Assembly (NCBI RefSeq): GCF_052324685.1
Contig: NW_027506913.1
Location: forward strand, 1 to 64,000
Length of the DNA stretch: 64,000 nucleotides
Direction: 5' to 3'
Origin: Brachyhypopomus gauderio
Lineage: Eukaryota; Chordata; Actinopteri; Gymnotiformes; Hypopomidae
A program made the translations under genes and the position numbers. Under the pieces are notes generated by a model. The model worked only from the letters and a program-made list of their open reading frames with translations. It was not told the DNA's origin and did not search any database. Positions within the stretch are counted from its first letter, which is position 1, and each line of letters starts with the position of its first letter. Positions 1-64,000 of this stretch are shown here, in pieces.

Positions 1-36
1 CAGAGTCCAGAGTGCTAACCATTACACCATGGAACC
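1..36 (-). tRNA. tRNA-Gln-CTG: tRNA-Gln(CTG), cut by window edge
   Basis: This is the 5' half only: acceptor GGTTCCA, D arm and 5' anticodon stem CTGGA with CTCTG of the loop. The T arm that separates type I from type II lies outside the window. Confidence 0.85.
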
Positions 37-263
37 TACATTAGACATTTCTGAGTCTTGTTTTGCTGGGTTCACAGACCAAGTTAAGCTCAAAGTGACT
101 TGTCATGGGAGAATGCAGGTTGCAACAACTACAGACAAGGACTTCCAGCAACAAGGTAATTAGTGGAGGTATTTGATTTGGTCAACTGAAAGACACTTTC
201 TGTTTACAGTAGTCTTCAACAATGAAAGCTGGTACAATCCCAGATAAAGAGCATGTAGCAGAA
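37..263 (-). repeat. A-spacer, representative copy (227 bp)
   Basis: This spacer lies upstream of type I or II genes and downstream of TTG or type I genes throughout the array. Read on the coding strand it has only T3 runs (CTTTC, CTTTATC, CTTTGAG) and no T4. The tRNA that precedes it in transcription ends CCTTTCTGC, also T3. Variants near the tRNA 5' end (acattagac, acgttagac, acatgagac, aaaagataag on +) and at the middle (catggga/cttgaga; gataatt/ggtaatt/gatattt/gatgttt) define recombining subtypes. I see no gene in it. Confidence 0.85.
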
Positions 264-335
264 AGGTTCCACCGAGAGTCGAACTCGGATCACTGGATTC
301 AAAGTCCAGAGTGCTGACCATTACACCATGGAACC
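264..335 (-). tRNA. tRNA-Gln-TTG: tRNA-Gln(TTG)
   Basis: Unit 1, taken as the reference TTG gene. It decodes CAA glutamine codons. Cloverleaf: acceptor GGTTCCA/TGGAACC with T73; D stem GTGT/GCAC with loop AATGGTCA; anticodon stem CTGGA/TCCAG with loop CTTTGAA (anticodon TTG); variable TGAT; T stem CCGAG/CTCGG with loop TTCGACT. A box TGGTGTAATGG and B box GAGTTCGACTC are internal. The 3' flank is CCTTTCTGC, only T3, so termination may be weak. A T4 lies just upstream. I call this the stem-paired form, with A15. Confidence 0.96.
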
Positions 336-341
336 CACAGC

Positions 342-345
342 AAAA
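342..345 (-). terminator. T4 run upstream of tRNA-Gln(TTG), representative
   Basis: The coding strand reads AACTTTTGC about 7 nt before the TTG gene. It should stop Pol III coming from the relic side. It is present in the 28 bp TTG-relic gap of the units I inspected. Confidence 0.55.
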
Positions 346-363
346 GTTGTTTCTAGCAAATGA

Positions 364-475
364 GTTGCTGGATTCAGAGTTCAGAATGCTAACACCATGG
401 AACCAGCAAATAGGTTTCCAACTTCTCTGCCGTTGATTTCAGAGTCTGTTGTGCTTACTACTGCATCACGCAACC
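364..475 (-). pseudogene. tRNA-Gln relic pair (5' half plus older relic), reference copy
   Basis: Unit 1. Bases 364-404 are the 5' half of a tRNA-Gln(CTG): GGTTCCATGGTG, a D loop lacking about six bases, an anticodon arm with loop CTCTGAA, then nothing resembling a T arm. The 5' stem reads CTGAA, an A30·C40 mismatch (A30 form, GG start). Bases 412-475 are an older relic. It starts GGTTGC on the coding strand, keeps AGCAC and GACTCTGAA at the expected spacing, and ends GGAAACCT, but its T arm is eroded. The A box is broken in the half-tRNA. Neither should yield a working tRNA. Confidence 0.75.
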
Positions 476-730
476 AAAGAAATTAGCTTTTGTGAATACT
501 GTTTTGCTGAACACATAGCAAAACATCCTGTCCTGAGACCCTAGCATATTTGGATTTAAATGACTTCACCAATTCTAGGATAATCAGAAAGCTGTTTGCC
601 ACAAGAACAAGCATGTAAAAATTCTGAAAACAATTCATGAAATATGCTGGAATTATATAGACCGCAAGCATGTGATAGAGCTTGCATGGAGAAAAGACCT
701 GCAAGCTGGAATCAACACTAATGAATCAAA
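476..730 (-). repeat. B-spacer, representative copy (255 bp)
   Basis: One copy lies between the older relic and the type II gene in every unit. It contains several coding-strand T4/T5 runs, for example in 500-540 and 616-628. Parts match the A-spacer in order: attag...tgttttgctg...acacatag near its left end, and atgaaa..gctgg...agcatgt near its right. I infer a diverged A-spacer. It holds a 73-codon open frame on the minus strand that I do not accept as a gene. Confidence 0.8.
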
Positions 731-731
731 A
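728..731 (-). terminator. T4 terminator of tRNA-Gln(CTG) type II, representative
   Basis: The coding strand reads GAACCTTTTGATTC: the T run begins at the discriminator base. This is a canonical minimal Pol III terminator and would leave a trailer of only a few nt. It appears at every type II gene inspected and at no TTG or type I gene. Confidence 0.75.
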
Positions 732-802
732 GGTTCCACTGAGAGTTGAACTCAGATTGCTGGATTCAGAGTCCAGAGTGCTAACCATTACACCATGGAA
801 CC
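731..802 (-). tRNA. tRNA-Gln-CTG: tRNA-Gln(CTG) type II
   Basis: Unit 1, reference type II gene; decodes CAG. Acceptor GGTTCCA/TGGAACC, D stem GTGT/GCAC, anticodon stem CTGGA/TCCAG with loop CTCTGAA (CTG), variable CAAT, T stem CTGAG/CTCAG with loop TTCAACT. The C50-G64 pair of type I is here T50-A64, so pairing is kept. It has a T4 terminator. Confidence 0.96.
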
Positions 803-803
803 T

Positions 804-807
804 AAAA
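804..807 (-). terminator. T4 run at 5' edge of tRNA-Gln(CTG) type II, representative
   Basis: The coding strand reads ATCTTTTAGGTTCC, with T4 ending two bases before the tRNA. It should stop Pol III reading through from the type I or TTG gene beyond. It is found where the spacer begins aaaag on +. It is absent in units 2, 15, 17, 18, 22, 24, 26, 31, 32, 34, 44, 49, 51 and 54, and lost by one base in unit 5 (agaag). Confidence 0.5.
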
Positions 808-1030
808 GATAAGTTCTGATTCTTCTGTTTTGCTGGGTTCACAGACCAAGTTAAGCTCAAAGTGACTTGTCTTGAGAGGATGCAAGTTGCAACAACTACA
901 GACAAGGACTTCCAGCAACAAGATATTTAGTTGAGGTATTCGATTTGGTCAACTGAAAGACACTTTCTGTTTACAGTAGTCTTCAACAATGAAAGCTGGT
1001 ACAATCCCAGATAAAGAGCATGTAGCAGAA

Positions 1031-1102
1031 AGGTTCCACCGAGAGTCGAACTCGGATTGCTGGATTCAGAGTCCAGAGTGCTAACCATTACACCATGGAA
1101 CC
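1031..1102 (-). tRNA. tRNA-Gln-CTG: tRNA-Gln(CTG) type I
   Basis: Unit 1, reference type I gene; decodes CAG. Acceptor, D and anticodon arms as in type II (loop CTCTGAA, variable CAAT). T stem CCGAG/CTCGG with loop TTCGACT, shared with the TTG gene. The 3' flank has only T3 (CCTTTCTGC). Confidence 0.96.
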
Positions 1103-1329
1103 TACGTTAGACACTTCTGAGTCTTGTTTTGCTCGGTTCACAGACCAAGTTAAGCTCAAAGTGACTTGTCATGGGAGAATGCAGGTTGCAACAACTACAG
1201 ACAAGGACTTCCAGCAACAAGATAATTAGTTGAGGTATTTGATTTGGTCAACTGAAAGACACTTTCTGTTTACAGTAGTCTTCAACAATGAAAGCTGGTA
1301 CAATCCCAGATAAAGAGTATGTAGTAGCA

Positions 1330-1401
1330 AGGTTCCACCGAGAGTCGAACTCGGATCACTGGATTCAAAGTCCAGAGTGCTGACCAATACACCATGGAAC
1401 C
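1330..1401 (-). tRNA. tRNA-Gln-TTG: tRNA-Gln(TTG)
   Basis: Unit 2. Stem-paired form with T15 (A box TGGTGTATTGG). Confidence 0.93.
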
Positions 1402-1429
1402 CACAGCAAAAGTTGTTTCTAGCAAATGA

Positions 1430-1541
1430 GTTGCTGGATTCAGAGTCCAGAATGCTAACACCATGGAAACAGCAAATAGGTTTCCAACTTCTCTGTCGTT
1501 GATTTCAGAGTCTGTTGTGCTTACTACTGCATCACGCAACC
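1430..1541 (-). pseudogene. tRNA-Gln relic pair
   Basis: Unit 2. G30 form (paired anticodon stem), start GTTTCC. Confidence 0.7.
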
Positions 1542-1796
1542 AAAGAAATTAGCTTTTGTGAATACTGTTTTGCTGAACACATAGCAAAACATCCTGTCCT
1601 GAGACCCTAGCATATTTGGATTTAAATGACTTCACCAATTCTAGGATAATCAGAAAGCTGTTTGCCACAAGAACAAGCTTGTAAAAATTCTGAAAACAAT
1701 TCATGAAATATGCTGGAATTATATAGACCGCAAGCATGTGATAGAGCTTGCATGGAGAAAAGACCTGCAAGCTGGAATCAACACTAATGAATCAAA

Positions 1797-1868
1797 AGGT
1801 TCCACTGAGAGTTGAACTCAGGTTGCTGGATTCAGAGTCCAGAGTGCTAACCATTACACCATGGAACC
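1797..1868 (-). tRNA. tRNA-Gln-CTG: tRNA-Gln(CTG) type II
   Basis: Unit 2. Variable loop CAAC instead of CAAT. No T4 at the 5' edge. Confidence 0.94.
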
Positions 1869-2095
1869 TACATTAGACATTTCTGAGTCTTGTTTTGCTG
1901 GGTTCACAGACCAAGTTAAGCTCAAAGTGACTTGTCTTGAGAGGATGCAGGTTGCAACAACTACAGACAAGGACTTCCAGCAACAAGATGTTTAGTTGAG
2001 GTATTTGATTTGGTCAACTGAAAGACACTTTCTGTTTACAGTAGTCTTCAACAATGAAAGCTGGTACAATCCCAGATAAAGAGCATGTAGCAGAA

Positions 2096-2167
2096 AGGTT
2101 CCACCGAGAGTCGAACTCGGATCACAAGATTCAAAGTCCAGAGTGCTGACCATTACACCATGGAACC
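2096..2167 (-). tRNA. tRNA-Gln-TTG: tRNA-Gln(TTG), weakened anticodon stem
   Basis: Unit 3. The 3' anticodon stem is TCTTG: a U28·U42 mismatch plus a G29·U41 wobble. It may not fold stably. Confidence 0.85.
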
Positions 2168-2195
2168 CACGGCAAAAGTTGTTTCTAGCAAATGA

Positions 2196-2307
2196 GTTGC
2201 TGGATTCAGAGTCCAGAATGCTAACACCATGGAACCAGCAAATAGGTTTCCAACTTCTCTGCCGTTGATTTCAGAGTCTGTTGTGCTTACTACTGCATCA
2301 CGCAACC
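2196..2307 (-). pseudogene. tRNA-Gln relic pair
   Basis: Unit 3. G30 form, GG start. Confidence 0.7.
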
Positions 2308-2562
2308 AAAGAAATTAGCTTTTGTGAATACTGTTTTGCTGAACACATAGCAAAACATCCTGTCCTGAGACCCTAGCATATTTGGATTTAAATGACTTCA
2401 CCAATTCTAGGATAATCAGAAAGCTGTTTGCCACAAGAACAAGCATGTAAAAATTCTGAAAACAATTCATGAAATATGCTGGAATTATAAAGACCGCAAG
2501 CATGTGATAGAGCTTGCATGGAGAAAAGACCTGCAAGCTGGAATCAACACTAATGAATCAAA

Positions 2563-2634
2563 AGGTTCCACTGAGAGTTGAACTCAGATTGCTGGATTCA
2601 GAGTCCAGAGTGCTAACCATTACACCATGGAACC
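2563..2634 (-). tRNA. tRNA-Gln-CTG: tRNA-Gln(CTG) type II
   Basis: Unit 3. Type form. Confidence 0.95.
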
Positions 2635-2862
2635 TAAAAGATAAGTTCTGATTCTTCTGTTTTGCTGGGTTCACAGACCAAGTTAAGCTCAAAGTGACTT
2701 GTCTTGAGAGGATGCAAGTTGCAACAACTACAGACAAGGACTTCCAGCAACAAGATATTTAGTTGAGGTATTCGATTTGGTCAACTGAAAGACACTTTCT
2801 GTTTACAGTAGTCTTCAACAATGAAAGCTGGTACAATCCCAGATAAAGAGCATGTAGCAGAA

Positions 2863-2934
2863 AGGTTCCACCGAGAGTCGAACTCGGATTGCTGGATTCA
2901 GAGTCCAGAGTGCTAACCATTACACCATGGAACC
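2863..2934 (-). tRNA. tRNA-Gln-CTG: tRNA-Gln(CTG) type I
   Basis: Unit 3, first of two. Type form. Confidence 0.95.
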
Positions 2935-3161
2935 TACATGAGACACTTCTGAGTCTTGTTTTGCTGGGTTCACAGACCAAGTTAAGCTCAAAGTGACTTG
3001 TCATGGGAGAATGCATGTTGCAACAACTACAGACAAGGACTTCCAGCAACAAGATAATTAGTTGAGGTATTTGATTTGGTTAACTGAAAGACACTTTCTG
3101 TTTACACTAGTCTTCAACAACGAAAGCTGGTACAACCCCAGATAAAGAGCATGTAGCAGAA

Positions 3162-3233
3162 AGGTTCCACCGAGAGTCGAACTCGGATTGCTGGATTCAG
3201 AGTCCAGAGTGCTAACCATTACACCATGGAACC
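3162..3233 (-). tRNA. tRNA-Gln-CTG: tRNA-Gln(CTG) type I
   Basis: Unit 3, second of two. Type form. Confidence 0.95.
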
Positions 3234-3460
3234 TACATTAGACATTTCTGAGTCTTGTTTTGCTGGGTTCACAGACCAAGTTAAGCTCAAAGTGACTTGT
3301 CATGGGAGAATGCAGGTTGCAACAACTACAGACAAGGACTTCCAGCAACAAGGTAATTAGTGGAGGTATTTGATTTGGTCAACTGAAAGACACTTTCTGT
3401 TTACAGTAGTCTTCAACAATGAAAGCTGGTACAATCCCAGATAAAGAGCATGTAGCAGAA

Positions 3461-3532
3461 AGGTTCCACAGAGAGTCGAACTCGGATCACTGGATTCAAA
3501 GTCCAGAGTGCTGACCATTACACCATGGAACC
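3461..3532 (-). tRNA. tRNA-Gln-TTG: tRNA-Gln(TTG), T-stem mismatch
   Basis: Unit 4. Stem-paired anticodon arm. The 3' T stem reads CTCTG, breaking the C50-G64 pair. Confidence 0.9.
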
Positions 3533-3560
3533 CACAGCAAAAGTTGTTTCTAGCAAATGA

Positions 3561-3672
3561 GTTGCTGGATTCAGAGTTCAGAATGCTAACACCATGGAAC
3601 CAGCAAATAGGTTTCCAACTTCTCTGCCGTTGATTTCAGAGTCTGTTGTGCTTACTACTGCATCACGCAACC
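3561..3672 (-). pseudogene. tRNA-Gln relic pair
   Basis: Unit 4. A30 form, GG start. Confidence 0.7.
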
Positions 3673-3927
3673 AAAGAAATTAGCTTTTGTGAATACTGTT
3701 TTGCTGAACACATAGCAAAACATCCTGTCCTGAGACCCTAGCATATTTGGATTTAAATGACTTCACCAATTCTAGGATAATCAGAAAGCTGTTTGCCACA
3801 AGAACAAGCATGTAAAAATTCTGAAAACAATTCATGAAAAATGCTGGAATTATAAAGACCGCAAGCATGTGATAGAGCTTGCATGGAGAAAAGACCTGCA
3901 AGCTGGAATCAACACTAATGAATCAAA

Positions 3928-3999
3928 AGGTTCCACTGAGAGTTGAACTCAGATTGCTGGATTCAGAGTCCAGAGTGCTAACCATTACACCATGGAACC
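3928..3999 (-). tRNA. tRNA-Gln-CTG: tRNA-Gln(CTG) type II
   Basis: Unit 4. Type form. Confidence 0.95.
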
Positions 4000-4227
4000 T
4001 AAAAGATAAGTTCTGATTCTTCTGTTTTGCTGGGTTCACAGACCAAGTTAAGCTCAAAGTGACTTGTCTTGAGAGGATGCAAGTTGCAACAACTACAGAC
4101 AAGGACTTCCAGCAACAAGATGTTTAGTTGAGGTATTCGATTTGGTCAACTGAAAGACACTTTCTGTTTACACTAGTCTTCAACAACGAAAGCTGGTACA
4201 ACCCCTGATAAAGAGCATGTAGCAGAA

Positions 4228-4299
4228 AGGTTCCACCGAGAGTCGAACTTGGATTGCTGGATTCAGAGTCCAGCGTGCTAACCATTACACCATGGAACC
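4228..4299 (-). tRNA. tRNA-Gln-CTG: tRNA-Gln(CTG) type I, A51/G26 variant
   Basis: Unit 4. The T stem reads CCAAG/CTCGG (A51·C63 mismatch) and base 26 is G instead of T. The two changes travel together in the array. Confidence 0.9.
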
Positions 4300-4526
4300 T
4301 ACGTTAGACACTTCTGAGTCTTGTTTTGCTTGGTTCACAGACCAAGTTAAGCTCAAAGTGACTTGTCATGGGAGAATGCATGTTGCAACAACTACAGACA
4401 AGGACTTCCAGCAACAAGATAATTAGTTGAGGTATTTGATTTGGTCAACTGAAAGACACTTTCTGTTTACAGTAGTCTTCAACAATGAAAGCTGGTACAA
4501 TCCCAGATAAAGAGTATGTAGTAGAA

Positions 4527-4598
4527 AGGTTCCACCGAGAGTCGAACTCGGATCACAGGATTCAAAGTCCAGAGTGCTGACCATTACACCATGGAACC
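4527..4598 (-). tRNA. tRNA-Gln-TTG: tRNA-Gln(TTG), U28·U42 form
   Basis: Unit 5. The 3' anticodon stem is TCCTG, leaving a U28·U42 mismatch. The upstream flank reads cggcaaaag (+), as in most copies of this form. Confidence 0.92.
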
Positions 4599-4626
4599 CA
4601 CGGCAAAAGTTGTTTCTAGCAAATGA

Positions 4627-4738
4627 GTTGCTGGATTCAGAGTCCAGAATGCTAACACCATGGAACCAGCAAATAGGTTTTCAACTTCTCTGCCGTTGAT
4701 TTCAGAGTCTGTTGTGCTTACTACTGCATCACGCAACC
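4627..4738 (-). pseudogene. tRNA-Gln relic pair
   Basis: Unit 5. G30 form, GG start; older relic reads ggttttcaac on +. Confidence 0.7.
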
Positions 4739-4993
4739 AAAGAAATTAGCTTTTGTGAATACTGTTTTGCTGAACACATAGCAAAACATCCTGTCCTGAG
4801 ACCCTAGCATATTTGGATTTAAATGACTTCACCAATTCTAGGATAATCAGAAAGCTGTTTGCCACAAGAACAAGCATGTAAAAATTCTGAAAACAATTCA
4901 TGAAAAATGCTGGAATTATAAAGACCGCAAGCATGTGATAGAGCTTGCATGGAGAAAAGACCTGCAAGCTGGAATCAACACTAATGAATCAAA

Positions 4994-5065
4994 AGGTTCC
5001 ACTGAGAGTTGAACTCAGATTGCTGGATTCAGAGTCCAGAGTGCTAACCATTACACCATGGAACC
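4994..5065 (-). tRNA. tRNA-Gln-CTG: tRNA-Gln(CTG) type II
   Basis: Unit 5. Type form. The 5' edge T4 is lost (agaag). Confidence 0.95.
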
Positions 5066-5293
5066 TAGAAGATAAGTTCTGATTCTTCTGTTTTGCTGGG
5101 TTCACAGACCAAGTTAAGCTCAAAGTGACTTGTCTTGAGAGGATGCAAGTTGCAACAACTACAGACAAGGACTTCCAGCAACAAGATGTTTAGTTGAGGT
5201 ATTCGATTTGGTCAACTGAAAGACGCTTTCTGTTTACACTAGTCTTCAACAACGAAAGCTGGTACAACCCCTGATAAAGAGCATGTAGCAGAA

Positions 5294-5365
5294 AGGTTCC
5301 ACCGAGAGTCGAACTTGGATTGCTGGATTCAGAGTCCAGCGTGCTAACCATTACACCATGGAACC
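5294..5365 (-). tRNA. tRNA-Gln-CTG: tRNA-Gln(CTG) type I, A51/G26 variant
   Basis: Unit 5. A51·C63 mismatch and G26. Confidence 0.9.
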
Positions 5366-5592
5366 TACGTTAGACACTTCTGAGTCTTGTTTTGCTTGGT
5401 TCACAGACCAAGTTAAGCTCAAAGTGACTTGTCATGGGAGAATGCATGTTGCAACAACTACAGACAAGGACTTCCAGCAACAAGATAATTAGTTGAGGTA
5501 TTTGATTTGGTCAACTGAAAGACACTTTCTGTTTACAGTAGTCTTCAACAATGAAAGCTGGTACAATCCCAGATAAAGAGTATGTAGTAGAA

Positions 5593-5664
5593 AGGTTCCA
5601 CCGAGAGTCGAACTCGGATCACTGGATTCAAAGTCCAGAGTGCTGACCATTACACCATGGAACC
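5593..5664 (-). tRNA. tRNA-Gln-TTG: tRNA-Gln(TTG)
   Basis: Unit 6. Stem-paired form, A15. Confidence 0.95.
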
Positions 5665-5692
5665 CACAGCAAAAGTTGTTTCTAGCAAATGA

Positions 5693-5804
5693 GTTGCTGG
5701 ATTCAGAGTTCAGAATGCTAACACCATGGAACCAGCAAATAGGTTTCCAACTTCTCTGCCGCTGATTTCAGAGTCTGTTGTGCTTACTACTGCATCACGC
5801 AACC
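5693..5804 (-). pseudogene. tRNA-Gln relic pair
   Basis: Unit 6. A30 form, GG start. Confidence 0.7.
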
Positions 5805-6059
5805 AAAGAAATTAGCTTTTGTGAATACTGTTTTGCTGAACACATAGCAAAACATCCTGTCCTGAGACCCTAGCATATTTGGATTTAAATGACTTCACCA
5901 ATTCTAGGATAATCAGAAAGCTGTTTGCCACAAGAACAAGCATGTAAAAATTCTGAAAACAATTCATGAAATATGCTGGAATTATATAGACCGCAAGCAT
6001 GTGATAGAGCTTGCATGGAGAAAAGACCTGCAAGCTGGAATCAACACTAATGAATCAAA

Positions 6060-6131
6060 AGGTTCCACTGAGAGTTGAACTCAGATTGCTGGATTCAGAG
6101 TCCAGAGTGCTAACCATTACACCATGGAACC
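6060..6131 (-). tRNA. tRNA-Gln-CTG: tRNA-Gln(CTG) type II
   Basis: Unit 6. Type form. Confidence 0.95.
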
Positions 6132-6359
6132 TAAAAGATAAGTTCTGATTCTTCTGTTTTGCTGGGTTCACAGACCAAGTTAAGCTCAAAGTGACTTGTC
6201 TTGAGAGGATGCAAGTTGCAACAACTACAGACAAGGACTTCCAGCAACAAGATATTTAGTTGAGGTATTCGATTTGGTCAACTGAAAGACACTTTCTGTT
6301 TACAGTAGTCTTCAACAATGAAAGCTGGTACAATCCCAGATAAAGAGCATGTAGCAGAA

Positions 6360-6431
6360 AGGTTCCACCGAGAGTCGAACTCGGATTGCTGGATTCAGAG
6401 TCCAGAGTGCTAACCATTACACCATGGAACC
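6360..6431 (-). tRNA. tRNA-Gln-CTG: tRNA-Gln(CTG) type I
   Basis: Unit 6, first of two. Type form. Confidence 0.95.
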
Positions 6432-6658
6432 TACATGAGACACTTCTGAGTCTTGTTTTGCTGGGTTCACAGACCAAGTTAAGCTCAAAGTGACTTGTCA
6501 TGGGAGAATGCATGTTGCAACAACTACAGACAAGGACTTCCAGCAACAAGATAATTAGTTGAGGTATTTGATTTGGTCAACTGAAAGACACTTTCTGTTT
6601 ACAGTAGTCTTCAACAACGAAAGCTGGTACAACCCCAGATAAAGAGCATGTAGCAGAA

Positions 6659-6730
6659 AGGTTCCACCGAGAGTCGAACTCGGATTGCTGGATTCAGAGT
6701 CCAGAGTGCTAACCATTACACCATGGAACC
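6659..6730 (-). tRNA. tRNA-Gln-CTG: tRNA-Gln(CTG) type I
   Basis: Unit 6, second of two. Type form. Confidence 0.95.
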
Positions 6731-6957
6731 TACATTAGACATTTCTGAGTCTTGTTTTGCTGGGTTCACAGACCAAGTTAAGCTCAAAGTGACTTGTCAT
6801 GGGAGAATGCAGGTTGCAACAACTACAGACAAGGACTTCCAGCAACAAGGTAATTAGTGGAGGTATTTGATTTGGTCAACTGAAAGACACTTTCTGTTTA
6901 CAGTAGTCTTCAACAATGAAAGCTGGTACAATCCCAGATAAAGAGCATGTAGCAGAA

Positions 6958-7029
6958 AGGTTCCAGCGAGAGTCGAACTCGGATCACTGGATTCAAAGTC
7001 CAGAGTGCTGACCATTACACCATGGAACC
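6958..7029 (-). tRNA. tRNA-Gln-TTG: tRNA-Gln(TTG), C65 variant
   Basis: Unit 7. Stem-paired anticodon arm. The 3' T stem is CTCGC, giving a C49·C65 mismatch. The same change recurs in unit 9. Confidence 0.9.
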
Positions 7030-7057
7030 CACAGCAAAAGTTGTTTCTAGCAAATGA

Positions 7058-7169
7058 GTTGCTGGATTCAGAGTCCAGAATGCTAACACCATGGAAACAG
7101 CAAATAGGTTTCCAACTTCTCTGCCGTTGATTTCAGAGTCTGTTGTGCTTACTACTGCATCACGCAACC
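7058..7169 (-). pseudogene. tRNA-Gln relic pair
   Basis: Unit 7. G30 form, start GTTTCC. Confidence 0.7.
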
Positions 7170-7424
7170 AAAGAAATTAGCTTTTGTGAATACTGTTTTG
7201 CTGAACACATAGCAAAACATCCTGTCCTGAGACCCTAGCATATTTGGATTTAAATGACTTCACCAATTCTAGGATAATCAGAAAGCTGTTTGCCACAAGA
7301 ACAAGCATGTAAAAATTCTGAAAACAATTCATGAAATATGCTGGAATTATATAGACCGCAAGCATGTGATAGAGCTTGCATGGAGAAAAGACCTGCAAGC
7401 TGGAATCAACACTAATGAATCAAA

Positions 7425-7496
7425 AGGTTCCACTGAGAGTTGAACTCAGATTGCTGGATTCAGAGTCCAGAGTGCTAACCATTACACCATGGAACC
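7425..7496 (-). tRNA. tRNA-Gln-CTG: tRNA-Gln(CTG) type II
   Basis: Unit 7. Type form. Confidence 0.95.
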
Positions 7497-7724
7497 TAAA
7501 AGATAAGTTCTGATTCTTCTGTTTTGCTGGGTTCACAGACCAAGTTAAGCTCAAAGTGACTTGTCTTGAGAGGATGCAAGTTGCAACAACTACAGACAAG
7601 GACTTCCAGCAACAAGATATTTAGTTGAGGTATTCGATTTGGTCAACTAAAAGACACTTTCTGTTTACAGTAGTCTTCAACAATGAAAGCTGGTACAATC
7701 CCAGATAAAGAGCATGTAGCAGAA

Positions 7725-7796
7725 AGGTTCCACCGAGAGTCGAACTCGGATTGCTGGATTCAGAGTCCAGAGTGCTAACCATTACACCATGGAACC
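7725..7796 (-). tRNA. tRNA-Gln-CTG: tRNA-Gln(CTG) type I
   Basis: Unit 7. Type form. The A-spacer downstream holds a rare coding-strand T4 (aactaaaag on +, near 7650). Confidence 0.95.
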
Positions 7797-8023
7797 TACG
7801 TTAGACACTTCTGAGTCTTGTTTTGCTCGGTTCACAGACCAAGTTAAGCTCAAAGTGACTTGTCATGGGAGAATGCAGGTTGCAACAACTACAGACAAGG
7901 ACTTCCAGCAACAAGATAATTAGTTGAGGTATTTGATTTGGTCAACTGAAAGACACTTTCTGTTTACAGTAGTCTTCAACAATGAAAGCTGGTACAATCC
8001 CAGATAAAGAGCATGTAGCAGAA

Positions 8024-8095
8024 AGGTTCCACCGAGAGTCGAACTCGGATCACTGGATTCAAAGTCCAGAGTGCTGACCATTACACCATGGAACC
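8024..8095 (-). tRNA. tRNA-Gln-TTG: tRNA-Gln(TTG)
   Basis: Unit 8. Stem-paired form, A15. Confidence 0.95.
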
Positions 8096-8123
8096 CACAG
8101 CAAAAGTTGTTTCTAGCAAATGA

Positions 8124-8235
8124 GTTGCTGGATTCAGAGTCCAGAATGCTAACACCATGGAACCAGCAAATAGGTTTCCAACTTCTCTGCCATTGATTTC
8201 AGAGTCTGTTGTGCTTACTACTGCATCACGCAACC
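8124..8235 (-). pseudogene. tRNA-Gln relic pair
   Basis: Unit 8. G30 form, GG start; older relic has ctgccattg on +. Confidence 0.7.
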
Positions 8236-8490
8236 AAAGAAATTAGCTTTTGTGAATACTGTTTTGCTGAACACATAGCAAAACATCCTGTCCTGAGACC
8301 CTAGCATATTTGGATTTAAATGACTTCACCAATTCTAGGATAATCAGAAAGCTGTTTGCCACAAGAACAAGCATGTAAAAATTCTGAAAACAATTCATGA
8401 AATATGCTGGAATTATATAGACCGCAAGCATGTGATAGAGCTTGCATGGAGAAAAGACCTGCAAGCTGGAATCAACACTAATGAATCAAA

Positions 8491-8562
8491 AGGTTCCACT
8501 GAGAGTTGAACTCAGATTGCTGGATTCAGAGTCCAGAGTGCTAACCATTACACCATGGAACC
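8491..8562 (-). tRNA. tRNA-Gln-CTG: tRNA-Gln(CTG) type II
   Basis: Unit 8. Type form. The spacer at its 5' edge (8563-8790) is chimeric: an aaaagttaag left part joined to a catggga/ggtaattagtgg right part. Confidence 0.95.
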
Positions 8563-8790
8563 TAAAAGTTAAGTTCTGATTCTTCTGTTTTGCTGGGTTC
8601 ACAGACCAAGTTAAGCTCAAAGTGACTTGTCATGGGAGAATGCAGGTTGCAACAACTACAGACAAGGACTTCCAGCAACAAGGTAATTAGTGGAGGTATT
8701 TGATTTGGTCAACTGAAAGACACTTTCTGTTTACAGTAGTCTTCAACAATGAAAGCTGGTACAATCCCAGATAAAGAGCATGTAGCAGAA

Positions 8791-8862
8791 AGGTTCCAGC
8801 GAGAGTCGAACTCGGATCACTGGATTCAAAGTCCAGAGTGCTGACCATTACACCATGGAACC
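8791..8862 (-). tRNA. tRNA-Gln-TTG: tRNA-Gln(TTG), C65 variant
   Basis: Unit 9. C49·C65 mismatch, as in unit 7. Confidence 0.9.
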
Positions 8863-8890
8863 CACAGCAAAAGTTGTTTCTAGCAAATGA

Positions 8891-9002
8891 GTTGCTGGAT
8901 TCAGAGTCCAGAATGCTAACACCATGGAAACAGCAAATAGGTTTCCAACTTCTCTGCCGTTGATTTCAGAGTCTGTTGTGCTTACTACTGCATCACGCAA
9001 CC
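8891..9002 (-). pseudogene. tRNA-Gln relic pair
   Basis: Unit 9. G30 form, start GTTTCC. Confidence 0.7.
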
Positions 9003-9257
9003 AAAGAAATTAGCTTTTGTGAATACTGTTTTGCTGAACACATAGCAAAACATCCTGTCCTGAGACCCTAGCATATTTGGATTTAAATGACTTCACCAAT
9101 TCTAGGATAATCAGAAAGCTGTTTGCCACAAGAACAAGCATGTAAAAATTCTGAAAACAATTCATGAAATATGCTGGAATTATATAGACCGCAAGCATGT
9201 GATAGAGCTTGCATGGAGAAAAGACCTGCAAGCTGGAATCAACACTAATGAATCAAA

Positions 9258-9329
9258 AGGTTCCACTGAGAGTTGAACTCAGATTGCTGGATTCAGAGTC
9301 CAGAGTGCTAACCATTACACCATGGAACC
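9258..9329 (-). tRNA. tRNA-Gln-CTG: tRNA-Gln(CTG) type II
   Basis: Unit 9. Type form. Confidence 0.95.
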
Positions 9330-9557
9330 TAAAAGATAAGTTCTGATTCTTCTGTTTTGCTGGGTTCACAGACCAAGTTAAGCTCAAAGTGACTTGTCTT
9401 GAGAGGATGCAAGTTGCAACAACTACAGACAAGGACTTCCAGCAACAAGATATTTAGTTGAGGTATTCGATTTGGTCAACTAAAAGACACTTTCTGTTTA
9501 CAGTAGTCTTCAACAATGAAAGCTGGTACAATCCCAGATAAAGAGCATGTAGCAGAA

Positions 9558-9629
9558 AGGTTCCACCGAGAGTCGAACTCGGATTGCTGGATTCAGAGTC
9601 CAGAGTGCTAACCATTACACCATGGAACC
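9558..9629 (-). tRNA. tRNA-Gln-CTG: tRNA-Gln(CTG) type I
   Basis: Unit 9. Type form; downstream spacer again has aactaaaag. Confidence 0.95.
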
Positions 9630-9856
9630 TACGTTAGACACTTCTGAGTCTTGTTTTGCTCGGTTCACAGACCAAGTTAAGCTCAAAGTGACTTGTCATG
9701 GGAGAATGCAGGTTGCAACAACTACAGACAAGGACTTCCAGCAACAAGATAATTAGTTGAGGTATTTGATTTGGTCAACTGAAAGACACTTTCTGTTTAC
9801 AGTAGTCTTCAACAATGAAAGCTGGTACAATCCCAGATAAAGAGCATGTAGCAGAA

Positions 9857-9928
9857 AGGTTCCACCGAGAGTCGAACTCGGATCACTGGATTCAAAGTCC
9901 AGAGTGCTGACCATTACACCATGGAACC
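9857..9928 (-). tRNA. tRNA-Gln-TTG: tRNA-Gln(TTG)
   Basis: Unit 10. Stem-paired form, A15. Confidence 0.95.
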
Positions 9929-9956
9929 CACAGCAAAAGTTGTTTCTAGCAAATGA

Positions 9957-10068
9957 GTTGCTGGATTCAGAGTCCAGAATGCTAACACCATGGAACCAGC
10001 AAATAGGTTTCCAACTTCTCTGCCATTGATTTCAGAGTCTGTTGTGCTTACTACTGCATCACGCAACC
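9957..10068 (-). pseudogene. tRNA-Gln relic pair
   Basis: Unit 10. G30 form, GG start; ctgccattg. Confidence 0.7.
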
Positions 10069-10323
10069 AAAGAAATTAGCTTTTGTGAATACTGTTTTGC
10101 TGAACACATAGCAAAACATCCTGTCCTGAGACCCTAGCATATTTGGATTTAAATGACTTCACCAATTCTAGGATAATCAGAAAGCTGTTTGCCACAAGAA
10201 CAAGCATGTAAAAATTCTGAAAACAATTCATGAAATATGCTGGAATTATATAGACCGCAAGCATGTGATAGAGCTTGCATGGAGAAAAGACCTGCAAGCT
10301 GGAATCAACACTAATGAATCAAA

Positions 10324-10395
10324 AGGTTCCACTGAGAGTTGAACTCAGATTGCTGGATTCAGAGTCCAGAGTGCTAACCATTACACCATGGAACC
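10324..10395 (-). tRNA. tRNA-Gln-CTG: tRNA-Gln(CTG) type II
   Basis: Unit 10. Type form; 5' edge reads aaaagttaag. Confidence 0.95.
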
Positions 10396-10623
10396 TAAAA
10401 GTTAAGTTCTGATTCTTCTGTTTTGCTGGGTTCACAGACCAAGTTAAGCTCAAAGTGACTTGTCTTGAGAGGATGCAAGTTGCAACAACTACAGACAAGG
10501 ACTTCCAGCAACAAGATATTTAGTTGAGGTATTCGATTTGGTCAACTGAAAGACACTTTCTGTTTACAGTAGTCTTCAACAATGAAAGCTGGTACAATCC
10601 CAGATAAAGAGCATGTAGCAGAA

Positions 10624-10695
10624 AGGTTCCACCGAGAGTCGAACTCGGATTGCTGGATTCAGAGTCCAGAGTGCTAACCATTACACCATGGAACC
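10624..10695 (-). tRNA. tRNA-Gln-CTG: tRNA-Gln(CTG) type I
   Basis: Unit 10, first of two. Type form. Confidence 0.95.
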
Positions 10696-10922
10696 TACAT
10701 GAGACGCTTCTGAGTCTTGTTTTGCAGGGTTCACAGACCAAGTTAAGCTCAAAGTGACTTGTCATGGGAGAATGCATGTTGCAACAACTACAGACAAGGA
10801 CTTCCAGCAACAAGATAATTAGTTGAGGTATTTGATTTGGTCAACTGAAAGACACTTTCTGTTTACACTAGTCTTCAACAACGAAAGCTGGTACAACCCC
10901 AGATAAAGAGCATGTAGCAGAA

Positions 10923-10994
10923 AGGTTCCACCGAGAGTCGAACTTGGATTGCTGGATTCAGAGTGCAGAGTGCTAACCATTACACCATGGAACC
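10923..10994 (-). tRNA. tRNA-Gln-CTG: tRNA-Gln(CTG) type I, A51 and C30 changes
   Basis: Unit 10, second of two. It has the A51·C63 mismatch, and its 5' anticodon stem is CTGCA, giving C30·C40. Two broken pairs make it a candidate pseudogene. Confidence 0.8.
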
Positions 10995-11221
10995 TACATT
11001 AGACATTTCTGAGTCTTGTTTTGCTGGGTTCACAGACCAAGTTAAGCTCAAAGTGACTTGTCATGGGAGAATGCAGGTTGCAACAACTACAGACAAGGAC
11101 TTCCAGCAACAAGGTAATTAGTGGAGGTATTTGATTTGGTCAACTGAAAGACACTTTCTGTTTACAGTAGTCTTCAACAATGAAAGCTGGTACAATCCCA
11201 GATAAAGAGCATGTAGCAGAA

Positions 11222-11293
11222 AGGTTCCACCGAGAGTCGAACTCGGATCACTGGATTCAAAGTCCAGAGTGCTGACCATTACACCATGGAACC
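11222..11293 (-). tRNA. tRNA-Gln-TTG: tRNA-Gln(TTG)
   Basis: Unit 11. Stem-paired form, A15. Confidence 0.95.
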
Positions 11294-11321
11294 CACAGCA
11301 AAAGTTGTTTCTAGCAAATGA

Positions 11322-11433
11322 GTTGCTGGATTCAGAGTTCAGAATGCTAACACCATGGAACCAGCAAATAGGTTTCCAACTTCTCTGCCGTTGATTTCAG
11401 AGTCTGTTGTGCTTACTACTGCATCACGCAACC
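11322..11433 (-). pseudogene. tRNA-Gln relic pair
   Basis: Unit 11. A30 form, GG start. Confidence 0.7.
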
Positions 11434-11688
11434 AAAGAAATTAGCTTTTGTGAATACTGTTTTGCTGAACACATAGCAAAACATCCTGTCCTGAGACCCT
11501 AGCATATTTGGATTTAAATGACTTCACCAATTCTAGGATAATCAGAAAGCTGTTTGCCACAAGAACAAGCATGTAAAAATTCTGAAAACAATTCATGAAA
11601 TATGCTGGAATTATATAGACCGCAAGCATGTGATAGAGCTTGCATGGAGAAAAGACCTGCAAGCTGGAATCAACACTAATGAATCAAA

Positions 11689-11760
11689 AGGTTCCACTGA
11701 GAGTTGAACTCAGATTGCTGGATTCAGAGTCCAGAGTGCTAACCATTACACCATGGAACC
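11689..11760 (-). tRNA. tRNA-Gln-CTG: tRNA-Gln(CTG) type II
   Basis: Unit 11. Type form. Confidence 0.95.
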
Positions 11761-11988
11761 TAAAAGATAAGTTCTGATTCTTCTGTTTTGCTGGGTTCAC
11801 AGACCAAGTTAAGCTCAAAGTGACTTGTCTTGAGAGGATGCAAGTTGCAACAACTACAGACAAGGACTTCCAGCAACAAGATATTTAGTTGAGGTATTCG
11901 ATTTGGTCAACTGAAAGACACTTTCTGTTTACAGTAGTCTTCAACAATGAAAGCTGGTACAATCCCAGATAAAGAGCATGTAGCAGAA

Positions 11989-12060
11989 AGGTTCCACCGA
12001 GAGTCGAACTCGGATTGCTGGATTCAGAGTCCAGAGTGCTAACCATTACACCATGGAACC
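11989..12060 (-). tRNA. tRNA-Gln-CTG: tRNA-Gln(CTG) type I
   Basis: Unit 11, first of two. Type form. Confidence 0.95.
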
Positions 12061-12287
12061 TACATGAGACACTTCTGAGTCTTGTTTTGCTGGGTTCACA
12101 GACCAAGTTAAGCTCAAAGTGACTTGTCATGGGAGAATGCATGTTGCAACAACTACAGACAAGGACTTCCAGCAACAAGATAATTAGTTGAGGTATTTGA
12201 TTTGGTTAACTGAAAGACACTTTCTGTTTACACTAGTCTTCAACAACGAAAGCTGGTACAACCCCAGATAAAGAGCATGTAGCAGAA

Positions 12288-12359
12288 AGGTTCCACCGAG
12301 AGTCGAACTCGGATTGCTGGATTCAGAGTCCAGAGTGCTAACCATTACACCATGGAACC
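12288..12359 (-). tRNA. tRNA-Gln-CTG: tRNA-Gln(CTG) type I
   Basis: Unit 11, second of two. Type form. Confidence 0.95.
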
Positions 12360-12586
12360 TACATTAGACATTTCTGAGTCTTGTTTTGCTGGGTTCACAG
12401 ACCAAGTTAAGCTCAAAGTGACTTGTCATGGGAGAATGCAGGTTGCAACAACTACAGACAAGGACTTCCAGCAACAAGGTAATTAGTGGAGGTATTTGAT
12501 TTGGTCAACTGAAAGACACTTTCTGTTTACAGTAGTCTTCAACAATGAAAGCTGGTACAATCCCAGATAAAGAGCATGTAGCAGAA

Positions 12587-12658
12587 AGGTTCCACCGAGA
12601 GTCGAACTCGGATCACTGGATTCAAAGTCCAGAGTGCTGACCATTACACCATGGAACC
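12587..12658 (-). tRNA. tRNA-Gln-TTG: tRNA-Gln(TTG)
   Basis: Unit 12. Stem-paired form, A15. Confidence 0.95.
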
Positions 12659-12686
12659 CACAGCAAAAGTTGTTTCTAGCAAATGA

Positions 12687-12798
12687 GTTGCTGGATTCAG
12701 AGTTCAGAATGCTAACACCATGGAACCAGCAAATAGGTTTCCAACTTCTCTGCCGTTGATTTCAGAGTCTGTTGTGCTTACTACTGCATCACGCAACC
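12687..12798 (-). pseudogene. tRNA-Gln relic pair
   Basis: Unit 12. A30 form, GG start. Confidence 0.7.
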
Positions 12799-13053
12799 AA
12801 AGAAATTAGCTTTTGTGAATACTGTTTTGCTGAACACATAGCAAAACATCCTGTCCTGAGACCCTAGCATATTTGGATTTAAATGACTTCACCAATTCTA
12901 GGATAATCAGAAAGCTGTTTGCCACAAGAACAAGCATGTAAAAATTCTGAAAACAATTCATGAAATATGCTGGAATTATATAGACCGCAAGCATGTGATA
13001 GAGCTTGCATGGAGAAAAGACCTGCAAGCTGGAATCAACACTAATGAATCAAA

Positions 13054-13125
13054 AGGTTCCACTGAGAGTTGAACTCAGATTGCTGGATTCAGAGTCCAGA
13101 GTGCTAACCATTACACCATGGAACC
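13054..13125 (-). tRNA. tRNA-Gln-CTG: tRNA-Gln(CTG) type II
   Basis: Unit 12. Type form; 5' edge aaaagttaag. Confidence 0.95.
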
Positions 13126-13353
13126 TAAAAGTTAAGTTCTGATTCTTCTGTTTTGCTGGGTTCACAGACCAAGTTAAGCTCAAAGTGACTTGTCTTGAGA
13201 GGATGCAAGTTGCAACAACTACAGACAAGGACTTCCAGCAACAAGATATTTAGTTGAGGTATTCGATTTGGTCAACTGAAAGACACTTTCTGTTTACAGT
13301 AGTCTTCAACAATGAAAGCTGGTACAATCCCAGATAAAGAGCATGTAGCAGAA

Positions 13354-13425
13354 AGGTTCCACCGAGAGTCGAACTCGGATTGCTGGATTCAGAGTCCAGA
13401 GTGCTAACCATTACACCATGGAACC
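13354..13425 (-). tRNA. tRNA-Gln-CTG: tRNA-Gln(CTG) type I
   Basis: Unit 12, first of two. Type form. Confidence 0.95.
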
Positions 13426-13652
13426 TACATGAGACGCTTCTGAGTCTTGTTTTGCAGGGTTCACAGACCAAGTTAAGCTCAAAGTGACTTGTCATGGGAG
13501 AATGCATGTTGCAACAACTACAGACAAGGACTTCCAGCAACAAGATAATTAGTTGAGGTATTTGATTTGGTCAACTGAAAGACACTTTCTGTTTACACTA
13601 GTCTTCAACAACGAAAGCTGGTACAACCCCAGATAAAGAGCATGTAGCAGAA

Positions 13653-13724
13653 AGGTTCCACCGAGAGTCGAACTTGGATTGCTGGATTCAGAGTCCAGAG
13701 TGCTAACCATTACACCATGGAACC
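13653..13724 (-). tRNA. tRNA-Gln-CTG: tRNA-Gln(CTG) type I, A51 variant
   Basis: Unit 12, second of two. A51·C63 mismatch only; base 26 is the usual T. Confidence 0.9.
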
Positions 13725-13951
13725 TACATTAGACATTTCTGAGTCTTGTTTTGCTGGGTTCACAGACCAAGTTAAGCTCAAAGTGACTTGTCATGGGAGA
13801 ATGCAGGTTGCAACAACTACAGACAAGGACTTCCAGCAACAAGGTAATTAGTGGAGGTATTTGATTTGGTCAACTGAAAGACACTTTCTGTTTACAGTAG
13901 TCTTCAACAATGAAAGCTGGTACAATCCCAGATAAAGAGCATGTAGCAGAA

Positions 13952-14023
13952 AGGTTCCACCGAGAGTCGAACTCGGATCACTGGATTCAAAGTCCAGAGT
14001 GCTGACCATTACACCATGGAACC
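13952..14023 (-). tRNA. tRNA-Gln-TTG: tRNA-Gln(TTG)
   Basis: Unit 13. Stem-paired form, A15. Confidence 0.95.
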
Positions 14024-14051
14024 CACAGCAAAAGTTGTTTCTAGCAAATGA

Positions 14052-14163
14052 GTTGCTGGATTCAGAGTTCAGAATGCTAACACCATGGAACCAGCAAATA
14101 GGTTTCCAACTTCTCTGCCGTTGATTTCAGAGTCTGTTGTGCTTACTACTGCATCACGCAACC
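14052..14163 (-). pseudogene. tRNA-Gln relic pair
   Basis: Unit 13. A30 form, GG start. Confidence 0.7.
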
Positions 14164-14418
14164 AAAGAAATTAGCTTTTGTGAATACTGTTTTGCTGAAC
14201 ACATAGCAAAACATCCTGTCCTGAGACCCTAGCATATTTGGATTTAAATGACTTCACCAATTCTAGGATAATCAGAAAGCTGTTTGCCACAAGAACAAGC
14301 ATGTAAAAATTCTGAAAACAATTCATGAAATATGCTGGAATTATATAGACCGCAAGCATCTGATAGAGCTTGCATGGAGAAAAGACCTGCAAGCTGGAAT
14401 CAACACTAATGAATCAAA

Positions 14419-14490
14419 AGGTTCCACTGAGAGTTGAACTCAGATTGCTGGATTCAGAGTCCAGAGTGCTAACCATTACACCATGGAACC
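14419..14490 (-). tRNA. tRNA-Gln-CTG: tRNA-Gln(CTG) type II
   Basis: Unit 13. Type form. Confidence 0.95.
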
Positions 14491-14718
14491 TAAAAGATAA
14501 GTTCTGATTCTTCTGTTTTGCTGGGTTCACAGACCAAGTTAAGCTCAAAGTGACTTGTCTTGAGAGGATGCAAGTTGCAACAACTACAGACAAGGACTTC
14601 CAGCAACAAGATATTTAGTTGAGGTATTCGATTTGGTCAACTGAAAGACACTTTCTGTTTACAGTAGTCTTCAACAATGAAAGCTGGTACAATCCCAGAT
14701 AAAGAGCATGTAGCAGAA

Positions 14719-14790
14719 AGGTTCCACCGAGAGTCGAACTCGGATTGCTGGATTCAGAGTCCAGAGTGCTAACCATTACACCATGGAACC
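14719..14790 (-). tRNA. tRNA-Gln-CTG: tRNA-Gln(CTG) type I
   Basis: Unit 13, first of two. Type form. Confidence 0.95.
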
Positions 14791-15017
14791 TACATGAGAC
14801 ACTTCTGAGTCTTGTTTTGCTGGGTTCACAGACCAAGTTAAGCTCAAAGTGACTTGTCATGGGAGAATGCATGTTGCAACAACTACAGACAAGGACTTCC
14901 AGCAACAAGATAATTAGTTGAGGTATTTGATTTGGTTAACTGAAAGACACTTTCTGTTTACACTAGTCTTCAACAACGAAAGCTGGTACAACCCCAGATA
15001 AAGAGCATGTAGCAGAA

Positions 15018-15089
15018 AGGTTCCACCGAGAGTCGAACTCGGATTGCTGGATTCAGAGTCCAGAGTGCTAACCATTACACCATGGAACC
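15018..15089 (-). tRNA. tRNA-Gln-CTG: tRNA-Gln(CTG) type I
   Basis: Unit 13, second of two. Type form. Confidence 0.95.
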
Positions 15090-15316
15090 TACATTAGACA
15101 TTTCTGAGTCTTGTTTTGCTGGGTTCACAGACCAAGTTAAGCTCAAAGTGACTTGTCATGGGAGAATGCAGGTTGCAACAACTACAGACAAGGACTTCTA
15201 GCAACAAGGTAATTAGTGGAGGTATTTGATTTGGTCAACTGAAAGACACTTTCTGTTTACAGTAGTCTTCAACAATGAAAGCTGGTACAATCCCAGATAA
15301 AGAGCATGTAGCAGAA

Positions 15317-15388
15317 AGGTTCCACCGAGAGTCGAACTCGGATCACTGGATTCAAAGTCCAGAGTGCTGACCATTACACCATGGAACC
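15317..15388 (-). tRNA. tRNA-Gln-TTG: tRNA-Gln(TTG)
   Basis: Unit 14. Stem-paired form, A15. Confidence 0.95.
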
Positions 15389-15416
15389 CACAGCAAAAGT
15401 TGTTTCTAGCAAATGA

Positions 15417-15528
15417 GTTGCTGGATTCAGAGTTCAGAATGCTAACACCATGGAACCAGCAAATAGGTTTCCAACTTCTCTGCCGTTGATTTCAGAGTCT
15501 GTTGTGCTTACTACTGCATCACGCAACC
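15417..15528 (-). pseudogene. tRNA-Gln relic pair
   Basis: Unit 14. A30 form, GG start. Confidence 0.7.
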
Positions 15529-15783
15529 AAAGAAATTAGCTTTTGTGAATACTGTTTTGCTGAACACATAGCAAAACATCCTGTCCTGAGACCCTAGCAT
15601 ATTTGGATTTAAATGACTTCACCAATTCTAGGATAATCAGAAAGCTGTTTGCCACAAGAACAAGCATGTAAAAATTCTGAAAACAATTCATGAAATATGC
15701 TGGAATTATATAGACCGCAAGCATGTGATAGAGCTTGCATGGAGAAAAGACCTGCAAGCTGGAATCAACACTAATGAATCAAA

Positions 15784-15855
15784 AGGTTCCACTGAGAGTT
15801 GAACTCAGATTGCTGGATTCAGAGTCCAGAGTGCTAACCATTACACCATGGAACC
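15784..15855 (-). tRNA. tRNA-Gln-CTG: tRNA-Gln(CTG) type II
   Basis: Unit 14. Type form. Confidence 0.95.
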
Positions 15856-16083
15856 TAAAAGATAAGTTCTGATTCTTCTGTTTTGCTGGGTTCACAGACC
15901 AAGTTAAGCTCAAAGTGACTTGTCTTGAGAGGATGCAAGTTGCAACAACTACAGACAAGGACTTCCAGCAACAAGATATTTAGTTGAGGTATTCGATTTG
16001 GTCAACTGAAAGACACTTTCTGTTTACAGTAGTCTTCAACAATGAAAGCTGGTACAATCCCAGATAAAGAGCATGTAGCAGAA

Positions 16084-16155
16084 AGGTTCCACCGAGAGTC
16101 GAACTCGGATTGCTGGATTCAGAGTCCAGAGTGCTAACCATTACACCATGGAACC
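16084..16155 (-). tRNA. tRNA-Gln-CTG: tRNA-Gln(CTG) type I
   Basis: Unit 14. Type form. Confidence 0.95.
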
Positions 16156-16382
16156 TACGTTAGACACTTCTGAGTCTTGTTTTGCTCGGTTCACAGACCA
16201 AGTTAAGCTCAAAGTGACTTGTCATGGGAGAATGCAGGTTGCAACAACTACAGACAAGGACTTCCAGCAACAAGATAATTAGTTGAGGTATTTGATTTGG
16301 TCAACTGAAAGACACTTTCTGTTTACAGTAGTCTTCAACAATGAAAGCTGGTACAATCCCAGATAAAGAGTATGTAGTAGCA

Positions 16383-16454
16383 AGGTTCCACCGAGAGTCG
16401 AACTCGGATCACTGGATTCAAAGTCCAGAGTGCTGACCAATACACCATGGAACC
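16383..16454 (-). tRNA. tRNA-Gln-TTG: tRNA-Gln(TTG)
   Basis: Unit 15. Stem-paired form, T15. Its 3' flank gtagtagcaagg (+) is shared only with unit 2. Confidence 0.93.
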
Positions 16455-16482
16455 CACAGCAAAAGTTGTTTCTAGCAAATGA

Positions 16483-16594
16483 GTTGCTGGATTCAGAGTC
16501 CAGAATGCTAACACCATGGAAACAGCAAATAGGTTTCCAACTTCTCTGTCGTTGATTTCAGAGTCTGTTGTGCTTACTACTGCATCACGCAACC
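16483..16594 (-). pseudogene. tRNA-Gln relic pair
   Basis: Unit 15. G30 form, start GTTTCC. Confidence 0.7.
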
Positions 16595-16849
16595 AAAGAA
16601 ATTAGCTTTTGTGAATACTGTTTTGCTGAACACATAGCAAAACATCCTGTCCTGAGACCCTAGCATATTTGGATTTAAATGACTTCACCAATTCTAGGAT
16701 AATCAGAAAGCTGTTTGCCACAAGAACAAGCTTGTAAAAATTCTGAAAACAATTCATGAAATATGCTGGAATTATATAGACCGCAAGCATGTGATAGAGC
16801 TTGCATGGAGAAAAGACCTGCAAGCTGGAATCAACACTAATGAATCAAA

Positions 16850-16921
16850 AGGTTCCATTGAGAGTTGAACTCAGGTTGCTGGATTCAGAGTCCAGAGTGC
16901 TAACCATTACACCATGGAACC
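16850..16921 (-). tRNA. tRNA-Gln-CTG: tRNA-Gln(CTG) type II, A65 change
   Basis: Unit 15. The 3' T stem is CTCAA (C49·A65 mismatch), and the variable loop is CAAC. Confidence 0.88.
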
Positions 16922-17148
16922 TACATTAGACATTTCTGAGTCTTGTTTTGCTGGGTTCACAGACCAAGTTAAGCTCAAAGTGACTTGTCTTGAGAGGATG
17001 CAGGTTGCAACAACTACAGACAAGGACTTCCAGCAACAAGATGTTTAGTTGAGGTATTTGATTTGGTCAACTGAAAGACACTTTCTGTTTACAGTAGTCT
17101 TCAACAATGAAAGCTGGTACAATCCCAGATAAAGAGCATGTAGCAGAA

Positions 17149-17220
17149 AGGTTCCACCGAGAGTCGAACTCGGATCACAGGATTCAAAGTCCAGAGTGCT
17201 GACCATTACACCATGGAACC
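17149..17220 (-). tRNA. tRNA-Gln-TTG: tRNA-Gln(TTG), U28·U42 form
   Basis: Unit 16. A15; cggc flank. Confidence 0.92.
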
Positions 17221-17248
17221 CACGGCAAAAGTTGTTTCTAGCAAATGA

Positions 17249-17358
17249 GTTGCTGGATTCAGAGTCCAGAATGCTAACACCATGGAACCAGCAAATAGGT
17301 TTCCAACTTCTCTGCCGTTGATTTCAGTCTGTTGTGCTTACTACTGCATCACGCAACC
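17249..17358 (-). pseudogene. tRNA-Gln relic pair, 2 bp shorter
   Basis: Unit 16. G30 form, GG start. The older relic lacks two bases (tttcagtctg), which accounts for the 764 bp step. Confidence 0.7.
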
Positions 17359-17613
17359 AAAGAAATTAGCTTTTGTGAATACTGTTTTGCTGAACACATA
17401 GCAAAACATCCTGTCCTGAGACCCTAGCATATTTGGATTTAAATGACTTCACCAATTCTAGGATAATCAGAAAGCTGTTTGCCACAAGAACAAGCATGTA
17501 AAAATTCTGAAAACAATTCATGAAATATGCTGGAATTATAAAGACCGCAAGCATGTGATAGAGCTTGCATGGAGAAAAGACCTGCAAGCTGGAATCAACA
17601 CTAATGAATCAAA

Positions 17614-17685
17614 AGGTTCCACTGAGAGTTGAACTCAGATTGCTGGATTCAGAGTCCAGAGTGCTAACCATTACACCATGGAACC
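17614..17685 (-). tRNA. tRNA-Gln-CTG: tRNA-Gln(CTG) type II
   Basis: Unit 16. Type form. Confidence 0.95.
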
Positions 17686-17913
17686 TAAAAGATAAGTTCT
17701 GATTCTTCTGTTTTGCTGGGTTCACAGACCAAGTTAAGCTCAAAGTGACTTGTCTTGAGAGGATGCAAGTTGCAACAACTACAGACAAGGACTTCCAGCA
17801 ACAAGATATTTAGTTGAGGTATTCGATTTGGTCAACTGAAAGACACTTTCTGTTTACAGTAGTCTTCAACAATGAAAGCTGGTACAATCCCAGATAAAGA
17901 GCATGTAGCAGAA

Positions 17914-17985
17914 AGGTTCCACCGAGAGTCGAACTCGGATTGCTGGATTCAGAGTCCAGAGTGCTAACCATTACACCATGGAACC
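17914..17985 (-). tRNA. tRNA-Gln-CTG: tRNA-Gln(CTG) type I
   Basis: Unit 16, first of two. Type form. Confidence 0.95.
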
Positions 17986-18212
17986 TACATGAGACACTTC
18001 TGAGTCTTGTTTTGCTGGGTTCACAGACCAAGTTAAGCTCAAAGTGACTTGTCATGGGAGAATGCATGTTGCAACAACTACAGACAAGGACTTCCAGCAA
18101 CAAGATAATTAGTTGAGGTATTTGATTTGGTTAACTGAAAGACACTTTCTGTTTACACTAGTCTTCAACAACGAAAGCTGGTACAACCCCAGATAAAGAG
18201 CATGTAGCAGAA

Positions 18213-18284
18213 AGGTTCCACCGAGAGTCGAACTCGGATTGCTGGATTCAGAGTCCAGAGTGCTAACCATTACACCATGGAACC
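18213..18284 (-). tRNA. tRNA-Gln-CTG: tRNA-Gln(CTG) type I
   Basis: Unit 16, second of two. Type form. Confidence 0.95.
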
Positions 18285-18511
18285 TACATTAGACATTTCT
18301 GAGTCTTGTTTTGCTGGGTTCACAGACCAAGTTAAGCTCAAAGTGACTTGTCATGGGAGAATGCAGGTTGCAACAACTACAGACAAGGACTTCCAGCAAC
18401 AAGGTAATTAGTGGAGGTATTTGATTTGGTCAACTGAAAGACACTTTCTGTTTACAGTAGTCTTCAACAATGAAAGCTGGTACAATCCCAGATAAAGAGC
18501 ATGTAGCAGAA

Positions 18512-18583
18512 AGGTTCCACCGAGAGTCGAACTCGGATCACTGGATTCAAAGTCCAGAGTGCTGACCATTACACCATGGAACC
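18512..18583 (-). tRNA. tRNA-Gln-TTG: tRNA-Gln(TTG)
   Basis: Unit 17. Stem-paired form, A15. Confidence 0.95.
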
Positions 18584-18611
18584 CACAGCAAAAGTTGTTT
18601 CTAGCAAATGA

Positions 18612-18723
18612 GTTGCTGGATTCAGAGTTCAGAATGCTAACACCATGGAACCAGCAAATAGGTTTCCAACTTCTCTGCCGTTGATTTCAGAGTCTGTTGT
18701 GCTTACTACTGCATCACGCAACC
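18612..18723 (-). pseudogene. tRNA-Gln relic pair
   Basis: Unit 17. A30 form, GG start. Confidence 0.7.
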
Positions 18724-18978
18724 AAAGAAATTAGCTTTTGTGAATACTGTTTTGCTGAACACATAGCAAAACATCCTGTCCTGAGACCCTAGCATATTTG
18801 GATTTAAATGACTTCACCAATTCTAGGATAATCAGAAAGCTGTTTGCCACAAGAACAAGCATGTAAAAATTCTGAAAACAATTCATGAAAAATGCTGGAA
18901 TTATAAAGACCGCAAGCATGTGATAGAGCTTGCATGGAGAAAAGACCTGCAAGCTGGAATCAACACTAATGAATCAAA

Positions 18979-19050
18979 AGGTTCCACTGAGAGTTGAACT
19001 CAGGTTGCTGGATTCAGAGTCCAGAGTGCTAACCATTACACCATGGAACC
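18979..19050 (-). tRNA. tRNA-Gln-CTG: tRNA-Gln(CTG) type II
   Basis: Unit 17. Variable loop CAAC; no T4 at the 5' edge. Confidence 0.94.
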
Positions 19051-19277
19051 TACATTAGACATTTCTGAGTCTTGTTTTGCTGGGTTCACAGACCAAGTTA
19101 AGCTCAAAGTGACTTGTCTTGAGAGGATGCAGGTTGCAACAACTACAGACAAGGACTTCCAGCAACAAGATGTTTAGTTGAGGTATTTGATTTGGTCAAC
19201 TGAAAGACACTTTCTGTTTACAGTAGTCTTCAACAATGAAAGCTGGTACAATCCCAGATAAAGAGCATGTAGCAGAA

Positions 19278-19349
19278 AGGTTCCACCGAGAGTCGAACTC
19301 GGATCACTGGATTCAAAGTCCAGAGTGCTGACCATTACACCATGGAACC
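19278..19349 (-). tRNA. tRNA-Gln-TTG: tRNA-Gln(TTG)
   Basis: Unit 18. Stem-paired form, A15. Confidence 0.95.
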
Positions 19350-19377
19350 CACAGCAAAAGTTGTTTCTAGCAAATGA

Positions 19378-19489
19378 GTTGCTGGATTCAGAGTTCAGAA
19401 TGCTAACACCATGGAACCAGCAAATAGGTTTCCAACTTCTCTGCCGTTGATTTCAGAGTCTGTTGTGCTTACTACTGCATCACGCAACC
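19378..19489 (-). pseudogene. tRNA-Gln relic pair
   Basis: Unit 18. A30 form, GG start. Confidence 0.7.
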
Positions 19490-19744
19490 AAAGAAATTAG
19501 CTTTTGTGAATACTGTTTTGCTGAACACATAGCAAAACATCCTGTCCTGAGACCCTAGCATATTTGGATTTAAATGACTTCACCAATTCTAGGATAATCA
19601 GAAAGCTGTTTGCCACAAGAACAAGCATGTAAAAATTCTGAAAACAATTCATGAAAAATGCTGGAATTATAAAGACCGCAAGCATGTGATAGAGCTTGCA
19701 TGGAGAAAAGACCTGCAAGCTGGAATCAACACTAATGAATCAAA

Positions 19745-19816
19745 AGGTTCCACTGAGAGTTGAACTCAGGTTGCTGGATTCAGAGTCCAGAGTGCTAACC
19801 ATTACACCATGGAACC
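19745..19816 (-). tRNA. tRNA-Gln-CTG: tRNA-Gln(CTG) type II
   Basis: Unit 18. Variable loop CAAC; no T4 at the 5' edge. Confidence 0.94.
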
Positions 19817-20043
19817 TACATTAGACATTTCTGAGTCTTGTTTTGCTGGGTTCACAGACCAAGTTAAGCTCAAAGTGACTTGTCTTGAGAGGATGCAGGT
19901 TGCAACAACTACAGACAAGGACTTCCAGCAACAAGATGTTTAGTTGAGGTATTTGATTTGGTCAACTGAAAGACACTTTCTGTTTACAGTAGTCTTCAAC
20001 AATGAAAGCTGGTACAATCCCAGATAAAGAGCATGTAGCAGAA

Positions 20044-20115
20044 AGGTTCCACCGAGAGTCGAACTCGGATCACAGGATTCAAAGTCCAGAGTGCTGACCA
20101 TTACACCATGGAACC
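20044..20115 (-). tRNA. tRNA-Gln-TTG: tRNA-Gln(TTG), U28·U42 form
   Basis: Unit 19. A15; cggc flank. Confidence 0.92.
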
Positions 20116-20143
20116 CACGGCAAAAGTTGTTTCTAGCAAATGA

Positions 20144-20255
20144 GTTGCTGGATTCAGAGTCCAGAATGCTAACACCATGGAACCAGCAAATAGGTTTCCA
20201 ACTTCTCTGCCGTTGATTTCAGAGTCTGTTGTGCTTACTACTGCATCACGCAACC
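20144..20255 (-). pseudogene. tRNA-Gln relic pair
   Basis: Unit 19. G30 form, GG start. Confidence 0.7.
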
Positions 20256-20510
20256 AAAGAAATTAGCTTTTGTGAATACTGTTTTGCTGAACACATAGCA
20301 AAACATCCTGTCCTGAGACCCTAGCATATTTGGATTTAAATGACTTCACCAATTCTAGGATAATCAGAAAGCTGTTTGCCACAAGAACAAGCATGTAAAA
20401 ATTCTGAAAACAATTCATGAAATATGCTGGAATTATAAAGACCGCAAGCATGTGATAGAGCTTGCATGGAGAAAAGACCTGCAAGCTGGAATCAACACTA
20501 ATGAATCAAA

Positions 20511-20582
20511 AGGTTCCACTGAGAGTTGAACTCAGATTGCTGGATTCAGAGTCCAGAGTGCTAACCATTACACCATGGAACC
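20511..20582 (-). tRNA. tRNA-Gln-CTG: tRNA-Gln(CTG) type II
   Basis: Unit 19. Type form. Confidence 0.95.
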
Positions 20583-20810
20583 TAAAAGATAAGTTCTGAT
20601 TCTTCTGTTTTGCTGGGTTCACAGACCAAGTTAAGCTCAAAGTGACTTGTCTTGAGAGGATGCAAGTTGCAACAACTACAGACAAGGACTTCCAGCAACA
20701 AGATATTTAGTTGAGGTATTCGATTTGGTCAACTGAAAGACACTTTCTGTTTACAGTAGTCTTCAACAATGAAAGCTGGTACAATCCCAGATAAAGAGCA
20801 TGTAGCAGAA

Positions 20811-20882
20811 AGGTTCCACCAAGAGTCGAACTCGGATTGCTGGATTCAGAGTCCAGAGTGCTAACCATTACACCATGGAACC
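20811..20882 (-). tRNA. tRNA-Gln-CTG: tRNA-Gln(CTG) type I, U63 variant
   Basis: Unit 19, first of two. The 3' T stem is CTTGG, so G51-C63 becomes a G·U wobble. Confidence 0.93.
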
Positions 20883-21109
20883 TACATGAGACACTTCTGA
20901 GTCTTGTTTTGCTGGGTTCACAGACCAAGTTAAGCTCAAAGTGACTTGTCATGGGAGAATGCATGTTGCAACAACTACAGACAAGGACTTCCAGCAACAA
21001 GATAATTAGTTGAGGTATTTGATTTGGTTAACTGAAAGACACTTTCTGTTTACACTAGTCTTCAACAACGAAAGCTGGTACAACCCCAGATAAAGAGCAT
21101 GTAGCAGAA

Positions 21110-21181
21110 AGGTTCCACCGAGAGTCGAACTCGGATTGCTGGATTCAGAGTCCAGAGTGCTAACCATTACACCATGGAACC
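21110..21181 (-). tRNA. tRNA-Gln-CTG: tRNA-Gln(CTG) type I
   Basis: Unit 19, second of two. Type form. Confidence 0.95.
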
Positions 21182-21408
21182 TACATTAGACATTTCTGAG
21201 TCTTGTTTTGCTGGGTTCACAGACCAAGTTAAGCTCAAAGTGACTTGTCATGGGAGAATGCAGGTTGCAACAACTACAGACAAGGACTTCCAGCAACAAG
21301 GTAATTAGTGGAGGTATTTGATTTGGTCAACTGAAAGACACTTTCTGTTTACAGTAGTCTTCAACAATGAAAGCTGGTACAATCCCAGATAAAGAGCATG
21401 TAGCAGAA

Positions 21409-21480
21409 AGGTTCCACCGAGAGTCGAACTCGGATCACTGGATTCAAAGTCCAGAGTGCTGACCATTACACCATGGAACC
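21409..21480 (-). tRNA. tRNA-Gln-TTG: tRNA-Gln(TTG)
   Basis: Unit 20. Stem-paired form, A15. Confidence 0.95.
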
Positions 21481-21508
21481 CACAGCAAAAGTTGTTTCTA
21501 GCAAATGA

Positions 21509-21620
21509 GTTGCTGGATTCAGAGTTCAGAATGCTAACACCATGGAACCAGCAAATAGGTTTCCAACTTCTCTGCCGTTGATTTCAGAGTCTGTTGTGCT
21601 TACTACTGCATCACGCAACC
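21509..21620 (-). pseudogene. tRNA-Gln relic pair
   Basis: Unit 20. A30 form, GG start. Confidence 0.7.
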
Positions 21621-21875
21621 AAAGAAATTAGCTTTTGTGAATACTGTTTTGCTGAACACATAGCAAAACATCCTGTCCTGAGACCCTAGCATATTTGGAT
21701 TTAAATGACTTCACCAATTCTAGGATAATCAGAAAGCTGTTTGCCACAAGAACAAGCATGTAAAAATTCTGAAAACAATTCATGAAAAATGCTGGAATTA
21801 TAAAGACCGCAAGCATGTGATAGAGCTTGCATGGAGAAAAGACCTGCAAGCTGGAATCAACACTAATGAATCAAA

Positions 21876-21945
21876 AGGTTCCACTGAGAGTTGAACTCAG
21901 ATTGCTGGATTCAGTCCAGAGTGCTAACCATTACACCATGGAACC
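21876..21945 (-). pseudogene. tRNA-Gln(CTG) type II with 2-base anticodon-loop deletion
   Basis: Unit 20. The anticodon arm reads CTGGA-CTGAA-TCCAG: the loop is five bases instead of seven. Everything else matches type II. It cannot present a normal anticodon, so I call it a pseudogene. The loss explains the 1064 bp step. Confidence 0.88.
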
Positions 21946-22173
21946 TAAAAGATAAGTTCTGATTCTTCTGTTTTGCTGGGTTCACAGACCAAGTTAAGCT
22001 CAAAGTGACTTGTCTTGAGAGGATGCAAGTTGCAACAACTACAGACAAGGACTTCCAGCAACAAGATGTTTAGTTGAGGTATTCAATTTGGTCAACTGAA
22101 AGACACTTTCTGTTTACACTAGTCTTCAACAACGAAAGCTGGTACAACCCCTGATAAAGAGCATGTAGCAGAA

Positions 22174-22245
22174 AGGTTCCACCGAGAGTCGAACTTGGAT
22201 TGCTGGATTCAGAGTCCAGCGTGCTAACCATTACACCATGGAACC
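22174..22245 (-). tRNA. tRNA-Gln-CTG: tRNA-Gln(CTG) type I, A51/G26 variant
   Basis: Unit 20. A51·C63 mismatch and G26. Confidence 0.9.
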
Positions 22246-22472
22246 TACGTTAGACACTTCTGAGTCTTGTTTTGCTTGGTTCACAGACCAAGTTAAGCTC
22301 AAAGTGACTTGTCATGGGAGAATGCATGTTGCAACAACTACAGACAAGGACTTCCAGCAACAAGATAATTAGTTGAGGTATTTGATTTGGTCAACTGAAA
22401 GACACTTTCTGTTTACAGTAGTCTTCAACAATGAAAGCTGGTACAATCCCAGATAAAGAGTATGTAGTAGAA

Positions 22473-22544
22473 AGGTTCCACCGAGAGTCGAACTCGGATC
22501 ACAGGATTCAAAGTCCAGAGTGCTGACCATTACACCATGGAACC
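22473..22544 (-). tRNA. tRNA-Gln-TTG: tRNA-Gln(TTG), U28·U42 form
   Basis: Unit 21. A15; cggc flank. Confidence 0.92.
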
Positions 22545-22572
22545 CACGGCAAAAGTTGTTTCTAGCAAATGA

Positions 22573-22684
22573 GTTGCTGGATTCAGAGTCCAGAATGCTA
22601 ACACCATGGAACCAGCAAATAGGTTTTCAACTTCTCTGCCGTTGATTTCAGAGTCTGTTGTGCTTACTACTGCATCACGCAACC
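22573..22684 (-). pseudogene. tRNA-Gln relic pair
   Basis: Unit 21. G30 form, GG start; ggttttcaac. Confidence 0.7.
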
Positions 22685-22939
22685 AAAGAAATTAGCTTTT
22701 GTGAATACTGTTTTGCTGAACACATAGCAAAACATCCTGTCCTGAGACCCTAGCATATTTGGATTTAAATGACTTCACCAATTCTAGGATAATCAGAAAG
22801 CTGTTTGCCACAAGAACAAGCATGTAAAAATTCTGAAAACAATTCATGAAAAATGCTGGAATTATAAAGACCGCAAGCATGTGATAGAGCTTGCATGGAG
22901 AAAAGACCTGCAAGCTGGAATCAACACTAATGAATCAAA

Positions 22940-23011
22940 AGGTTCCACTGAGAGTTGAACTCAGATTGCTGGATTCAGAGTCCAGAGTGCTAACCATTAC
23001 ACCATGGAACC
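22940..23011 (-). tRNA. tRNA-Gln-CTG: tRNA-Gln(CTG) type II
   Basis: Unit 21. Type form. Confidence 0.95.
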
Positions 23012-23239
23012 TAAAAGATAAGTTCTGATTCTTCTGTTTTGCTGGGTTCACAGACCAAGTTAAGCTCAAAGTGACTTGTCTTGAGAGGATGCAAGTTGCA
23101 ACAACTACAGACAAGGACTTCCAGCAACAAGATGTTTAGTTGAGGTATTCGATTTGGTCAACTGAAAGACACTTTCTGTTTACACTAGTCTTCAACAACG
23201 AAAGCTGGTACAACCCCTGATAAAGAGCATGTAGCAGAA

Positions 23240-23311
23240 AGGTTCCACCGAGAGTCGAACTTGGATTGCTGGATTCAGAGTCCAGCGTGCTAACCATTAC
23301 ACCATGGAACC
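23240..23311 (-). tRNA. tRNA-Gln-CTG: tRNA-Gln(CTG) type I, A51/G26 variant
   Basis: Unit 21. A51·C63 mismatch and G26. Confidence 0.9.
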
Positions 23312-23538
23312 TACGTTAGACACTTCTGAGTCTTGTTTTGCTTGGTTCACAGACCAAGTTAAGCTCAAAGTGACTTGTCATGGGAGAATGCATGTTGCAA
23401 CAACTACAGACAAGGACTTCCAGCAACAAGATAATTAGTTGAGGTATTTGATTTGGTCAACTGAAAGACACTTTCTGTTTACAGTAGTCTTCAACAATGA
23501 AAGCTGGTACAATCCCAGATAAAGAGTATGTAGTAGAA

Positions 23539-23610
23539 AGGTTCCACCGAGAGTCGAACTCGGATCACAGGATTCAAAGTCCAGAGTGCTGACCATTACA
23601 CCATGGAACC
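23539..23610 (-). tRNA. tRNA-Gln-TTG: tRNA-Gln(TTG), U28·U42 form
   Basis: Unit 22. A15; cggc flank. Confidence 0.92.
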
Positions 23611-23638
23611 CACGGCAAAAGTTGTTTCTAGCAAATGA

Positions 23639-23750
23639 GTTGCTGGATTCAGAGTCCAGAATGCTAACACCATGGAACTAGCAAATAGGTTTTCAACTTC
23701 TCTGCCGTTGATTTCAGAGTCTGTTGTGCTTACTACTGCATCACGCAACC
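23639..23750 (-). pseudogene. tRNA-Gln relic pair
   Basis: Unit 22. G30 form; ggaactagc next to the start; ggttttcaac. Confidence 0.7.
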
Positions 23751-24005
23751 AAAGAAATTAGCTTTTGTGAATACTGTTTTGCTGAACACATAGCAAAACA
23801 TCCTGTCCTGAGACCCTAGCATATTTGGATTTAAATGACTTCACCAATTCTAGGATAATCAGAAAGCTGTTTGCCACAAGAACAAGCATGTAAAAATTCT
23901 GAAAACAATTCATGAAATATGCTGGAATTATAAAGACCGCAAGCATGTGATAGAGCTTGCATGGAGAAAAGACCTGCAAGCTGGAATCAACACTAATGAA
24001 TCAAA

Positions 24006-24077
24006 AGGTTCCACTGAGAGTTGAACTCAGATTGCTGGATTCAGAGTCCAGCGTGCTAACCATTACACCATGGAACC
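24006..24077 (-). tRNA. tRNA-Gln-CTG: tRNA-Gln(CTG) type II with G26
   Basis: Unit 22. A type II T arm joined to the G26 base otherwise seen in A51/G26 type I genes. It is followed by acgttagacccttc. This is a likely type II/type I recombinant with the crossover between T arm and base 26. Confidence 0.93.
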
Positions 24078-24304
24078 TACGTTAGACCCTTCTGAGTCTT
24101 GTTTTGCTTGGTTCACAGACCAAGTTAAGCTCAAAGTGACTTGTCATGGGAGAATGCATGTTGCAACAACTACAGACAAGGACTTCCAGCAACAAGATAA
24201 TTAGTTGAGGTATTTGATTTGGTCAACTGTAAGACACTTTCTGTTTACAGTAGTCTTCAACAATGAAAGCTGGTACAATCCCAGATAAAGAGTATGTAGT
24301 AGAA

Positions 24305-24376
24305 AGGTTCCACCGAGAGTCGAACTCGGATCACAGGATTCAAAGTCCAGAGTGCTGACCATTACACCATGGAACC
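24305..24376 (-). tRNA. tRNA-Gln-TTG: tRNA-Gln(TTG), U28·U42 form
   Basis: Unit 23. A15; cggc flank. Confidence 0.92.
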
Positions 24377-24404
24377 CACGGCAAAAGTTGTTTCTAGCAA
24401 ATGA

Positions 24405-24516
24405 GTTGCTGGATTCAGAGTCCAGAATGCTAACACCATGGAACCAGCAAATAGGTTTCCAACTTCTCTGCCGTTGATTTCAGAGTCTGTTGTGCTTACT
24501 ACTGCATCACGCAACC
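24405..24516 (-). pseudogene. tRNA-Gln relic pair
   Basis: Unit 23. G30 form, GG start. Confidence 0.7.
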
Positions 24517-24771
24517 AAAGAAATTAGCTTTTGTGAATACTGTTTTGCTGAACACATAGCAAAACATCCTGTCCTGAGACCCTAGCATATTTGGATTTAA
24601 ATGACTTCACCAATTCTAGGATAATCAGAAAGCTGTTTGCCACAAGAACAAGCATGTAAAAATTCTGAAAACAATTCATGAAATATGCTGGAATTATAAA
24701 GACCGCAAGCATGTGATAGAGCTTGCATGGAGAAAAGACCTGCAAGCTGGAATCAACACTAATGAATCAAA

Positions 24772-24843
24772 AGGTTCCACTGAGAGTTGAACTCAGATTG
24801 CTGGATTCAGAGTCCAGAGTGCTAACCATTACACCATGGAACC
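24772..24843 (-). tRNA. tRNA-Gln-CTG: tRNA-Gln(CTG) type II
   Basis: Unit 23. Type form. Confidence 0.95.
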
Positions 24844-25071
24844 TAAAAGATAAGTTCTGATTCTTCTGTTTTGCTGGGTTCACAGACCAAGTTAAGCTCA
24901 AAGTGACTTGTCTTGAGAGGATGCAAGTTGCAACAACTACAGACAAGGACTTCCAGCAACAAGATATTTAGTTGAGGTATTCGATTTGGTCAACTGAAAG
25001 ACACTTTCTGTTTACAGTAGTCTTCAACAATGAAAGCTGGTACAATCCCAGATAAAGAGCATGTAGCAGAA

Positions 25072-25143
25072 AGGTTCCACCGAGAGTCGAACTCGGATTG
25101 CTGGATTCAGAGTCCAGAGTGCTAACCATTACACCATGGAACC
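25072..25143 (-). tRNA. tRNA-Gln-CTG: tRNA-Gln(CTG) type I
   Basis: Unit 23. Type form. Confidence 0.95.
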
Positions 25144-25370
25144 TACGTTAGACACTTCTGAGTCTTGTTTTGCTCGGTTCACAGACCAAGTTAAGCTCAA
25201 AGTGACTTGTCATGGGAGAATGCAGGTTGCAACAACTACAGACAAGGACTTCCAGCAACAAGATAATTAGTTGAGGTATTTGATTTGGTCAACTGAAAGA
25301 CACTTTCTGTTTACAGTAGTCTTCAACAATGAAAGCTGGTACAATCCCAGATAAAGAGTATGTAGTAGAA

Positions 25371-25442
25371 AGGTTCCACCGAGAGTCGAACTCGGATCAC
25401 TGGATTCAAAGTCCAGAGTGCTGACCAATACACCATGGAACC
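25371..25442 (-). tRNA. tRNA-Gln-TTG: tRNA-Gln(TTG)
   Basis: Unit 24. Stem-paired form, T15. Confidence 0.93.
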
Positions 25443-25470
25443 CACAGCAAAAGTTGTTTCTAGCAAATGA

Positions 25471-25582
25471 GTTGCTGGATTCAGAGTCCAGAATGCTAAC
25501 ACCATGGAAACAGCAAATAGGTTTCCAACTTCTCTGTCGTTGATTTCAGAGTCTGTTGTGCTTACTACTGCATCACGCAACC
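25471..25582 (-). pseudogene. tRNA-Gln relic pair
   Basis: Unit 24. G30 form, start GTTTCC. Confidence 0.7.
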
Positions 25583-25837
25583 AAAGAAATTAGCTTTTGT
25601 GAATACTGTTTTGCTGAACACATAGCAAAACATCCTGTCCTGAGACCCTAGCATATTTGGATTTAAATGACTTCACCAATTCTAGGATAATCAGAAAGCT
25701 GTTTGCCACAAGAACAAGCATGTAAAAATTCTGAAAACAATTCATGAAATATGCTGGAATTATATAGACCGCAAGCATGTGATAGAGCTTGCATGGAGAA
25801 AAGACCTGCAAGCTGGAATCAACACTAATGAATCAAA

Positions 25838-25909
25838 AGGTTCCACTGAGAGTTGAACTCAGATTGCTGGATTCAGAGTCCAGAGTGCTAACCATTACAC
25901 CATGGAACC
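25838..25909 (-). tRNA. tRNA-Gln-CTG: tRNA-Gln(CTG) type II
   Basis: Unit 24. Type form; no T4 at the 5' edge. Confidence 0.95.
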
Positions 25910-26136
25910 TACATTAGACATTTCTGAGTCTTGTTTTGCTGGGTTCACAGACCAAGTTAAGCTCAAAGTGACTTGTCTTGAGAGGATGCAGGTTGCAACA
26001 ACTACAGACAAGGACTTCCAGCAACAAGATATTTAGTTGAGGTATTCGATTTGGTCAACTGAAAGACACTTTCTGTTTACAGTAGTCTTCAACAATGAAA
26101 GCTGGTACAATCCCAGATAAAGAGCATGTAGCAGAA

Positions 26137-26208
26137 AGGTTCCACCGAGAGTCGAACTCGGATCACTGGATTCAAAGTCCAGAGTGCTGACCATTACACC
26201 ATGGAACC
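26137..26208 (-). tRNA. tRNA-Gln-TTG: tRNA-Gln(TTG)
   Basis: Unit 25. Stem-paired form, A15. Confidence 0.95.
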
Positions 26209-26236
26209 CACAGCAAAAGTTGTTTCTAGCAAATGA

Positions 26237-26348
26237 GTTGCTGGATTCAGAGTCCAGAATGCTAACACCATGGAAACAGCAAATAGGTTTCCAACTTCTC
26301 TGCCGTTGATTTCAGAGTCTGTTGTGCTTACTACTGCATCACGCAACC
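26237..26348 (-). pseudogene. tRNA-Gln relic pair
   Basis: Unit 25. G30 form, start GTTTCC. Confidence 0.7.
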
Positions 26349-26603
26349 AAAGAAATTAGCTTTTGTGAATACTGTTTTGCTGAACACATAGCAAAACATC
26401 CTGTCCTGAGACCCTAGCATATTTGGATTTAAATGACTTCACCAATTCTAGGATAATCAGAAAGCTGTTTGCCACAAGAACAAGCATGTAAAAATTCTGA
26501 AAACAATTCATGAAATATGCTGGAATTATATAGACCGCAAGCATGTGATAGAGCTTGCATGGAGAAAAGACCTGCAAGCTGGAATCAACACTAATGAATC
26601 AAA

Positions 26604-26675
26604 AGGTTCCACTGAGAGTTGAACTCAGATTGCTGGATTCAGAGTCCAGAGTGCTAACCATTACACCATGGAACC
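26604..26675 (-). tRNA. tRNA-Gln-CTG: tRNA-Gln(CTG) type II
   Basis: Unit 25. Type form. Confidence 0.95.
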
Positions 26676-26903
26676 TAAAAGATAAGTTCTGATTCTTCTG
26701 TTTTGCTGGGTTCACAGACCAAGTTAAGCTCAAAGTGACTTGTCTTGAGAGGATGCAAGTTGCAACAACTACAGACAAGGACTTCCAGCAACAAGATATT
26801 TAGTTGAGGTATTCGATTTGGTCAACTGAAAGACACTTTCTGTTTACAGTAGTCTTCAACAATGAAAGCTGGTACAATCCCAGATAAAGAGCATGTAGCA
26901 GAA

Positions 26904-26975
26904 AGGTTCCACCGAGAGTCGAACTCGGATTGCTGGATTCAGAGTCCAGAGTGCTAACCATTACACCATGGAACC
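26904..26975 (-). tRNA. tRNA-Gln-CTG: tRNA-Gln(CTG) type I
   Basis: Unit 25. Type form. Confidence 0.95.
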
Positions 26976-27202
26976 TACGTTAGACACTTCTGAGTCTTGT
27001 TTTGCTCGGTTCACAGACCAAGTTAAGCTCAAAGTGACTTGTCATGGGAGAATGCAGGTTGCAACAACTACAGACAAGGACTTCCAGCAACAAGATAATT
27101 AGTTGAGGTATTTGATTTGGTCAACTGAAAGACACTTTCTGTTTACAGTAGTCTTCAACAATGAAAGCTGGTACAATCCCAGATAAAGAGTATGTAGTAG
27201 AA

Positions 27203-27274
27203 AGGTTCCACCGAGAGTCGAACTCGGATCACTGGATTCAAAGTCCAGAGTGCTGACCAATACACCATGGAACC
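27203..27274 (-). tRNA. tRNA-Gln-TTG: tRNA-Gln(TTG)
   Basis: Unit 26. Stem-paired form, T15. Confidence 0.93.
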
Positions 27275-27302
27275 CACAGCAAAAGTTGTTTCTAGCAAAT
27301 GA

Positions 27303-27414
27303 GTTGCTGGATTCAGAGTCCAGAATGCTAACACCATGGAAACAGCAAATAGGTTTCCAACTTCTCTGTCGTTGATTTCAGAGTCTGTTGTGCTTACTAC
27401 TGCATCACGCAACC
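27303..27414 (-). pseudogene. tRNA-Gln relic pair
   Basis: Unit 26. G30 form, start GTTTCC. Confidence 0.7.
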
Positions 27415-27669
27415 AAAGAAATTAGCTTTTGTGAATACTGTTTTGCTGAACACATAGCAAAACATCCTGTCCTGAGACCCTAGCATATTTGGATTTAAAT
27501 GACTTCACCAATTCTAGGATAATCAGAAAGCTGTTTGCCACAAGAACAAGCATGTAAAAATTCTGAAAACAATTCATGAAATATGCTGGAATTATATAGA
27601 CCGCAAGCATGTGATAGAGCTTGCATGGAGAAAAGACCTGCAAGCTGGAATCAACACTAATGAATCAAA

Positions 27670-27741
27670 AGGTTCCACTGAGAGTTGAACTCAGATTGCT
27701 GGATTCAGAGTCCAGAGTGCTAACCATTACACCATGGAACC
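27670..27741 (-). tRNA. tRNA-Gln-CTG: tRNA-Gln(CTG) type II
   Basis: Unit 26. Type form; no T4 at the 5' edge. Confidence 0.95.
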
Positions 27742-27968
27742 TACATTAGACATTTCTGAGTCTTGTTTTGCTGGGTTCACAGACCAAGTTAAGCTCAAAG
27801 TGACTTGTCTTGAGAGGATGCAGGTTGCAACAACTACAGACAAGGACTTCCAGCAACAAGATATTTAGTTGAGGTATTCGATTTGGTCAACTGAAAGACA
27901 CTTTCTGTTTACAGTAGTCTTCAACAATGAAAGCTGGTACAATCCCAGATAAAGAGCATGTAGCAGAA

Positions 27969-28040
27969 AGGTTCCACCGAGAGTCGAACTCGGATCACTG
28001 GATTCAAAGTCCAGAGTGCTGACCATTACACCATGGAACC
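27969..28040 (-). tRNA. tRNA-Gln-TTG: tRNA-Gln(TTG)
   Basis: Unit 27. Stem-paired form, A15. Confidence 0.95.
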
Positions 28041-28068
28041 CACAGCAAAAGTTGTTTCTAGCAAATGA

Positions 28069-28180
28069 GTTGCTGGATTCAGAGTCCAGAATGCTAACAC
28101 CATGGAAACAGCAAATAGGTTTCCAACTTCTCTGCCGTTGATTTCAGAGTCTGTTGTGCTTACTACTGCATCACGCAACC
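28069..28180 (-). pseudogene. tRNA-Gln relic pair
   Basis: Unit 27. G30 form, start GTTTCC. Confidence 0.7.
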
Positions 28181-28435
28181 AAAGAAATTAGCTTTTGTGA
28201 ATACTGTTTTGCTGAACACATAGCAAAACATCCTGTCCTGAGACCCTAGCATATTTGGATTTAAATGACTTCACCAATTCTAGGATAATCAGAAAGCTGT
28301 TTGCCACAAGAACAAGCATGTAAAAATTCTGAAAACAATTCATGAAATATGCTGGAATTATATAGACCGCAAGCATGTGATAGAGCTTGCATGGAGAAAA
28401 GACCTGCAAGCTGGAATCAACACTAATGAATCAAA

Positions 28436-28507
28436 AGGTTCCACTGAGAGTTGAACTCAGATTGCTGGATTCAGAGTCCAGAGTGCTAACCATTACACCA
28501 TGGAACC
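28436..28507 (-). tRNA. tRNA-Gln-CTG: tRNA-Gln(CTG) type II
   Basis: Unit 27. Type form. Confidence 0.95.
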
Positions 28508-28735
28508 TAAAAGATAAGTTCTGATTCTTCTGTTTTGCTGGGTTCACAGACCAAGTTAAGCTCAAAGTGACTTGTCTTGAGAGGATGCAAGTTGCAACAA
28601 CTACAGACAAGGACTTCCAGCAACAAGATATTTAGTTGAGGTATTCGATTTGGTCAACTGAAAGACACTTTCTGTTTACAGTAGTCTTCAACAATGAAAG
28701 CTGGTACAATCCCAGATAAAGAGCATGTAGCAGAA

Positions 28736-28807
28736 AGGTTCCACCGAGAGTCGAACTCGGATTGCTGGATTCAGAGTCCAGAGTGCTAACCATTACACCA
28801 TGGAACC
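28736..28807 (-). tRNA. tRNA-Gln-CTG: tRNA-Gln(CTG) type I
   Basis: Unit 27, first of two. Type form. Confidence 0.95.
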
Positions 28808-29034
28808 TACATGAGACACTTCTGAGTCTTGTTTTGCTGGGTTCACAGACCAAGTTAAGCTCAAAGTGACTTGTCATGGGAGAATGCATGTTGCAACAAC
28901 TACAGACAAGGACTTCCAGCAACAAGATAATTAGTTGAGGTATTTGATTTGGTCAACTGAAAGACACTTTCTGTTTACAGTAGTCTTCAACAATGAAAGC
29001 TGGTACAACCCCAGATAAAGAGCATGTAGCAGAA

Positions 29035-29106
29035 AGGTTCCACCGAGAGTCGAACTCGGATTGCTGGATTCAGAGTCCAGAGTGCTAACCAATACACCAT
29101 GGAACC
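29035..29106 (-). tRNA. tRNA-Gln-CTG: tRNA-Gln(CTG) type I with T15
   Basis: Unit 27, second of two. The D loop carries T15 (caatacacc on +), otherwise a TTG-gene variant; shared with 30101. Confidence 0.93.
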
Positions 29107-29333
29107 TACATTAGACATTTCTGAGTCTTGTTTTGCTGGGTTCACAGACCAAGTTAAGCTCAAAGTGACTTGTCATGGGAGAATGCAGGTTGCAACAACT
29201 ACAGACAAGGACTTCCAGCAACAAGATAATTAGTAGAGGTATTTGATTTGGTCAACTGAAAGACACTTTCTGTTTACAGTAGTCTTCAACAATGAAAGCT
29301 GGTACAATCCCAGATAAAGAGCATGTAGCAGAA

Positions 29334-29405
29334 AGGTTCCACCGAGAGTCGAACTCGGATCACTGGATTCAAAGTCCAGAGTGCTGACCATTACACCAAG
29401 GAACC
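29334..29405 (-). tRNA. tRNA-Gln-TTG: tRNA-Gln(TTG), T7 change
   Basis: Unit 28. Stem-paired anticodon arm. Base 7 is T, so the last acceptor pair A7-T66 is lost. Confidence 0.9.
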
Positions 29406-29433
29406 CACAGCAAAAGTTGTTTCTAGCAAATGA

Positions 29434-29545
29434 GTTGCTGGATTCAGAGTCCAGAATGCTAACACCATGGAAACAGCAAATAGGTTTCCAACTTCTCTGC
29501 CGTTGATTTCAGAGTCTGTTGTGCTTACTACTGCATCACGCAACC
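29434..29545 (-). pseudogene. tRNA-Gln relic pair
   Basis: Unit 28. G30 form, start GTTTCC. Confidence 0.7.
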
Positions 29546-29800
29546 AAAGAAATTAGCTTTTGTGAATACTGTTTTGCTGAACACATAGCAAAACATCCTG
29601 TCCTGAGACCCTAGCATATTTGGATTTAAATGACTTCACCAATTCTAGGATAATCAGAAAGCTGTTTGCCACAAGAACAAGCATGTAAAAATTCTGAAAA
29701 CAATTCATGAAATATGCTGGAATTATATAGACCGCAAGCATGTGATAGAGCTTGCATGGAGAAAAGACCTGCAAGCTGGAATCAACACTAATGAATCAAA

Positions 29801-29872
29801 AGGTTCCACTGAGAGTTGAACTCAGATTGCTGGATTCAGAGTCCAGAGTGCTAACCATTACACCATGGAACC
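29801..29872 (-). tRNA. tRNA-Gln-CTG: tRNA-Gln(CTG) type II
   Basis: Unit 28. Type form. Confidence 0.95.
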
Positions 29873-30100
29873 TAAAAGATAAGTTCTGATTCTTCTGTTT
29901 TGCTGGGTTCACAGACCAAGTTAAGCTCAAAGTGACTTGTCTTGAGAGGATGCAAGTTGCAACAACTACAGACAAGGACTTCCAGCAACAAGATATTTAG
30001 TTGAGGTATTCGATTTGGTCAACTGAAAGACACTTTCTGTTTACAGTAGTCTTCAACAATGAAAGCTGGTACAATCCCAGATAAAGAGCATGTAGCAGAA

Positions 30101-30172
30101 AGGTTCCACCGAGAGTCGAACTCGGATTGCTGGATTCAGAGTCCAGAGTGCTAACCAATACACCATGGAACC
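30101..30172 (-). tRNA. tRNA-Gln-CTG: tRNA-Gln(CTG) type I with T15
   Basis: Unit 28. T15 in the D loop. Confidence 0.93.
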
Positions 30173-30399
30173 TACATTAGACATTTCTGAGTCTTGTTTT
30201 GCTGGGTTCACAGACCAAGTTAAGCTCAAAGTGACTTGTCATGGGAGAATGCAGGTTGCAACAACTACAGACAAGGACTTCCAGCAACAAGATAATTAGT
30301 AGAGGTATTTGATTTGGTCAACTGAAAGACACTTTCTGTTTACAGTAGTCTTCAACAATGAAAGCTGGTACAATCCCAGATAAAGAGCATGTAGCAGAA

Positions 30400-30471
30400 A
30401 GGTTCCACCGAGAGTCGAACTCGGATCACTGGATTCAAAGTCCAGAGTGCTGACCATTACACCATGGAACC
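30400..30471 (-). tRNA. tRNA-Gln-TTG: tRNA-Gln(TTG)
   Basis: Unit 29. Stem-paired form, A15. Confidence 0.95.
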
Positions 30472-30499
30472 CACAGCAAAAGTTGTTTCTAGCAAATGA

Positions 30500-30611
30500 G
30501 TTGCTGGATTCAGAGTCCAGAATGCTAACACCATGGAAACAGCAAATAGGTTTCCAACTTCTCTGCCGTTGATTTCAGAGTCTGTTGTGCTTACTACTGC
30601 ATCACGCAACC
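30500..30611 (-). pseudogene. tRNA-Gln relic pair
   Basis: Unit 29. G30 form, start GTTTCC. Confidence 0.7.
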
Positions 30612-30866
30612 AAAGAAATTAGCTTTTGTGAATACTGTTTTGCTGAACACATAGCAAAACATCCTGTCCTGAGACCCTAGCATATTTGGATTTAAATGAC
30701 TTCACCAATTCTAGGATAATCAGAAAGCTGTTTGCCACAAGAACAAGCATGTAAAAATTCTGAAAACAATTCATGAAATATGCTGGAATTATATAGACCG
30801 CAAGCATGTGATAGAGCTTGCATGGAGAAAAGACCTGCAAGCTGGAATCAACACTAATGAATCAAA

Positions 30867-30938
30867 AGGTTCCACTGAGAGTTGAACTCAGATTGCTGGA
30901 TTCAGAGTCCAGAGTGCTAACCATTACACCATGGAACC
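30867..30938 (-). tRNA. tRNA-Gln-CTG: tRNA-Gln(CTG) type II
   Basis: Unit 29. Type form. Confidence 0.95.
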
Positions 30939-31166
30939 TAAAAGATAAGTTCTGATTCTTCTGTTTTGCTGGGTTCACAGACCAAGTTAAGCTCAAAGTG
31001 ACTTGTCTTGAGAGGATGCAAGTTGCAACAACTACAGACAAGGACTTCCAGCAACAAGATATTTAGTTGAGGTATTCGATTTGGTCAACTGAAAGACACT
31101 TTCTGTTTACAGTAGTCTTCAACAATGAAAGCTGGTACAATCCCAGATAAAGAGCATGTAGCAGAA

Positions 31167-31238
31167 AGGTTCCACCGAGAGTCGAACTCGGATTGCTGGA
31201 TTCAGAGTCCAGAGTGCTAACCATTACACCATGGAACC
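31167..31238 (-). tRNA. tRNA-Gln-CTG: tRNA-Gln(CTG) type I
   Basis: Unit 29. Type form. Confidence 0.95.
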
Positions 31239-31465
31239 TACGTTAGACACTTCTGAGTCTTGTTTTGCTCGGTTCACAGACCAAGTTAAGCTCAAAGTGA
31301 CTTGTCATGGGAGAATGCAGGTTGCAACAACTACAGACAAGGACTTCCAGCAACAAGATAATTAGTTGAGGTATTTGATTTGGTCAACTGAAAGACACTT
31401 TCTGTTTACAGTAGTCTTCAACAATGAAAGCTGGTACAATCCCAGATAAAGAGCATGTAGCAGAA

Positions 31466-31537
31466 AGGTTCCACCGAGAGTCGAACTCGGATCACTGGAT
31501 TCAAAGTCCAGAGTGCTGACCATTACACCATGGAACC
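31466..31537 (-). tRNA. tRNA-Gln-TTG: tRNA-Gln(TTG)
   Basis: Unit 30. Stem-paired form, A15. Confidence 0.95.
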
Positions 31538-31565
31538 CACAGCAAAAGTTGTTTCTAGCAAATGA

Positions 31566-31677
31566 GTTGCTGGATTCAGAGTCCAGAATGCTAACACCAT
31601 GGAACCAGCAAATAGGTTTCCAACTTCTCTGCCATTGATTTCAGAGTCTGTTGTGCTTACTACTGCATCACGCAACC
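31566..31677 (-). pseudogene. tRNA-Gln relic pair
   Basis: Unit 30. G30 form, GG start; ctgccattg. Confidence 0.7.
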
Positions 31678-31932
31678 AAAGAAATTAGCTTTTGTGAATA
31701 CTGTTTTTCTGAACACATAGCAAAACATCCTGTCCTGAGACCCTAGCATATTTGGATTTAAATGACTTCACCAATTCTAGGATAATCAGAAAGCTGTTTG
31801 CCACAAGAACAAGCATGTAAAAATTCTGAAAACAATTCATGAAATATGCTGGAATTATATAGACCGCAAGCATGTGATAGAGCTTGCATGGAGAAAAGAC
31901 CTGCAAGCTGGAATCAACACTAATGAATCAAA

Positions 31933-32004
31933 AGGTTCCACTGAGAGTTGAACTCAGATTGCTGGATTCAGAGTCCAGAGTGCTAACCATTACACCATGG
32001 AACC
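31933..32004 (-). tRNA. tRNA-Gln-CTG: tRNA-Gln(CTG) type II
   Basis: Unit 30. Type form. Confidence 0.95.
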
Positions 32005-32232
32005 TAAAAGATAAGTTCTGATTCTTCTGTTTTGCTGGGTTCAAAGACCAAGTTAAGCTCAAAGTGACTTGTCTTGAGAGGATGCAAGTTGCAACAACTA
32101 CAGACAAGGACTTCCAGCAACAAGATATTTAGTTGAGGTATTCGATTTGGTCAACTGAAAGACACTTTCTGTTTACAGTAGTCTTCAACAATGAAAGCTG
32201 GTACAATCCCAGATAAAGAGCATGTAGCAGAA

Positions 32233-32304
32233 AGGTTCCACCGAGAGTCGAACTCGGATTGCTGGATTCAGAGTCCAGAGTGCTAACCATTACATCATGG
32301 AACC
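32233..32304 (-). tRNA. tRNA-Gln-CTG: tRNA-Gln(CTG) type I, A10 change
   Basis: Unit 30. The A box reads TGATGTAATGG: G10 is A, breaking the G10-C25 pair of the D stem and touching the internal promoter. Confidence 0.88.
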
Positions 32305-32531
32305 TACGTTAGACACTTCTGAGTCTTGTTTTGCTCGGTTCACAGACCAAGTTAAGCTCAAAGTGACTTGTCATGGGAGAATGCAGGTTGCAACAACTAC
32401 AGACAAGGACTTCCAGCAACAAGATAATTAGTTGAGGTATTTGATTTGGTCAACTGAAAGACACTTTCTGTTTACAGTAGTCTTCAACAATGAAAGCTGG
32501 TACAATCCCAGATAAAGAGCATGTAGCAGAA

Positions 32532-32603
32532 AGGTTCCACCGAGAGTCGAACTCGGATCACTGGATTCAAAGTCCAGAGTGCTGACCATTACACCATGGA
32601 ACC
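32532..32603 (-). tRNA. tRNA-Gln-TTG: tRNA-Gln(TTG)
   Basis: Unit 31. Stem-paired form, A15. Confidence 0.95.
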
Positions 32604-32631
32604 CACAGCAAAAGTTGTTTCTAGCAAATGA

Positions 32632-32743
32632 GTTGCTGGATTCAGAGTCCAGAATGCTAACACCATGGAAACAGCAAATAGGTTTCCAACTTCTCTGTCG
32701 TTGATTTCAGAGTCTGTTGTGCTTACTACTGCATCACGCAACC
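32632..32743 (-). pseudogene. tRNA-Gln relic pair
   Basis: Unit 31. G30 form, start GTTTCC. Confidence 0.7.
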
Positions 32744-32998
32744 AAAGAAATTAGCTTTTGTGAATACTGTTTTGCTGAACACATAGCAAAACATCCTGTC
32801 CTGAGACCCTAGCATATTTGGATTTAAATGACTTCACCAATTCTAGGATAATCAGAAAGCTGTTTGCCACAAGAACAAGCATGTAAAAATTCTGAAAACA
32901 ATTCATGAAATATGCTGGAATTATATAGACCGCAAGCATGTGATAGAGCTTGCATGGAGAAAAGACCTGCAAGCTGGAATCAACACTAATGAATCAAA

Positions 32999-33070
32999 AG
33001 GTTCCACTGAGAGTTGAACTCAGATTGCTGGATTCAGAGTCCAGAGTGCTAACCATTACACCATGGAACC
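32999..33070 (-). tRNA. tRNA-Gln-CTG: tRNA-Gln(CTG) type II
   Basis: Unit 31. Type form; no T4 at the 5' edge. Confidence 0.95.
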
Positions 33071-33297
33071 TACATTAGACATTTCTGAGTCTTGTTTTGC
33101 TGGGTTCACAGACCAAGTTAAGCTCAAAGTGACTTGTCTTGAGAGGATGCAGGTTGCAACAACTACAGACAAGGACTTCCAGCAACAAGATATTTAGTTG
33201 AGGTATTCGATTTGGTCAACTGAAAGACACTTTCTGTTTACAGTAGTCTTCAACAATGAAAGCTGGTACAATCCCAGATAAAGAGCATGTAGCAGAA

Positions 33298-33369
33298 AGG
33301 TTCCACCGAGAGTCGAACTCGGATCACTGGATTCAAAGTCCAGAGTGCTGACCATTACACCATGGAACC
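33298..33369 (-). tRNA. tRNA-Gln-TTG: tRNA-Gln(TTG)
   Basis: Unit 32. Stem-paired form, A15. Confidence 0.95.
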
Positions 33370-33397
33370 CACAGCAAAAGTTGTTTCTAGCAAATGA

Positions 33398-33509
33398 GTT
33401 GCTGGATTCAGAGTCCAGAATGCTAACACCATGGAAACAGCAAATAGGTTTCCAACTTCTCTGCCGTTGATTTCAGAGTCTGTTGTGCTTACTACTGCAT
33501 CACGTAACC
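33398..33509 (-). pseudogene. tRNA-Gln relic pair
   Basis: Unit 32. G30 form, start GTTTCC; older relic cacgtaacc. Confidence 0.7.
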
Positions 33510-33764
33510 AAAGAAATTAGCTTTTGTGAATACTGTTTTGCTGAACACATAGCAAAACATCCTGTCCTGAGACCCTAGCATATTTGGATTTAAATGACTT
33601 CACCAATTCTAGGATAATCAGAAAGCTGTTTGCCACAAGAACAAGCATGTAAAAATTCTGAAAACAATTCATGAAATATGCTGGAATTATATAGACCGCA
33701 AGCATGTGATAGAGCTTGCATGGAGAAAAGACCTGCAAGCTGGAATCAACACTAATGAATCAAA

Positions 33765-33836
33765 AGGTTCCACTGAGAGTTGAACTCAGGTTGCTGGATT
33801 CAGAGTACAGAGTGCTAACCATTACACCATGGAACC
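33765..33836 (-). tRNA. tRNA-Gln-CTG: tRNA-Gln(CTG) type II, T30 change
   Basis: Unit 32. The 5' anticodon stem is CTGTA (T30·C40 mismatch), and the variable loop is CAAC. Confidence 0.87.
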
Positions 33837-34063
33837 TACATTAGACATTTCTGAGTCTTGTTTTGCTGGGTTCACAGACCAAGTTAAGCTCAAAGTGACT
33901 TGTCTTGAGAGGATGCAGGTTGCAACAACTACAGACAAGGACTTCCAGCAACAAGATGTTTAGTTGAGGTATTTGATTTGGTCAACTGAAAGACACTTTC
34001 TGTTTACAGTAGTCTTCAACAATGAAAGCTGGTACAATCCCAGATAAAGAGCATGTAGCAGAA

Positions 34064-34135
34064 AGGTTCCACCGAGAGTCGAACTCGGATCACAGGATTC
34101 AAAGTCCAGAGTGCTGACCATTACACCATGGAACC
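34064..34135 (-). tRNA. tRNA-Gln-TTG: tRNA-Gln(TTG), U28·U42 form
   Basis: Unit 33. A15; cggc flank. Confidence 0.92.
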
Positions 34136-34163
34136 CACGGCAAAAGTTGTTTCTAGCAAATGA

Positions 34164-34275
34164 GTTGCTGGATTCAGAGTCCAGAATGCTAACACCATGG
34201 AACCAGCAAATAGGTTTCCAACTTCTCTGCCGTTGATTTCAGAGTCTGTTGTGCTTACTACTGCATCACGCAACC
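34164..34275 (-). pseudogene. tRNA-Gln relic pair
   Basis: Unit 33. G30 form, GG start. Confidence 0.7.
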
Positions 34276-34530
34276 AAAGAAATTAGCTTTTGTGAATACT
34301 GTTTTGCTGAACACATAGCAAAACATCCTGTCCTGAGACCCTAGCATATTTGGATTTAAATGACTTCACCAATTCTAGGATAATCAGAAAGCTGTTTGCC
34401 ACAAGAACAAGCATGTAAAAATTCTGAAAACAATTCATGAAATATGCTGGAATTATAAAGACCGCAAGCATGTGATAGAGCTTGCATGGAGAAAAGACCT
34501 GCAAGCTGGAATCAACACTAATGAATCAAA

Positions 34531-34602
34531 AGGTTCCACTGAGAGTTGAACTCAGATTGCTGGATTCAGAGTCCAGAGTGCTAACCATTACACCATGGAA
34601 CC
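34531..34602 (-). tRNA. tRNA-Gln-CTG: tRNA-Gln(CTG) type II
   Basis: Unit 33. Type form. Confidence 0.95.
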
Positions 34603-34830
34603 TAAAAGATAAGTTCTGATTCTTCTGTTTTGCTGGGTTCACAGACCAAGTTAAGCTCAAAGTGACTTGTCTTGAGAGGATGCAAGTTGCAACAACTACA
34701 GACAAGGACTTCCAGCAACAAGATATTTAGTTGAGGTATTCGATTTGGTCAACTGAAAGACACTTTCTGTTTACAGTAGTCTTCAACAATGAAAGCTGGT
34801 ACAATCCCAGATAAAGAGCATGTAGCAGAA

Positions 34831-34902
34831 AGGTTCCACCGAGAGTCGAACTCGGATTGCTGGATTCAGAGTCCAGAGTGCTAACCATTACACCATGGAA
34901 CC
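34831..34902 (-). tRNA. tRNA-Gln-CTG: tRNA-Gln(CTG) type I
   Basis: Unit 33. Type form. Confidence 0.95.
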
Positions 34903-35129
34903 TACGTTAGACACTTCTGAGTCTTGTTTTGCTCGGTTCACAGACCAAGTTAAGCTCAAAGTGACTTGTCATGGGAGAATGCAGGTTGCAACAACTACAG
35001 ACAAGGACTTCCAGCAACAAGATAATTAGTTGAGGTATTTGATTTGGTCAACTGAAAGACACTTTCTGTTTACAGTAGTCTTCAACAATGAAAGCTGGTA
35101 CAATCCCAGATAAAGAGTATGTAGTAGAA

Positions 35130-35201
35130 AGGTTCCACCGAGAGTCGAAATCGGATCACTGGATTCAAAGTCCAGAGTGCTGACCAATACACCATGGAAC
35201 C
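35130..35201 (-). tRNA. tRNA-Gln-TTG: tRNA-Gln(TTG), B-box change
   Basis: Unit 34. Stem-paired anticodon arm, T15. G53 is T, breaking the G53-C61 pair and the invariant G of the B box (GATTTCGACTC), so transcription is probably impaired. Confidence 0.85.
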
Positions 35202-35229
35202 CACAGCAAAAGTTGTTTCTAGCAAATGA

Positions 35230-35341
35230 GTTGCTGGATTCAGAGTCCAGAATGCTAACACCATGGAAACAGCAAATAGGTTTCCAACTTCTCTGTCGTT
35301 GATTTCAGAGTCTGTTGTGCTTACTACTGCATCACGCAACC
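35230..35341 (-). pseudogene. tRNA-Gln relic pair
   Basis: Unit 34. G30 form, start GTTTCC. Confidence 0.7.
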
Positions 35342-35596
35342 AAAGAAATTAGCTTTTGTGAATACTGTTTTGCTGAACACATAGCAAAACATCCTGTCCT
35401 GAGACCCTAGCATATTTGGATTTAAATGACTTCACCAATTCTAGGATAATCAGAAAGCTGTTTGCCACAAGAACAAGCATGTAAAAATTCTGAAAACAAT
35501 TCATGAAATATGCTGGAATTATATAGACCGCAAGCATGTGATAGAGCTTGCATGGAGAAAAGACCTGCAAGCTGGAATCAACACTAATGAATCAAA

Positions 35597-35668
35597 AGGT
35601 TCCACTGAGAGTTGAACTCAGGTTGCTGGATTCAGAGTCCAGAGTGCTAACCATTACACCATGGAACC
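35597..35668 (-). tRNA. tRNA-Gln-CTG: tRNA-Gln(CTG) type II
   Basis: Unit 34. Variable loop CAAC; no T4 at the 5' edge. Confidence 0.94.
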
Positions 35669-35895
35669 TACATTAGACATTTCTGAGTCTTGTTTTGCTG
35701 GGTTCACAGACCAAGTTAAGCTCAAAGTGACTTGTCTTGAGAGGATGCAGGTTGCAACAACTACAGACAAGGACTTCCAGCAACAAGATGTTTAGTTGAG
35801 GTATTCGATTTGGTCAACTGAAAGACACTTTCTGTTTACAGTAGTCTTCAACAATGAAAGCTGGTACAATCCCAGATAAAGAGCATGTAGCAGAA

Positions 35896-35967
35896 AGGTT
35901 CCACCGAGAGTCGAACTCGGATTGCTGGATTCAGAGTCCAGAGTGCTAACCATTACACCATGGAACC
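35896..35967 (-). tRNA. tRNA-Gln-CTG: tRNA-Gln(CTG) type I
   Basis: Unit 34, first of two. Type form. Confidence 0.95.
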
Positions 35968-36194
35968 TACATGAGACACTTCTGAGTCTTGTTTTGCTGG
36001 GTTCACAGACCAAGTTAAGCTCAAAGTGACTTGTCATGGGAGAATGCATGTTGCAACAACTACAGACAAGGACTTCCAGCAACAAGATAATTAGTTGAGG
36101 TATTTGATTTGGTCAACTGAAAGACACTTTCTGTTTACACTAGTCTTCAACAACGAAAGCTGGTACAACCCCAGATAAAGAGCATGTAGCAGAA

Positions 36195-36266
36195 AGGTTC
36201 CACCGAGAGTCGAACTCGGATTGCTGGATTCAGAGTGCAGAGTGCTAACCATTACACCATGGAACC
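36195..36266 (-). tRNA. tRNA-Gln-CTG: tRNA-Gln(CTG) type I, C30 change
   Basis: Unit 34, second of two. The anticodon stem CTGCA/TCCAG has a C30·C40 mismatch. Confidence 0.87.
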
Positions 36267-36493
36267 TACATTAGACATTTCTGAGTCTTGTTTTGCTGGG
36301 TTCACAGACCAAGTTAAGCTCAAAGTGACTTGTCATGGGAGAATGCAGGTTGCAACAACTACAGACAAGGACTTCCAGCAACAAGGTAATTAGTGGAGGT
36401 ATTTGATTTGGTCAACTGAAAGACACTTTCTGTTTACAGTAGTCTTCAACAATGAAAGCTGGTACAATCCCAGATAAAGAGCATGTAGCAGAA

Positions 36494-36565
36494 AGGTTCC
36501 ACCGAGAGTCGAACTCGGATCACTGGATTCAAAGTCCAGAGTGCTGACCATTACACCATGGAACC
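36494..36565 (-). tRNA. tRNA-Gln-TTG: tRNA-Gln(TTG)
   Basis: Unit 35. Stem-paired form, A15. Confidence 0.95.
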
Positions 36566-36593
36566 CACAGCAAAAGTTGTTTCTAGCAAATGA

Positions 36594-36705
36594 GTTGCTG
36601 GATTCAGAGTTCAGAATGCTAACACCATGGAACCAGCAAATAGGTTTCCAACTTCTCTGCCGTTGATTTCAGAGTCTGTTGTGCTTACTACTGCATCACG
36701 CAACC
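36594..36705 (-). pseudogene. tRNA-Gln relic pair
   Basis: Unit 35. A30 form, GG start. Confidence 0.7.
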
Positions 36706-36960
36706 AAAGAAATTAGCTTTTGTGAATACTGTTTTGCTGAACACATAGCAAAACATCCTGTCCTGAGACCCTAGCATATTTGGATTTAAATGACTTCACC
36801 AATTCTAGGATAATCAGAAAGCTGTTTGCCACAAGAACAAGCATGTAAAAATTCTGAAAACAATTCATGAAATATGCTGGAATTATAAAGACCGCAAGCA
36901 TGTGATAGAGCTTGCATGGAGAAAAGACCTGCAAGCTGGAATCAACACTAATGAATCAAA

Positions 36961-37032
36961 AGGTTCCACTGAGAGTTGAACTCAGATTGCTGGATTCAGA
37001 GTCCAGAGTGCTAACCATTACACCATGGAACC
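36961..37032 (-). tRNA. tRNA-Gln-CTG: tRNA-Gln(CTG) type II
   Basis: Unit 35. Type form. Confidence 0.95.
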
Positions 37033-37260
37033 TAAAAGATAAGTTCTGATTCTTCTGTTTTGCTGGGTTCACAGACCAAGTTAAGCTCAAAGTGACTTGT
37101 CTTGAGAGGATGCAAGTTGCAACAACTACAGACAAGGACTTCCAGCAACAAGATGTTTAGTTGAGGTATTCGATTTGGTCAACTGAAAGACACTTTCTGT
37201 TTACACTAGTCTTCAACAACGAAAGCTGGTACAACCCCTGATAAAGAGCATGTAGCAGAA

Positions 37261-37332
37261 AGGTTCCACCGAGAGTCGAACTTGGATTGCTGGATTCAGA
37301 GTCCAGCGTGCTAACCATTACACCATGGAACC
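37261..37332 (-). tRNA. tRNA-Gln-CTG: tRNA-Gln(CTG) type I, A51/G26 variant
   Basis: Unit 35. A51·C63 mismatch and G26. Confidence 0.9.
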
Positions 37333-37559
37333 TACGTTAGACACTTCTGAGTCTTGTTTTGCTGGGTTCACAGACCAAGTTAAGCTCAAAGTGACTTGTC
37401 ATGGGAGAATGCATGTTGCAACAACTACAGACAAGGACTTCCAGCAACAAGATAATTAGTTGAGGTATTTGATTTGGTCAACTGAAAGACACTTTCTGTT
37501 TACAGTAGTCTTCAACAATGAAAGCTGGTACAATCCCAGATAAAGAGTATGTAGTAGAA

Positions 37560-37631
37560 AGGTTCCACCGAGAGTCGAACTCGGATCACAGGATTCAAAG
37601 TCCAGAGTGCTGACCATTACACCATGGAACC
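37560..37631 (-). tRNA. tRNA-Gln-TTG: tRNA-Gln(TTG), U28·U42 form
   Basis: Unit 36. A15; cggc flank. Confidence 0.92.
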
Positions 37632-37659
37632 CACGGCAAAAGTTGTTTCTAGCAAATGA

Positions 37660-37771
37660 GTTGCTGGATTCAGAGTCCAGAATGCTAACACCATGGAACC
37701 AGCAAATAGGTTTCCAACTTCTCTGCCGTTGATTTCAGAGTCTGTTGTGCTTACTACTGCATCACGCAACC
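37660..37771 (-). pseudogene. tRNA-Gln relic pair
   Basis: Unit 36. G30 form, GG start. Confidence 0.7.
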
Positions 37772-38026
37772 AAAGAAATTAGCTTTTGTGAATACTGTTT
37801 TGCTGAACACATAGCAAAACATCCTGTCCTGAGACCCTAGCATATTTGGATTTAAATGACTTCACCAATTCTAGGATAATCAGAAAGCTGTTTGCCACAA
37901 GAACAAGCATGTAAAAATTCTGAAAACAATTCATGAAATATGCTGGAATTATAAAGACCGCAAGCATGTGATAGAGCTTGCATGGAGAAAAGACCTGCAA
38001 GCTGGAATCAACACTAATGAATCAAA

Positions 38027-38098
38027 AGGTTCCACTGAGAGTTGAACTCAGATTGCTGGATTCAGAGTCCAGAGTGCTAACCATTACACCATGGAACC
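38027..38098 (-). tRNA. tRNA-Gln-CTG: tRNA-Gln(CTG) type II
   Basis: Unit 36. Type form. Confidence 0.95.
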
Positions 38099-38326
38099 TA
38101 AAAGATAAGTTCTGATTCTTCTGTTTTGCTGGGTTCACAGACCAAGTTAAGCTCAAAGTGACTTGTCTTGAGAGGATGCAAGTTGCAACAACTACAGACA
38201 AGGACTTCCAGCAACAAGATATTTAGTTGAGGTATTCGATTTGGTCAACTGAAAGACACTTTCTGTTTACAGTAGTCTTCAACAATGAAAGCTGGTACAA
38301 TCCCAGATAAAGAGCATGTAGCAGAA

Positions 38327-38398
38327 AGGTTCCACCGAGAGTCGAACTCGGATTGCTGGATTCAGAGTCCAGAGTGCTAACCATTACACCATGGAACC
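38327..38398 (-). tRNA. tRNA-Gln-CTG: tRNA-Gln(CTG) type I
   Basis: Unit 36. Type form. Confidence 0.95.
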
Positions 38399-38625
38399 TA
38401 CGTTAGACACTTCTGAGTCTTGTTTTGCTCGGTTCACAGACCAAGTTAAGCTCAAAGTGACTTGTCATGGGAGAATGCAGGTTGCAACAACTACAGACAA
38501 GGACTTCCAGCAACAAGATAATTAGTTGAGGTATTTGATTTGGTCAACTGAAAGACACTTTCTGTTTACAGTAGTCTTCAACAATGAAAGCTGGTACAAT
38601 CCCAGATAAAGAGTATGTAGTAGAA

Positions 38626-38697
38626 AGGTTCCACCGAGAGTCGAACTCGGATCACTGGATTCAAAGTCCAGAGTGCTGACCAATACACCATGGAACC
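38626..38697 (-). tRNA. tRNA-Gln-TTG: tRNA-Gln(TTG)
   Basis: Unit 37. Stem-paired form, T15. Confidence 0.93.
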
Positions 38698-38725
38698 CAC
38701 AGCAAAAGTTGTTTCTAGCAAATGA

Positions 38726-38837
38726 GTTGCTGGATTCAGAGTCCAGAATGCTAACACCATGGAACCAGCAAATAGGTTTCCAACTTCTCTGCCGTTGATT
38801 TCAGAGTCTGTTGTGCTTACTACTGCATCACGCAACC
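38726..38837 (-). pseudogene. tRNA-Gln relic pair
   Basis: Unit 37. G30 form, GG start, a combination with T15 that differs from units 2 and 15. Confidence 0.7.
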
Positions 38838-39092
38838 AAAGAAATTAGCTTTTGTGAATACTGTTTTGCTGAACACATAGCAAAACATCCTGTCCTGAGA
38901 CCCTAGCATATTTGGATTTAAATGACTTCACCAATTCTAGGATAATCAGAAAGCTGTTTGCCACAAGAACAAGCATGTAAAAATTCTGAAAACAATTCAT
39001 GAAATATGCTGGAATTATAAAGACCGCAAGCATGTGATAGAGCTTGCATGGAGAAAAGACCTGCAAGCTGGAATCAACACTAATGAATCAAA

Positions 39093-39164
39093 AGGTTCCA
39101 CTGAGAGTTGAACTCAGATTGCTGGATTCAGAGTCCAGAGTGCTAACCATTACACCATGGAACC
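39093..39164 (-). tRNA. tRNA-Gln-CTG: tRNA-Gln(CTG) type II
   Basis: Unit 37. Type form. Confidence 0.95.
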
Positions 39165-39392
39165 TAAAAGATAAGTTCTGATTCTTCTGTTTTGCTGGGT
39201 TCACAGACCAAGTTAAGCTCAAAGTGACTTGTCTTGAGAGGATGCAAGTTGCAACAACTACAGACAAGGACTTCCAGCAACAAGATATTTAGTTGAGGTA
39301 TTCGATTTGGTCAACTGAAAGACACTTTCTGTTTACAGTAGTCTTCAACAATGAAAGCTGGTACAATCCCAGATAAAGAGCATGTAGCAGAA

Positions 39393-39464
39393 AGGTTCCA
39401 CCGAGAGTCGAACTCGGATTGCTGGATTCAGAGTCCAGAGTGCTAACCATTACACCATGGAACC
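39393..39464 (-). tRNA. tRNA-Gln-CTG: tRNA-Gln(CTG) type I
   Basis: Unit 37, first of four. Type form. Confidence 0.95.
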
Positions 39465-39691
39465 TACATGAGACACTTCTGAGTCTTGTTTTGCTGGGTT
39501 CACAGACCAAGTTAAGCTCAAAGTGACTTGTCATGGGAGAATGCATGTTGCAACAACTACAGACAAGGACTTCCAGCAACAAGATAATTAGTTGAGGTAT
39601 TTGATTTGGTCAACTGAAAGACACTTTCTGTTTACACTAGTCTTCAACAACGAAAGCTGGTACAACCCCAGATAAAGAGCATGTAGCAGAA

Positions 39692-39763
39692 AGGTTCCAC
39701 CGAGAGTCGAACTCGGATTGCTGGATTCAGAGTCCAGAGTGCTAACCATTACACCATGGAACC
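39692..39763 (-). tRNA. tRNA-Gln-CTG: tRNA-Gln(CTG) type I
   Basis: Unit 37, second of four. Type form; the spacer to its right lacks 2 bp (gagtcgttttg). Confidence 0.95.
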
Positions 39764-39988
39764 TACATTAGACATTTCTGAGTCGTTTTGCTGGGTTCAC
39801 AGACCAAGTTAAGCTCAAAGTGACTTGTCATGGGAGAATGCAGGTTGCAACAACTACAGACAAGGACTTCCAGCAACAAGGTAATTAGTGGAGGTATTTG
39901 ATTTGGTCAACTGAAAGACACTTTCTGTTTACAGTAGTCTTCAACAATGAAAGCTGGTACAATCCCAGATAAAGAGCATGTAGCAGAA

Positions 39989-40060
39989 AGGTTCCACCGA
40001 GAGTCGAACTCGGATTGCTGGATTCAGAGTCCAGAGTGCTAACCATTACACCATGGAACC
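39989..40060 (-). tRNA. tRNA-Gln-CTG: tRNA-Gln(CTG) type I
   Basis: Unit 37, third of four. Type form. Confidence 0.95.
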
Positions 40061-40287
40061 TACATGAGACACTTCTGAGTCTTGTTTTGCTGGGTTCACA
40101 GACCAAGTTAAGCTCAAAGTGACTTGTCATGGGAGAATGCATGTTGCAACAACTACAGACAAGGACTTCCAGCAACAAGATAATTAGTTGAGGTATTTGA
40201 TTTGGTTAACTGAAAGACACTTTCTGTTTACACTAGTCTTCAACAACGAAAGCTGGTACAACCCCAGATAAAGAGCATGTAGCAGAA

Positions 40288-40359
40288 AGGTTCCACCGAG
40301 AGTCGAACTCGGATTGCTGGATTCAGAGTCCAGAGTGCTAACCATTACACCATGGAACC
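40288..40359 (-). tRNA. tRNA-Gln-CTG: tRNA-Gln(CTG) type I
   Basis: Unit 37, fourth of four. Type form. Confidence 0.95.
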
Positions 40360-40586
40360 TACATTAGACATTTCTGAGTCTTGTTTTGCTGGGTTCACAG
40401 ACCAAGTTAAGCTCAAAGTGACTTGTCATGGGAGAATGCAGGTTGCAACAACTACAGACAAGGACTTCTAGCAACAAGGTAATTAGTGGAGGTATTTGAT
40501 TTGGTCAACTGAAAGACACTTTCTGTTTACAGTAGTCTTCAACAATGAAAGCTGGTACAATCCCAGATAAAGAGCATGTAGCAGAA

Positions 40587-40658
40587 AGGTTCCACCGAGA
40601 GTCGAACTCGGATCACTGGATTCAAAGTCCAGAGTGCTGACCATTACACCATGGAACC
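40587..40658 (-). tRNA. tRNA-Gln-TTG: tRNA-Gln(TTG)
   Basis: Unit 38. Stem-paired form, A15. Confidence 0.95.
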
Positions 40659-40686
40659 CACAGCAAAAGTTGTTTCTAGCAAATGA

Positions 40687-40798
40687 GTTGCTGGATTCAG
40701 AGTTCAGAATGCTAACACCATGGAACCAGCAAATAGGTTTCCAACTTCTCTGCCGTTGATTTCAGAGTCTGTTGTGCTTACTACTGCATCACGCAACC
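40687..40798 (-). pseudogene. tRNA-Gln relic pair
   Basis: Unit 38. A30 form, GG start. Confidence 0.7.
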
Positions 40799-41053
40799 AA
40801 AGAAATTAGCTTTTGTGAATACTGTTTTGCTGAACACATAGCAAAACATCCTGTCCTGAGACCCTAGCATATTTGGATTTAAATGACTTCACCAATTCTA
40901 GGATAATCAGAAAGCTGTTTGCCACAAGAACAAGCATGTAAAAATTCTGAAAACAATTCATGAAAAATGCTGGAATTATAAAGACCGCAAGCATGTGATA
41001 GAGCTTGCATGGAGAAAAGACCTGCAAGCTGGAATCAACACTAATGAATCAAA

Positions 41054-41125
41054 AGGTTCCACTGAGAGTTGAACTCAGATTGCTGGATTCAGAGTCCAGA
41101 GTGCTAACCATTACACCATGGAACC
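41054..41125 (-). tRNA. tRNA-Gln-CTG: tRNA-Gln(CTG) type II
   Basis: Unit 38. Type form. Confidence 0.95.
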
Positions 41126-41353
41126 TAAAAGATAAGTTCTGATTCTTCTGTTTTGCTGGGTTCACAGACCAAGTTAAGCTCAAAGTGACTTGTCTTGAGA
41201 GGATGCAAGTTGCAACAACTACAGACAAGGACTTCCAGCAACAAGATGTTTAGTTGAGGTATTCGATTTGGTCAACTGAAAGACACTTTCTGTTTACACT
41301 AGTCTTCAACAACGAAAGCTGGTACAACCCCTGATAAAGAGCATGTAGCAGAA

Positions 41354-41425
41354 AGGTTCCACCGAGAGTCGAACTTGGATTGCTGGATTCAGAGTCCAGC
41401 GTGCTAACCATTACACCATGGAACC
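41354..41425 (-). tRNA. tRNA-Gln-CTG: tRNA-Gln(CTG) type I, A51/G26 variant
   Basis: Unit 38. A51·C63 mismatch and G26. Confidence 0.9.
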
Positions 41426-41652
41426 TACGTTAGACACTTCTGAGTCTTGTTTTGCTGGGTTCACAGACCAAGTTAAGCTCAAAGTGACTTGTCATGGGAG
41501 AATGCATGTTGCAACAACTACAGACAAGGACTTCCAGCAACAAGATAATTAGTTGAGGTATTTGATTTGGTCAACTGAAAGACACTTTCTGTTTACAGTA
41601 GTCTTCAACAATGAAAGCTGGTACAATCCCAGATAAAGAGTATGTAGTAGAA

Positions 41653-41724
41653 AGGTTCCACCGAGAGTCGAACTCGGATCACAGGATTCAAAGTCCAGAG
41701 TGCTGACCATTACACCATGGAACC
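41653..41724 (-). tRNA. tRNA-Gln-TTG: tRNA-Gln(TTG), U28·U42 form
   Basis: Unit 39. A15; cggc flank. Confidence 0.92.
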
Positions 41725-41752
41725 CACGGCAAAAGTTGTTTCTAGCAAATGA

Positions 41753-41864
41753 GTTGCTGGATTCAGAGTCCAGAATGCTAACACCATGGAACCAGCAAAT
41801 AGGTTTCCAACTTCTCTGCCGTTGATTTCAGAGTCTGTTGTGCTTACTACTGCATCACGCAACC
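41753..41864 (-). pseudogene. tRNA-Gln relic pair
   Basis: Unit 39. G30 form, GG start. Confidence 0.7.
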
Positions 41865-42119
41865 AAAGAAATTAGCTTTTGTGAATACTGTTTTGCTGAA
41901 CACATAGCAAAACATCCTGTCCTGAGACCCTAGCATATTTGGATTTAAATGACTTCACCAATTCTAGGATAATCAGAAAGCTGTTTGCCACAAGAACAAG
42001 CATGTAAAAATTCTGAAAACAATTCATGAAATATGCTGGAATTATAAAGACCGCAAGCATGTGATAGAGCTTGCATGGAGAAAAGACCTGCAAGCTGGAA
42101 TCAACACTAATGAATCAAA

Positions 42120-42191
42120 AGGTTCCACTGAGAGTTGAACTCAGATTGCTGGATTCAGAGTCCAGAGTGCTAACCATTACACCATGGAACC
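42120..42191 (-). tRNA. tRNA-Gln-CTG: tRNA-Gln(CTG) type II
   Basis: Unit 39. Type form. Confidence 0.95.
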
Positions 42192-42419
42192 TAAAAGATA
42201 AGTTCTGATTCTTCTGTTTTGCTGGGTTCACAGACCAAGTTAAGCTCAAAGTGACTTGTCTTGAGAGGATGCAAGTTGCAACAACTACAGACAAGGACTT
42301 CCAGCAACAAGATATTTAGTTGAGGTATTCGATTTGGTCAACTGAAAGACACTTTCTGTTTACAGTAGTCTTCAACAATGAAAGCTGGTACAATCCCAGA
42401 TAAAGAGCATGTAGCAGAA

Positions 42420-42491
42420 AGGTTCCACCGAGAGTCGAACTCGGATTGCTGGATTCAGAGTCCAGAGTGCTAACCATTACACCATGGAACC
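42420..42491 (-). tRNA. tRNA-Gln-CTG: tRNA-Gln(CTG) type I
   Basis: Unit 39. Type form. Confidence 0.95.
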
Positions 42492-42718
42492 TACGTTAGA
42501 CACTTCTGAGTCTTGTTTTGCTCGGTTCACAGACCAAGTTAAGCTCAAAGTGACTTGTCATGGGAGAATGCAGGTTGCAACAACTACAGACAAGGACTTC
42601 CAGCAACAAGATAATTAGTTGAGGTATTTGATTTGGTCAACTGAAAGACACTTTCTGTTTACAGTAGTCTTCAACAATGAAAGCTGGTACAATCCCAGAT
42701 AAAGAGTATGTAGTAGAA

Positions 42719-42790
42719 AGGTTCCACCGAGAGTCGAACTCGGATCACTGGATTCAAAGTCCAGAGTGCTGACCAATACACCATGGAACC
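42719..42790 (-). tRNA. tRNA-Gln-TTG: tRNA-Gln(TTG)
   Basis: Unit 40. Stem-paired form, T15. Confidence 0.93.
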
Positions 42791-42818
42791 CACAGCAAAA
42801 GTTGTTTCTAGCAAATGA

Positions 42819-42930
42819 GTTGCTGGATTCAGAGTCCAGAATGCTAACACCATGGAACCAGCAAATAGGTTTCCAACTTCTCTGCCGTTGATTTCAGAGT
42901 CTGTTGTGCTTACTACTGCATCACGCAACC
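42819..42930 (-). pseudogene. tRNA-Gln relic pair
   Basis: Unit 40. G30 form, GG start. Confidence 0.7.
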
Positions 42931-43185
42931 AAAGAAATTAGCTTTTGTGAATACTGTTTTGCTGAACACATAGCAAAACATCCTGTCCTGAGACCCTAGC
43001 ATATTTGGATTTAAATGACTTCACCAATTCTAGGATAATCAGAAAGCTGTTTGCCACAAGAACAAGCATGTAAAAATTCTGAAAACAATTCATGAAATAT
43101 GCTGGAATTATAAAGACCGCAAGCATGTGATAGAGCTTGCATGGAGAAAAGACCTGCAAGCTGGAATCAACACTAATGAATCAAA

Positions 43186-43257
43186 AGGTTCCACTGAGAG
43201 TTGAACTCAGATTGCTGGATTCAGAGTCCAGAGTGCTAACCATTACACCATGGAACC
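43186..43257 (-). tRNA. tRNA-Gln-CTG: tRNA-Gln(CTG) type II
   Basis: Unit 40. Type form. Confidence 0.95.
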
Positions 43258-43485
43258 TAAAAGATAAGTTCTGATTCTTCTGTTTTGCTGGGTTCACAGA
43301 CCAAGTTAAGCTCAAAGTGACTTGTCTTGAGAGGATGCAAGTTGCAACAACTACAGACAAGGACTTCCAGCAACAAGATATTTAGTTGAGGTATTCGATT
43401 TGGTCAACTGAAAGACACTTTCTGTTTACAGTAGTCTTCAACAATGAAAGCTGGTACAATCCCAGATAAAGAGCATGTAGCAGAA

Positions 43486-43557
43486 AGGTTCCACCGAGAG
43501 TCGAACTCGGATTGCTGGATTCAGAGTCCAGAGTGCTAACCATTACACCATGGAACC
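43486..43557 (-). tRNA. tRNA-Gln-CTG: tRNA-Gln(CTG) type I
   Basis: Unit 40, first of four. Type form. Confidence 0.95.
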
Positions 43558-43784
43558 TACATGAGACACTTCTGAGTCTTGTTTTGCTGGGTTCACAGAC
43601 CAAGTTAAGCTCAAAGTGACTTGTCATGGGAGAATGCATGTTGCAACAACTACAGACAAGGACTTCCAGCAACAAGATAATTAGTTGAGGTATTTGATTT
43701 GGTCAACTGAAAGACACTTTCTGTTTACACTAGTCTTCAACAACGAAAGCTGGTACAACCCCAGATAAAGAGCATGTAGCAGAA

Positions 43785-43856
43785 AGGTTCCACCGAGAGT
43801 CGAACTCGGATTGCTGGATTCAGAGTCCAGAGTGCTAACCATTACACCATGGAACC
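43785..43856 (-). tRNA. tRNA-Gln-CTG: tRNA-Gln(CTG) type I
   Basis: Unit 40, second of four. Type form. Confidence 0.95.
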
Positions 43857-44081
43857 TACATTAGACATTTCTGAGTCGTTTTGCTGGGTTCACAGACCAA
43901 GTTAAGCTCAAAGTGACTTGTCATGGGAGAATGCAGGTTGCAACAACTACAGACAAGGACTTCCAGCAACAAGGTAATTAGTGGAGGTATTTGATTTGGT
44001 CAACTGAAAGACACTTTCTGTTTACAGTAGTCTTCAACAATGAAAGCTGGTACAATCCCAGATAAAGAGCATGTAGCAGAA

Positions 44082-44153
44082 AGGTTCCACCGAGAGTCGA
44101 ACTCGGATTGCTGGATTCAGAGTCCAGAGTGCTAACCATTACACCATGGAACC
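44082..44153 (-). tRNA. tRNA-Gln-CTG: tRNA-Gln(CTG) type I
   Basis: Unit 40, third of four. Type form. Confidence 0.95.
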
Positions 44154-44380
44154 TACATGAGACACTTCTGAGTCTTGTTTTGCTGGGTTCACAGACCAAG
44201 TTAAGCTCAAAGTGACTTGTCATGGGAGAATGCATGTTGCAACAACTACAGACAAGGACTTCCAGCAACAACATAATTAGTTGAGGTATTTGATTTGGTT
44301 AACTGAAAGACACTTTCTGTTTACACTAGTCTTCAACAACGAAAGCTGGTACAACCCCAGATAAAGAGCATGTAGCAGAA

Positions 44381-44452
44381 AGGTTCCACCGAGAGTCGAA
44401 CTCGGATTGCTGGATTCAGAGTCCAGAGAGCTAACCATTACACCATGGAACC
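44381..44452 (-). tRNA. tRNA-Gln-CTG: tRNA-Gln(CTG) type I, T24 change
   Basis: Unit 40, fourth of four. The D stem reads GCTC instead of GCAC, so T11-A24 is lost. Confidence 0.88.
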
Positions 44453-44679
44453 TACATTAGACATTTCTGAGTCTTGTTTTGCTGGGTTCACAGACCAAGT
44501 TAAGCTCAAAGTGACTTGTCATGGGAGAATGCAGGTTGCAACAACTACAGACAAGGACTTCCAGCAACAAGGTAATTAGTGGAGGTATTTGATTTGGTCA
44601 ACTGAAAGACACTTTCTGTTTACAGTAGTCTTCAACAATGAAAGCTGGTACAATCCCAGATAAAGAGCATGTAGCAGAA

Positions 44680-44751
44680 AGGTTCCACCGAGAGTCGAAC
44701 TCGGATCACTGGATTCAAAGTCCAGAGTGCTGACCATTACACCATGGAACC
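44680..44751 (-). tRNA. tRNA-Gln-TTG: tRNA-Gln(TTG)
   Basis: Unit 41. Stem-paired form, A15. Confidence 0.95.
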
Positions 44752-44779
44752 CACAGCAAAAGTTGTTTCTAGCAAATGA

Positions 44780-44891
44780 GTTGCTGGATTCAGAGTTCAG
44801 AATGCTAACACCATGGAACCAGCAAATAGGTTTCCAACTTCTCTGCCGTTGATTTCAGAGTCTGTTGTGCTTACTACTGCATCACGCAACC
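44780..44891 (-). pseudogene. tRNA-Gln relic pair
   Basis: Unit 41. A30 form, GG start. Confidence 0.7.
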
Positions 44892-45146
44892 AAAGAAATT
44901 AGCTTTTGTGAATACTGTTTTGCTGAACACATAGCAAAACATCCTGTCCTGAGACCCTAGCATATTTGGATTTAAATGACTTCACCAATTCTAGGATAAT
45001 CAGAAAGCTGTTTGCCACAAGAACAAGCATGTAAAAATTCTGAAAACAATTCATGAAAAATGCTGGAATTATAAAGACCGCAAGCATGTGATAGAGCTTG
45101 CATGGAGAAAAGACCTGCAAGCTGGAATCAACACTAATAAATCAAA

Positions 45147-45218
45147 AGGTTCCACTGAGAGTTGAACTCAGGTTGCTGGATTCAGAGTCCAGAGTGCTAA
45201 CCATTACACCATGGAACC
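45147..45218 (-). tRNA. tRNA-Gln-CTG: tRNA-Gln(CTG) type II
   Basis: Unit 41. Variable loop CAAC, but with the aaaagataag 5' edge usually paired with CAAT; a mosaic copy. Confidence 0.94.
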
Positions 45219-45434
45219 TAAAAGATAAGTTCTGATTCTTCTGTTTTGCTGGGTTCACAGACCAAGTTAAGCTCAAAGTGACTTGTCTTGAGAGGATGCA
45301 AGTTGCAACAACTACAGACAAGGACTTCCAGCAACAAGATGTTTAGTTGAGGTATTCGATTTGGTCAACTGAAAGACACTTTCTGTTTACACTAGTCTTC
45401 AACAACGAAAGCTGGTACAAAGCATGTAGCAGAA

Positions 45435-45506
45435 AGGTTCCACCGAGAGTCGAACTTGGATTGCTGGATTCAGAGTCCAGCGTGCTAACCATTACACCAT
45501 GGAACC
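45435..45506 (-). tRNA. tRNA-Gln-CTG: tRNA-Gln(CTG) type I, A51/G26 variant
   Basis: Unit 41. A51·C63 mismatch and G26. A 12 bp deletion lies 14 bp beyond its 3' end (ggtacaa joined to agcatgtag near 45420). Confidence 0.9.
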
Positions 45507-45733
45507 TACGTTAGACACTTCTGAGTCTTGTTTTGCTTGGTTCACAGACCAAGTTAAGCTCAAAGTGACTTGTCATGGGAGAATGCATGTTGCAACAACT
45601 ACAGACAAGGACTTCCAGCAACAAGATAATTAGTTGAGGTATTTGATTTGGTCAACTGAAAGACACTTTCTGTTTACAGTAGTCTTCAACAATGAAAGCT
45701 GGTACAATCCCAGATAAAGAGTATGTAGTAGAA

Positions 45734-45805
45734 AGGTTCCACCGAGAGTCGAACTCGGATCACAGGATTCAAAGTCCAGAGTGCTGACCATTACACCATG
45801 GAACC
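45734..45805 (-). tRNA. tRNA-Gln-TTG: tRNA-Gln(TTG), U28·U42 form
   Basis: Unit 42. A15; cggc flank. Confidence 0.92.
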
Positions 45806-45833
45806 CACGGCAAAAGTTGTTTCTAGCAAATGA

Positions 45834-45945
45834 GTTGCTGGATTCAGAGTCCAGAATGCTAACACCATGGAACCAGCAAATAGGTTTTCAACTTCTCTGC
45901 CGTTGATTTCAGAGTCTGTTGTGCTTACTACTGCATCACGCAACC
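45834..45945 (-). pseudogene. tRNA-Gln relic pair
   Basis: Unit 42. G30 form, GG start; ggttttcaac. Confidence 0.7.
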
Positions 45946-46200
45946 AAAGAAATTAGCTTTTGTGAATACTGTTTTGCTGAACACATAGCAAAACATCCTG
46001 TCCTGAGACCCTAGCATATTTGGATTTAAATGACTTCACCAATTCTAGGATAATCAGAAAGCTGTTTGCCACAAGAACAAGCATGTAAAAATTCTGAAAA
46101 CAATTCATGAAAAATGCTGGAATTATAAAGACCGCAAGCATGTGATAGAGCTTGCATGGAGAAAAGACCTGCAAGCTGGAATCAACACTAATGAATCAAA

Positions 46201-46272
46201 AGGTTCCACTGAGAGTTGAACTCAGATTGCTGGATTCAGAGTCCAGAGTGCTAACCATTACACCATGGAACC
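46201..46272 (-). tRNA. tRNA-Gln-CTG: tRNA-Gln(CTG) type II
   Basis: Unit 42. Type form. Confidence 0.95.
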
Positions 46273-46500
46273 TAAAAGATAAGTTCTGATTCTTCTGTTT
46301 TGCTGGGTTCACAGACCAAGTTAAGCTCAAAGTGACTTGTCTTGAGAGGATGCAAGTTGCAACAACTACAGACAAGGACTTCCAGCAACAAGATGTTTAG
46401 TTGAGGTATTCGATTTGGTCAACTGAAAGACACTTTCTGTTTACACTAGTCTTCAACAACGAAAGCTGGTACAACCCCTGATAAAGAGCATGTAGCAGAA

Positions 46501-46572
46501 AGGTTCCACCGAGAGTCGAACTTGGATTGCTGGATTCAGAGTCCAGCGTGCTAACCATTACACCATGGAACC
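46501..46572 (-). tRNA. tRNA-Gln-CTG: tRNA-Gln(CTG) type I, A51/G26 variant
   Basis: Unit 42. A51·C63 mismatch and G26. Confidence 0.9.
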
Positions 46573-46799
46573 TACGTTAGACACTTCTGAGTCTTGTTTT
46601 GCTTGGTTCACAGACCAAGTTAAGCTCAAAGTGACTTGTCATGGGAGAATGCATGTTGCAACAACTACAGACAAGGACTTCCAGCAACAAGATAATTAGT
46701 TGAGGTATTTGATTTGGTCAACTGAAAGACACTTTCTGTTTACAGTAGTCTTCAACAATGAAAGCTGGTACAATCCCAGATAAAGAGTATGTAGTAGAA

Positions 46800-46871
46800 A
46801 GGTTCCACCGAGAGTCGAACTCGGATCACAGGATTCAAAGTCCAGAGTGCTGACCATTACACCATGGAACC
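46800..46871 (-). tRNA. tRNA-Gln-TTG: tRNA-Gln(TTG), U28·U42 form
   Basis: Unit 43. A15; cggc flank. Confidence 0.92.
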
Positions 46872-46899
46872 CACGGCAAAAGTTGTTTCTAGCAAATGA

Positions 46900-47011
46900 G
46901 TTGCTGGATTCAGAGTCCAGAATGCTAACACCATGGAACCAGCAAATAGGTTTTCAACTTCTCTGCCGTTGATTTCAGAGTCTGTTGTGCTTACTACTGC
47001 ATCACGCAACC
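46900..47011 (-). pseudogene. tRNA-Gln relic pair
   Basis: Unit 43. G30 form, GG start; ggttttcaac. Confidence 0.7.
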
Positions 47012-47266
47012 AAAGAAATTAGCTTTTGTGAATACTGTTTTGCTGAACACATAGCAAAACATCCTGTCCTGAGACCCTAGCATATTTGGATTTAAATGAC
47101 TTCACCAATTCTAGGATAATCAGAAAGCTGTTTGCCACAAGAACAAGCATGTAAAAATTCTGAAAACAATTCATGAAATATGCTGGAATTATAAAGACCG
47201 CAAGCATGTGATAGAGCTTGCATGGAGAAAAGACCTGCAAGCTGGAATCAACACTAATGAATCAAA

Positions 47267-47338
47267 AGGTTCCACTGAGAGTTGAACTCAGATTGCTGGA
47301 TTCAGAGTCCAGAGTGCTAACCATTACACCATGGAACC
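47267..47338 (-). tRNA. tRNA-Gln-CTG: tRNA-Gln(CTG) type II
   Basis: Unit 43. Type form. Confidence 0.95.
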
Positions 47339-47566
47339 TAAAAGATAAGTTCTGATTCTTCTGTTTTGCTGGGTTCACAGACCAAGTTAAGCTCAAAGTG
47401 ACTTGTCTTGAGAGGATGCAAGTTGCAACAACTACAGACAAGGACTTCCAGCAACAAGATATTTAGTTGAGGTATTCGATTTGGTCAACTGAAAGACACT
47501 TTCTGTTTACAGTAGTCTTCAACAATGAAAGCAGGTACAATCCCAGATAAAGAGCATGTAGCAGAA

Positions 47567-47638
47567 AGGTTCCACCGAGAGTTGAACTCGGATTGCTGGA
47601 TTCAGAGTCCAGAGTGCTAACCATTACACCATGGAACC
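47567..47638 (-). tRNA. tRNA-Gln-CTG: tRNA-Gln(CTG) type I, type II-like T loop
   Basis: Unit 43. Type I stem with loop TTCAACT, the type II loop: either a point change or a short conversion. Confidence 0.93.
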
Positions 47639-47865
47639 TACGTTAGACACTTCTGAGTCTTGTTTTGCTCGGTTCACAGACCAAGTTAAGCTCAAAGTGA
47701 CTTGTCATGGGAGAATGCAGGTTGCAACAACTACAGACAAGGACTTCCAGCAACAAGATAATTAGTTGAGGTATTTGATTTGGTCAACTGAAAGACACTT
47801 TCTGTTTACAGTAGTCTTCAACAATGAAAGCTGGTACAATCCCAGATAAAGAGTATGTAGTAGAA

Positions 47866-47937
47866 AGGTTCCACCGAGAGTCGAACTCGGATCACTGGAT
47901 TCAAAGTCCAGAGTGCTGACCAATACACCATGGAACC
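47866..47937 (-). tRNA. tRNA-Gln-TTG: tRNA-Gln(TTG)
   Basis: Unit 44. Stem-paired form, T15. Confidence 0.93.
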
Positions 47938-47965
47938 CACAGCAAAAGTTGTTTCTAGCAAATGA

Positions 47966-48077
47966 GTTGCTGGATTCAGAGTCCAGAATGCTAACACCAT
48001 GGAAACAGCAAATAGGTTTCCAACTGCTCTGTCGTTGATTTCAGAGTCTGTTGTGCTTACTACTGCATCACGCAACC
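47966..48077 (-). pseudogene. tRNA-Gln relic pair
   Basis: Unit 44. G30 form, start GTTTCC; caactgctctg in the older relic. Confidence 0.7.
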
Positions 48078-48332
48078 AAAGAAATTAGCTTTTGTGAATA
48101 CTGTTTTGCTGAACACATAGCAAAACATCCTGTCCTGAGACCCTAGCATATTTGGATTTAAATGACTTCACCAATTCTAGGATAATCAGAAAGCTGTTTG
48201 CCACAAGAACAAGCATGTAAAAATTCTGAAAACAATTCATGAAATATGCTGGAATTATATAGACCGCAAGCATGTGATAGAGCTTGCATGGAGAAAAGAC
48301 CTGCAAGCTGGAATCAACACTAATGAATCAAA

Positions 48333-48404
48333 AGGTTCCACTGAGAGTTGAACTCAGATTGCTGGATTCAGAGTCCAGCGTGCTAACCATTACACCATGG
48401 AACC
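48333..48404 (-). tRNA. tRNA-Gln-CTG: tRNA-Gln(CTG) type II with G26
   Basis: Unit 44. Same recombinant as unit 22 (24006), again followed by acgttagacccttc. Confidence 0.93.
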
Positions 48405-48631
48405 TACGTTAGACCCTTCTGAGTCTTGTTTTGCTTGGTTCACAGACCAAGTTAAGCTCAAAGTGACTTGTCATGGGAGAATGCATGTTGCAACAACTAC
48501 AGACAAGGACTTCCAGCAACAAGATGTTTAGTTGAGGTATTTGATTTGGTCAACTGAAAGACACTTTCTGTTTACAGTAGTCTTCAACAATGAAAGCTGG
48601 TACAATCCCAGATAAAGAGCATGTAGCAGAA

Positions 48632-48703
48632 AGGTTCCACCGAGAGTCGAACTCGGATTGCTGGATTCAGAGTCCAGAGTGCTAACCATTACACCATGGA
48701 ACC
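48632..48703 (-). tRNA. tRNA-Gln-CTG: tRNA-Gln(CTG) type I
   Basis: Unit 44, first of two. Type form. The spacer between it and the type II gene is chimeric (catgggagaatgcatg, then gatgtttagttg). Confidence 0.95.
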
Positions 48704-48930
48704 TACATGAGACACTTCTGAGTCTTGTTTTGCTGGGTTCACAGACCAAGTTAAGCTCAAAGTGACTTGTCATGGGAGAATGCATGTTGCAAGAACTACA
48801 GACAAGGACTTCCAGCAACAAGATAATTAGTTGAGGTATTTGATTTGGTCAACTGAAAGACACTTTCTGTTTACACTAGTCTTCAACAACGAAAGCTGGT
48901 ACAACCCCAGATAAAGAGCATGTAGCAGCA

Positions 48931-49002
48931 AGGTTCCACCGAGAGTCGAACTCGGATTGCTGGATTCAGAGTGCAGAGTGCTAACCATTACACCATGGAA
49001 CC
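48931..49002 (-). tRNA. tRNA-Gln-CTG: tRNA-Gln(CTG) type I, C30 change
   Basis: Unit 44, second of two. C30·C40 mismatch; 3' flank gcagcaagg (+) shortens the T run further. Confidence 0.87.
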
Positions 49003-49229
49003 TACATTAGACATTTCTGAGTCTTGTTTTGCTGGGTTCACAGACCAAGTTAAGCTCAAAGTGACTTGTCATGGGAGAATGCAGGTTGCAACAACTACAG
49101 ACAAGGACTTCCAGCAACAAGGTAATTAGTGGAGGTATTTGATTTGGTCAACTGAAAGACACTTTCTGTTTACAGTAGTCTTCAACAATGAAAGCTGGTA
49201 CAATCCCAGATAAAGAGCATGTAGCAGAA

Positions 49230-49301
49230 AGGTTCCACCGAGAGTCGAACTCGGATCACTGGATTCAAAGTCCAGAGTGCTGACCATTACACCATGGAAC
49301 C
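49230..49301 (-). tRNA. tRNA-Gln-TTG: tRNA-Gln(TTG)
   Basis: Unit 45. Stem-paired form, A15. Confidence 0.95.
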
Positions 49302-49329
49302 CACAGCAAAAGTTGTTTCTAGCAAATGA

Positions 49330-49441
49330 GTTGCTGGATTCAGAGTTCAGAATGCTAACACCATGGAACCAGCAAATAGGTTTCCAACTTCTCTGCCGTT
49401 GATTTCAGAGTCTGTTGTGCTTACTACTGCATCACGCAACC
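49330..49441 (-). pseudogene. tRNA-Gln relic pair
   Basis: Unit 45. A30 form, GG start. Confidence 0.7.
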
Positions 49442-49696
49442 AAAGAAATTAGCTTTTGTGAATACTGTTTTGCTGAACACATAGCAAAACATCCTGTCCT
49501 GAGACCCTAGCATATTTGGATTTAAATGACTTCACCAATTCTAGGATAATCAGAAAGCTGTTTGCCACAAGAACAAGCATGTAAAAATTCTGAAAACAAT
49601 TCATGAAATATGCTGGAATTATAAAGACCGCAAGCATGTGATAGAGCTTGCATGGAGAAAAGACCTGCAAGCTGGAATCAACACTAATGAATCAAA

Positions 49697-49768
49697 AGGT
49701 TCCACTGAGAGTTGAACTCAGATTGCTGGATTCAGAGTCCAGAGTGCTAACCATTACACCATGGAACC
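49697..49768 (-). tRNA. tRNA-Gln-CTG: tRNA-Gln(CTG) type II
   Basis: Unit 45. Type form. Confidence 0.95.
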
Positions 49769-49996
49769 TAAAAGATAAGTTCTGATTCTTCTGTTTTGCT
49801 GGGTTCACAGACCAAGTTAAGCTCAAAGTGACTTGTCTTGAGAGGATGCAAGTTGCAACAACTACAGACAAGGACTTCCAGCAACAAGATGTTTAGTTGA
49901 GGTATTCGATTTGGTCAACTGAAAGACACTTTCTGTTTACACTAGTCTTCAACAACGAAAGCTGGTACAACCCCTGATAAAGAGCATGTAGCAGAA

Positions 49997-50068
49997 AGGT
50001 TCCACCGAGAGTCGAACTTGGATTGCTGGATTCAGAGTCCAGCGTGCTAACCATTACACCATGGAACC
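49997..50068 (-). tRNA. tRNA-Gln-CTG: tRNA-Gln(CTG) type I, A51/G26 variant
   Basis: Unit 45. A51·C63 mismatch and G26. Confidence 0.9.
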
Positions 50069-50295
50069 TACGTTAGACACTTCTGAGTCTTGTTTTGCTG
50101 GGTTCACAGACCAAGTTAAGCTCAAAGTGACTTGTCATGGGAGAATGCATGTTGCAACAACTACAGACAAGGACTTCCAGCAACAAGATAATTAGTTGAG
50201 GTATTTGATTTGGTCAACTGAAAGACACTTTCTGTTTACAGTAGTCTTCAACAATGAAAGCTGGTACAATCCCAGATAAAGAGTATGTAGTAGAA

Positions 50296-50367
50296 AGGTT
50301 CCACCGAGAGTCGAACTCGGATCACAGGATTCAAAGTCCAGAGTGCTGACCATTACACCATGGAACC
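50296..50367 (-). tRNA. tRNA-Gln-TTG: tRNA-Gln(TTG), U28·U42 form
   Basis: Unit 46. A15; cggc flank. Confidence 0.92.
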
Positions 50368-50395
50368 CACGGCAAAAGTTGTTTCTAGCAAATGA

Positions 50396-50507
50396 GTTGC
50401 TGGATTCAGAGTCCAGAATGCTAACACCATGGAACCAGCAAATAGGTTTCCAACTTCTCTGCCGTTGATTTCAGAGTCTGTTGTGCTTACTACTGCATCA
50501 CGCAACC
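50396..50507 (-). pseudogene. tRNA-Gln relic pair
   Basis: Unit 46. G30 form, GG start. Confidence 0.7.
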
Positions 50508-50762
50508 AAAGAAATTAGCTTTTGTGAATACTGTTTTGCTGAACACATAGCAAAACATCCTGTCCTGAGACCCTAGCATATTTGGATTTAAATGACTTCA
50601 CCAATTCTAGGATAATCAGAAAGCTGTTTGCCACAAGAACAAGCATGTAAAAATTCTGAAAACAATTCATGAAATATGCTGGAATTATAAAGACCGCAAG
50701 CATGTGATAGAGCTTGCATGGAGAAAAGACCTGCAAGCTGGAATCAACACTAATGAATCAAA

Positions 50763-50834
50763 AGGTTCCACTGAGAGTTGAACTCAGATTGCTGGATTCA
50801 GAGTCCAGAGTGCTAACCATTACACCATGGAACC
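50763..50834 (-). tRNA. tRNA-Gln-CTG: tRNA-Gln(CTG) type II
   Basis: Unit 46. Type form. Confidence 0.95.
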
Positions 50835-51062
50835 TAAAAGATAAGTTCTGATTCTTCTGTTTTGCTGGGTTCACAGACCAAGTTAAGCTCAAAGTGACTT
50901 GTCTTGAGAGGATGCAAGTTGCAACAACTACAGACAAGGACTTCCAGCAACAAGATATTTAGTTGAGGTATACGATTTGGTCAACTGAAAGACACTTTCT
51001 GTTTACAGTAGTCTTCAACAATGAAAGCTGGTACAATCCCAGATAAAGAGCATGTAGCAGAA

Positions 51063-51134
51063 AGGTTCCACCGAGAGTCGAACTCGGATTGCTGGATTCA
51101 GAGTCCAGAGTGCTAACCATTACACCATGGAACC
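51063..51134 (-). tRNA. tRNA-Gln-CTG: tRNA-Gln(CTG) type I
   Basis: Unit 46. Type form. Downstream spacer has the rare gtatacgatttgg, shared with unit 56. Confidence 0.95.
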
Positions 51135-51361
51135 TACGTTAGACACTTCTGAGTCTTGTTTTGCTCGGTTCACAGACCAAGTTAAGCTCAAAGTGACTTG
51201 TCATGGGAGAATGCAGGTTGCAACAACTACAGACAAGGACTTCCAGCAACAAGATAATTAGTTGAGGTATTTGATTTGGTCAACTGAAAGACACTTTCTG
51301 TTTACAGTAGTCTTCAACAATGAAAGCTGGTACAATCCCAGATAAAGAGTATGTAGTAGAA

Positions 51362-51433
51362 AGGTTCCACCGAGAGTCGAACTCGGATCACTGGATTCAA
51401 AGTCCAGAGTGCTGACCAATACACCATGGAACC
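51362..51433 (-). tRNA. tRNA-Gln-TTG: tRNA-Gln(TTG)
   Basis: Unit 47. Stem-paired form, T15. Confidence 0.93.
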
Positions 51434-51461
51434 CACAGCAAAAGTTGTTTCTAGCAAATGA

Positions 51462-51573
51462 GTTGCTGGATTCAGAGTCCAGAATGCTAACACCATGGAA
51501 CCAGCAAATAGGTTTCCAACTTCTCTGCCGTTGATTTCAGAGTCTGTTGTGCTTACTACTGCATCACGCAACC
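51462..51573 (-). pseudogene. tRNA-Gln relic pair
   Basis: Unit 47. G30 form, GG start. Confidence 0.7.
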
Positions 51574-51828
51574 AAAGAAATTAGCTTTTGTGAATACTGT
51601 TTTGCTGAACACATAGCAAAACATCCTGTCCTGAGACCCTAGCATATTTGGATTTAAATGACTTCACCAATTCTAGGATAATCAGAAAGCTGTTTGCCAC
51701 AAGAACAAGCATGTAAAAATTCTGAAAACAATTCATGAAATATGCTGGAATTATAAAGACCGCAAGCATGTGATAGAGCTTGCATGGAGAAAAGACCTGC
51801 AAGCTGGAATCAACACTAATGAATCAAA

Positions 51829-51900
51829 AGGTTCCACTGAGAGTTGAACTCAGATTGCTGGATTCAGAGTCCAGAGTGCTAACCATTACACCATGGAACC
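51829..51900 (-). tRNA. tRNA-Gln-CTG: tRNA-Gln(CTG) type II
   Basis: Unit 47. Type form. Confidence 0.95.
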
Positions 51901-52128
51901 TAAAAGATAAGTTCTGATTCTTCTGTTTTGCTGGGTTCACAGACCAAGTTAAGCTCAAAGTGACTTGTCTTGAGAGGATGCAAGTTGCAACAACTACAGA
52001 CAAGGACTTCCAGCAACAAGATATTTAGTTGAGGTATTCGATTTGGTCAACTGAAAGACACTTTCTGTTTACAGTAGTCTTCAACAATGAAAGCTGGTAC
52101 AATCCCAGATAAAGAGCATGTAGCAGAA

Positions 52129-52200
52129 AGGTTCCACCGAGAGTCGAACTCGGATTGCTGGATTCAGAGTCCAGAGTGCTAACCATTACACCATGGAACC
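52129..52200 (-). tRNA. tRNA-Gln-CTG: tRNA-Gln(CTG) type I
   Basis: Unit 47, first of two. Type form. Confidence 0.95.
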
Positions 52201-52427
52201 TACATGAGACACTTCTGAGTCTTGTTTTGCTGGGTTCACAGACCAAGTTAAGCTCAAAGTGACTTGTCATGGGAGAATGCATGTTGCAACAACTACAGAC
52301 AAGGACTTCCAGCAACAAGATAATTAGTTGAGGTATTTGATTTGGTCAACTGAAAGACACTTTCTGTTTACACTAGTCTTCAACAACGAAAGCTGGTACA
52401 ACCCCAGATAAAGAGCATGTAGCAGAA

Positions 52428-52499
52428 AGGTTCCACCGAGAGTCGAACTCGGATTGCTGGATTCAGAGTCCAGAGTGCTAACCATTACACCATGGAACC
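52428..52499 (-). tRNA. tRNA-Gln-CTG: tRNA-Gln(CTG) type I
   Basis: Unit 47, second of two. Type form; spacer to its right lacks 2 bp (gagtcgttttg). Confidence 0.95.
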
Positions 52500-52724
52500 T
52501 ACATTAGACATTTCTGAGTCGTTTTGCTGGGTTCACAGACCAAGTTAAGCTCAAAGTGACTTGTCATGGGAGAATGCAGGTTGCAACAACTACAGACAAG
52601 GACTTCCAGCAACAAGGTAATTAGTGGAGGTATTTGATTTGGTCAACTGAAAGACACTTTCTGTTTACAGTAGTCTTCAACAATGAAAGCTGGTACAATC
52701 CCAGATAAAGAGCATGTAGCAGAA

Positions 52725-52796
52725 AGGTTCCACCAAGAGTCGAACTCGGATCACTGGATTCAAAGTCCAGAGTGCTGACCATTACACCATGGAACC
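52725..52796 (-). tRNA. tRNA-Gln-TTG: tRNA-Gln(TTG), U63 variant
   Basis: Unit 48. Stem-paired anticodon arm, A15; G51·U63 wobble in the T stem. Confidence 0.93.
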
Positions 52797-52824
52797 CACA
52801 GCAAAAGTTGTTTCTAGCAAATGA

Positions 52825-52936
52825 GTTGCTGGATTCAGAGTCCAGAATGCTAACACCATGGAACCAGCAAATAGGTTTCCAACTTCTCTGCCGTTGATTT
52901 CAGAGTCTGTTGTGCTTACTACTGCATCACGCAACC
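52825..52936 (-). pseudogene. tRNA-Gln relic pair
   Basis: Unit 48. G30 form, GG start. Confidence 0.7.
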
Positions 52937-53191
52937 AAAGAAATTAGCTTTTGTGAATACTGTTTTGCTGAACACATAGCAAAACATCCTGTCCTGAGAC
53001 CCTAGCATATTTGGATTTAAATGACTTCACCAATTCTAGGATAATCAGAAAGCTGTTTGCCACAAGAACAAGCATGTAAAAATTCTGAAAACAATTCATG
53101 AAATATGCTGGAATTATAAAGACCGCAAGCATGTGATAGAGCTTGCATGGAGAAAAGACCTGCAAGCTGGAATCAACACTAATGAATCAAA

Positions 53192-53263
53192 AGGTTCCAC
53201 TGAGAGTTGAACTCAGATTGCTGGATTCAGAGTCCAGAGTGCTAACCATTACACCATGGAACC
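53192..53263 (-). tRNA. tRNA-Gln-CTG: tRNA-Gln(CTG) type II
   Basis: Unit 48. Type form. Confidence 0.95.
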
Positions 53264-53491
53264 TAAAAGATAAGTTCTGATTCTTCTGTTTTGCTGGGTT
53301 CACAGACCAAGTTAAGCTCAAAGTGACTTGTCTTGAGAGGATGCAAGTTGCAACAACTACAGACAAGGACTTCCAGCAACAAGATATTTAGTTGAGGTAT
53401 TCGATTTGGTCAACTGAAAGACACTTTCTGTTTACAGTAGTCTTCAACAATGAAAGCTGGTACAATCCCAGATAAAGAGCATGTAGCAGAA

Positions 53492-53563
53492 AGGTTCCAC
53501 CGAGAGTCGAACTCGGATTGCTGGATTCAGAGTCCAGAGTGCTAACCATTACACCATGGAACC
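53492..53563 (-). tRNA. tRNA-Gln-CTG: tRNA-Gln(CTG) type I
   Basis: Unit 48. Type form. Confidence 0.95.
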
Positions 53564-53790
53564 TACATTAGACACTTCTGAGTCTTGTTTTGCTCGGTTC
53601 ACAGACCAAGTTAAGCTCAAAGTGACTTGTCATGGGAGAATGCAGGTTGCAACAACTACAGACAAGGACTTCCAGCAACAAGATAATTAGTTGAGGTATT
53701 TGATTTGGTCAACTGAAAGACACTTTCTGTTTACAGTAGTCTTCAACAATGAAAGCTGGTACAATCCCAGATAAAGAGTATGTAGTAGAA

Positions 53791-53862
53791 AGGTTCCACC
53801 GAGAGTCGAACTCGGATCACTGGATTCAAAGTCCAGAGTGCTGACCAATACACCATGGAACC
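53791..53862 (-). tRNA. tRNA-Gln-TTG: tRNA-Gln(TTG)
   Basis: Unit 49. Stem-paired form, T15. Confidence 0.93.
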
Positions 53863-53890
53863 CACAGCAAAAGTTGTTTCTAGCAAATGA

Positions 53891-54002
53891 GTTGCTGGAT
53901 TCAGAGTCCAGAATGCTAACACCATGGAAACAGCAAATAGGTTTCCAACTTCTCTGTCGTTGATTTCAGAGTCTGTTGTGCTTACTACTGCATCACGCAA
54001 CC
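53891..54002 (-). pseudogene. tRNA-Gln relic pair
   Basis: Unit 49. G30 form, start GTTTCC. Confidence 0.7.
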
Positions 54003-54257
54003 AAAGAAATTAGCTTTTGTGAATACTGTTTTGCTGAACACATAGCAAAACATCCTGTCCTGAGACCCTAGCATATTTGGATTTAAATGACTTCACCAAT
54101 TCTAGGATAATCAGAAAGCTGTTTGCCACAAGAACAAGCTTGTAAAAATTCTGAAAACAATTCATGAAATATGCTGGAATTATATAGACCGCAAGCATGT
54201 GATAGAGCTTGCATGGAGAAAAGACCTGCAAGCTGGAATCAACACTAATGAATCAAA

Positions 54258-54329
54258 AGGTTCCACTGAGAGTTGAACTCAGGTTGCTGGATTCAGAGTC
54301 CAGAGTGCTAACCATTACACCATGGAACC
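54258..54329 (-). tRNA. tRNA-Gln-CTG: tRNA-Gln(CTG) type II
   Basis: Unit 49. Variable loop CAAC; no T4 at the 5' edge. Confidence 0.94.
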
Positions 54330-54556
54330 TACATTAGACATTTCTGAGTCTTGTTTTGCTGGGTTCACAGACCAAGTTAAGCTCAAAGTGACTTGTCTTG
54401 AGAGGATGCAGGTTGCAACAACTACAGACAAGGACTTCCAGCAACAAGATGTTTAGTTGAGGTATTTGATTTGGTCAACTGAAAGACACTTTCTGTTTAC
54501 AGTAGTCTTCAACAATGAAAGCTGGTACAATCCCAGATAAAGAGCATGTAGCAGAA

Positions 54557-54628
54557 AGGTTCCACCGAGAGTCGAACTCGGATCACAGGATTCAAAGTCC
54601 AGAGTGCTGACCATTACACCATGGAACC
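54557..54628 (-). tRNA. tRNA-Gln-TTG: tRNA-Gln(TTG), U28·U42 form
   Basis: Unit 50. A15; cggc flank. Confidence 0.92.
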
Positions 54629-54656
54629 CACGGCAAAAGTTGTTTCTAGCAAATGA

Positions 54657-54768
54657 GTTGCTGGATTCAGAGTCCAGAATGCTAACACCATGGAACCAGC
54701 AAATAGGTTTCCAACTTCTCTGCCGTTGATTTCAGAGTCTGTTGTGCTTACTACTGCATCACGCAACC
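54657..54768 (-). pseudogene. tRNA-Gln relic pair
   Basis: Unit 50. G30 form, GG start. Confidence 0.7.
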
Positions 54769-54867
54769 AAAGAAATTAGCTTTTGTGAATACTGTTTTGC
54801 TGAACACATAGCAAAACATCCTGTCCTGAGACCCTAGCATATTTGAGAAGTTGGAAACCTATTTGCT

Positions 54868-54908
54868 GGTTCCATGGTGTTAGCATTCTGAACTCTGAAT
54901 CCAGCAAC
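54868..54908 (+). pseudogene. Half-tRNA-Gln relic, inverted copy
   Basis: A30 form with GG start, whereas the direct relic of the same unit is G30. The inverted segment was thus copied from a different unit, or a mosaic. Confidence 0.8.
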
Positions 54909-54936
54909 TCATTTGCTAGAAACAACTTTTGCCGTG

Positions 54937-54964
54937 GGTTCCATGGTGTAATGGTCAGCACTCT
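54937..54964 (+). pseudogene. tRNA-Gln(TTG) 5' fragment, inverted
   Basis: Acceptor 5' strand, whole D arm and the first anticodon-stem bases (GGTCAGCACTCT), then cut at the breakpoint. It has an A box but no B box. Confidence 0.82.
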
Positions 54965-55007
54965 ATTCCAATATTTCATGAAAACAATTCATGAAATATG
55001 CTGGAAT
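54965..55007. repeat. Foldback hairpin at inversion edge
   Basis: The left arm attccaatatttcatgaa is the reverse complement of the right arm ttcatgaaatatgctggaat apart from a missing GC. The arms flank a short A-rich loop. This is the expected scar of a template switch to the opposite strand. Confidence 0.8.
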
Positions 55008-55084
55008 TATAAAGACCGCAAGCATGTGATAGAGCTTGCATGGAGAAAAGACCTGCAAGCTGGAATCAACACTAATGAATCAAA

Positions 55085-55156
55085 AGGTTCCACTGAGAGT
55101 TGAACTCAGATTGCTGGATTCAGAGTCCAGAGTGCTAACCATTACACCATGGAACC
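55085..55156 (-). tRNA. tRNA-Gln-CTG: tRNA-Gln(CTG) type II
   Basis: Unit 50. Type form. Confidence 0.95.
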
Positions 55157-55384
55157 TAAAAGATAAGTTCTGATTCTTCTGTTTTGCTGGGTTCACAGAC
55201 CAAGTTAAGCTCAAAGTGACTTGTCTTGAGAGGATGCAAGTTGCAACAACTACAGACAAGGACTTCCAGCAACAAGATATTTAGTTGAGGTATTCGATTT
55301 GGTCAACTGAAAGACACTTTCTGTTTACAGTAGTCTTCAACAATGAAAGCTGGTACAATCCCAGATAAAGAGCATGTAGCAGAA

Positions 55385-55456
55385 AGGTTCCACCGAGAGT
55401 CGAACTCGGATTGCTGGATTCAGAGTCCAGAGTGCTAACCATTACACCATGGAACC
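55385..55456 (-). tRNA. tRNA-Gln-CTG: tRNA-Gln(CTG) type I
   Basis: Unit 50, first of two. Type form. Confidence 0.95.
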
Positions 55457-55683
55457 TACATGAGACACTTCTGAGTCTTGTTTTGCTGGGTTCACAGACC
55501 AAGTTAAGCTCAAAGTGACTTGTCATGGGAGAATGCATGTTGCAACAACTACAGACAAGGACTTCCAGCAACAAGATAATTAGTTGAGGTATTTGATTTG
55601 GTCAACTGAAAGACACTTTCTGTTTACACTAGTCTTCAACAACGAAAGCTGGTACAACCCCAGATAAAGAGCATGTAGCAGAA

Positions 55684-55755
55684 AGGTTCCACCAAGAGTC
55701 GAACTCGGATTGCTGGATTCAGAGTCCAGAGTGCTAACCATTACACCATGGAACC
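55684..55755 (-). tRNA. tRNA-Gln-CTG: tRNA-Gln(CTG) type I, U63 variant
   Basis: Unit 50, second of two. G51·U63 wobble. Confidence 0.93.
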
Positions 55756-55982
55756 TACATTAGACACTTCTGAGTCTTGTTTTGCTCGGTTCACAGACCA
55801 AGTTAAGCTCAAAGTGACTTGTCATGGGAGAATGCAGGTTGCAACAACTACAGACAAGGACTTCCAGCAACAAGATAATTAGTTGAGGTATTTGATTTGG
55901 TCAACTGAAAGACACTTTCTGTTTACAGTAGTCTTCAACAATGAAAGCTGGTACAATCCCAGATAAAGAGTATGTAGTAGAA

Positions 55983-56054
55983 AGGTTCCACCGAGAGTCG
56001 AACTCGGATCACTGGATTCAAAGTCCAGAGTGCTGACCAATACACCATGGAACC
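55983..56054 (-). tRNA. tRNA-Gln-TTG: tRNA-Gln(TTG)
   Basis: Unit 51. Stem-paired form, T15. Confidence 0.93.
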
Positions 56055-56082
56055 CACAGCAAAAGTTGTTTCTAGCAAATGA

Positions 56083-56194
56083 GTTGCTGGATTCAGAGTC
56101 CAGAATGCTAACACCATGGAAACAGCAAATAGGTTTCCAACTTCTCTGTCGTTGATTTCAGAGTCTGTTGTGCTTACTACTGCATCACGCAACC
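56083..56194 (-). pseudogene. tRNA-Gln relic pair
   Basis: Unit 51. G30 form, start GTTTCC. Confidence 0.7.
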
Positions 56195-56449
56195 AAAGAA
56201 ATTAGCTTTTGTGAATACTGTTTTGCTGAACACATAGCAAAACATCCTGTCCTGAGACCCTAGCATATTTGGATTTAAATGACTTCACCAATTCTAGGAT
56301 AATCAGAAAGCTGTTTGCCACAAGAACAAGCTTGTAAAAATTCTGAAAACAATTCATGAAATATGCTGGAATTATATAGACCGCAAGCATGTGATAGAGC
56401 TTGCATGGAGAAAAGACCTGCAAGCTGGAATCAACACTAATGAATCAAA

Positions 56450-56521
56450 AGGTTCCACTGAGAGTTGAACTCAGGTTGCTGGATTCAGAGTCCAGAGTGC
56501 TAACCATTACACCATGGAACC
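56450..56521 (-). tRNA. tRNA-Gln-CTG: tRNA-Gln(CTG) type II
   Basis: Unit 51. Variable loop CAAC; no T4 at the 5' edge. Confidence 0.94.
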
Positions 56522-56748
56522 TACATTAGACATTTCTGAGTCTTGTTTTGCTGGGTTCACAGACCAAGTTAAGCTCAAAGTGACTTGTCTTGAGAGGATG
56601 CAGGTTGCAACAACTACAGACAAGGACTTCCAGCAACAAGATGTTTAGTTGAGGTATTTGATTTGGTCAACTGAAAGACACTTTCTGTTTACAGTAGTCT
56701 TCAACAATGAAAGCTGGTACAATCCCAGATAAAGAGCATGTAGCAGAA

Positions 56749-56820
56749 AGGTTCCACCGAGAGTCGAACTCGGATCACAGGATTCAAAGTCCAGAGTGCT
56801 GACCATTACACCATGGAACC
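56749..56820 (-). tRNA. tRNA-Gln-TTG: tRNA-Gln(TTG), U28·U42 form
   Basis: Unit 52. A15; cggc flank. Confidence 0.92.
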
Positions 56821-56848
56821 CACGGCAAAAGTTGTTTCTAGCAAATGA

Positions 56849-56960
56849 GTTGCTGGATTCAGAGTCCAGAATGCTAACACCATGGAACCAGCAAATAGGT
56901 TTCCAACTTCTCTGCCGTTGATTTCAGAGTCTGTTGTGCTTACTACTGCATCACGCAACC
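56849..56960 (-). pseudogene. tRNA-Gln relic pair
   Basis: Unit 52. G30 form, GG start. Confidence 0.7.
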
Positions 56961-57059
56961 AAAGAAATTAGCTTTTGTGAATACTGTTTTGCTGAACACA
57001 TAGCAAAACATCCTGTCCTGAGACCCTAGCATATTTGAAAAGTTGGAAACCTATTTGCT

Positions 57060-57100
57060 GGTTCCATGGTGTTAGCATTCTGAACTCTGAATCCAGCAAC
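57060..57100 (+). pseudogene. Half-tRNA-Gln relic, inverted copy
   Basis: Second copy; A30 form. Confidence 0.8.
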
Positions 57101-57128
57101 TCATTTGCTAGAAACAACTTTTGCCGTG

Positions 57129-57156
57129 GGTTCCATGGTGTAATGGTCAGCACTCT
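57129..57156 (+). pseudogene. tRNA-Gln(TTG) 5' fragment, inverted
   Basis: Second copy; ends at the same breakpoint. Confidence 0.82.
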
Positions 57157-57199
57157 ATTCCAATATTTCATGAAAACAATTCATGAAATATGCTGGAAT
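57157..57199. repeat. Foldback hairpin, second copy
   Basis: Same foldback arms as 54965-55007. Confidence 0.8.
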
Positions 57200-57276
57200 T
57201 ATAAAGACCGCAAGCATGTGATAGAGCTTGCATGGAGAAAAGACCTGCAAGCTGGAATCAACACTAATGAATCAAA

Positions 57277-57348
57277 AGGTTCCACTGAGAGTTGAACTCA
57301 GATTGCTGGATTCAGAGTCCAGAGTGCTAACCATTACACCATGGAACC
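57277..57348 (-). tRNA. tRNA-Gln-CTG: tRNA-Gln(CTG) type II
   Basis: Unit 52. Type form. Confidence 0.95.
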
Positions 57349-57576
57349 TAAAAGATAAGTTCTGATTCTTCTGTTTTGCTGGGTTCACAGACCAAGTTAA
57401 GCTCAAAGTGACTTGTCTTGAGAGGATGCAAGTTGCAACAACTACAGACAAGGACTTCCAGCAACAAGATATTTAGTTGAGGTATTCGATTTGGTCAACT
57501 GAAAGACACTTTCTGTTTACAGTAGTCTTCAACAATGAAAGCTGGTACAATCCCAGATAAAGAGCATGTAGCAGAA

Positions 57577-57648
57577 AGGTTCCACCGAGAGTCGAACTCG
57601 GATTGCTGGATTCAGAGTCCAGAGTGCTAACCATTACACCATGGAACC
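57577..57648 (-). tRNA. tRNA-Gln-CTG: tRNA-Gln(CTG) type I
   Basis: Unit 52, first of two. Type form. Confidence 0.95.
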
Positions 57649-57875
57649 TACATGAGACACTTCTGAGTCTTGTTTTGCTGGGTTCACAGACCAAGTTAAG
57701 CTCAAAGTGACTTGTCATGGGAGAATGCATGTTGCAACAACTACAGACAAGGACTTCCAGCAACAAGATAATTAGTTGAGGTATTTGATTTGGTCAACTG
57801 AAAGACACTTTCTGTTTACACTAGTCTTCAACAACGAAAGCTGGTACAACCCCAGATAAAGAGCATGTAGCAGAA

Positions 57876-57947
57876 AGGTTCCACCAAGAGTCGAACTCGG
57901 ATTGCTGGATTCAGAGTCCAGAGTGCTAACCATTACACCATGGAACC
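57876..57947 (-). tRNA. tRNA-Gln-CTG: tRNA-Gln(CTG) type I, U63 variant
   Basis: Unit 52, second of two. G51·U63 wobble. Confidence 0.93.
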
Positions 57948-58174
57948 TACATTAGACACTTCTGAGTCTTGTTTTGCTCGGTTCACAGACCAAGTTAAGC
58001 TCAAAGTGACTTGTCATGGGAGAATGCAGGTTGCAACAACTACAGACAAGGACTTCCAGCAACAAGATAATTAGTTGAGGTATTTGATTTGGTCAACTGA
58101 AAGACACTTTCTGTTTACAGTAGTCTTCAACAATGAAAGCTGGTACAATCCCAGATAAAGAGTATGTAGTAGAA

Positions 58175-58246
58175 AGGTTCCACCGAGAGTCGAACTCGGA
58201 TCACTGGATTCAAAGTCCAGAGTGCTGACCAATACACCATGGAACC
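58175..58246 (-). tRNA. tRNA-Gln-TTG: tRNA-Gln(TTG)
   Basis: Unit 53. Stem-paired form, T15. Confidence 0.93.
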
Positions 58247-58274
58247 CACAGCAAAAGTTGTTTCTAGCAAATGA

Positions 58275-58386
58275 GTTGCTGGATTCAGAGTCCAGAATGC
58301 TAACACCATGGAACCAGCAAATAGGTTTCCAACTTCTCTGCCGTTGATTTCAGAGTCTGTTGTGCTTACTACTGCATCACGCAACC
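58275..58386 (-). pseudogene. tRNA-Gln relic pair
   Basis: Unit 53. G30 form, GG start. Confidence 0.7.
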
Positions 58387-58641
58387 AAAGAAATTAGCTT
58401 TTGTGAATACTGTTTTGCTGAACACATAGCAAAACATCCTGTCCTGAGACCCTAGCATATTTGGATTTAAATGACTTCACCAATTCTAGGATAATCAGAA
58501 AGCTGTTTGCCACAAGAACAAGCATGTAAAAATTCTGAAAACAATTCATGAAATATGCTGGAATTATAAAGACCGCAAGCATGTGATAGAGCTTGCATGG
58601 AGAAAAGACCTGCAAGCTGGAATCAACACTAATGAATCAAA

Positions 58642-58713
58642 AGGTTCCACTGAGAGTTGAACTCAGATTGCTGGATTCAGAGTCCAGAGTGCTAACCATT
58701 ACACCATGGAACC
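58642..58713 (-). tRNA. tRNA-Gln-CTG: tRNA-Gln(CTG) type II
   Basis: Unit 53. Type form. Confidence 0.95.
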
Positions 58714-58941
58714 TAAAAGATAAGTTCTGATTCTTCTGTTTTGCTGGGTTCACAGACCAAGTTAAGCTCAAAGTGACTTGTCTTGAGAGGATGCAAGTTG
58801 CAACAACTACAGACAAGGACTTCCAGCAACAAGATATTTAGTTGAGGTATTCGATTTGGTCAACTGAAAGACACTTTCTGTTTACAGTAGTCTTCAACAA
58901 TGAAAGCTGGTACAATCCCAGATAAAGAGCATGTAGCAGAA

Positions 58942-59013
58942 AGGTTCCACCGAGAGTCGAACTCGGATTGCTGGATTCAGAGTCCAGAGTGCTAACCATT
59001 ACACCATGGAACC
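58942..59013 (-). tRNA. tRNA-Gln-CTG: tRNA-Gln(CTG) type I
   Basis: Unit 53. Type form. Confidence 0.95.
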
Positions 59014-59240
59014 TACATTAGACACTTCTGAGTCTTGTTTTGCTCGGTTCACAGACCAAGTTAAGCTCAAAGTGACTTGTCATGGGAGAATGCAGGTTGC
59101 AACAACTACAGACAAGGACTTCCAGCAACAAGATAATTAGTTGAGGTATTTGATTTGGTCAACTGAAAGACACTTTCTGTTTACAGTAGTCTTCAACAAT
59201 GAAAGCTGGTACAATCCCAGATAAAGAGTATGTAGTAGAA

Positions 59241-59312
59241 AGGTTCCACCGAGAGTCGAACTCGGATCACTGGATTCAAAGTCCAGAGTGCTGACCAATA
59301 CACCATGGAACC
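59241..59312 (-). tRNA. tRNA-Gln-TTG: tRNA-Gln(TTG)
   Basis: Unit 54. Stem-paired form, T15. Confidence 0.93.
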
Positions 59313-59340
59313 CACAGCAAAAGTTGTTTCTAGCAAATGA

Positions 59341-59452
59341 GTTGCTGGATTCAGAGTCCAGAATGCTAACACCATGGAAACAGCAAATAGGTTTCCAACT
59401 TCTCTGTCGTTGATTTCAGAGTCTGTTGTGCTTACTACTGCATCACACAACC
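59341..59452 (-). pseudogene. tRNA-Gln relic pair
   Basis: Unit 54. G30 form, start GTTTCC; older relic cacacaacc. Confidence 0.7.
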
Positions 59453-59707
59453 AAAGAAATTAGCTTTTGTGAATACTGTTTTGCTGAACACATAGCAAAA
59501 CATCCTGTCCTGAGACCCTAGCATATTTGGATTTAAATGACTTCACCAATTCTAGGATAATCAGAAAGCTGTTTGCCACAAGAACAAGCTTGTAAAAATT
59601 CTGAAAACAATTCATGAAATATGCTGGAATTATATAGACCGCAAGCATGTGATAGAGCTTGCATGGAGAAAAGACCTGCAAGCTGGAATCAACACTAATG
59701 AATCAAA

Positions 59708-59779
59708 AGGTTCCACTGAGAGTTGAACTCAGGTTGCTGGATTCAGAGTCCAGAGTGCTAACCATTACACCATGGAACC
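59708..59779 (-). tRNA. tRNA-Gln-CTG: tRNA-Gln(CTG) type II
   Basis: Unit 54. Variable loop CAAC; no T4 at the 5' edge. Confidence 0.94.
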
Positions 59780-60006
59780 TACATTAGACATTTCTGAGTC
59801 TTGTTTTGCTGGGTTCACAGACCAAGTTAAGCTCAAAGTGACTTGTCTTGAGAGGATGCAGGTTGCAACAACTACAGACAAGGACTTCCAGCAACAAGAT
59901 GTTTAGTTGAGGTATTTGATTTGGTCAACTGAAAGACACTTTCTGTTTACAGTAGTCTTCAACAATGAAAGCTGGTACAATCCCAGATAAAGAGCATGTA
60001 GCAGAA

Positions 60007-60078
60007 AGGTTCCACCGAGAGTCGAACTCGGATCACAGGATTCAAAGTCCAGAGTGCTGACCATTACACCATGGAACC
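60007..60078 (-). tRNA. tRNA-Gln-TTG: tRNA-Gln(TTG), U28·U42 form
   Basis: Unit 55. A15; cggc flank. Confidence 0.92.
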
Positions 60079-60106
60079 CACGGCAAAAGTTGTTTCTAGC
60101 AAATGA

Positions 60107-60218
60107 GTTGCTGGATTCAGAGTCCAGAATGCTAACACCATGGAACCAGCAAATAGGTTTCCAACTTCTCTGCCGTTGATTTCAGAGTCTGTTGTGCTTA
60201 CTACTGCATCACGCAACC
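60107..60218 (-). pseudogene. tRNA-Gln relic pair
   Basis: Unit 55. G30 form, GG start. Confidence 0.7.
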
Positions 60219-60473
60219 AAAGAAATTAGCTTTTGTGAATACTGTTTTGCTGAACACATAGCAAAACATCCTGTCCTGAGACCCTAGCATATTTGGATTT
60301 AAATGACTTCACCAATTCTAGGATAATCAGAAAGCTGTTTGCCACAAGAACAAGCATGTAAAAATTCTGAAAACAATTCATGAAATATGCTGGAATTATA
60401 AAGACCGCAAGCATGTGATAGAGCTTGCATGGAGAAAAGACCTGCAAGCTGGAATCAACACTAATGAATCAAA

Positions 60474-60545
60474 AGGTTCCACTGAGAGTTGAACTCAGAT
60501 TGCTGGATTCAGAGTCCAGAGTGCTAACCATTACACCATGGAACC
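60474..60545 (-). tRNA. tRNA-Gln-CTG: tRNA-Gln(CTG) type II
   Basis: Unit 55. Type form. Confidence 0.95.
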
Positions 60546-60773
60546 TAAAAGATAAGTTCTGATTCTTCTGTTTTGCTGGGTTCACAGACCAAGTTAAGCT
60601 CAAAGTGACTTGTCTTGAGAGGATGCAAGTTGCAACAACTACAGACAAGGACTTCCAGCAACAAGATGTTTAGTTGAGGTATTCGATTTGGTCAACTGAA
60701 AGACACTTTCTGTTTACACTAGTCTTCAACAACGAAAGCTGGTACAACCCCTGATAAAGAGCATGTAGCAGAA

Positions 60774-60845
60774 AGGTTCCACCGAGAGTCGAACTTGGAT
60801 TGCTGGATTCAGAGTCCAGCGTGCTAACCATTACACCATGGAACC
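60774..60845 (-). tRNA. tRNA-Gln-CTG: tRNA-Gln(CTG) type I, A51/G26 variant
   Basis: Unit 55. A51·C63 mismatch and G26. Confidence 0.9.
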
Positions 60846-61072
60846 TACGTTAGACACTTCTGAGTCTTGTTTTGCTGGGTTCACAGACCAAGTTAAGCTC
60901 AAAGTGACTTGTCATGGGAGAATGCATGTTGCAACAACTACAGACAAGGACTTCCAGCAACAAGATAATTAGTTGAGGTATTTGATTTGGTCAACTGAAA
61001 GACACTTTCTGTTTACAGTAGTCTTCAACAATGAAAGCTGGTACAATCCCAGATAAAGAGTATGTAGTAGAA

Positions 61073-61144
61073 AGGTTCCACCGAGAGTCGAACTCGGATC
61101 ACAGGATTCAAAGTCCAGAGTGCTGACCATTACACCATGGAACC
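61073..61144 (-). tRNA. tRNA-Gln-TTG: tRNA-Gln(TTG), U28·U42 form
   Basis: Unit 56. A15; cggc flank. Confidence 0.92.
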
Positions 61145-61172
61145 CACGGCAAAAGTTGTTTCTAGCAAATGA

Positions 61173-61284
61173 GTTGCTGGATTCAGAGTCCAGAATGCTA
61201 ACACCATGGAACCAGCAAATAGGTTTCCAACTTCTCTGCCGTTGATTTCAGAGTCTGTTGTGCTTACTACTGCATCACGCAACC
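61173..61284 (-). pseudogene. tRNA-Gln relic pair
   Basis: Unit 56. G30 form, GG start. Confidence 0.7.
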
Positions 61285-61539
61285 AAAGAAATTAGCTTTT
61301 GTGAATACTGTTTTGCTGAACACATAGCAAAACATCCTGTCCTGAGACCCTAGCATATTTGGATTTAAATGACTTCACCAATTCTAGGATAATCAGAAAG
61401 CTGTTTGCCACAAGAACAAGCATGTAAAAATTCTGAAAACAATTCATGAAATATGCTGGAATTATAAAGACCGCAAGCATGTGATAGAGCTTGCATGGAG
61501 AAAAGACCTGCAAGCTGGAATCAACACTAATGAATCAAA

Positions 61540-61611
61540 AGGTTCCACTGAGAGTTGAACTCAGATTGCTGGATTCAGAGTCCAGAGTGCTAACCATTAC
61601 ACCATGGAACC
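61540..61611 (-). tRNA. tRNA-Gln-CTG: tRNA-Gln(CTG) type II
   Basis: Unit 56. Type form. Confidence 0.95.
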
Positions 61612-61839
61612 TAAAAGATAAGTTCTGATTCTTCTGTTTTGCTGGGTTCACAGACCAAGTTAAGCTCAAAGTGACTTGTCTTGAGAGGATGCAAGTTGCA
61701 ACAACTACAGACAAGGACTTCCAGCAACAAGATATTTAGTTGAGGTATACGATTTGGTCAACTGAAAGACACTTTCTGTTTACAGTAGTCTTCAACAATG
61801 AAAGCTGGTACAATCCCAGATAAAGAGCATGTAGCAGAA

Positions 61840-61911
61840 AGGTTCCACCGAGAGTCGAACTCGGATTGCTGGATTCAGAGTCCAGAGTGCTAACCATTAC
61901 ACCATGGAACC
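61840..61911 (-). tRNA. tRNA-Gln-CTG: tRNA-Gln(CTG) type I
   Basis: Unit 56, first of three. Type form. Confidence 0.95.
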
Positions 61912-62138
61912 TACGTTAGACACTTCTGAGTCTTGTTTTGCTCGGTTCACAGACCAAGTTAAGCTCAAAGTGACTTGTCATGGGAGAATGCAGGTTGCAA
62001 CAACTACAGACAAGGACTTCCAGCAACAAGATAATTAGTTGAGGTATTTGATTTGGTCAACTGAAAGACACTTTCTGTTTACAGTAGTCTTCAACAATGA
62101 AAGCTGGTACAATCCCAGATAAAGAGCATGTAGCAGAA

Positions 62139-62210
62139 AGGTTCCACCGAGAGTCGAACTCGGATTGCTGGATTCAGAGTCCAGAGTGCTAACCATTACA
62201 CCATGGAACC
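62139..62210 (-). tRNA. tRNA-Gln-CTG: tRNA-Gln(CTG) type I
   Basis: Unit 56, second of three. Type form. Confidence 0.95.
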
Positions 62211-62437
62211 TACATGAGACACTTCTGAGTCTTGTTTTGCTGGGTTCACAGACCAAGTTAAGCTCAAAGTGACTTGTCATGGGAGAATGCATGTTGCAAC
62301 AACTACAGACAAGGACTTCCAGCAACAAGATAATTAGTTGAGGTATTTGATTTGGTCAACTGAAAGACACTTTCTGTTTACACTAGTCTTCAACAACGAA
62401 AGCTGGTACAACCCCAGATAAAGAGCATGTAGCAGAA

Positions 62438-62509
62438 AGGTTCCACCGAGAGTCGAACTCGGATTGCTGGATTCAGAGTCCAGAGTGCTAACCATTACAC
62501 CATGGAACC
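62438..62509 (-). tRNA. tRNA-Gln-CTG: tRNA-Gln(CTG) type I
   Basis: Unit 56, third of three. Type form; spacer to its right has gagtcgttttg. Confidence 0.95.
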
Positions 62510-62734
62510 TACATTAGACATTTCTGAGTCGTTTTGCTGGGTTCACAGACCAAGTTAAGCTCAAAGTGACTTGTCATGGGAGAATGCAGGTTGCAACAAC
62601 TACAGACAAGGACTTCCAGCAACAAGGTAATTAGTGGAGGTATTTGATTTGGTCAACTGAAAGACACTTTCTGTTTACAGTAGTCTTCAACAATGAAAGC
62701 TGGTACAATCCCAGATAAAGAGCATGTAGCAGAA

Positions 62735-62806
62735 AGGTTCCACCAAGAGTCGAACTCGGATCACTGGATTCAAAGTCCAGAGTGCTGACCATTACACCAT
62801 GGAACC
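62735..62806 (-). tRNA. tRNA-Gln-TTG: tRNA-Gln(TTG), U63 variant
   Basis: Unit 57. Stem-paired, A15; G51·U63 wobble, as in unit 48. Confidence 0.93.
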
Positions 62807-62834
62807 CACAGCAAAAGTTGTTTCTAGCAAATGA

Positions 62835-62946
62835 GTTGCTGGATTCAGAGTCCAGAATGCTAACACCATGGAACCAGCAAATAGGTTTCCAACTTCTCTG
62901 CCGTTGATTTCAGAGTCTGTTGTGCTTACTACTGCATCACGCAACC
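62835..62946 (-). pseudogene. tRNA-Gln relic pair
   Basis: Unit 57. G30 form, GG start. Confidence 0.7.
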
Positions 62947-63201
62947 AAAGAAATTAGCTTTTGTGAATACTGTTTTGCTGAACACATAGCAAAACATCCT
63001 GTCCTGAGACCCTAGCATATTTGGATTTAAATGACTTCACCAATTCTAGGATAATCAGAAAGCTGTTTGCCACAAGAACAAGCATGTAAAAATTCTGAAA
63101 ACAATTCATGAAATATGCTGGAATTATAAAGACCGCAAGCATGTGATAGAGCTTGCATGGAGAAAAGACCTGCAAGCTGGAATCAACACTAATGAATCAA
63201 A

Positions 63202-63273
63202 AGGTTCCACTGAGAGTTGAACTCAGATTGCTGGATTCAGAGTCCAGAGTGCTAACCATTACACCATGGAACC
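63202..63273 (-). tRNA. tRNA-Gln-CTG: tRNA-Gln(CTG) type II
   Basis: Unit 57. Type form. Confidence 0.95.
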
Positions 63274-63501
63274 TAAAAGATAAGTTCTGATTCTTCTGTT
63301 TTGCTGGGTTCACAGACCAAGTTAAGCTCAAAGTGACTTGTCTTGAGAGGATGCAAGTTGCAACAACTACAGACAAGGACTTCCAGCAACAAGATATTTA
63401 GTTGAGGTATTCGATTTGGTCAACTGAAAGACACTTTCTGTTTACAGTAGTCTTCAACAATGAAAGCTGGTACAATCCCAGATAAAGAGCATGTAGCAGA
63501 A

Positions 63502-63573
63502 AGGTTCCACCGAGAGTCGAACTCGGATTGCTGGATTCAGAGTCCAGAGTGCTAACCATTACACCATGGAACC
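63502..63573 (-). tRNA. tRNA-Gln-CTG: tRNA-Gln(CTG) type I
   Basis: Unit 57. Type form. Confidence 0.95.
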
Positions 63574-63800
63574 TACATTAGACACTTCTGAGTCTTGTTT
63601 TGCTCGGTTCACAGACCAAGTTAAGCTCAAAGTGACTTGTCATGGGAGAATGCAGGTTGCAACAACTACAGACAAGGACTTCCAGCAACAAGATAATTAG
63701 TTGAGGTATTTGATTTGGTCAACTGAAAGACACTTTCTGTTTACAGTAGTCTTCAACAATGAAAGCTGGTACAATCCCAGATAAAGAGTATGTAGTAGAA

Positions 63801-63872
63801 AGGTTCCACCGAGAGTCGAACTCGGATCACTGGATTCAAAGTCCAGAGTGCTGACCAATACACCATGGAACC
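63801..63872 (-). tRNA. tRNA-Gln-TTG: tRNA-Gln(TTG)
   Basis: Unit 58. Stem-paired form, T15. Confidence 0.93.
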
Positions 63873-63900
63873 CACAGCAAAAGTTGTTTCTAGCAAATGA

Positions 63901-64000
63901 GTTGCTGGATTCAGAGTCCAGAATGCTAACACCATGGAAACAGCAAATAGGTTTCCAACTTCTCTGTCGTTGATTTCAGAGTCTGTTGTGCTTACTACTG
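63901..64000 (-). pseudogene. tRNA-Gln relic pair, cut by window edge
   Basis: Unit 58. G30 form, start GTTTCC; the older relic runs off the window. Confidence 0.68.

Follow-up and report, generated by a model that had tools for sequence, protein, structure and literature searches.

A Gln-only tRNA gene array with a higher-order unit in Brachyhypopomus gauderio

Known tRNA gene arrays and the Gln array

Giant tRNA gene arrays are hard to annotate, and whether they represent a maternal tRNA supply or satellite DNA is a standing question. In Xenopus, the tRNA repeat mixes several amino acids. The oocyte-specific tandem arrays of this genus contain 5fC and come into use when the zygotic genome is activated (PMC11500080). 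In zebrafish, isodecoders expressed early are located in repetitive regions (PMC11417395), Chr4R Region-2 concentrates tRNA genes together with maternal 5S and snRNA genes (PMC11075544), and neighbouring tRNA genes mostly form heterogeneous pairs, most often K-N, K-S and R-T (PMC2888827). Single-amino-acid arrays have been described for plants, with 27 tRNA-Pro genes in Arabidopsis and 28 tRNA-Ile genes in maize (PMC12652284) and also, in Arabidopsis, four to six repeats of tRNA-Cys (PMC10701932). The SYY array of the same plant, methylated and not expressed in most tissues, is active in cells of the root cap (PMC12308677). Alleles of the human tRNA repeat at 1q23.3 comprise 9-43 units, and variants distinguish one unit from another (PMC4041453). 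Finally, the tRNA-Gln-derived SINE Sm-alpha of Schistosoma mansoni counts 2,368 copies, RepeatMasker classing 2,342 as SINE (PMC2770079).

The array described here consists, like the oocyte-type arrays of Xenopus and Pleurodeles, of tandem tRNA genes in very large numbers, and differs from the Xenopus repeat in encoding Gln only. The three array types found on its two contigs recall the tRNA gene concentration of zebrafish Chr4R, whereas the zebrafish pairs are mostly heterogeneous and the Gln array is restricted to one amino acid. Tandem genes for one or two amino acids are shared with the Arabidopsis SYY and Pro arrays and with maize Ile; however, the plant arrays comprise tens of units (27 SYY, 27 Pro, 28 Ile) against about 1,100 Gln genes (extrapolated), and no T-b(n)-a higher-order grammar (see below) is described for them in the passages compared. 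The human 1q23.3 repeat is likewise a tRNA macrosatellite but its unit is 7.3 kb long, GC-rich and CpG-rich, with five tRNA genes for four amino acids on both strands. Sm-alpha is also a massive amplification of tRNA-Gln, while the Gln array is tandem and one-stranded, with complete genes and unit spacers. A search by titles and the start of abstracts, with partial literature coverage, found no published Gln-only array this large, which is a weak negative. The first-pass annotation had considered a Gln-only array unusual, and this is fair for a vertebrate-type array, although single-amino-acid arrays as such are known from Arabidopsis and maize (PMC12652284, PMC10701932).

Extent and organization of the array

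The stretch of DNA analysed here (the window, 64,000 nucleotides) forms the left end of contig C69 (positions 1-64000 of 1.03 Mb), and the genome totals 796.5 Mb. ARAGORN called 181 tRNAs, every one of them on the minus strand, namely 122 Gln(CTG), 58 Gln(TTG) and one 'Ser(TGA)', and Rfam RF00005 matched 181/181 copies (63 in positions 1-22300 and 118 in 22301-64000) with 49.9-68.8 bits, against a gathering score of 29. These results bear out the 181 full-length tRNA-Gln loci of the first-pass annotation, as well as its TTG:CTG ratio of 58:123 if the 'Ser' copy, which has a 2-nt deletion, is counted as CTG. Covariance scores below threshold for most copies, named there as grounds for rejecting the array, were not found, since all 181 pass with a minimum of 49.9 bits. 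The absence of any other gene was confirmed insofar as no Rfam family other than RF00005 exceeded its own cut-off in the whole window and no protein-coding gene was seen in the 64 kb. All stop-to-stop frames of at least 100 aa represent a single frame of 106 aa, present in 19 copies with at most four differences between any pair, and the two of the 19 copies that were scanned had no Pfam match. A single orientation, also claimed, holds for the 181 genes but not for two long D spacers, which contain an inverted half-gene.

In sense order, the repeating unit is a TTG gene (class T) followed by 0-4 CTG genes of type b and one CTG gene of type a. The 57 complete T-b(n)-a units of the window follow this order without exception, and a larger sample (144 kb) contains 113 such units with a b number of 0-7. 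The features of the window are as follows.

1..64000, minus strand: Gln-only tRNA higher-order array, 181 tRNAs, all above the Rfam gathering score
264..335, minus strand: class T gene (anticodon TTG), example of 58 copies in the window
336..730, minus strand: spacer D, 395 nt, from class a to the next class T gene (example)
365..404, minus strand: truncated tRNA-Gln 5' relic (positions 1-46, 6-nt gap) inside spacer D, scoring 66 locally where shuffles reached at most 27
728..731, minus strand: sense-strand TTTT that overlaps the discriminator of a class a gene, directly at its 3' end (example)
731..802, minus strand: class a gene (CTG, T-stem CTGAG/CTCAG), example of 57 copies
803..1030, minus strand: spacer S, which follows T and b genes and mostly measures 227-228 nt (b>a example)
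1031..1102, minus strand: class b gene (CTG, T-stem CCGAG/CTCGG), example of 66 copies
21875..21946, minus strand: CTG-type copy lacking 2 nt in the anticodon loop, miscalled as tRNA-Ser
35807..41327, no strand: 5,521-bp block recurring at +4,093 bp with 99.84% identity, containing a 3,305-bp exact repeat
54629..55084, no strand: long D spacer of 456 nt containing an inverted segment, made up of a TTG gene's 5' half, upstream sequence and relic
56821..57276, no strand: second long D spacer, again with this inverted segment

Spacer D measures exactly 395 nt in 54/57 cases, and the core of its relic occurs 58 times in the window. A second tRNA relic in this spacer (GGTTGCGTGATGC...) reached a local score of 21, below the 95% shuffle level of 23, and is not claimed. 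The end of spacer S has a weak tRNA-like stretch (score 26). Both long D spacers sit in a 2,972-bp duplicate block (99.8%, offset 2,192). The T-b(n)-a unit was not part of the first-pass annotation, and neither were the terminator confined to class a, the CpG decay and the maternal-type reading treated below.

The differences between classes break no base pair. Class a is marked within the array by A45 and U50-A64 and has a consensus without CpG, and class T by U44 G45 and C20a. The B-box motif GTTCRANNC is kept in 180/181 copies, and the A box has its consensus form in 164/181, with T15 in 16/181. Class b is a-like at sites 20, 34, 44 and 45 and T-like at 49, 56 and 63 (65/66 copies), a pattern that fits a hybrid formed by one crossover inside the gene. 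This origin was nevertheless set aside, as C54 and the array edge have intermediate copies, which combine CTGAG with CTCGG or a CTG anticodon with TG at 44-45. Given that such intermediate states exist, class a can arise stepwise by CpG loss, with the polarity being possible either way.

Beyond the window, the array was read continuously to position 104,000 of C69, and samples were positive to about 196,800 (about 197 kb). On a second contig, C54, it occupies 1,295,852-1,500,095 in the same orientation, i.e., the last 204 kb to the contig end, an extent resting partly on S-core and DNA matches and samples, and it is broken up by a TE-like insert. Altogether, the array was read through in 144 kb, matches and samples cover about 400 kb on two contigs, and its Gln-only composition holds at every place read or sampled. 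The total of about 1,100 genes is an extrapolation, and the true copy number may differ, as both contigs break inside arrays. With genes spaced regularly at 299/300 and 467 bp and sequences near-identical, a chance origin is excluded. Genome-wide, there are 794 S cores on one strand only (794 versus 0, the first places being listed). In the database sets genome_contigs and viral_contigs, exact scans with a 36-base S core gave no match. A tRNA-derived SINE, i.e., dispersed copies with a non-tRNA body and a 3' tail, does not match this strand count or the strict one-strand tandem order.

C54 also carries a tRNA-Ile array on its left (1-2,000, then at 50, 100 and 200 kb, sampled) and C69 a Trp/Gly array on its right (seven sampled places, 640 to 1,029.6 kb), so that three tRNA array types lie on the two contigs. 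Linkage to other Pol III arrays, as in zebrafish Chr4R, was thus found at the sampled places, and we infer that C54 adjoins C69. The Gln array is therefore not isolated, and a maternal-type array may be considered as a further reading. This example shows that, next to a mixed Trp/Gly array, a genome can assemble about a thousand genes (extrapolated) for a single amino acid into one array, with no visible selection on single copies.

Homogenisation, decay and selection

No exact direct repeat in the window exceeds 3,305 bp, and the one of this length lies within the 5,521-bp block, which is a recent multi-unit duplication. In spacer S, 182/378 site pairs fail the four-gamete test. The array thus changes through exchange between copies and the duplication of blocks, with units being shared and rearranged. 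Long head-to-tail near-identical units, homogenisation and higher-order structure, as expected of a satellite or macrosatellite, are all present, and the earlier suggestion of a selfish satellite fits this mode of evolution. The array multiplies and decays like satellite DNA, and is a striking case of a known kind of array and not a new gene system.

It could be argued that the assembler over-expanded a short array, and C54 and C69 do both end inside arrays. However, the longest exact repeat is limited to the length given above, there is variation in unit order, SNPs and indels all along the array, and a second contig also contains the array, there interrupted by the TE-like insert. In addition, C69:1-104,000 shares an exact match of 2,379 bp with the end of C54 (1,490,001-1,500,000) but at most 868 bp with inner C54 (1,328,001-1,358,000), and the longer match at the end fits a real array with local homogenisation. 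The probability of an artefact is next to negligible.

Observed/expected CpG is 0.25 in the window, 0.16 in the spacers and 0.009 in class a genes, with TpG (1.41) and CpA (1.44) in excess in the window. The genome background, pooled from six 3-kb samples, is 0.63 and patchy, single samples ranging from 0.27 (C54:1,200,001-1,202,000) to 1.19. Low CpG is no general mark of these arrays, given that the Trp/Gly array of this contig has values of 0.52-0.66 and is not CpG-poor. The shortage suggests long-standing germline methylation of the Gln array.

No per-copy selection on the tRNA was detected from singletons, either in the window (0.69 per kb in tRNA versus 0.91 in spacer, p=0.62) or in the larger set (0.77 versus 0.59, p=0.29). 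Weak constraint may nonetheless act, considering that 18/50 distinct tRNA variants of the larger set break a pair versus 48% expected (p=0.09). A broken pair or indel is present in 41/181 copies of the window and 95/396 of the larger set, and 140/181 window copies keep every pair. Some variants have spread by the array, namely U42 (17/58 T copies) and A51 (12/66 b copies). Diversity is 0.006 in class a genes, below that of the spacers (0.014-0.020). Copies would be maintained as an array, and not through selection on single genes.

These observations bear on the active dosage locus proposed in the first-pass annotation, which the selection tests do not support. An ordinary locus of this type would be the source of most somatic Gln-tRNA, and the very many intact copies with both Gln isoacceptors would suit it. 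In view of the undetected per-copy constraint, the CpG shortage and the missing terminators, we consider it very improbable, and given that C54 and C69 also carry arrays for Ile and Trp/Gly, a special demand for Gln would be an unlikely cause.

Candidate roles and transcript ends

Tandem full-length tRNA genes with intact internal promoters, as in oocyte or maternal-type arrays, are found here. Judging from the normal fold and B box retained by most copies, and from the Ile and Trp/Gly arrays on its contigs, in analogy to the concentration of tRNA genes on zebrafish Chr4R, this tRNA-gene macrosatellite would most likely serve to supply tRNA by Pol III at limited stages, namely in the oocyte and early embryo. 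We give this reading about an even chance. Supply of Gln-tRNA would be limited to these stages, with use in the soma being weak or none.

A close rival, quite possible though short of an even chance, is a silent satellite, in which the genes were functional at the time of the class split and are now methylated, untranscribed and kept by unequal exchange only. The lack of per-copy constraint, the CpG shortage and the missing T4 fit a silent array equally well: new mutations on the tRNA are not reduced relative to the spacers, 41/181 copies carry a broken pair or indel, some of them spread by the array (U42, A51), 124/181 genes have no T4 terminator within 60 nt, and the CpG shortage is strong. 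On the other hand, 140/181 copies keep all pairs, 181/181 score at least 49.9 bits and the B box is intact in 180/181. The Arabidopsis SYY array, silent in most tissues, is active in the root cap (PMC12308677), and since its genes switch on in those cells, silence in one tissue would prove little.

If B boxes mattered and the tRNA product did not, the array could be a chromatin domain marked by Pol III/TFIIIC (a boundary, an anchor or a centromere-proximal block). The conserved B-box motif (180/181) would agree with this, as would the human 1q23.3 tandem repeat, which is bound by CTCF and has been implicated in boundary function (PMC4041453). However, the entire 72-nt gene is kept and not the boxes alone, the A-box consensus varies (T15 in 16/181), and the human case is GC- and CpG-rich, the opposite of the Gln array, which makes this role unlikely.

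The array is well suited to decide between supply and satellite, since the diagnostic bases of the three classes make RNA reads assignable to it, and the difference in terminators predicts different precursors. T4 lies within 60 nt of the gene in 57/57 class a copies, 0/66 class b copies and 0/58 class T copies. Class a genes alone would end transcripts cleanly, whereas transcription of T and b genes would continue into the spacer or as far as the next gene, unless it is terminated in a non-canonical way. Counting the gene and the stretch up to its first T4, precursors would measure about 370, 600 or 900 nt for most T genes and about 300 nt for most b genes. It is conceivable, but rather unlikely, that Pol III transcribes each higher-order unit as a whole, with the TTG gene first, 0-7 CTG genes after it and the class a terminator at its end, and that Gln-tRNAs with both anticodons are cut from a polycistronic precursor. 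T4 depletion in S was dropped as proof of polycistronic transcription, as it is not significant in spacer types other than b>a (P 0.13-0.29). If the model were true, precursor length would vary with the number of b genes, and the precursor could stop early, given that T4 occurs just ahead of the class a gene in 38/44 b>a spacers of the window.

Gene content and unit anatomy

All 181 tRNA genes of the window were placed on the minus strand by ARAGORN, with 122 assigned to Gln-CTG and 58 to Gln-TTG; the remaining one, its single 'Ser' call, is a CTG-type copy with a 2-nt deletion in the anticodon loop. Every one of the 181 exceeded the Rfam RF00005 cut-off (49.9-68.8 bits, gathering score 29 bits), and across the whole window no other Rfam family was above its own cut-off. 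tRNA sequence accounts for 20% of the window. No protein-coding gene was seen among the frames of at least 100 aa, which consist of one 106-aa frame repeated in 19 copies, and the two copies scanned gave no Pfam match.

The genes form three classes, T (anticodon TTG, 58 genes), b (CTG, 66) and a (CTG, 57), and in the sense direction every complete window unit has the order T, zero to four b, a (one b in 27 units, two in 14, none in 13, four in 2 and three in 1). Genes of classes T and b are followed by a spacer of ~227 nt (S), and class a genes by a spacer (D) of exactly 395 nt in 54 of 57 cases, within which lies a truncated tRNA-Gln relic (score 66 vs a shuffle maximum of 27). This T-b(n)-a grammar is kept by 113 units in 144 kb of array, window included, with classes assigned from flank lengths and b genes numbering up to seven. 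The Gln array is certainly a tRNA-gene macrosatellite with higher-order units. Its anticodons change inside the array, since the gene at C69:83,103-83,176 (piece L010, 9103-9176, of C69, the contig that holds the window) occupies a class a position and has a-type diagnostic bases elsewhere, with a TTG anticodon; this is an anticodon switch within the array.

Extent and turnover of the array

C69, of which the window is bases 1-64,000, measures 1,029,644 bp, in a genome of 796.5 Mb and 840 contigs. The S core, a 36-base stretch of spacer S, occurs 794 times genome-wide, on one strand only. On C69, continuous reading of the array reaches 104,000, and samples at 124, 144, 164, 184, 188, 192 and 196 kb contain it; it is absent from the sample 200,001-201,000. 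On a second contig, C54, the S cores among the matches listed begin at 1,295,852, and matches and samples together carry the array to the contig end (1,500,095). Exact sharing with C69:1-104,000 is longer at that end (2,379 bp for C54:1,490,001-1,500,000) than further in (at most 868 bp for C54:1,328,001-1,358,000), which fits neighbouring parts of one array split by the assembly. The whole array would then span ~400 kb and, scaled up from the 403 genes counted in 144 kb, hold roughly 1,100 genes.

At its C54 edge (L021, 6900-8000), degenerate unit copies with unusual base combinations were observed, and these may preserve earlier array states. A TE-like element of ~2.9 kb also interrupts the array on C54 (L014, 180-3135; C54:1,338,180-1,341,135), sitting in spacer S with a TTAA-like joint and inverted ends AACACTAGAAGCGCC / GGCGCTTCTAGTGTT; we take it to be reminiscent of piggyBac.

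Multi-unit blocks have been duplicated nearly intact: a 5,521-bp block recurs at an offset of 4,093 with 99.84% identity, and the longest exact repeat in the window is 3,305 bp. Together with the four-gamete test in S, where 182 of 378 site pairs have all four combinations, these duplicates point to frequent exchange between copies. Two long D spacers (54629-55084 and 56821-57276) contain the same inverted 5' half of a TTG gene with its upstream sequence, and both fall inside a duplicated block, which argues for one odd event that was then copied. As the joint of the inverted segment is palindromic, a template switch is suggested as its origin, copied later with its block.

Constraint, CpG loss and transcription signals

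Individual copies are now under little or no constraint, as judged from singleton rates, pair-breaking counts and class diversities. In the window, with the one indel copy omitted from variant counts, singletons, taken as new variants, were as frequent in tRNA (0.69 per kb) as in spacers (0.91; p=0.62), and of the 20 distinct variants in tRNA, 11 disrupt pairing (48% expected by chance); a broken pair or indel affects 41 of 181 copies. The larger set, which omits 7 of 403 copies whose class was unclear near the end of a piece or next to the insert, gave 0.77 vs 0.59 (p=0.29), 18 of 50 pair-breaking variants (p=0.09) and 95 of 396 affected copies. Pairwise diversity is clearly lower in class a (0.006) than in spacers (0.014-0.020), and that of b (0.012) and T (0.015) is hardly lower. 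The differences between classes leave every pair intact, suggesting either that the genes were functional in the past or that selection acts on the array as a whole.

CpG is depleted, with an observed/expected ratio of 0.25 for the window, 0.16 for spacers and 0.009 for class a genes; the window has TpG at 1.41 and CpA at 1.44. The a and b consensus sequences differ at three positions, each CpG against TpG/CpA, two of them forming the compensated base pair 50-64. Elsewhere in the genome, six samples of 3 kb each gave a pooled CpG of 0.63, a pool that includes one sample in a Trp/Gly tRNA array and one with 500 N; single samples vary widely, with one non-array sample at 0.27. Judging by base composition, the Gln array has probably been methylated in the germline for a long time. 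CpG in the Trp/Gly array is 0.52-0.66, and the measure does not show germline methylation for all tRNA arrays in this genome.

Of the 181 window genes, 180 have an intact B-box motif and 164 an A box of consensus form. T4, the canonical Pol III terminator (TTTT in the sense strand), marks the 3' end of every one of the 57 class a genes, whereas no b gene (66) or T gene (58) of the window has one within 60 nt; its absence in S, taken alone, is not significant. Downstream of T genes the first T4 lies 299, 523 or 822 nt away in 46 of 58 cases, and 38 of 44 b-to-a junctions have it immediately upstream of the class a gene. Provided that termination follows canonical Pol III rules, long or polycistronic precursors would be expected from two thirds of the genes.

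An oocyte-type array would be our first choice of reading, narrowly ahead of a silent satellite. It is preferred on account of two vertebrate cases: isodecoders present in zebrafish eggs originate in repetitive regions (PMC11417395), and zygotic activation in Xenopus switches on oocyte-specific tandem tRNA arrays, with 5fC, as outlined in a commentary (PMC11500080). Large tRNA arrays as such are already known, and plants have arrays for a single amino acid or for two (PMC12308677, PMC10701932 and PMC12652284). The literature searched, with partial coverage, yielded no description of a Gln-only array this large with a T-b(n)-a unit.

Neighbouring tRNA arrays

The right end of C69 is occupied by a second giant tRNA array, the Trp/Gly array (period 1,311 bp), with Trp(CCA) on one strand and Gly(TCC) in part on the other. 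Seven samples between 640 kb and the contig end contain it.

Pieces of the Trp/Gly array
L027 and L036, C69:700,001-706,000
L037-L039
L046-L048

The evidence at 670 kb is a sequence match, with no tRNA called there by ARAGORN, and in the four samples at 800 kb or further right its calls were all Trp. Two Trp and two Gly genes were inspected, and the 30 nt that follow each of them contain no T4. The left end of C54 carries an Ile(AAT) array with a period of 769 bp (L049, C54:1-2000; L050-L052). The sample at 300 kb contained no Ile genes, and further ones are present at 50, 100 and 200 kb, accompanied at 50 kb by one Ala(AGC) gene.
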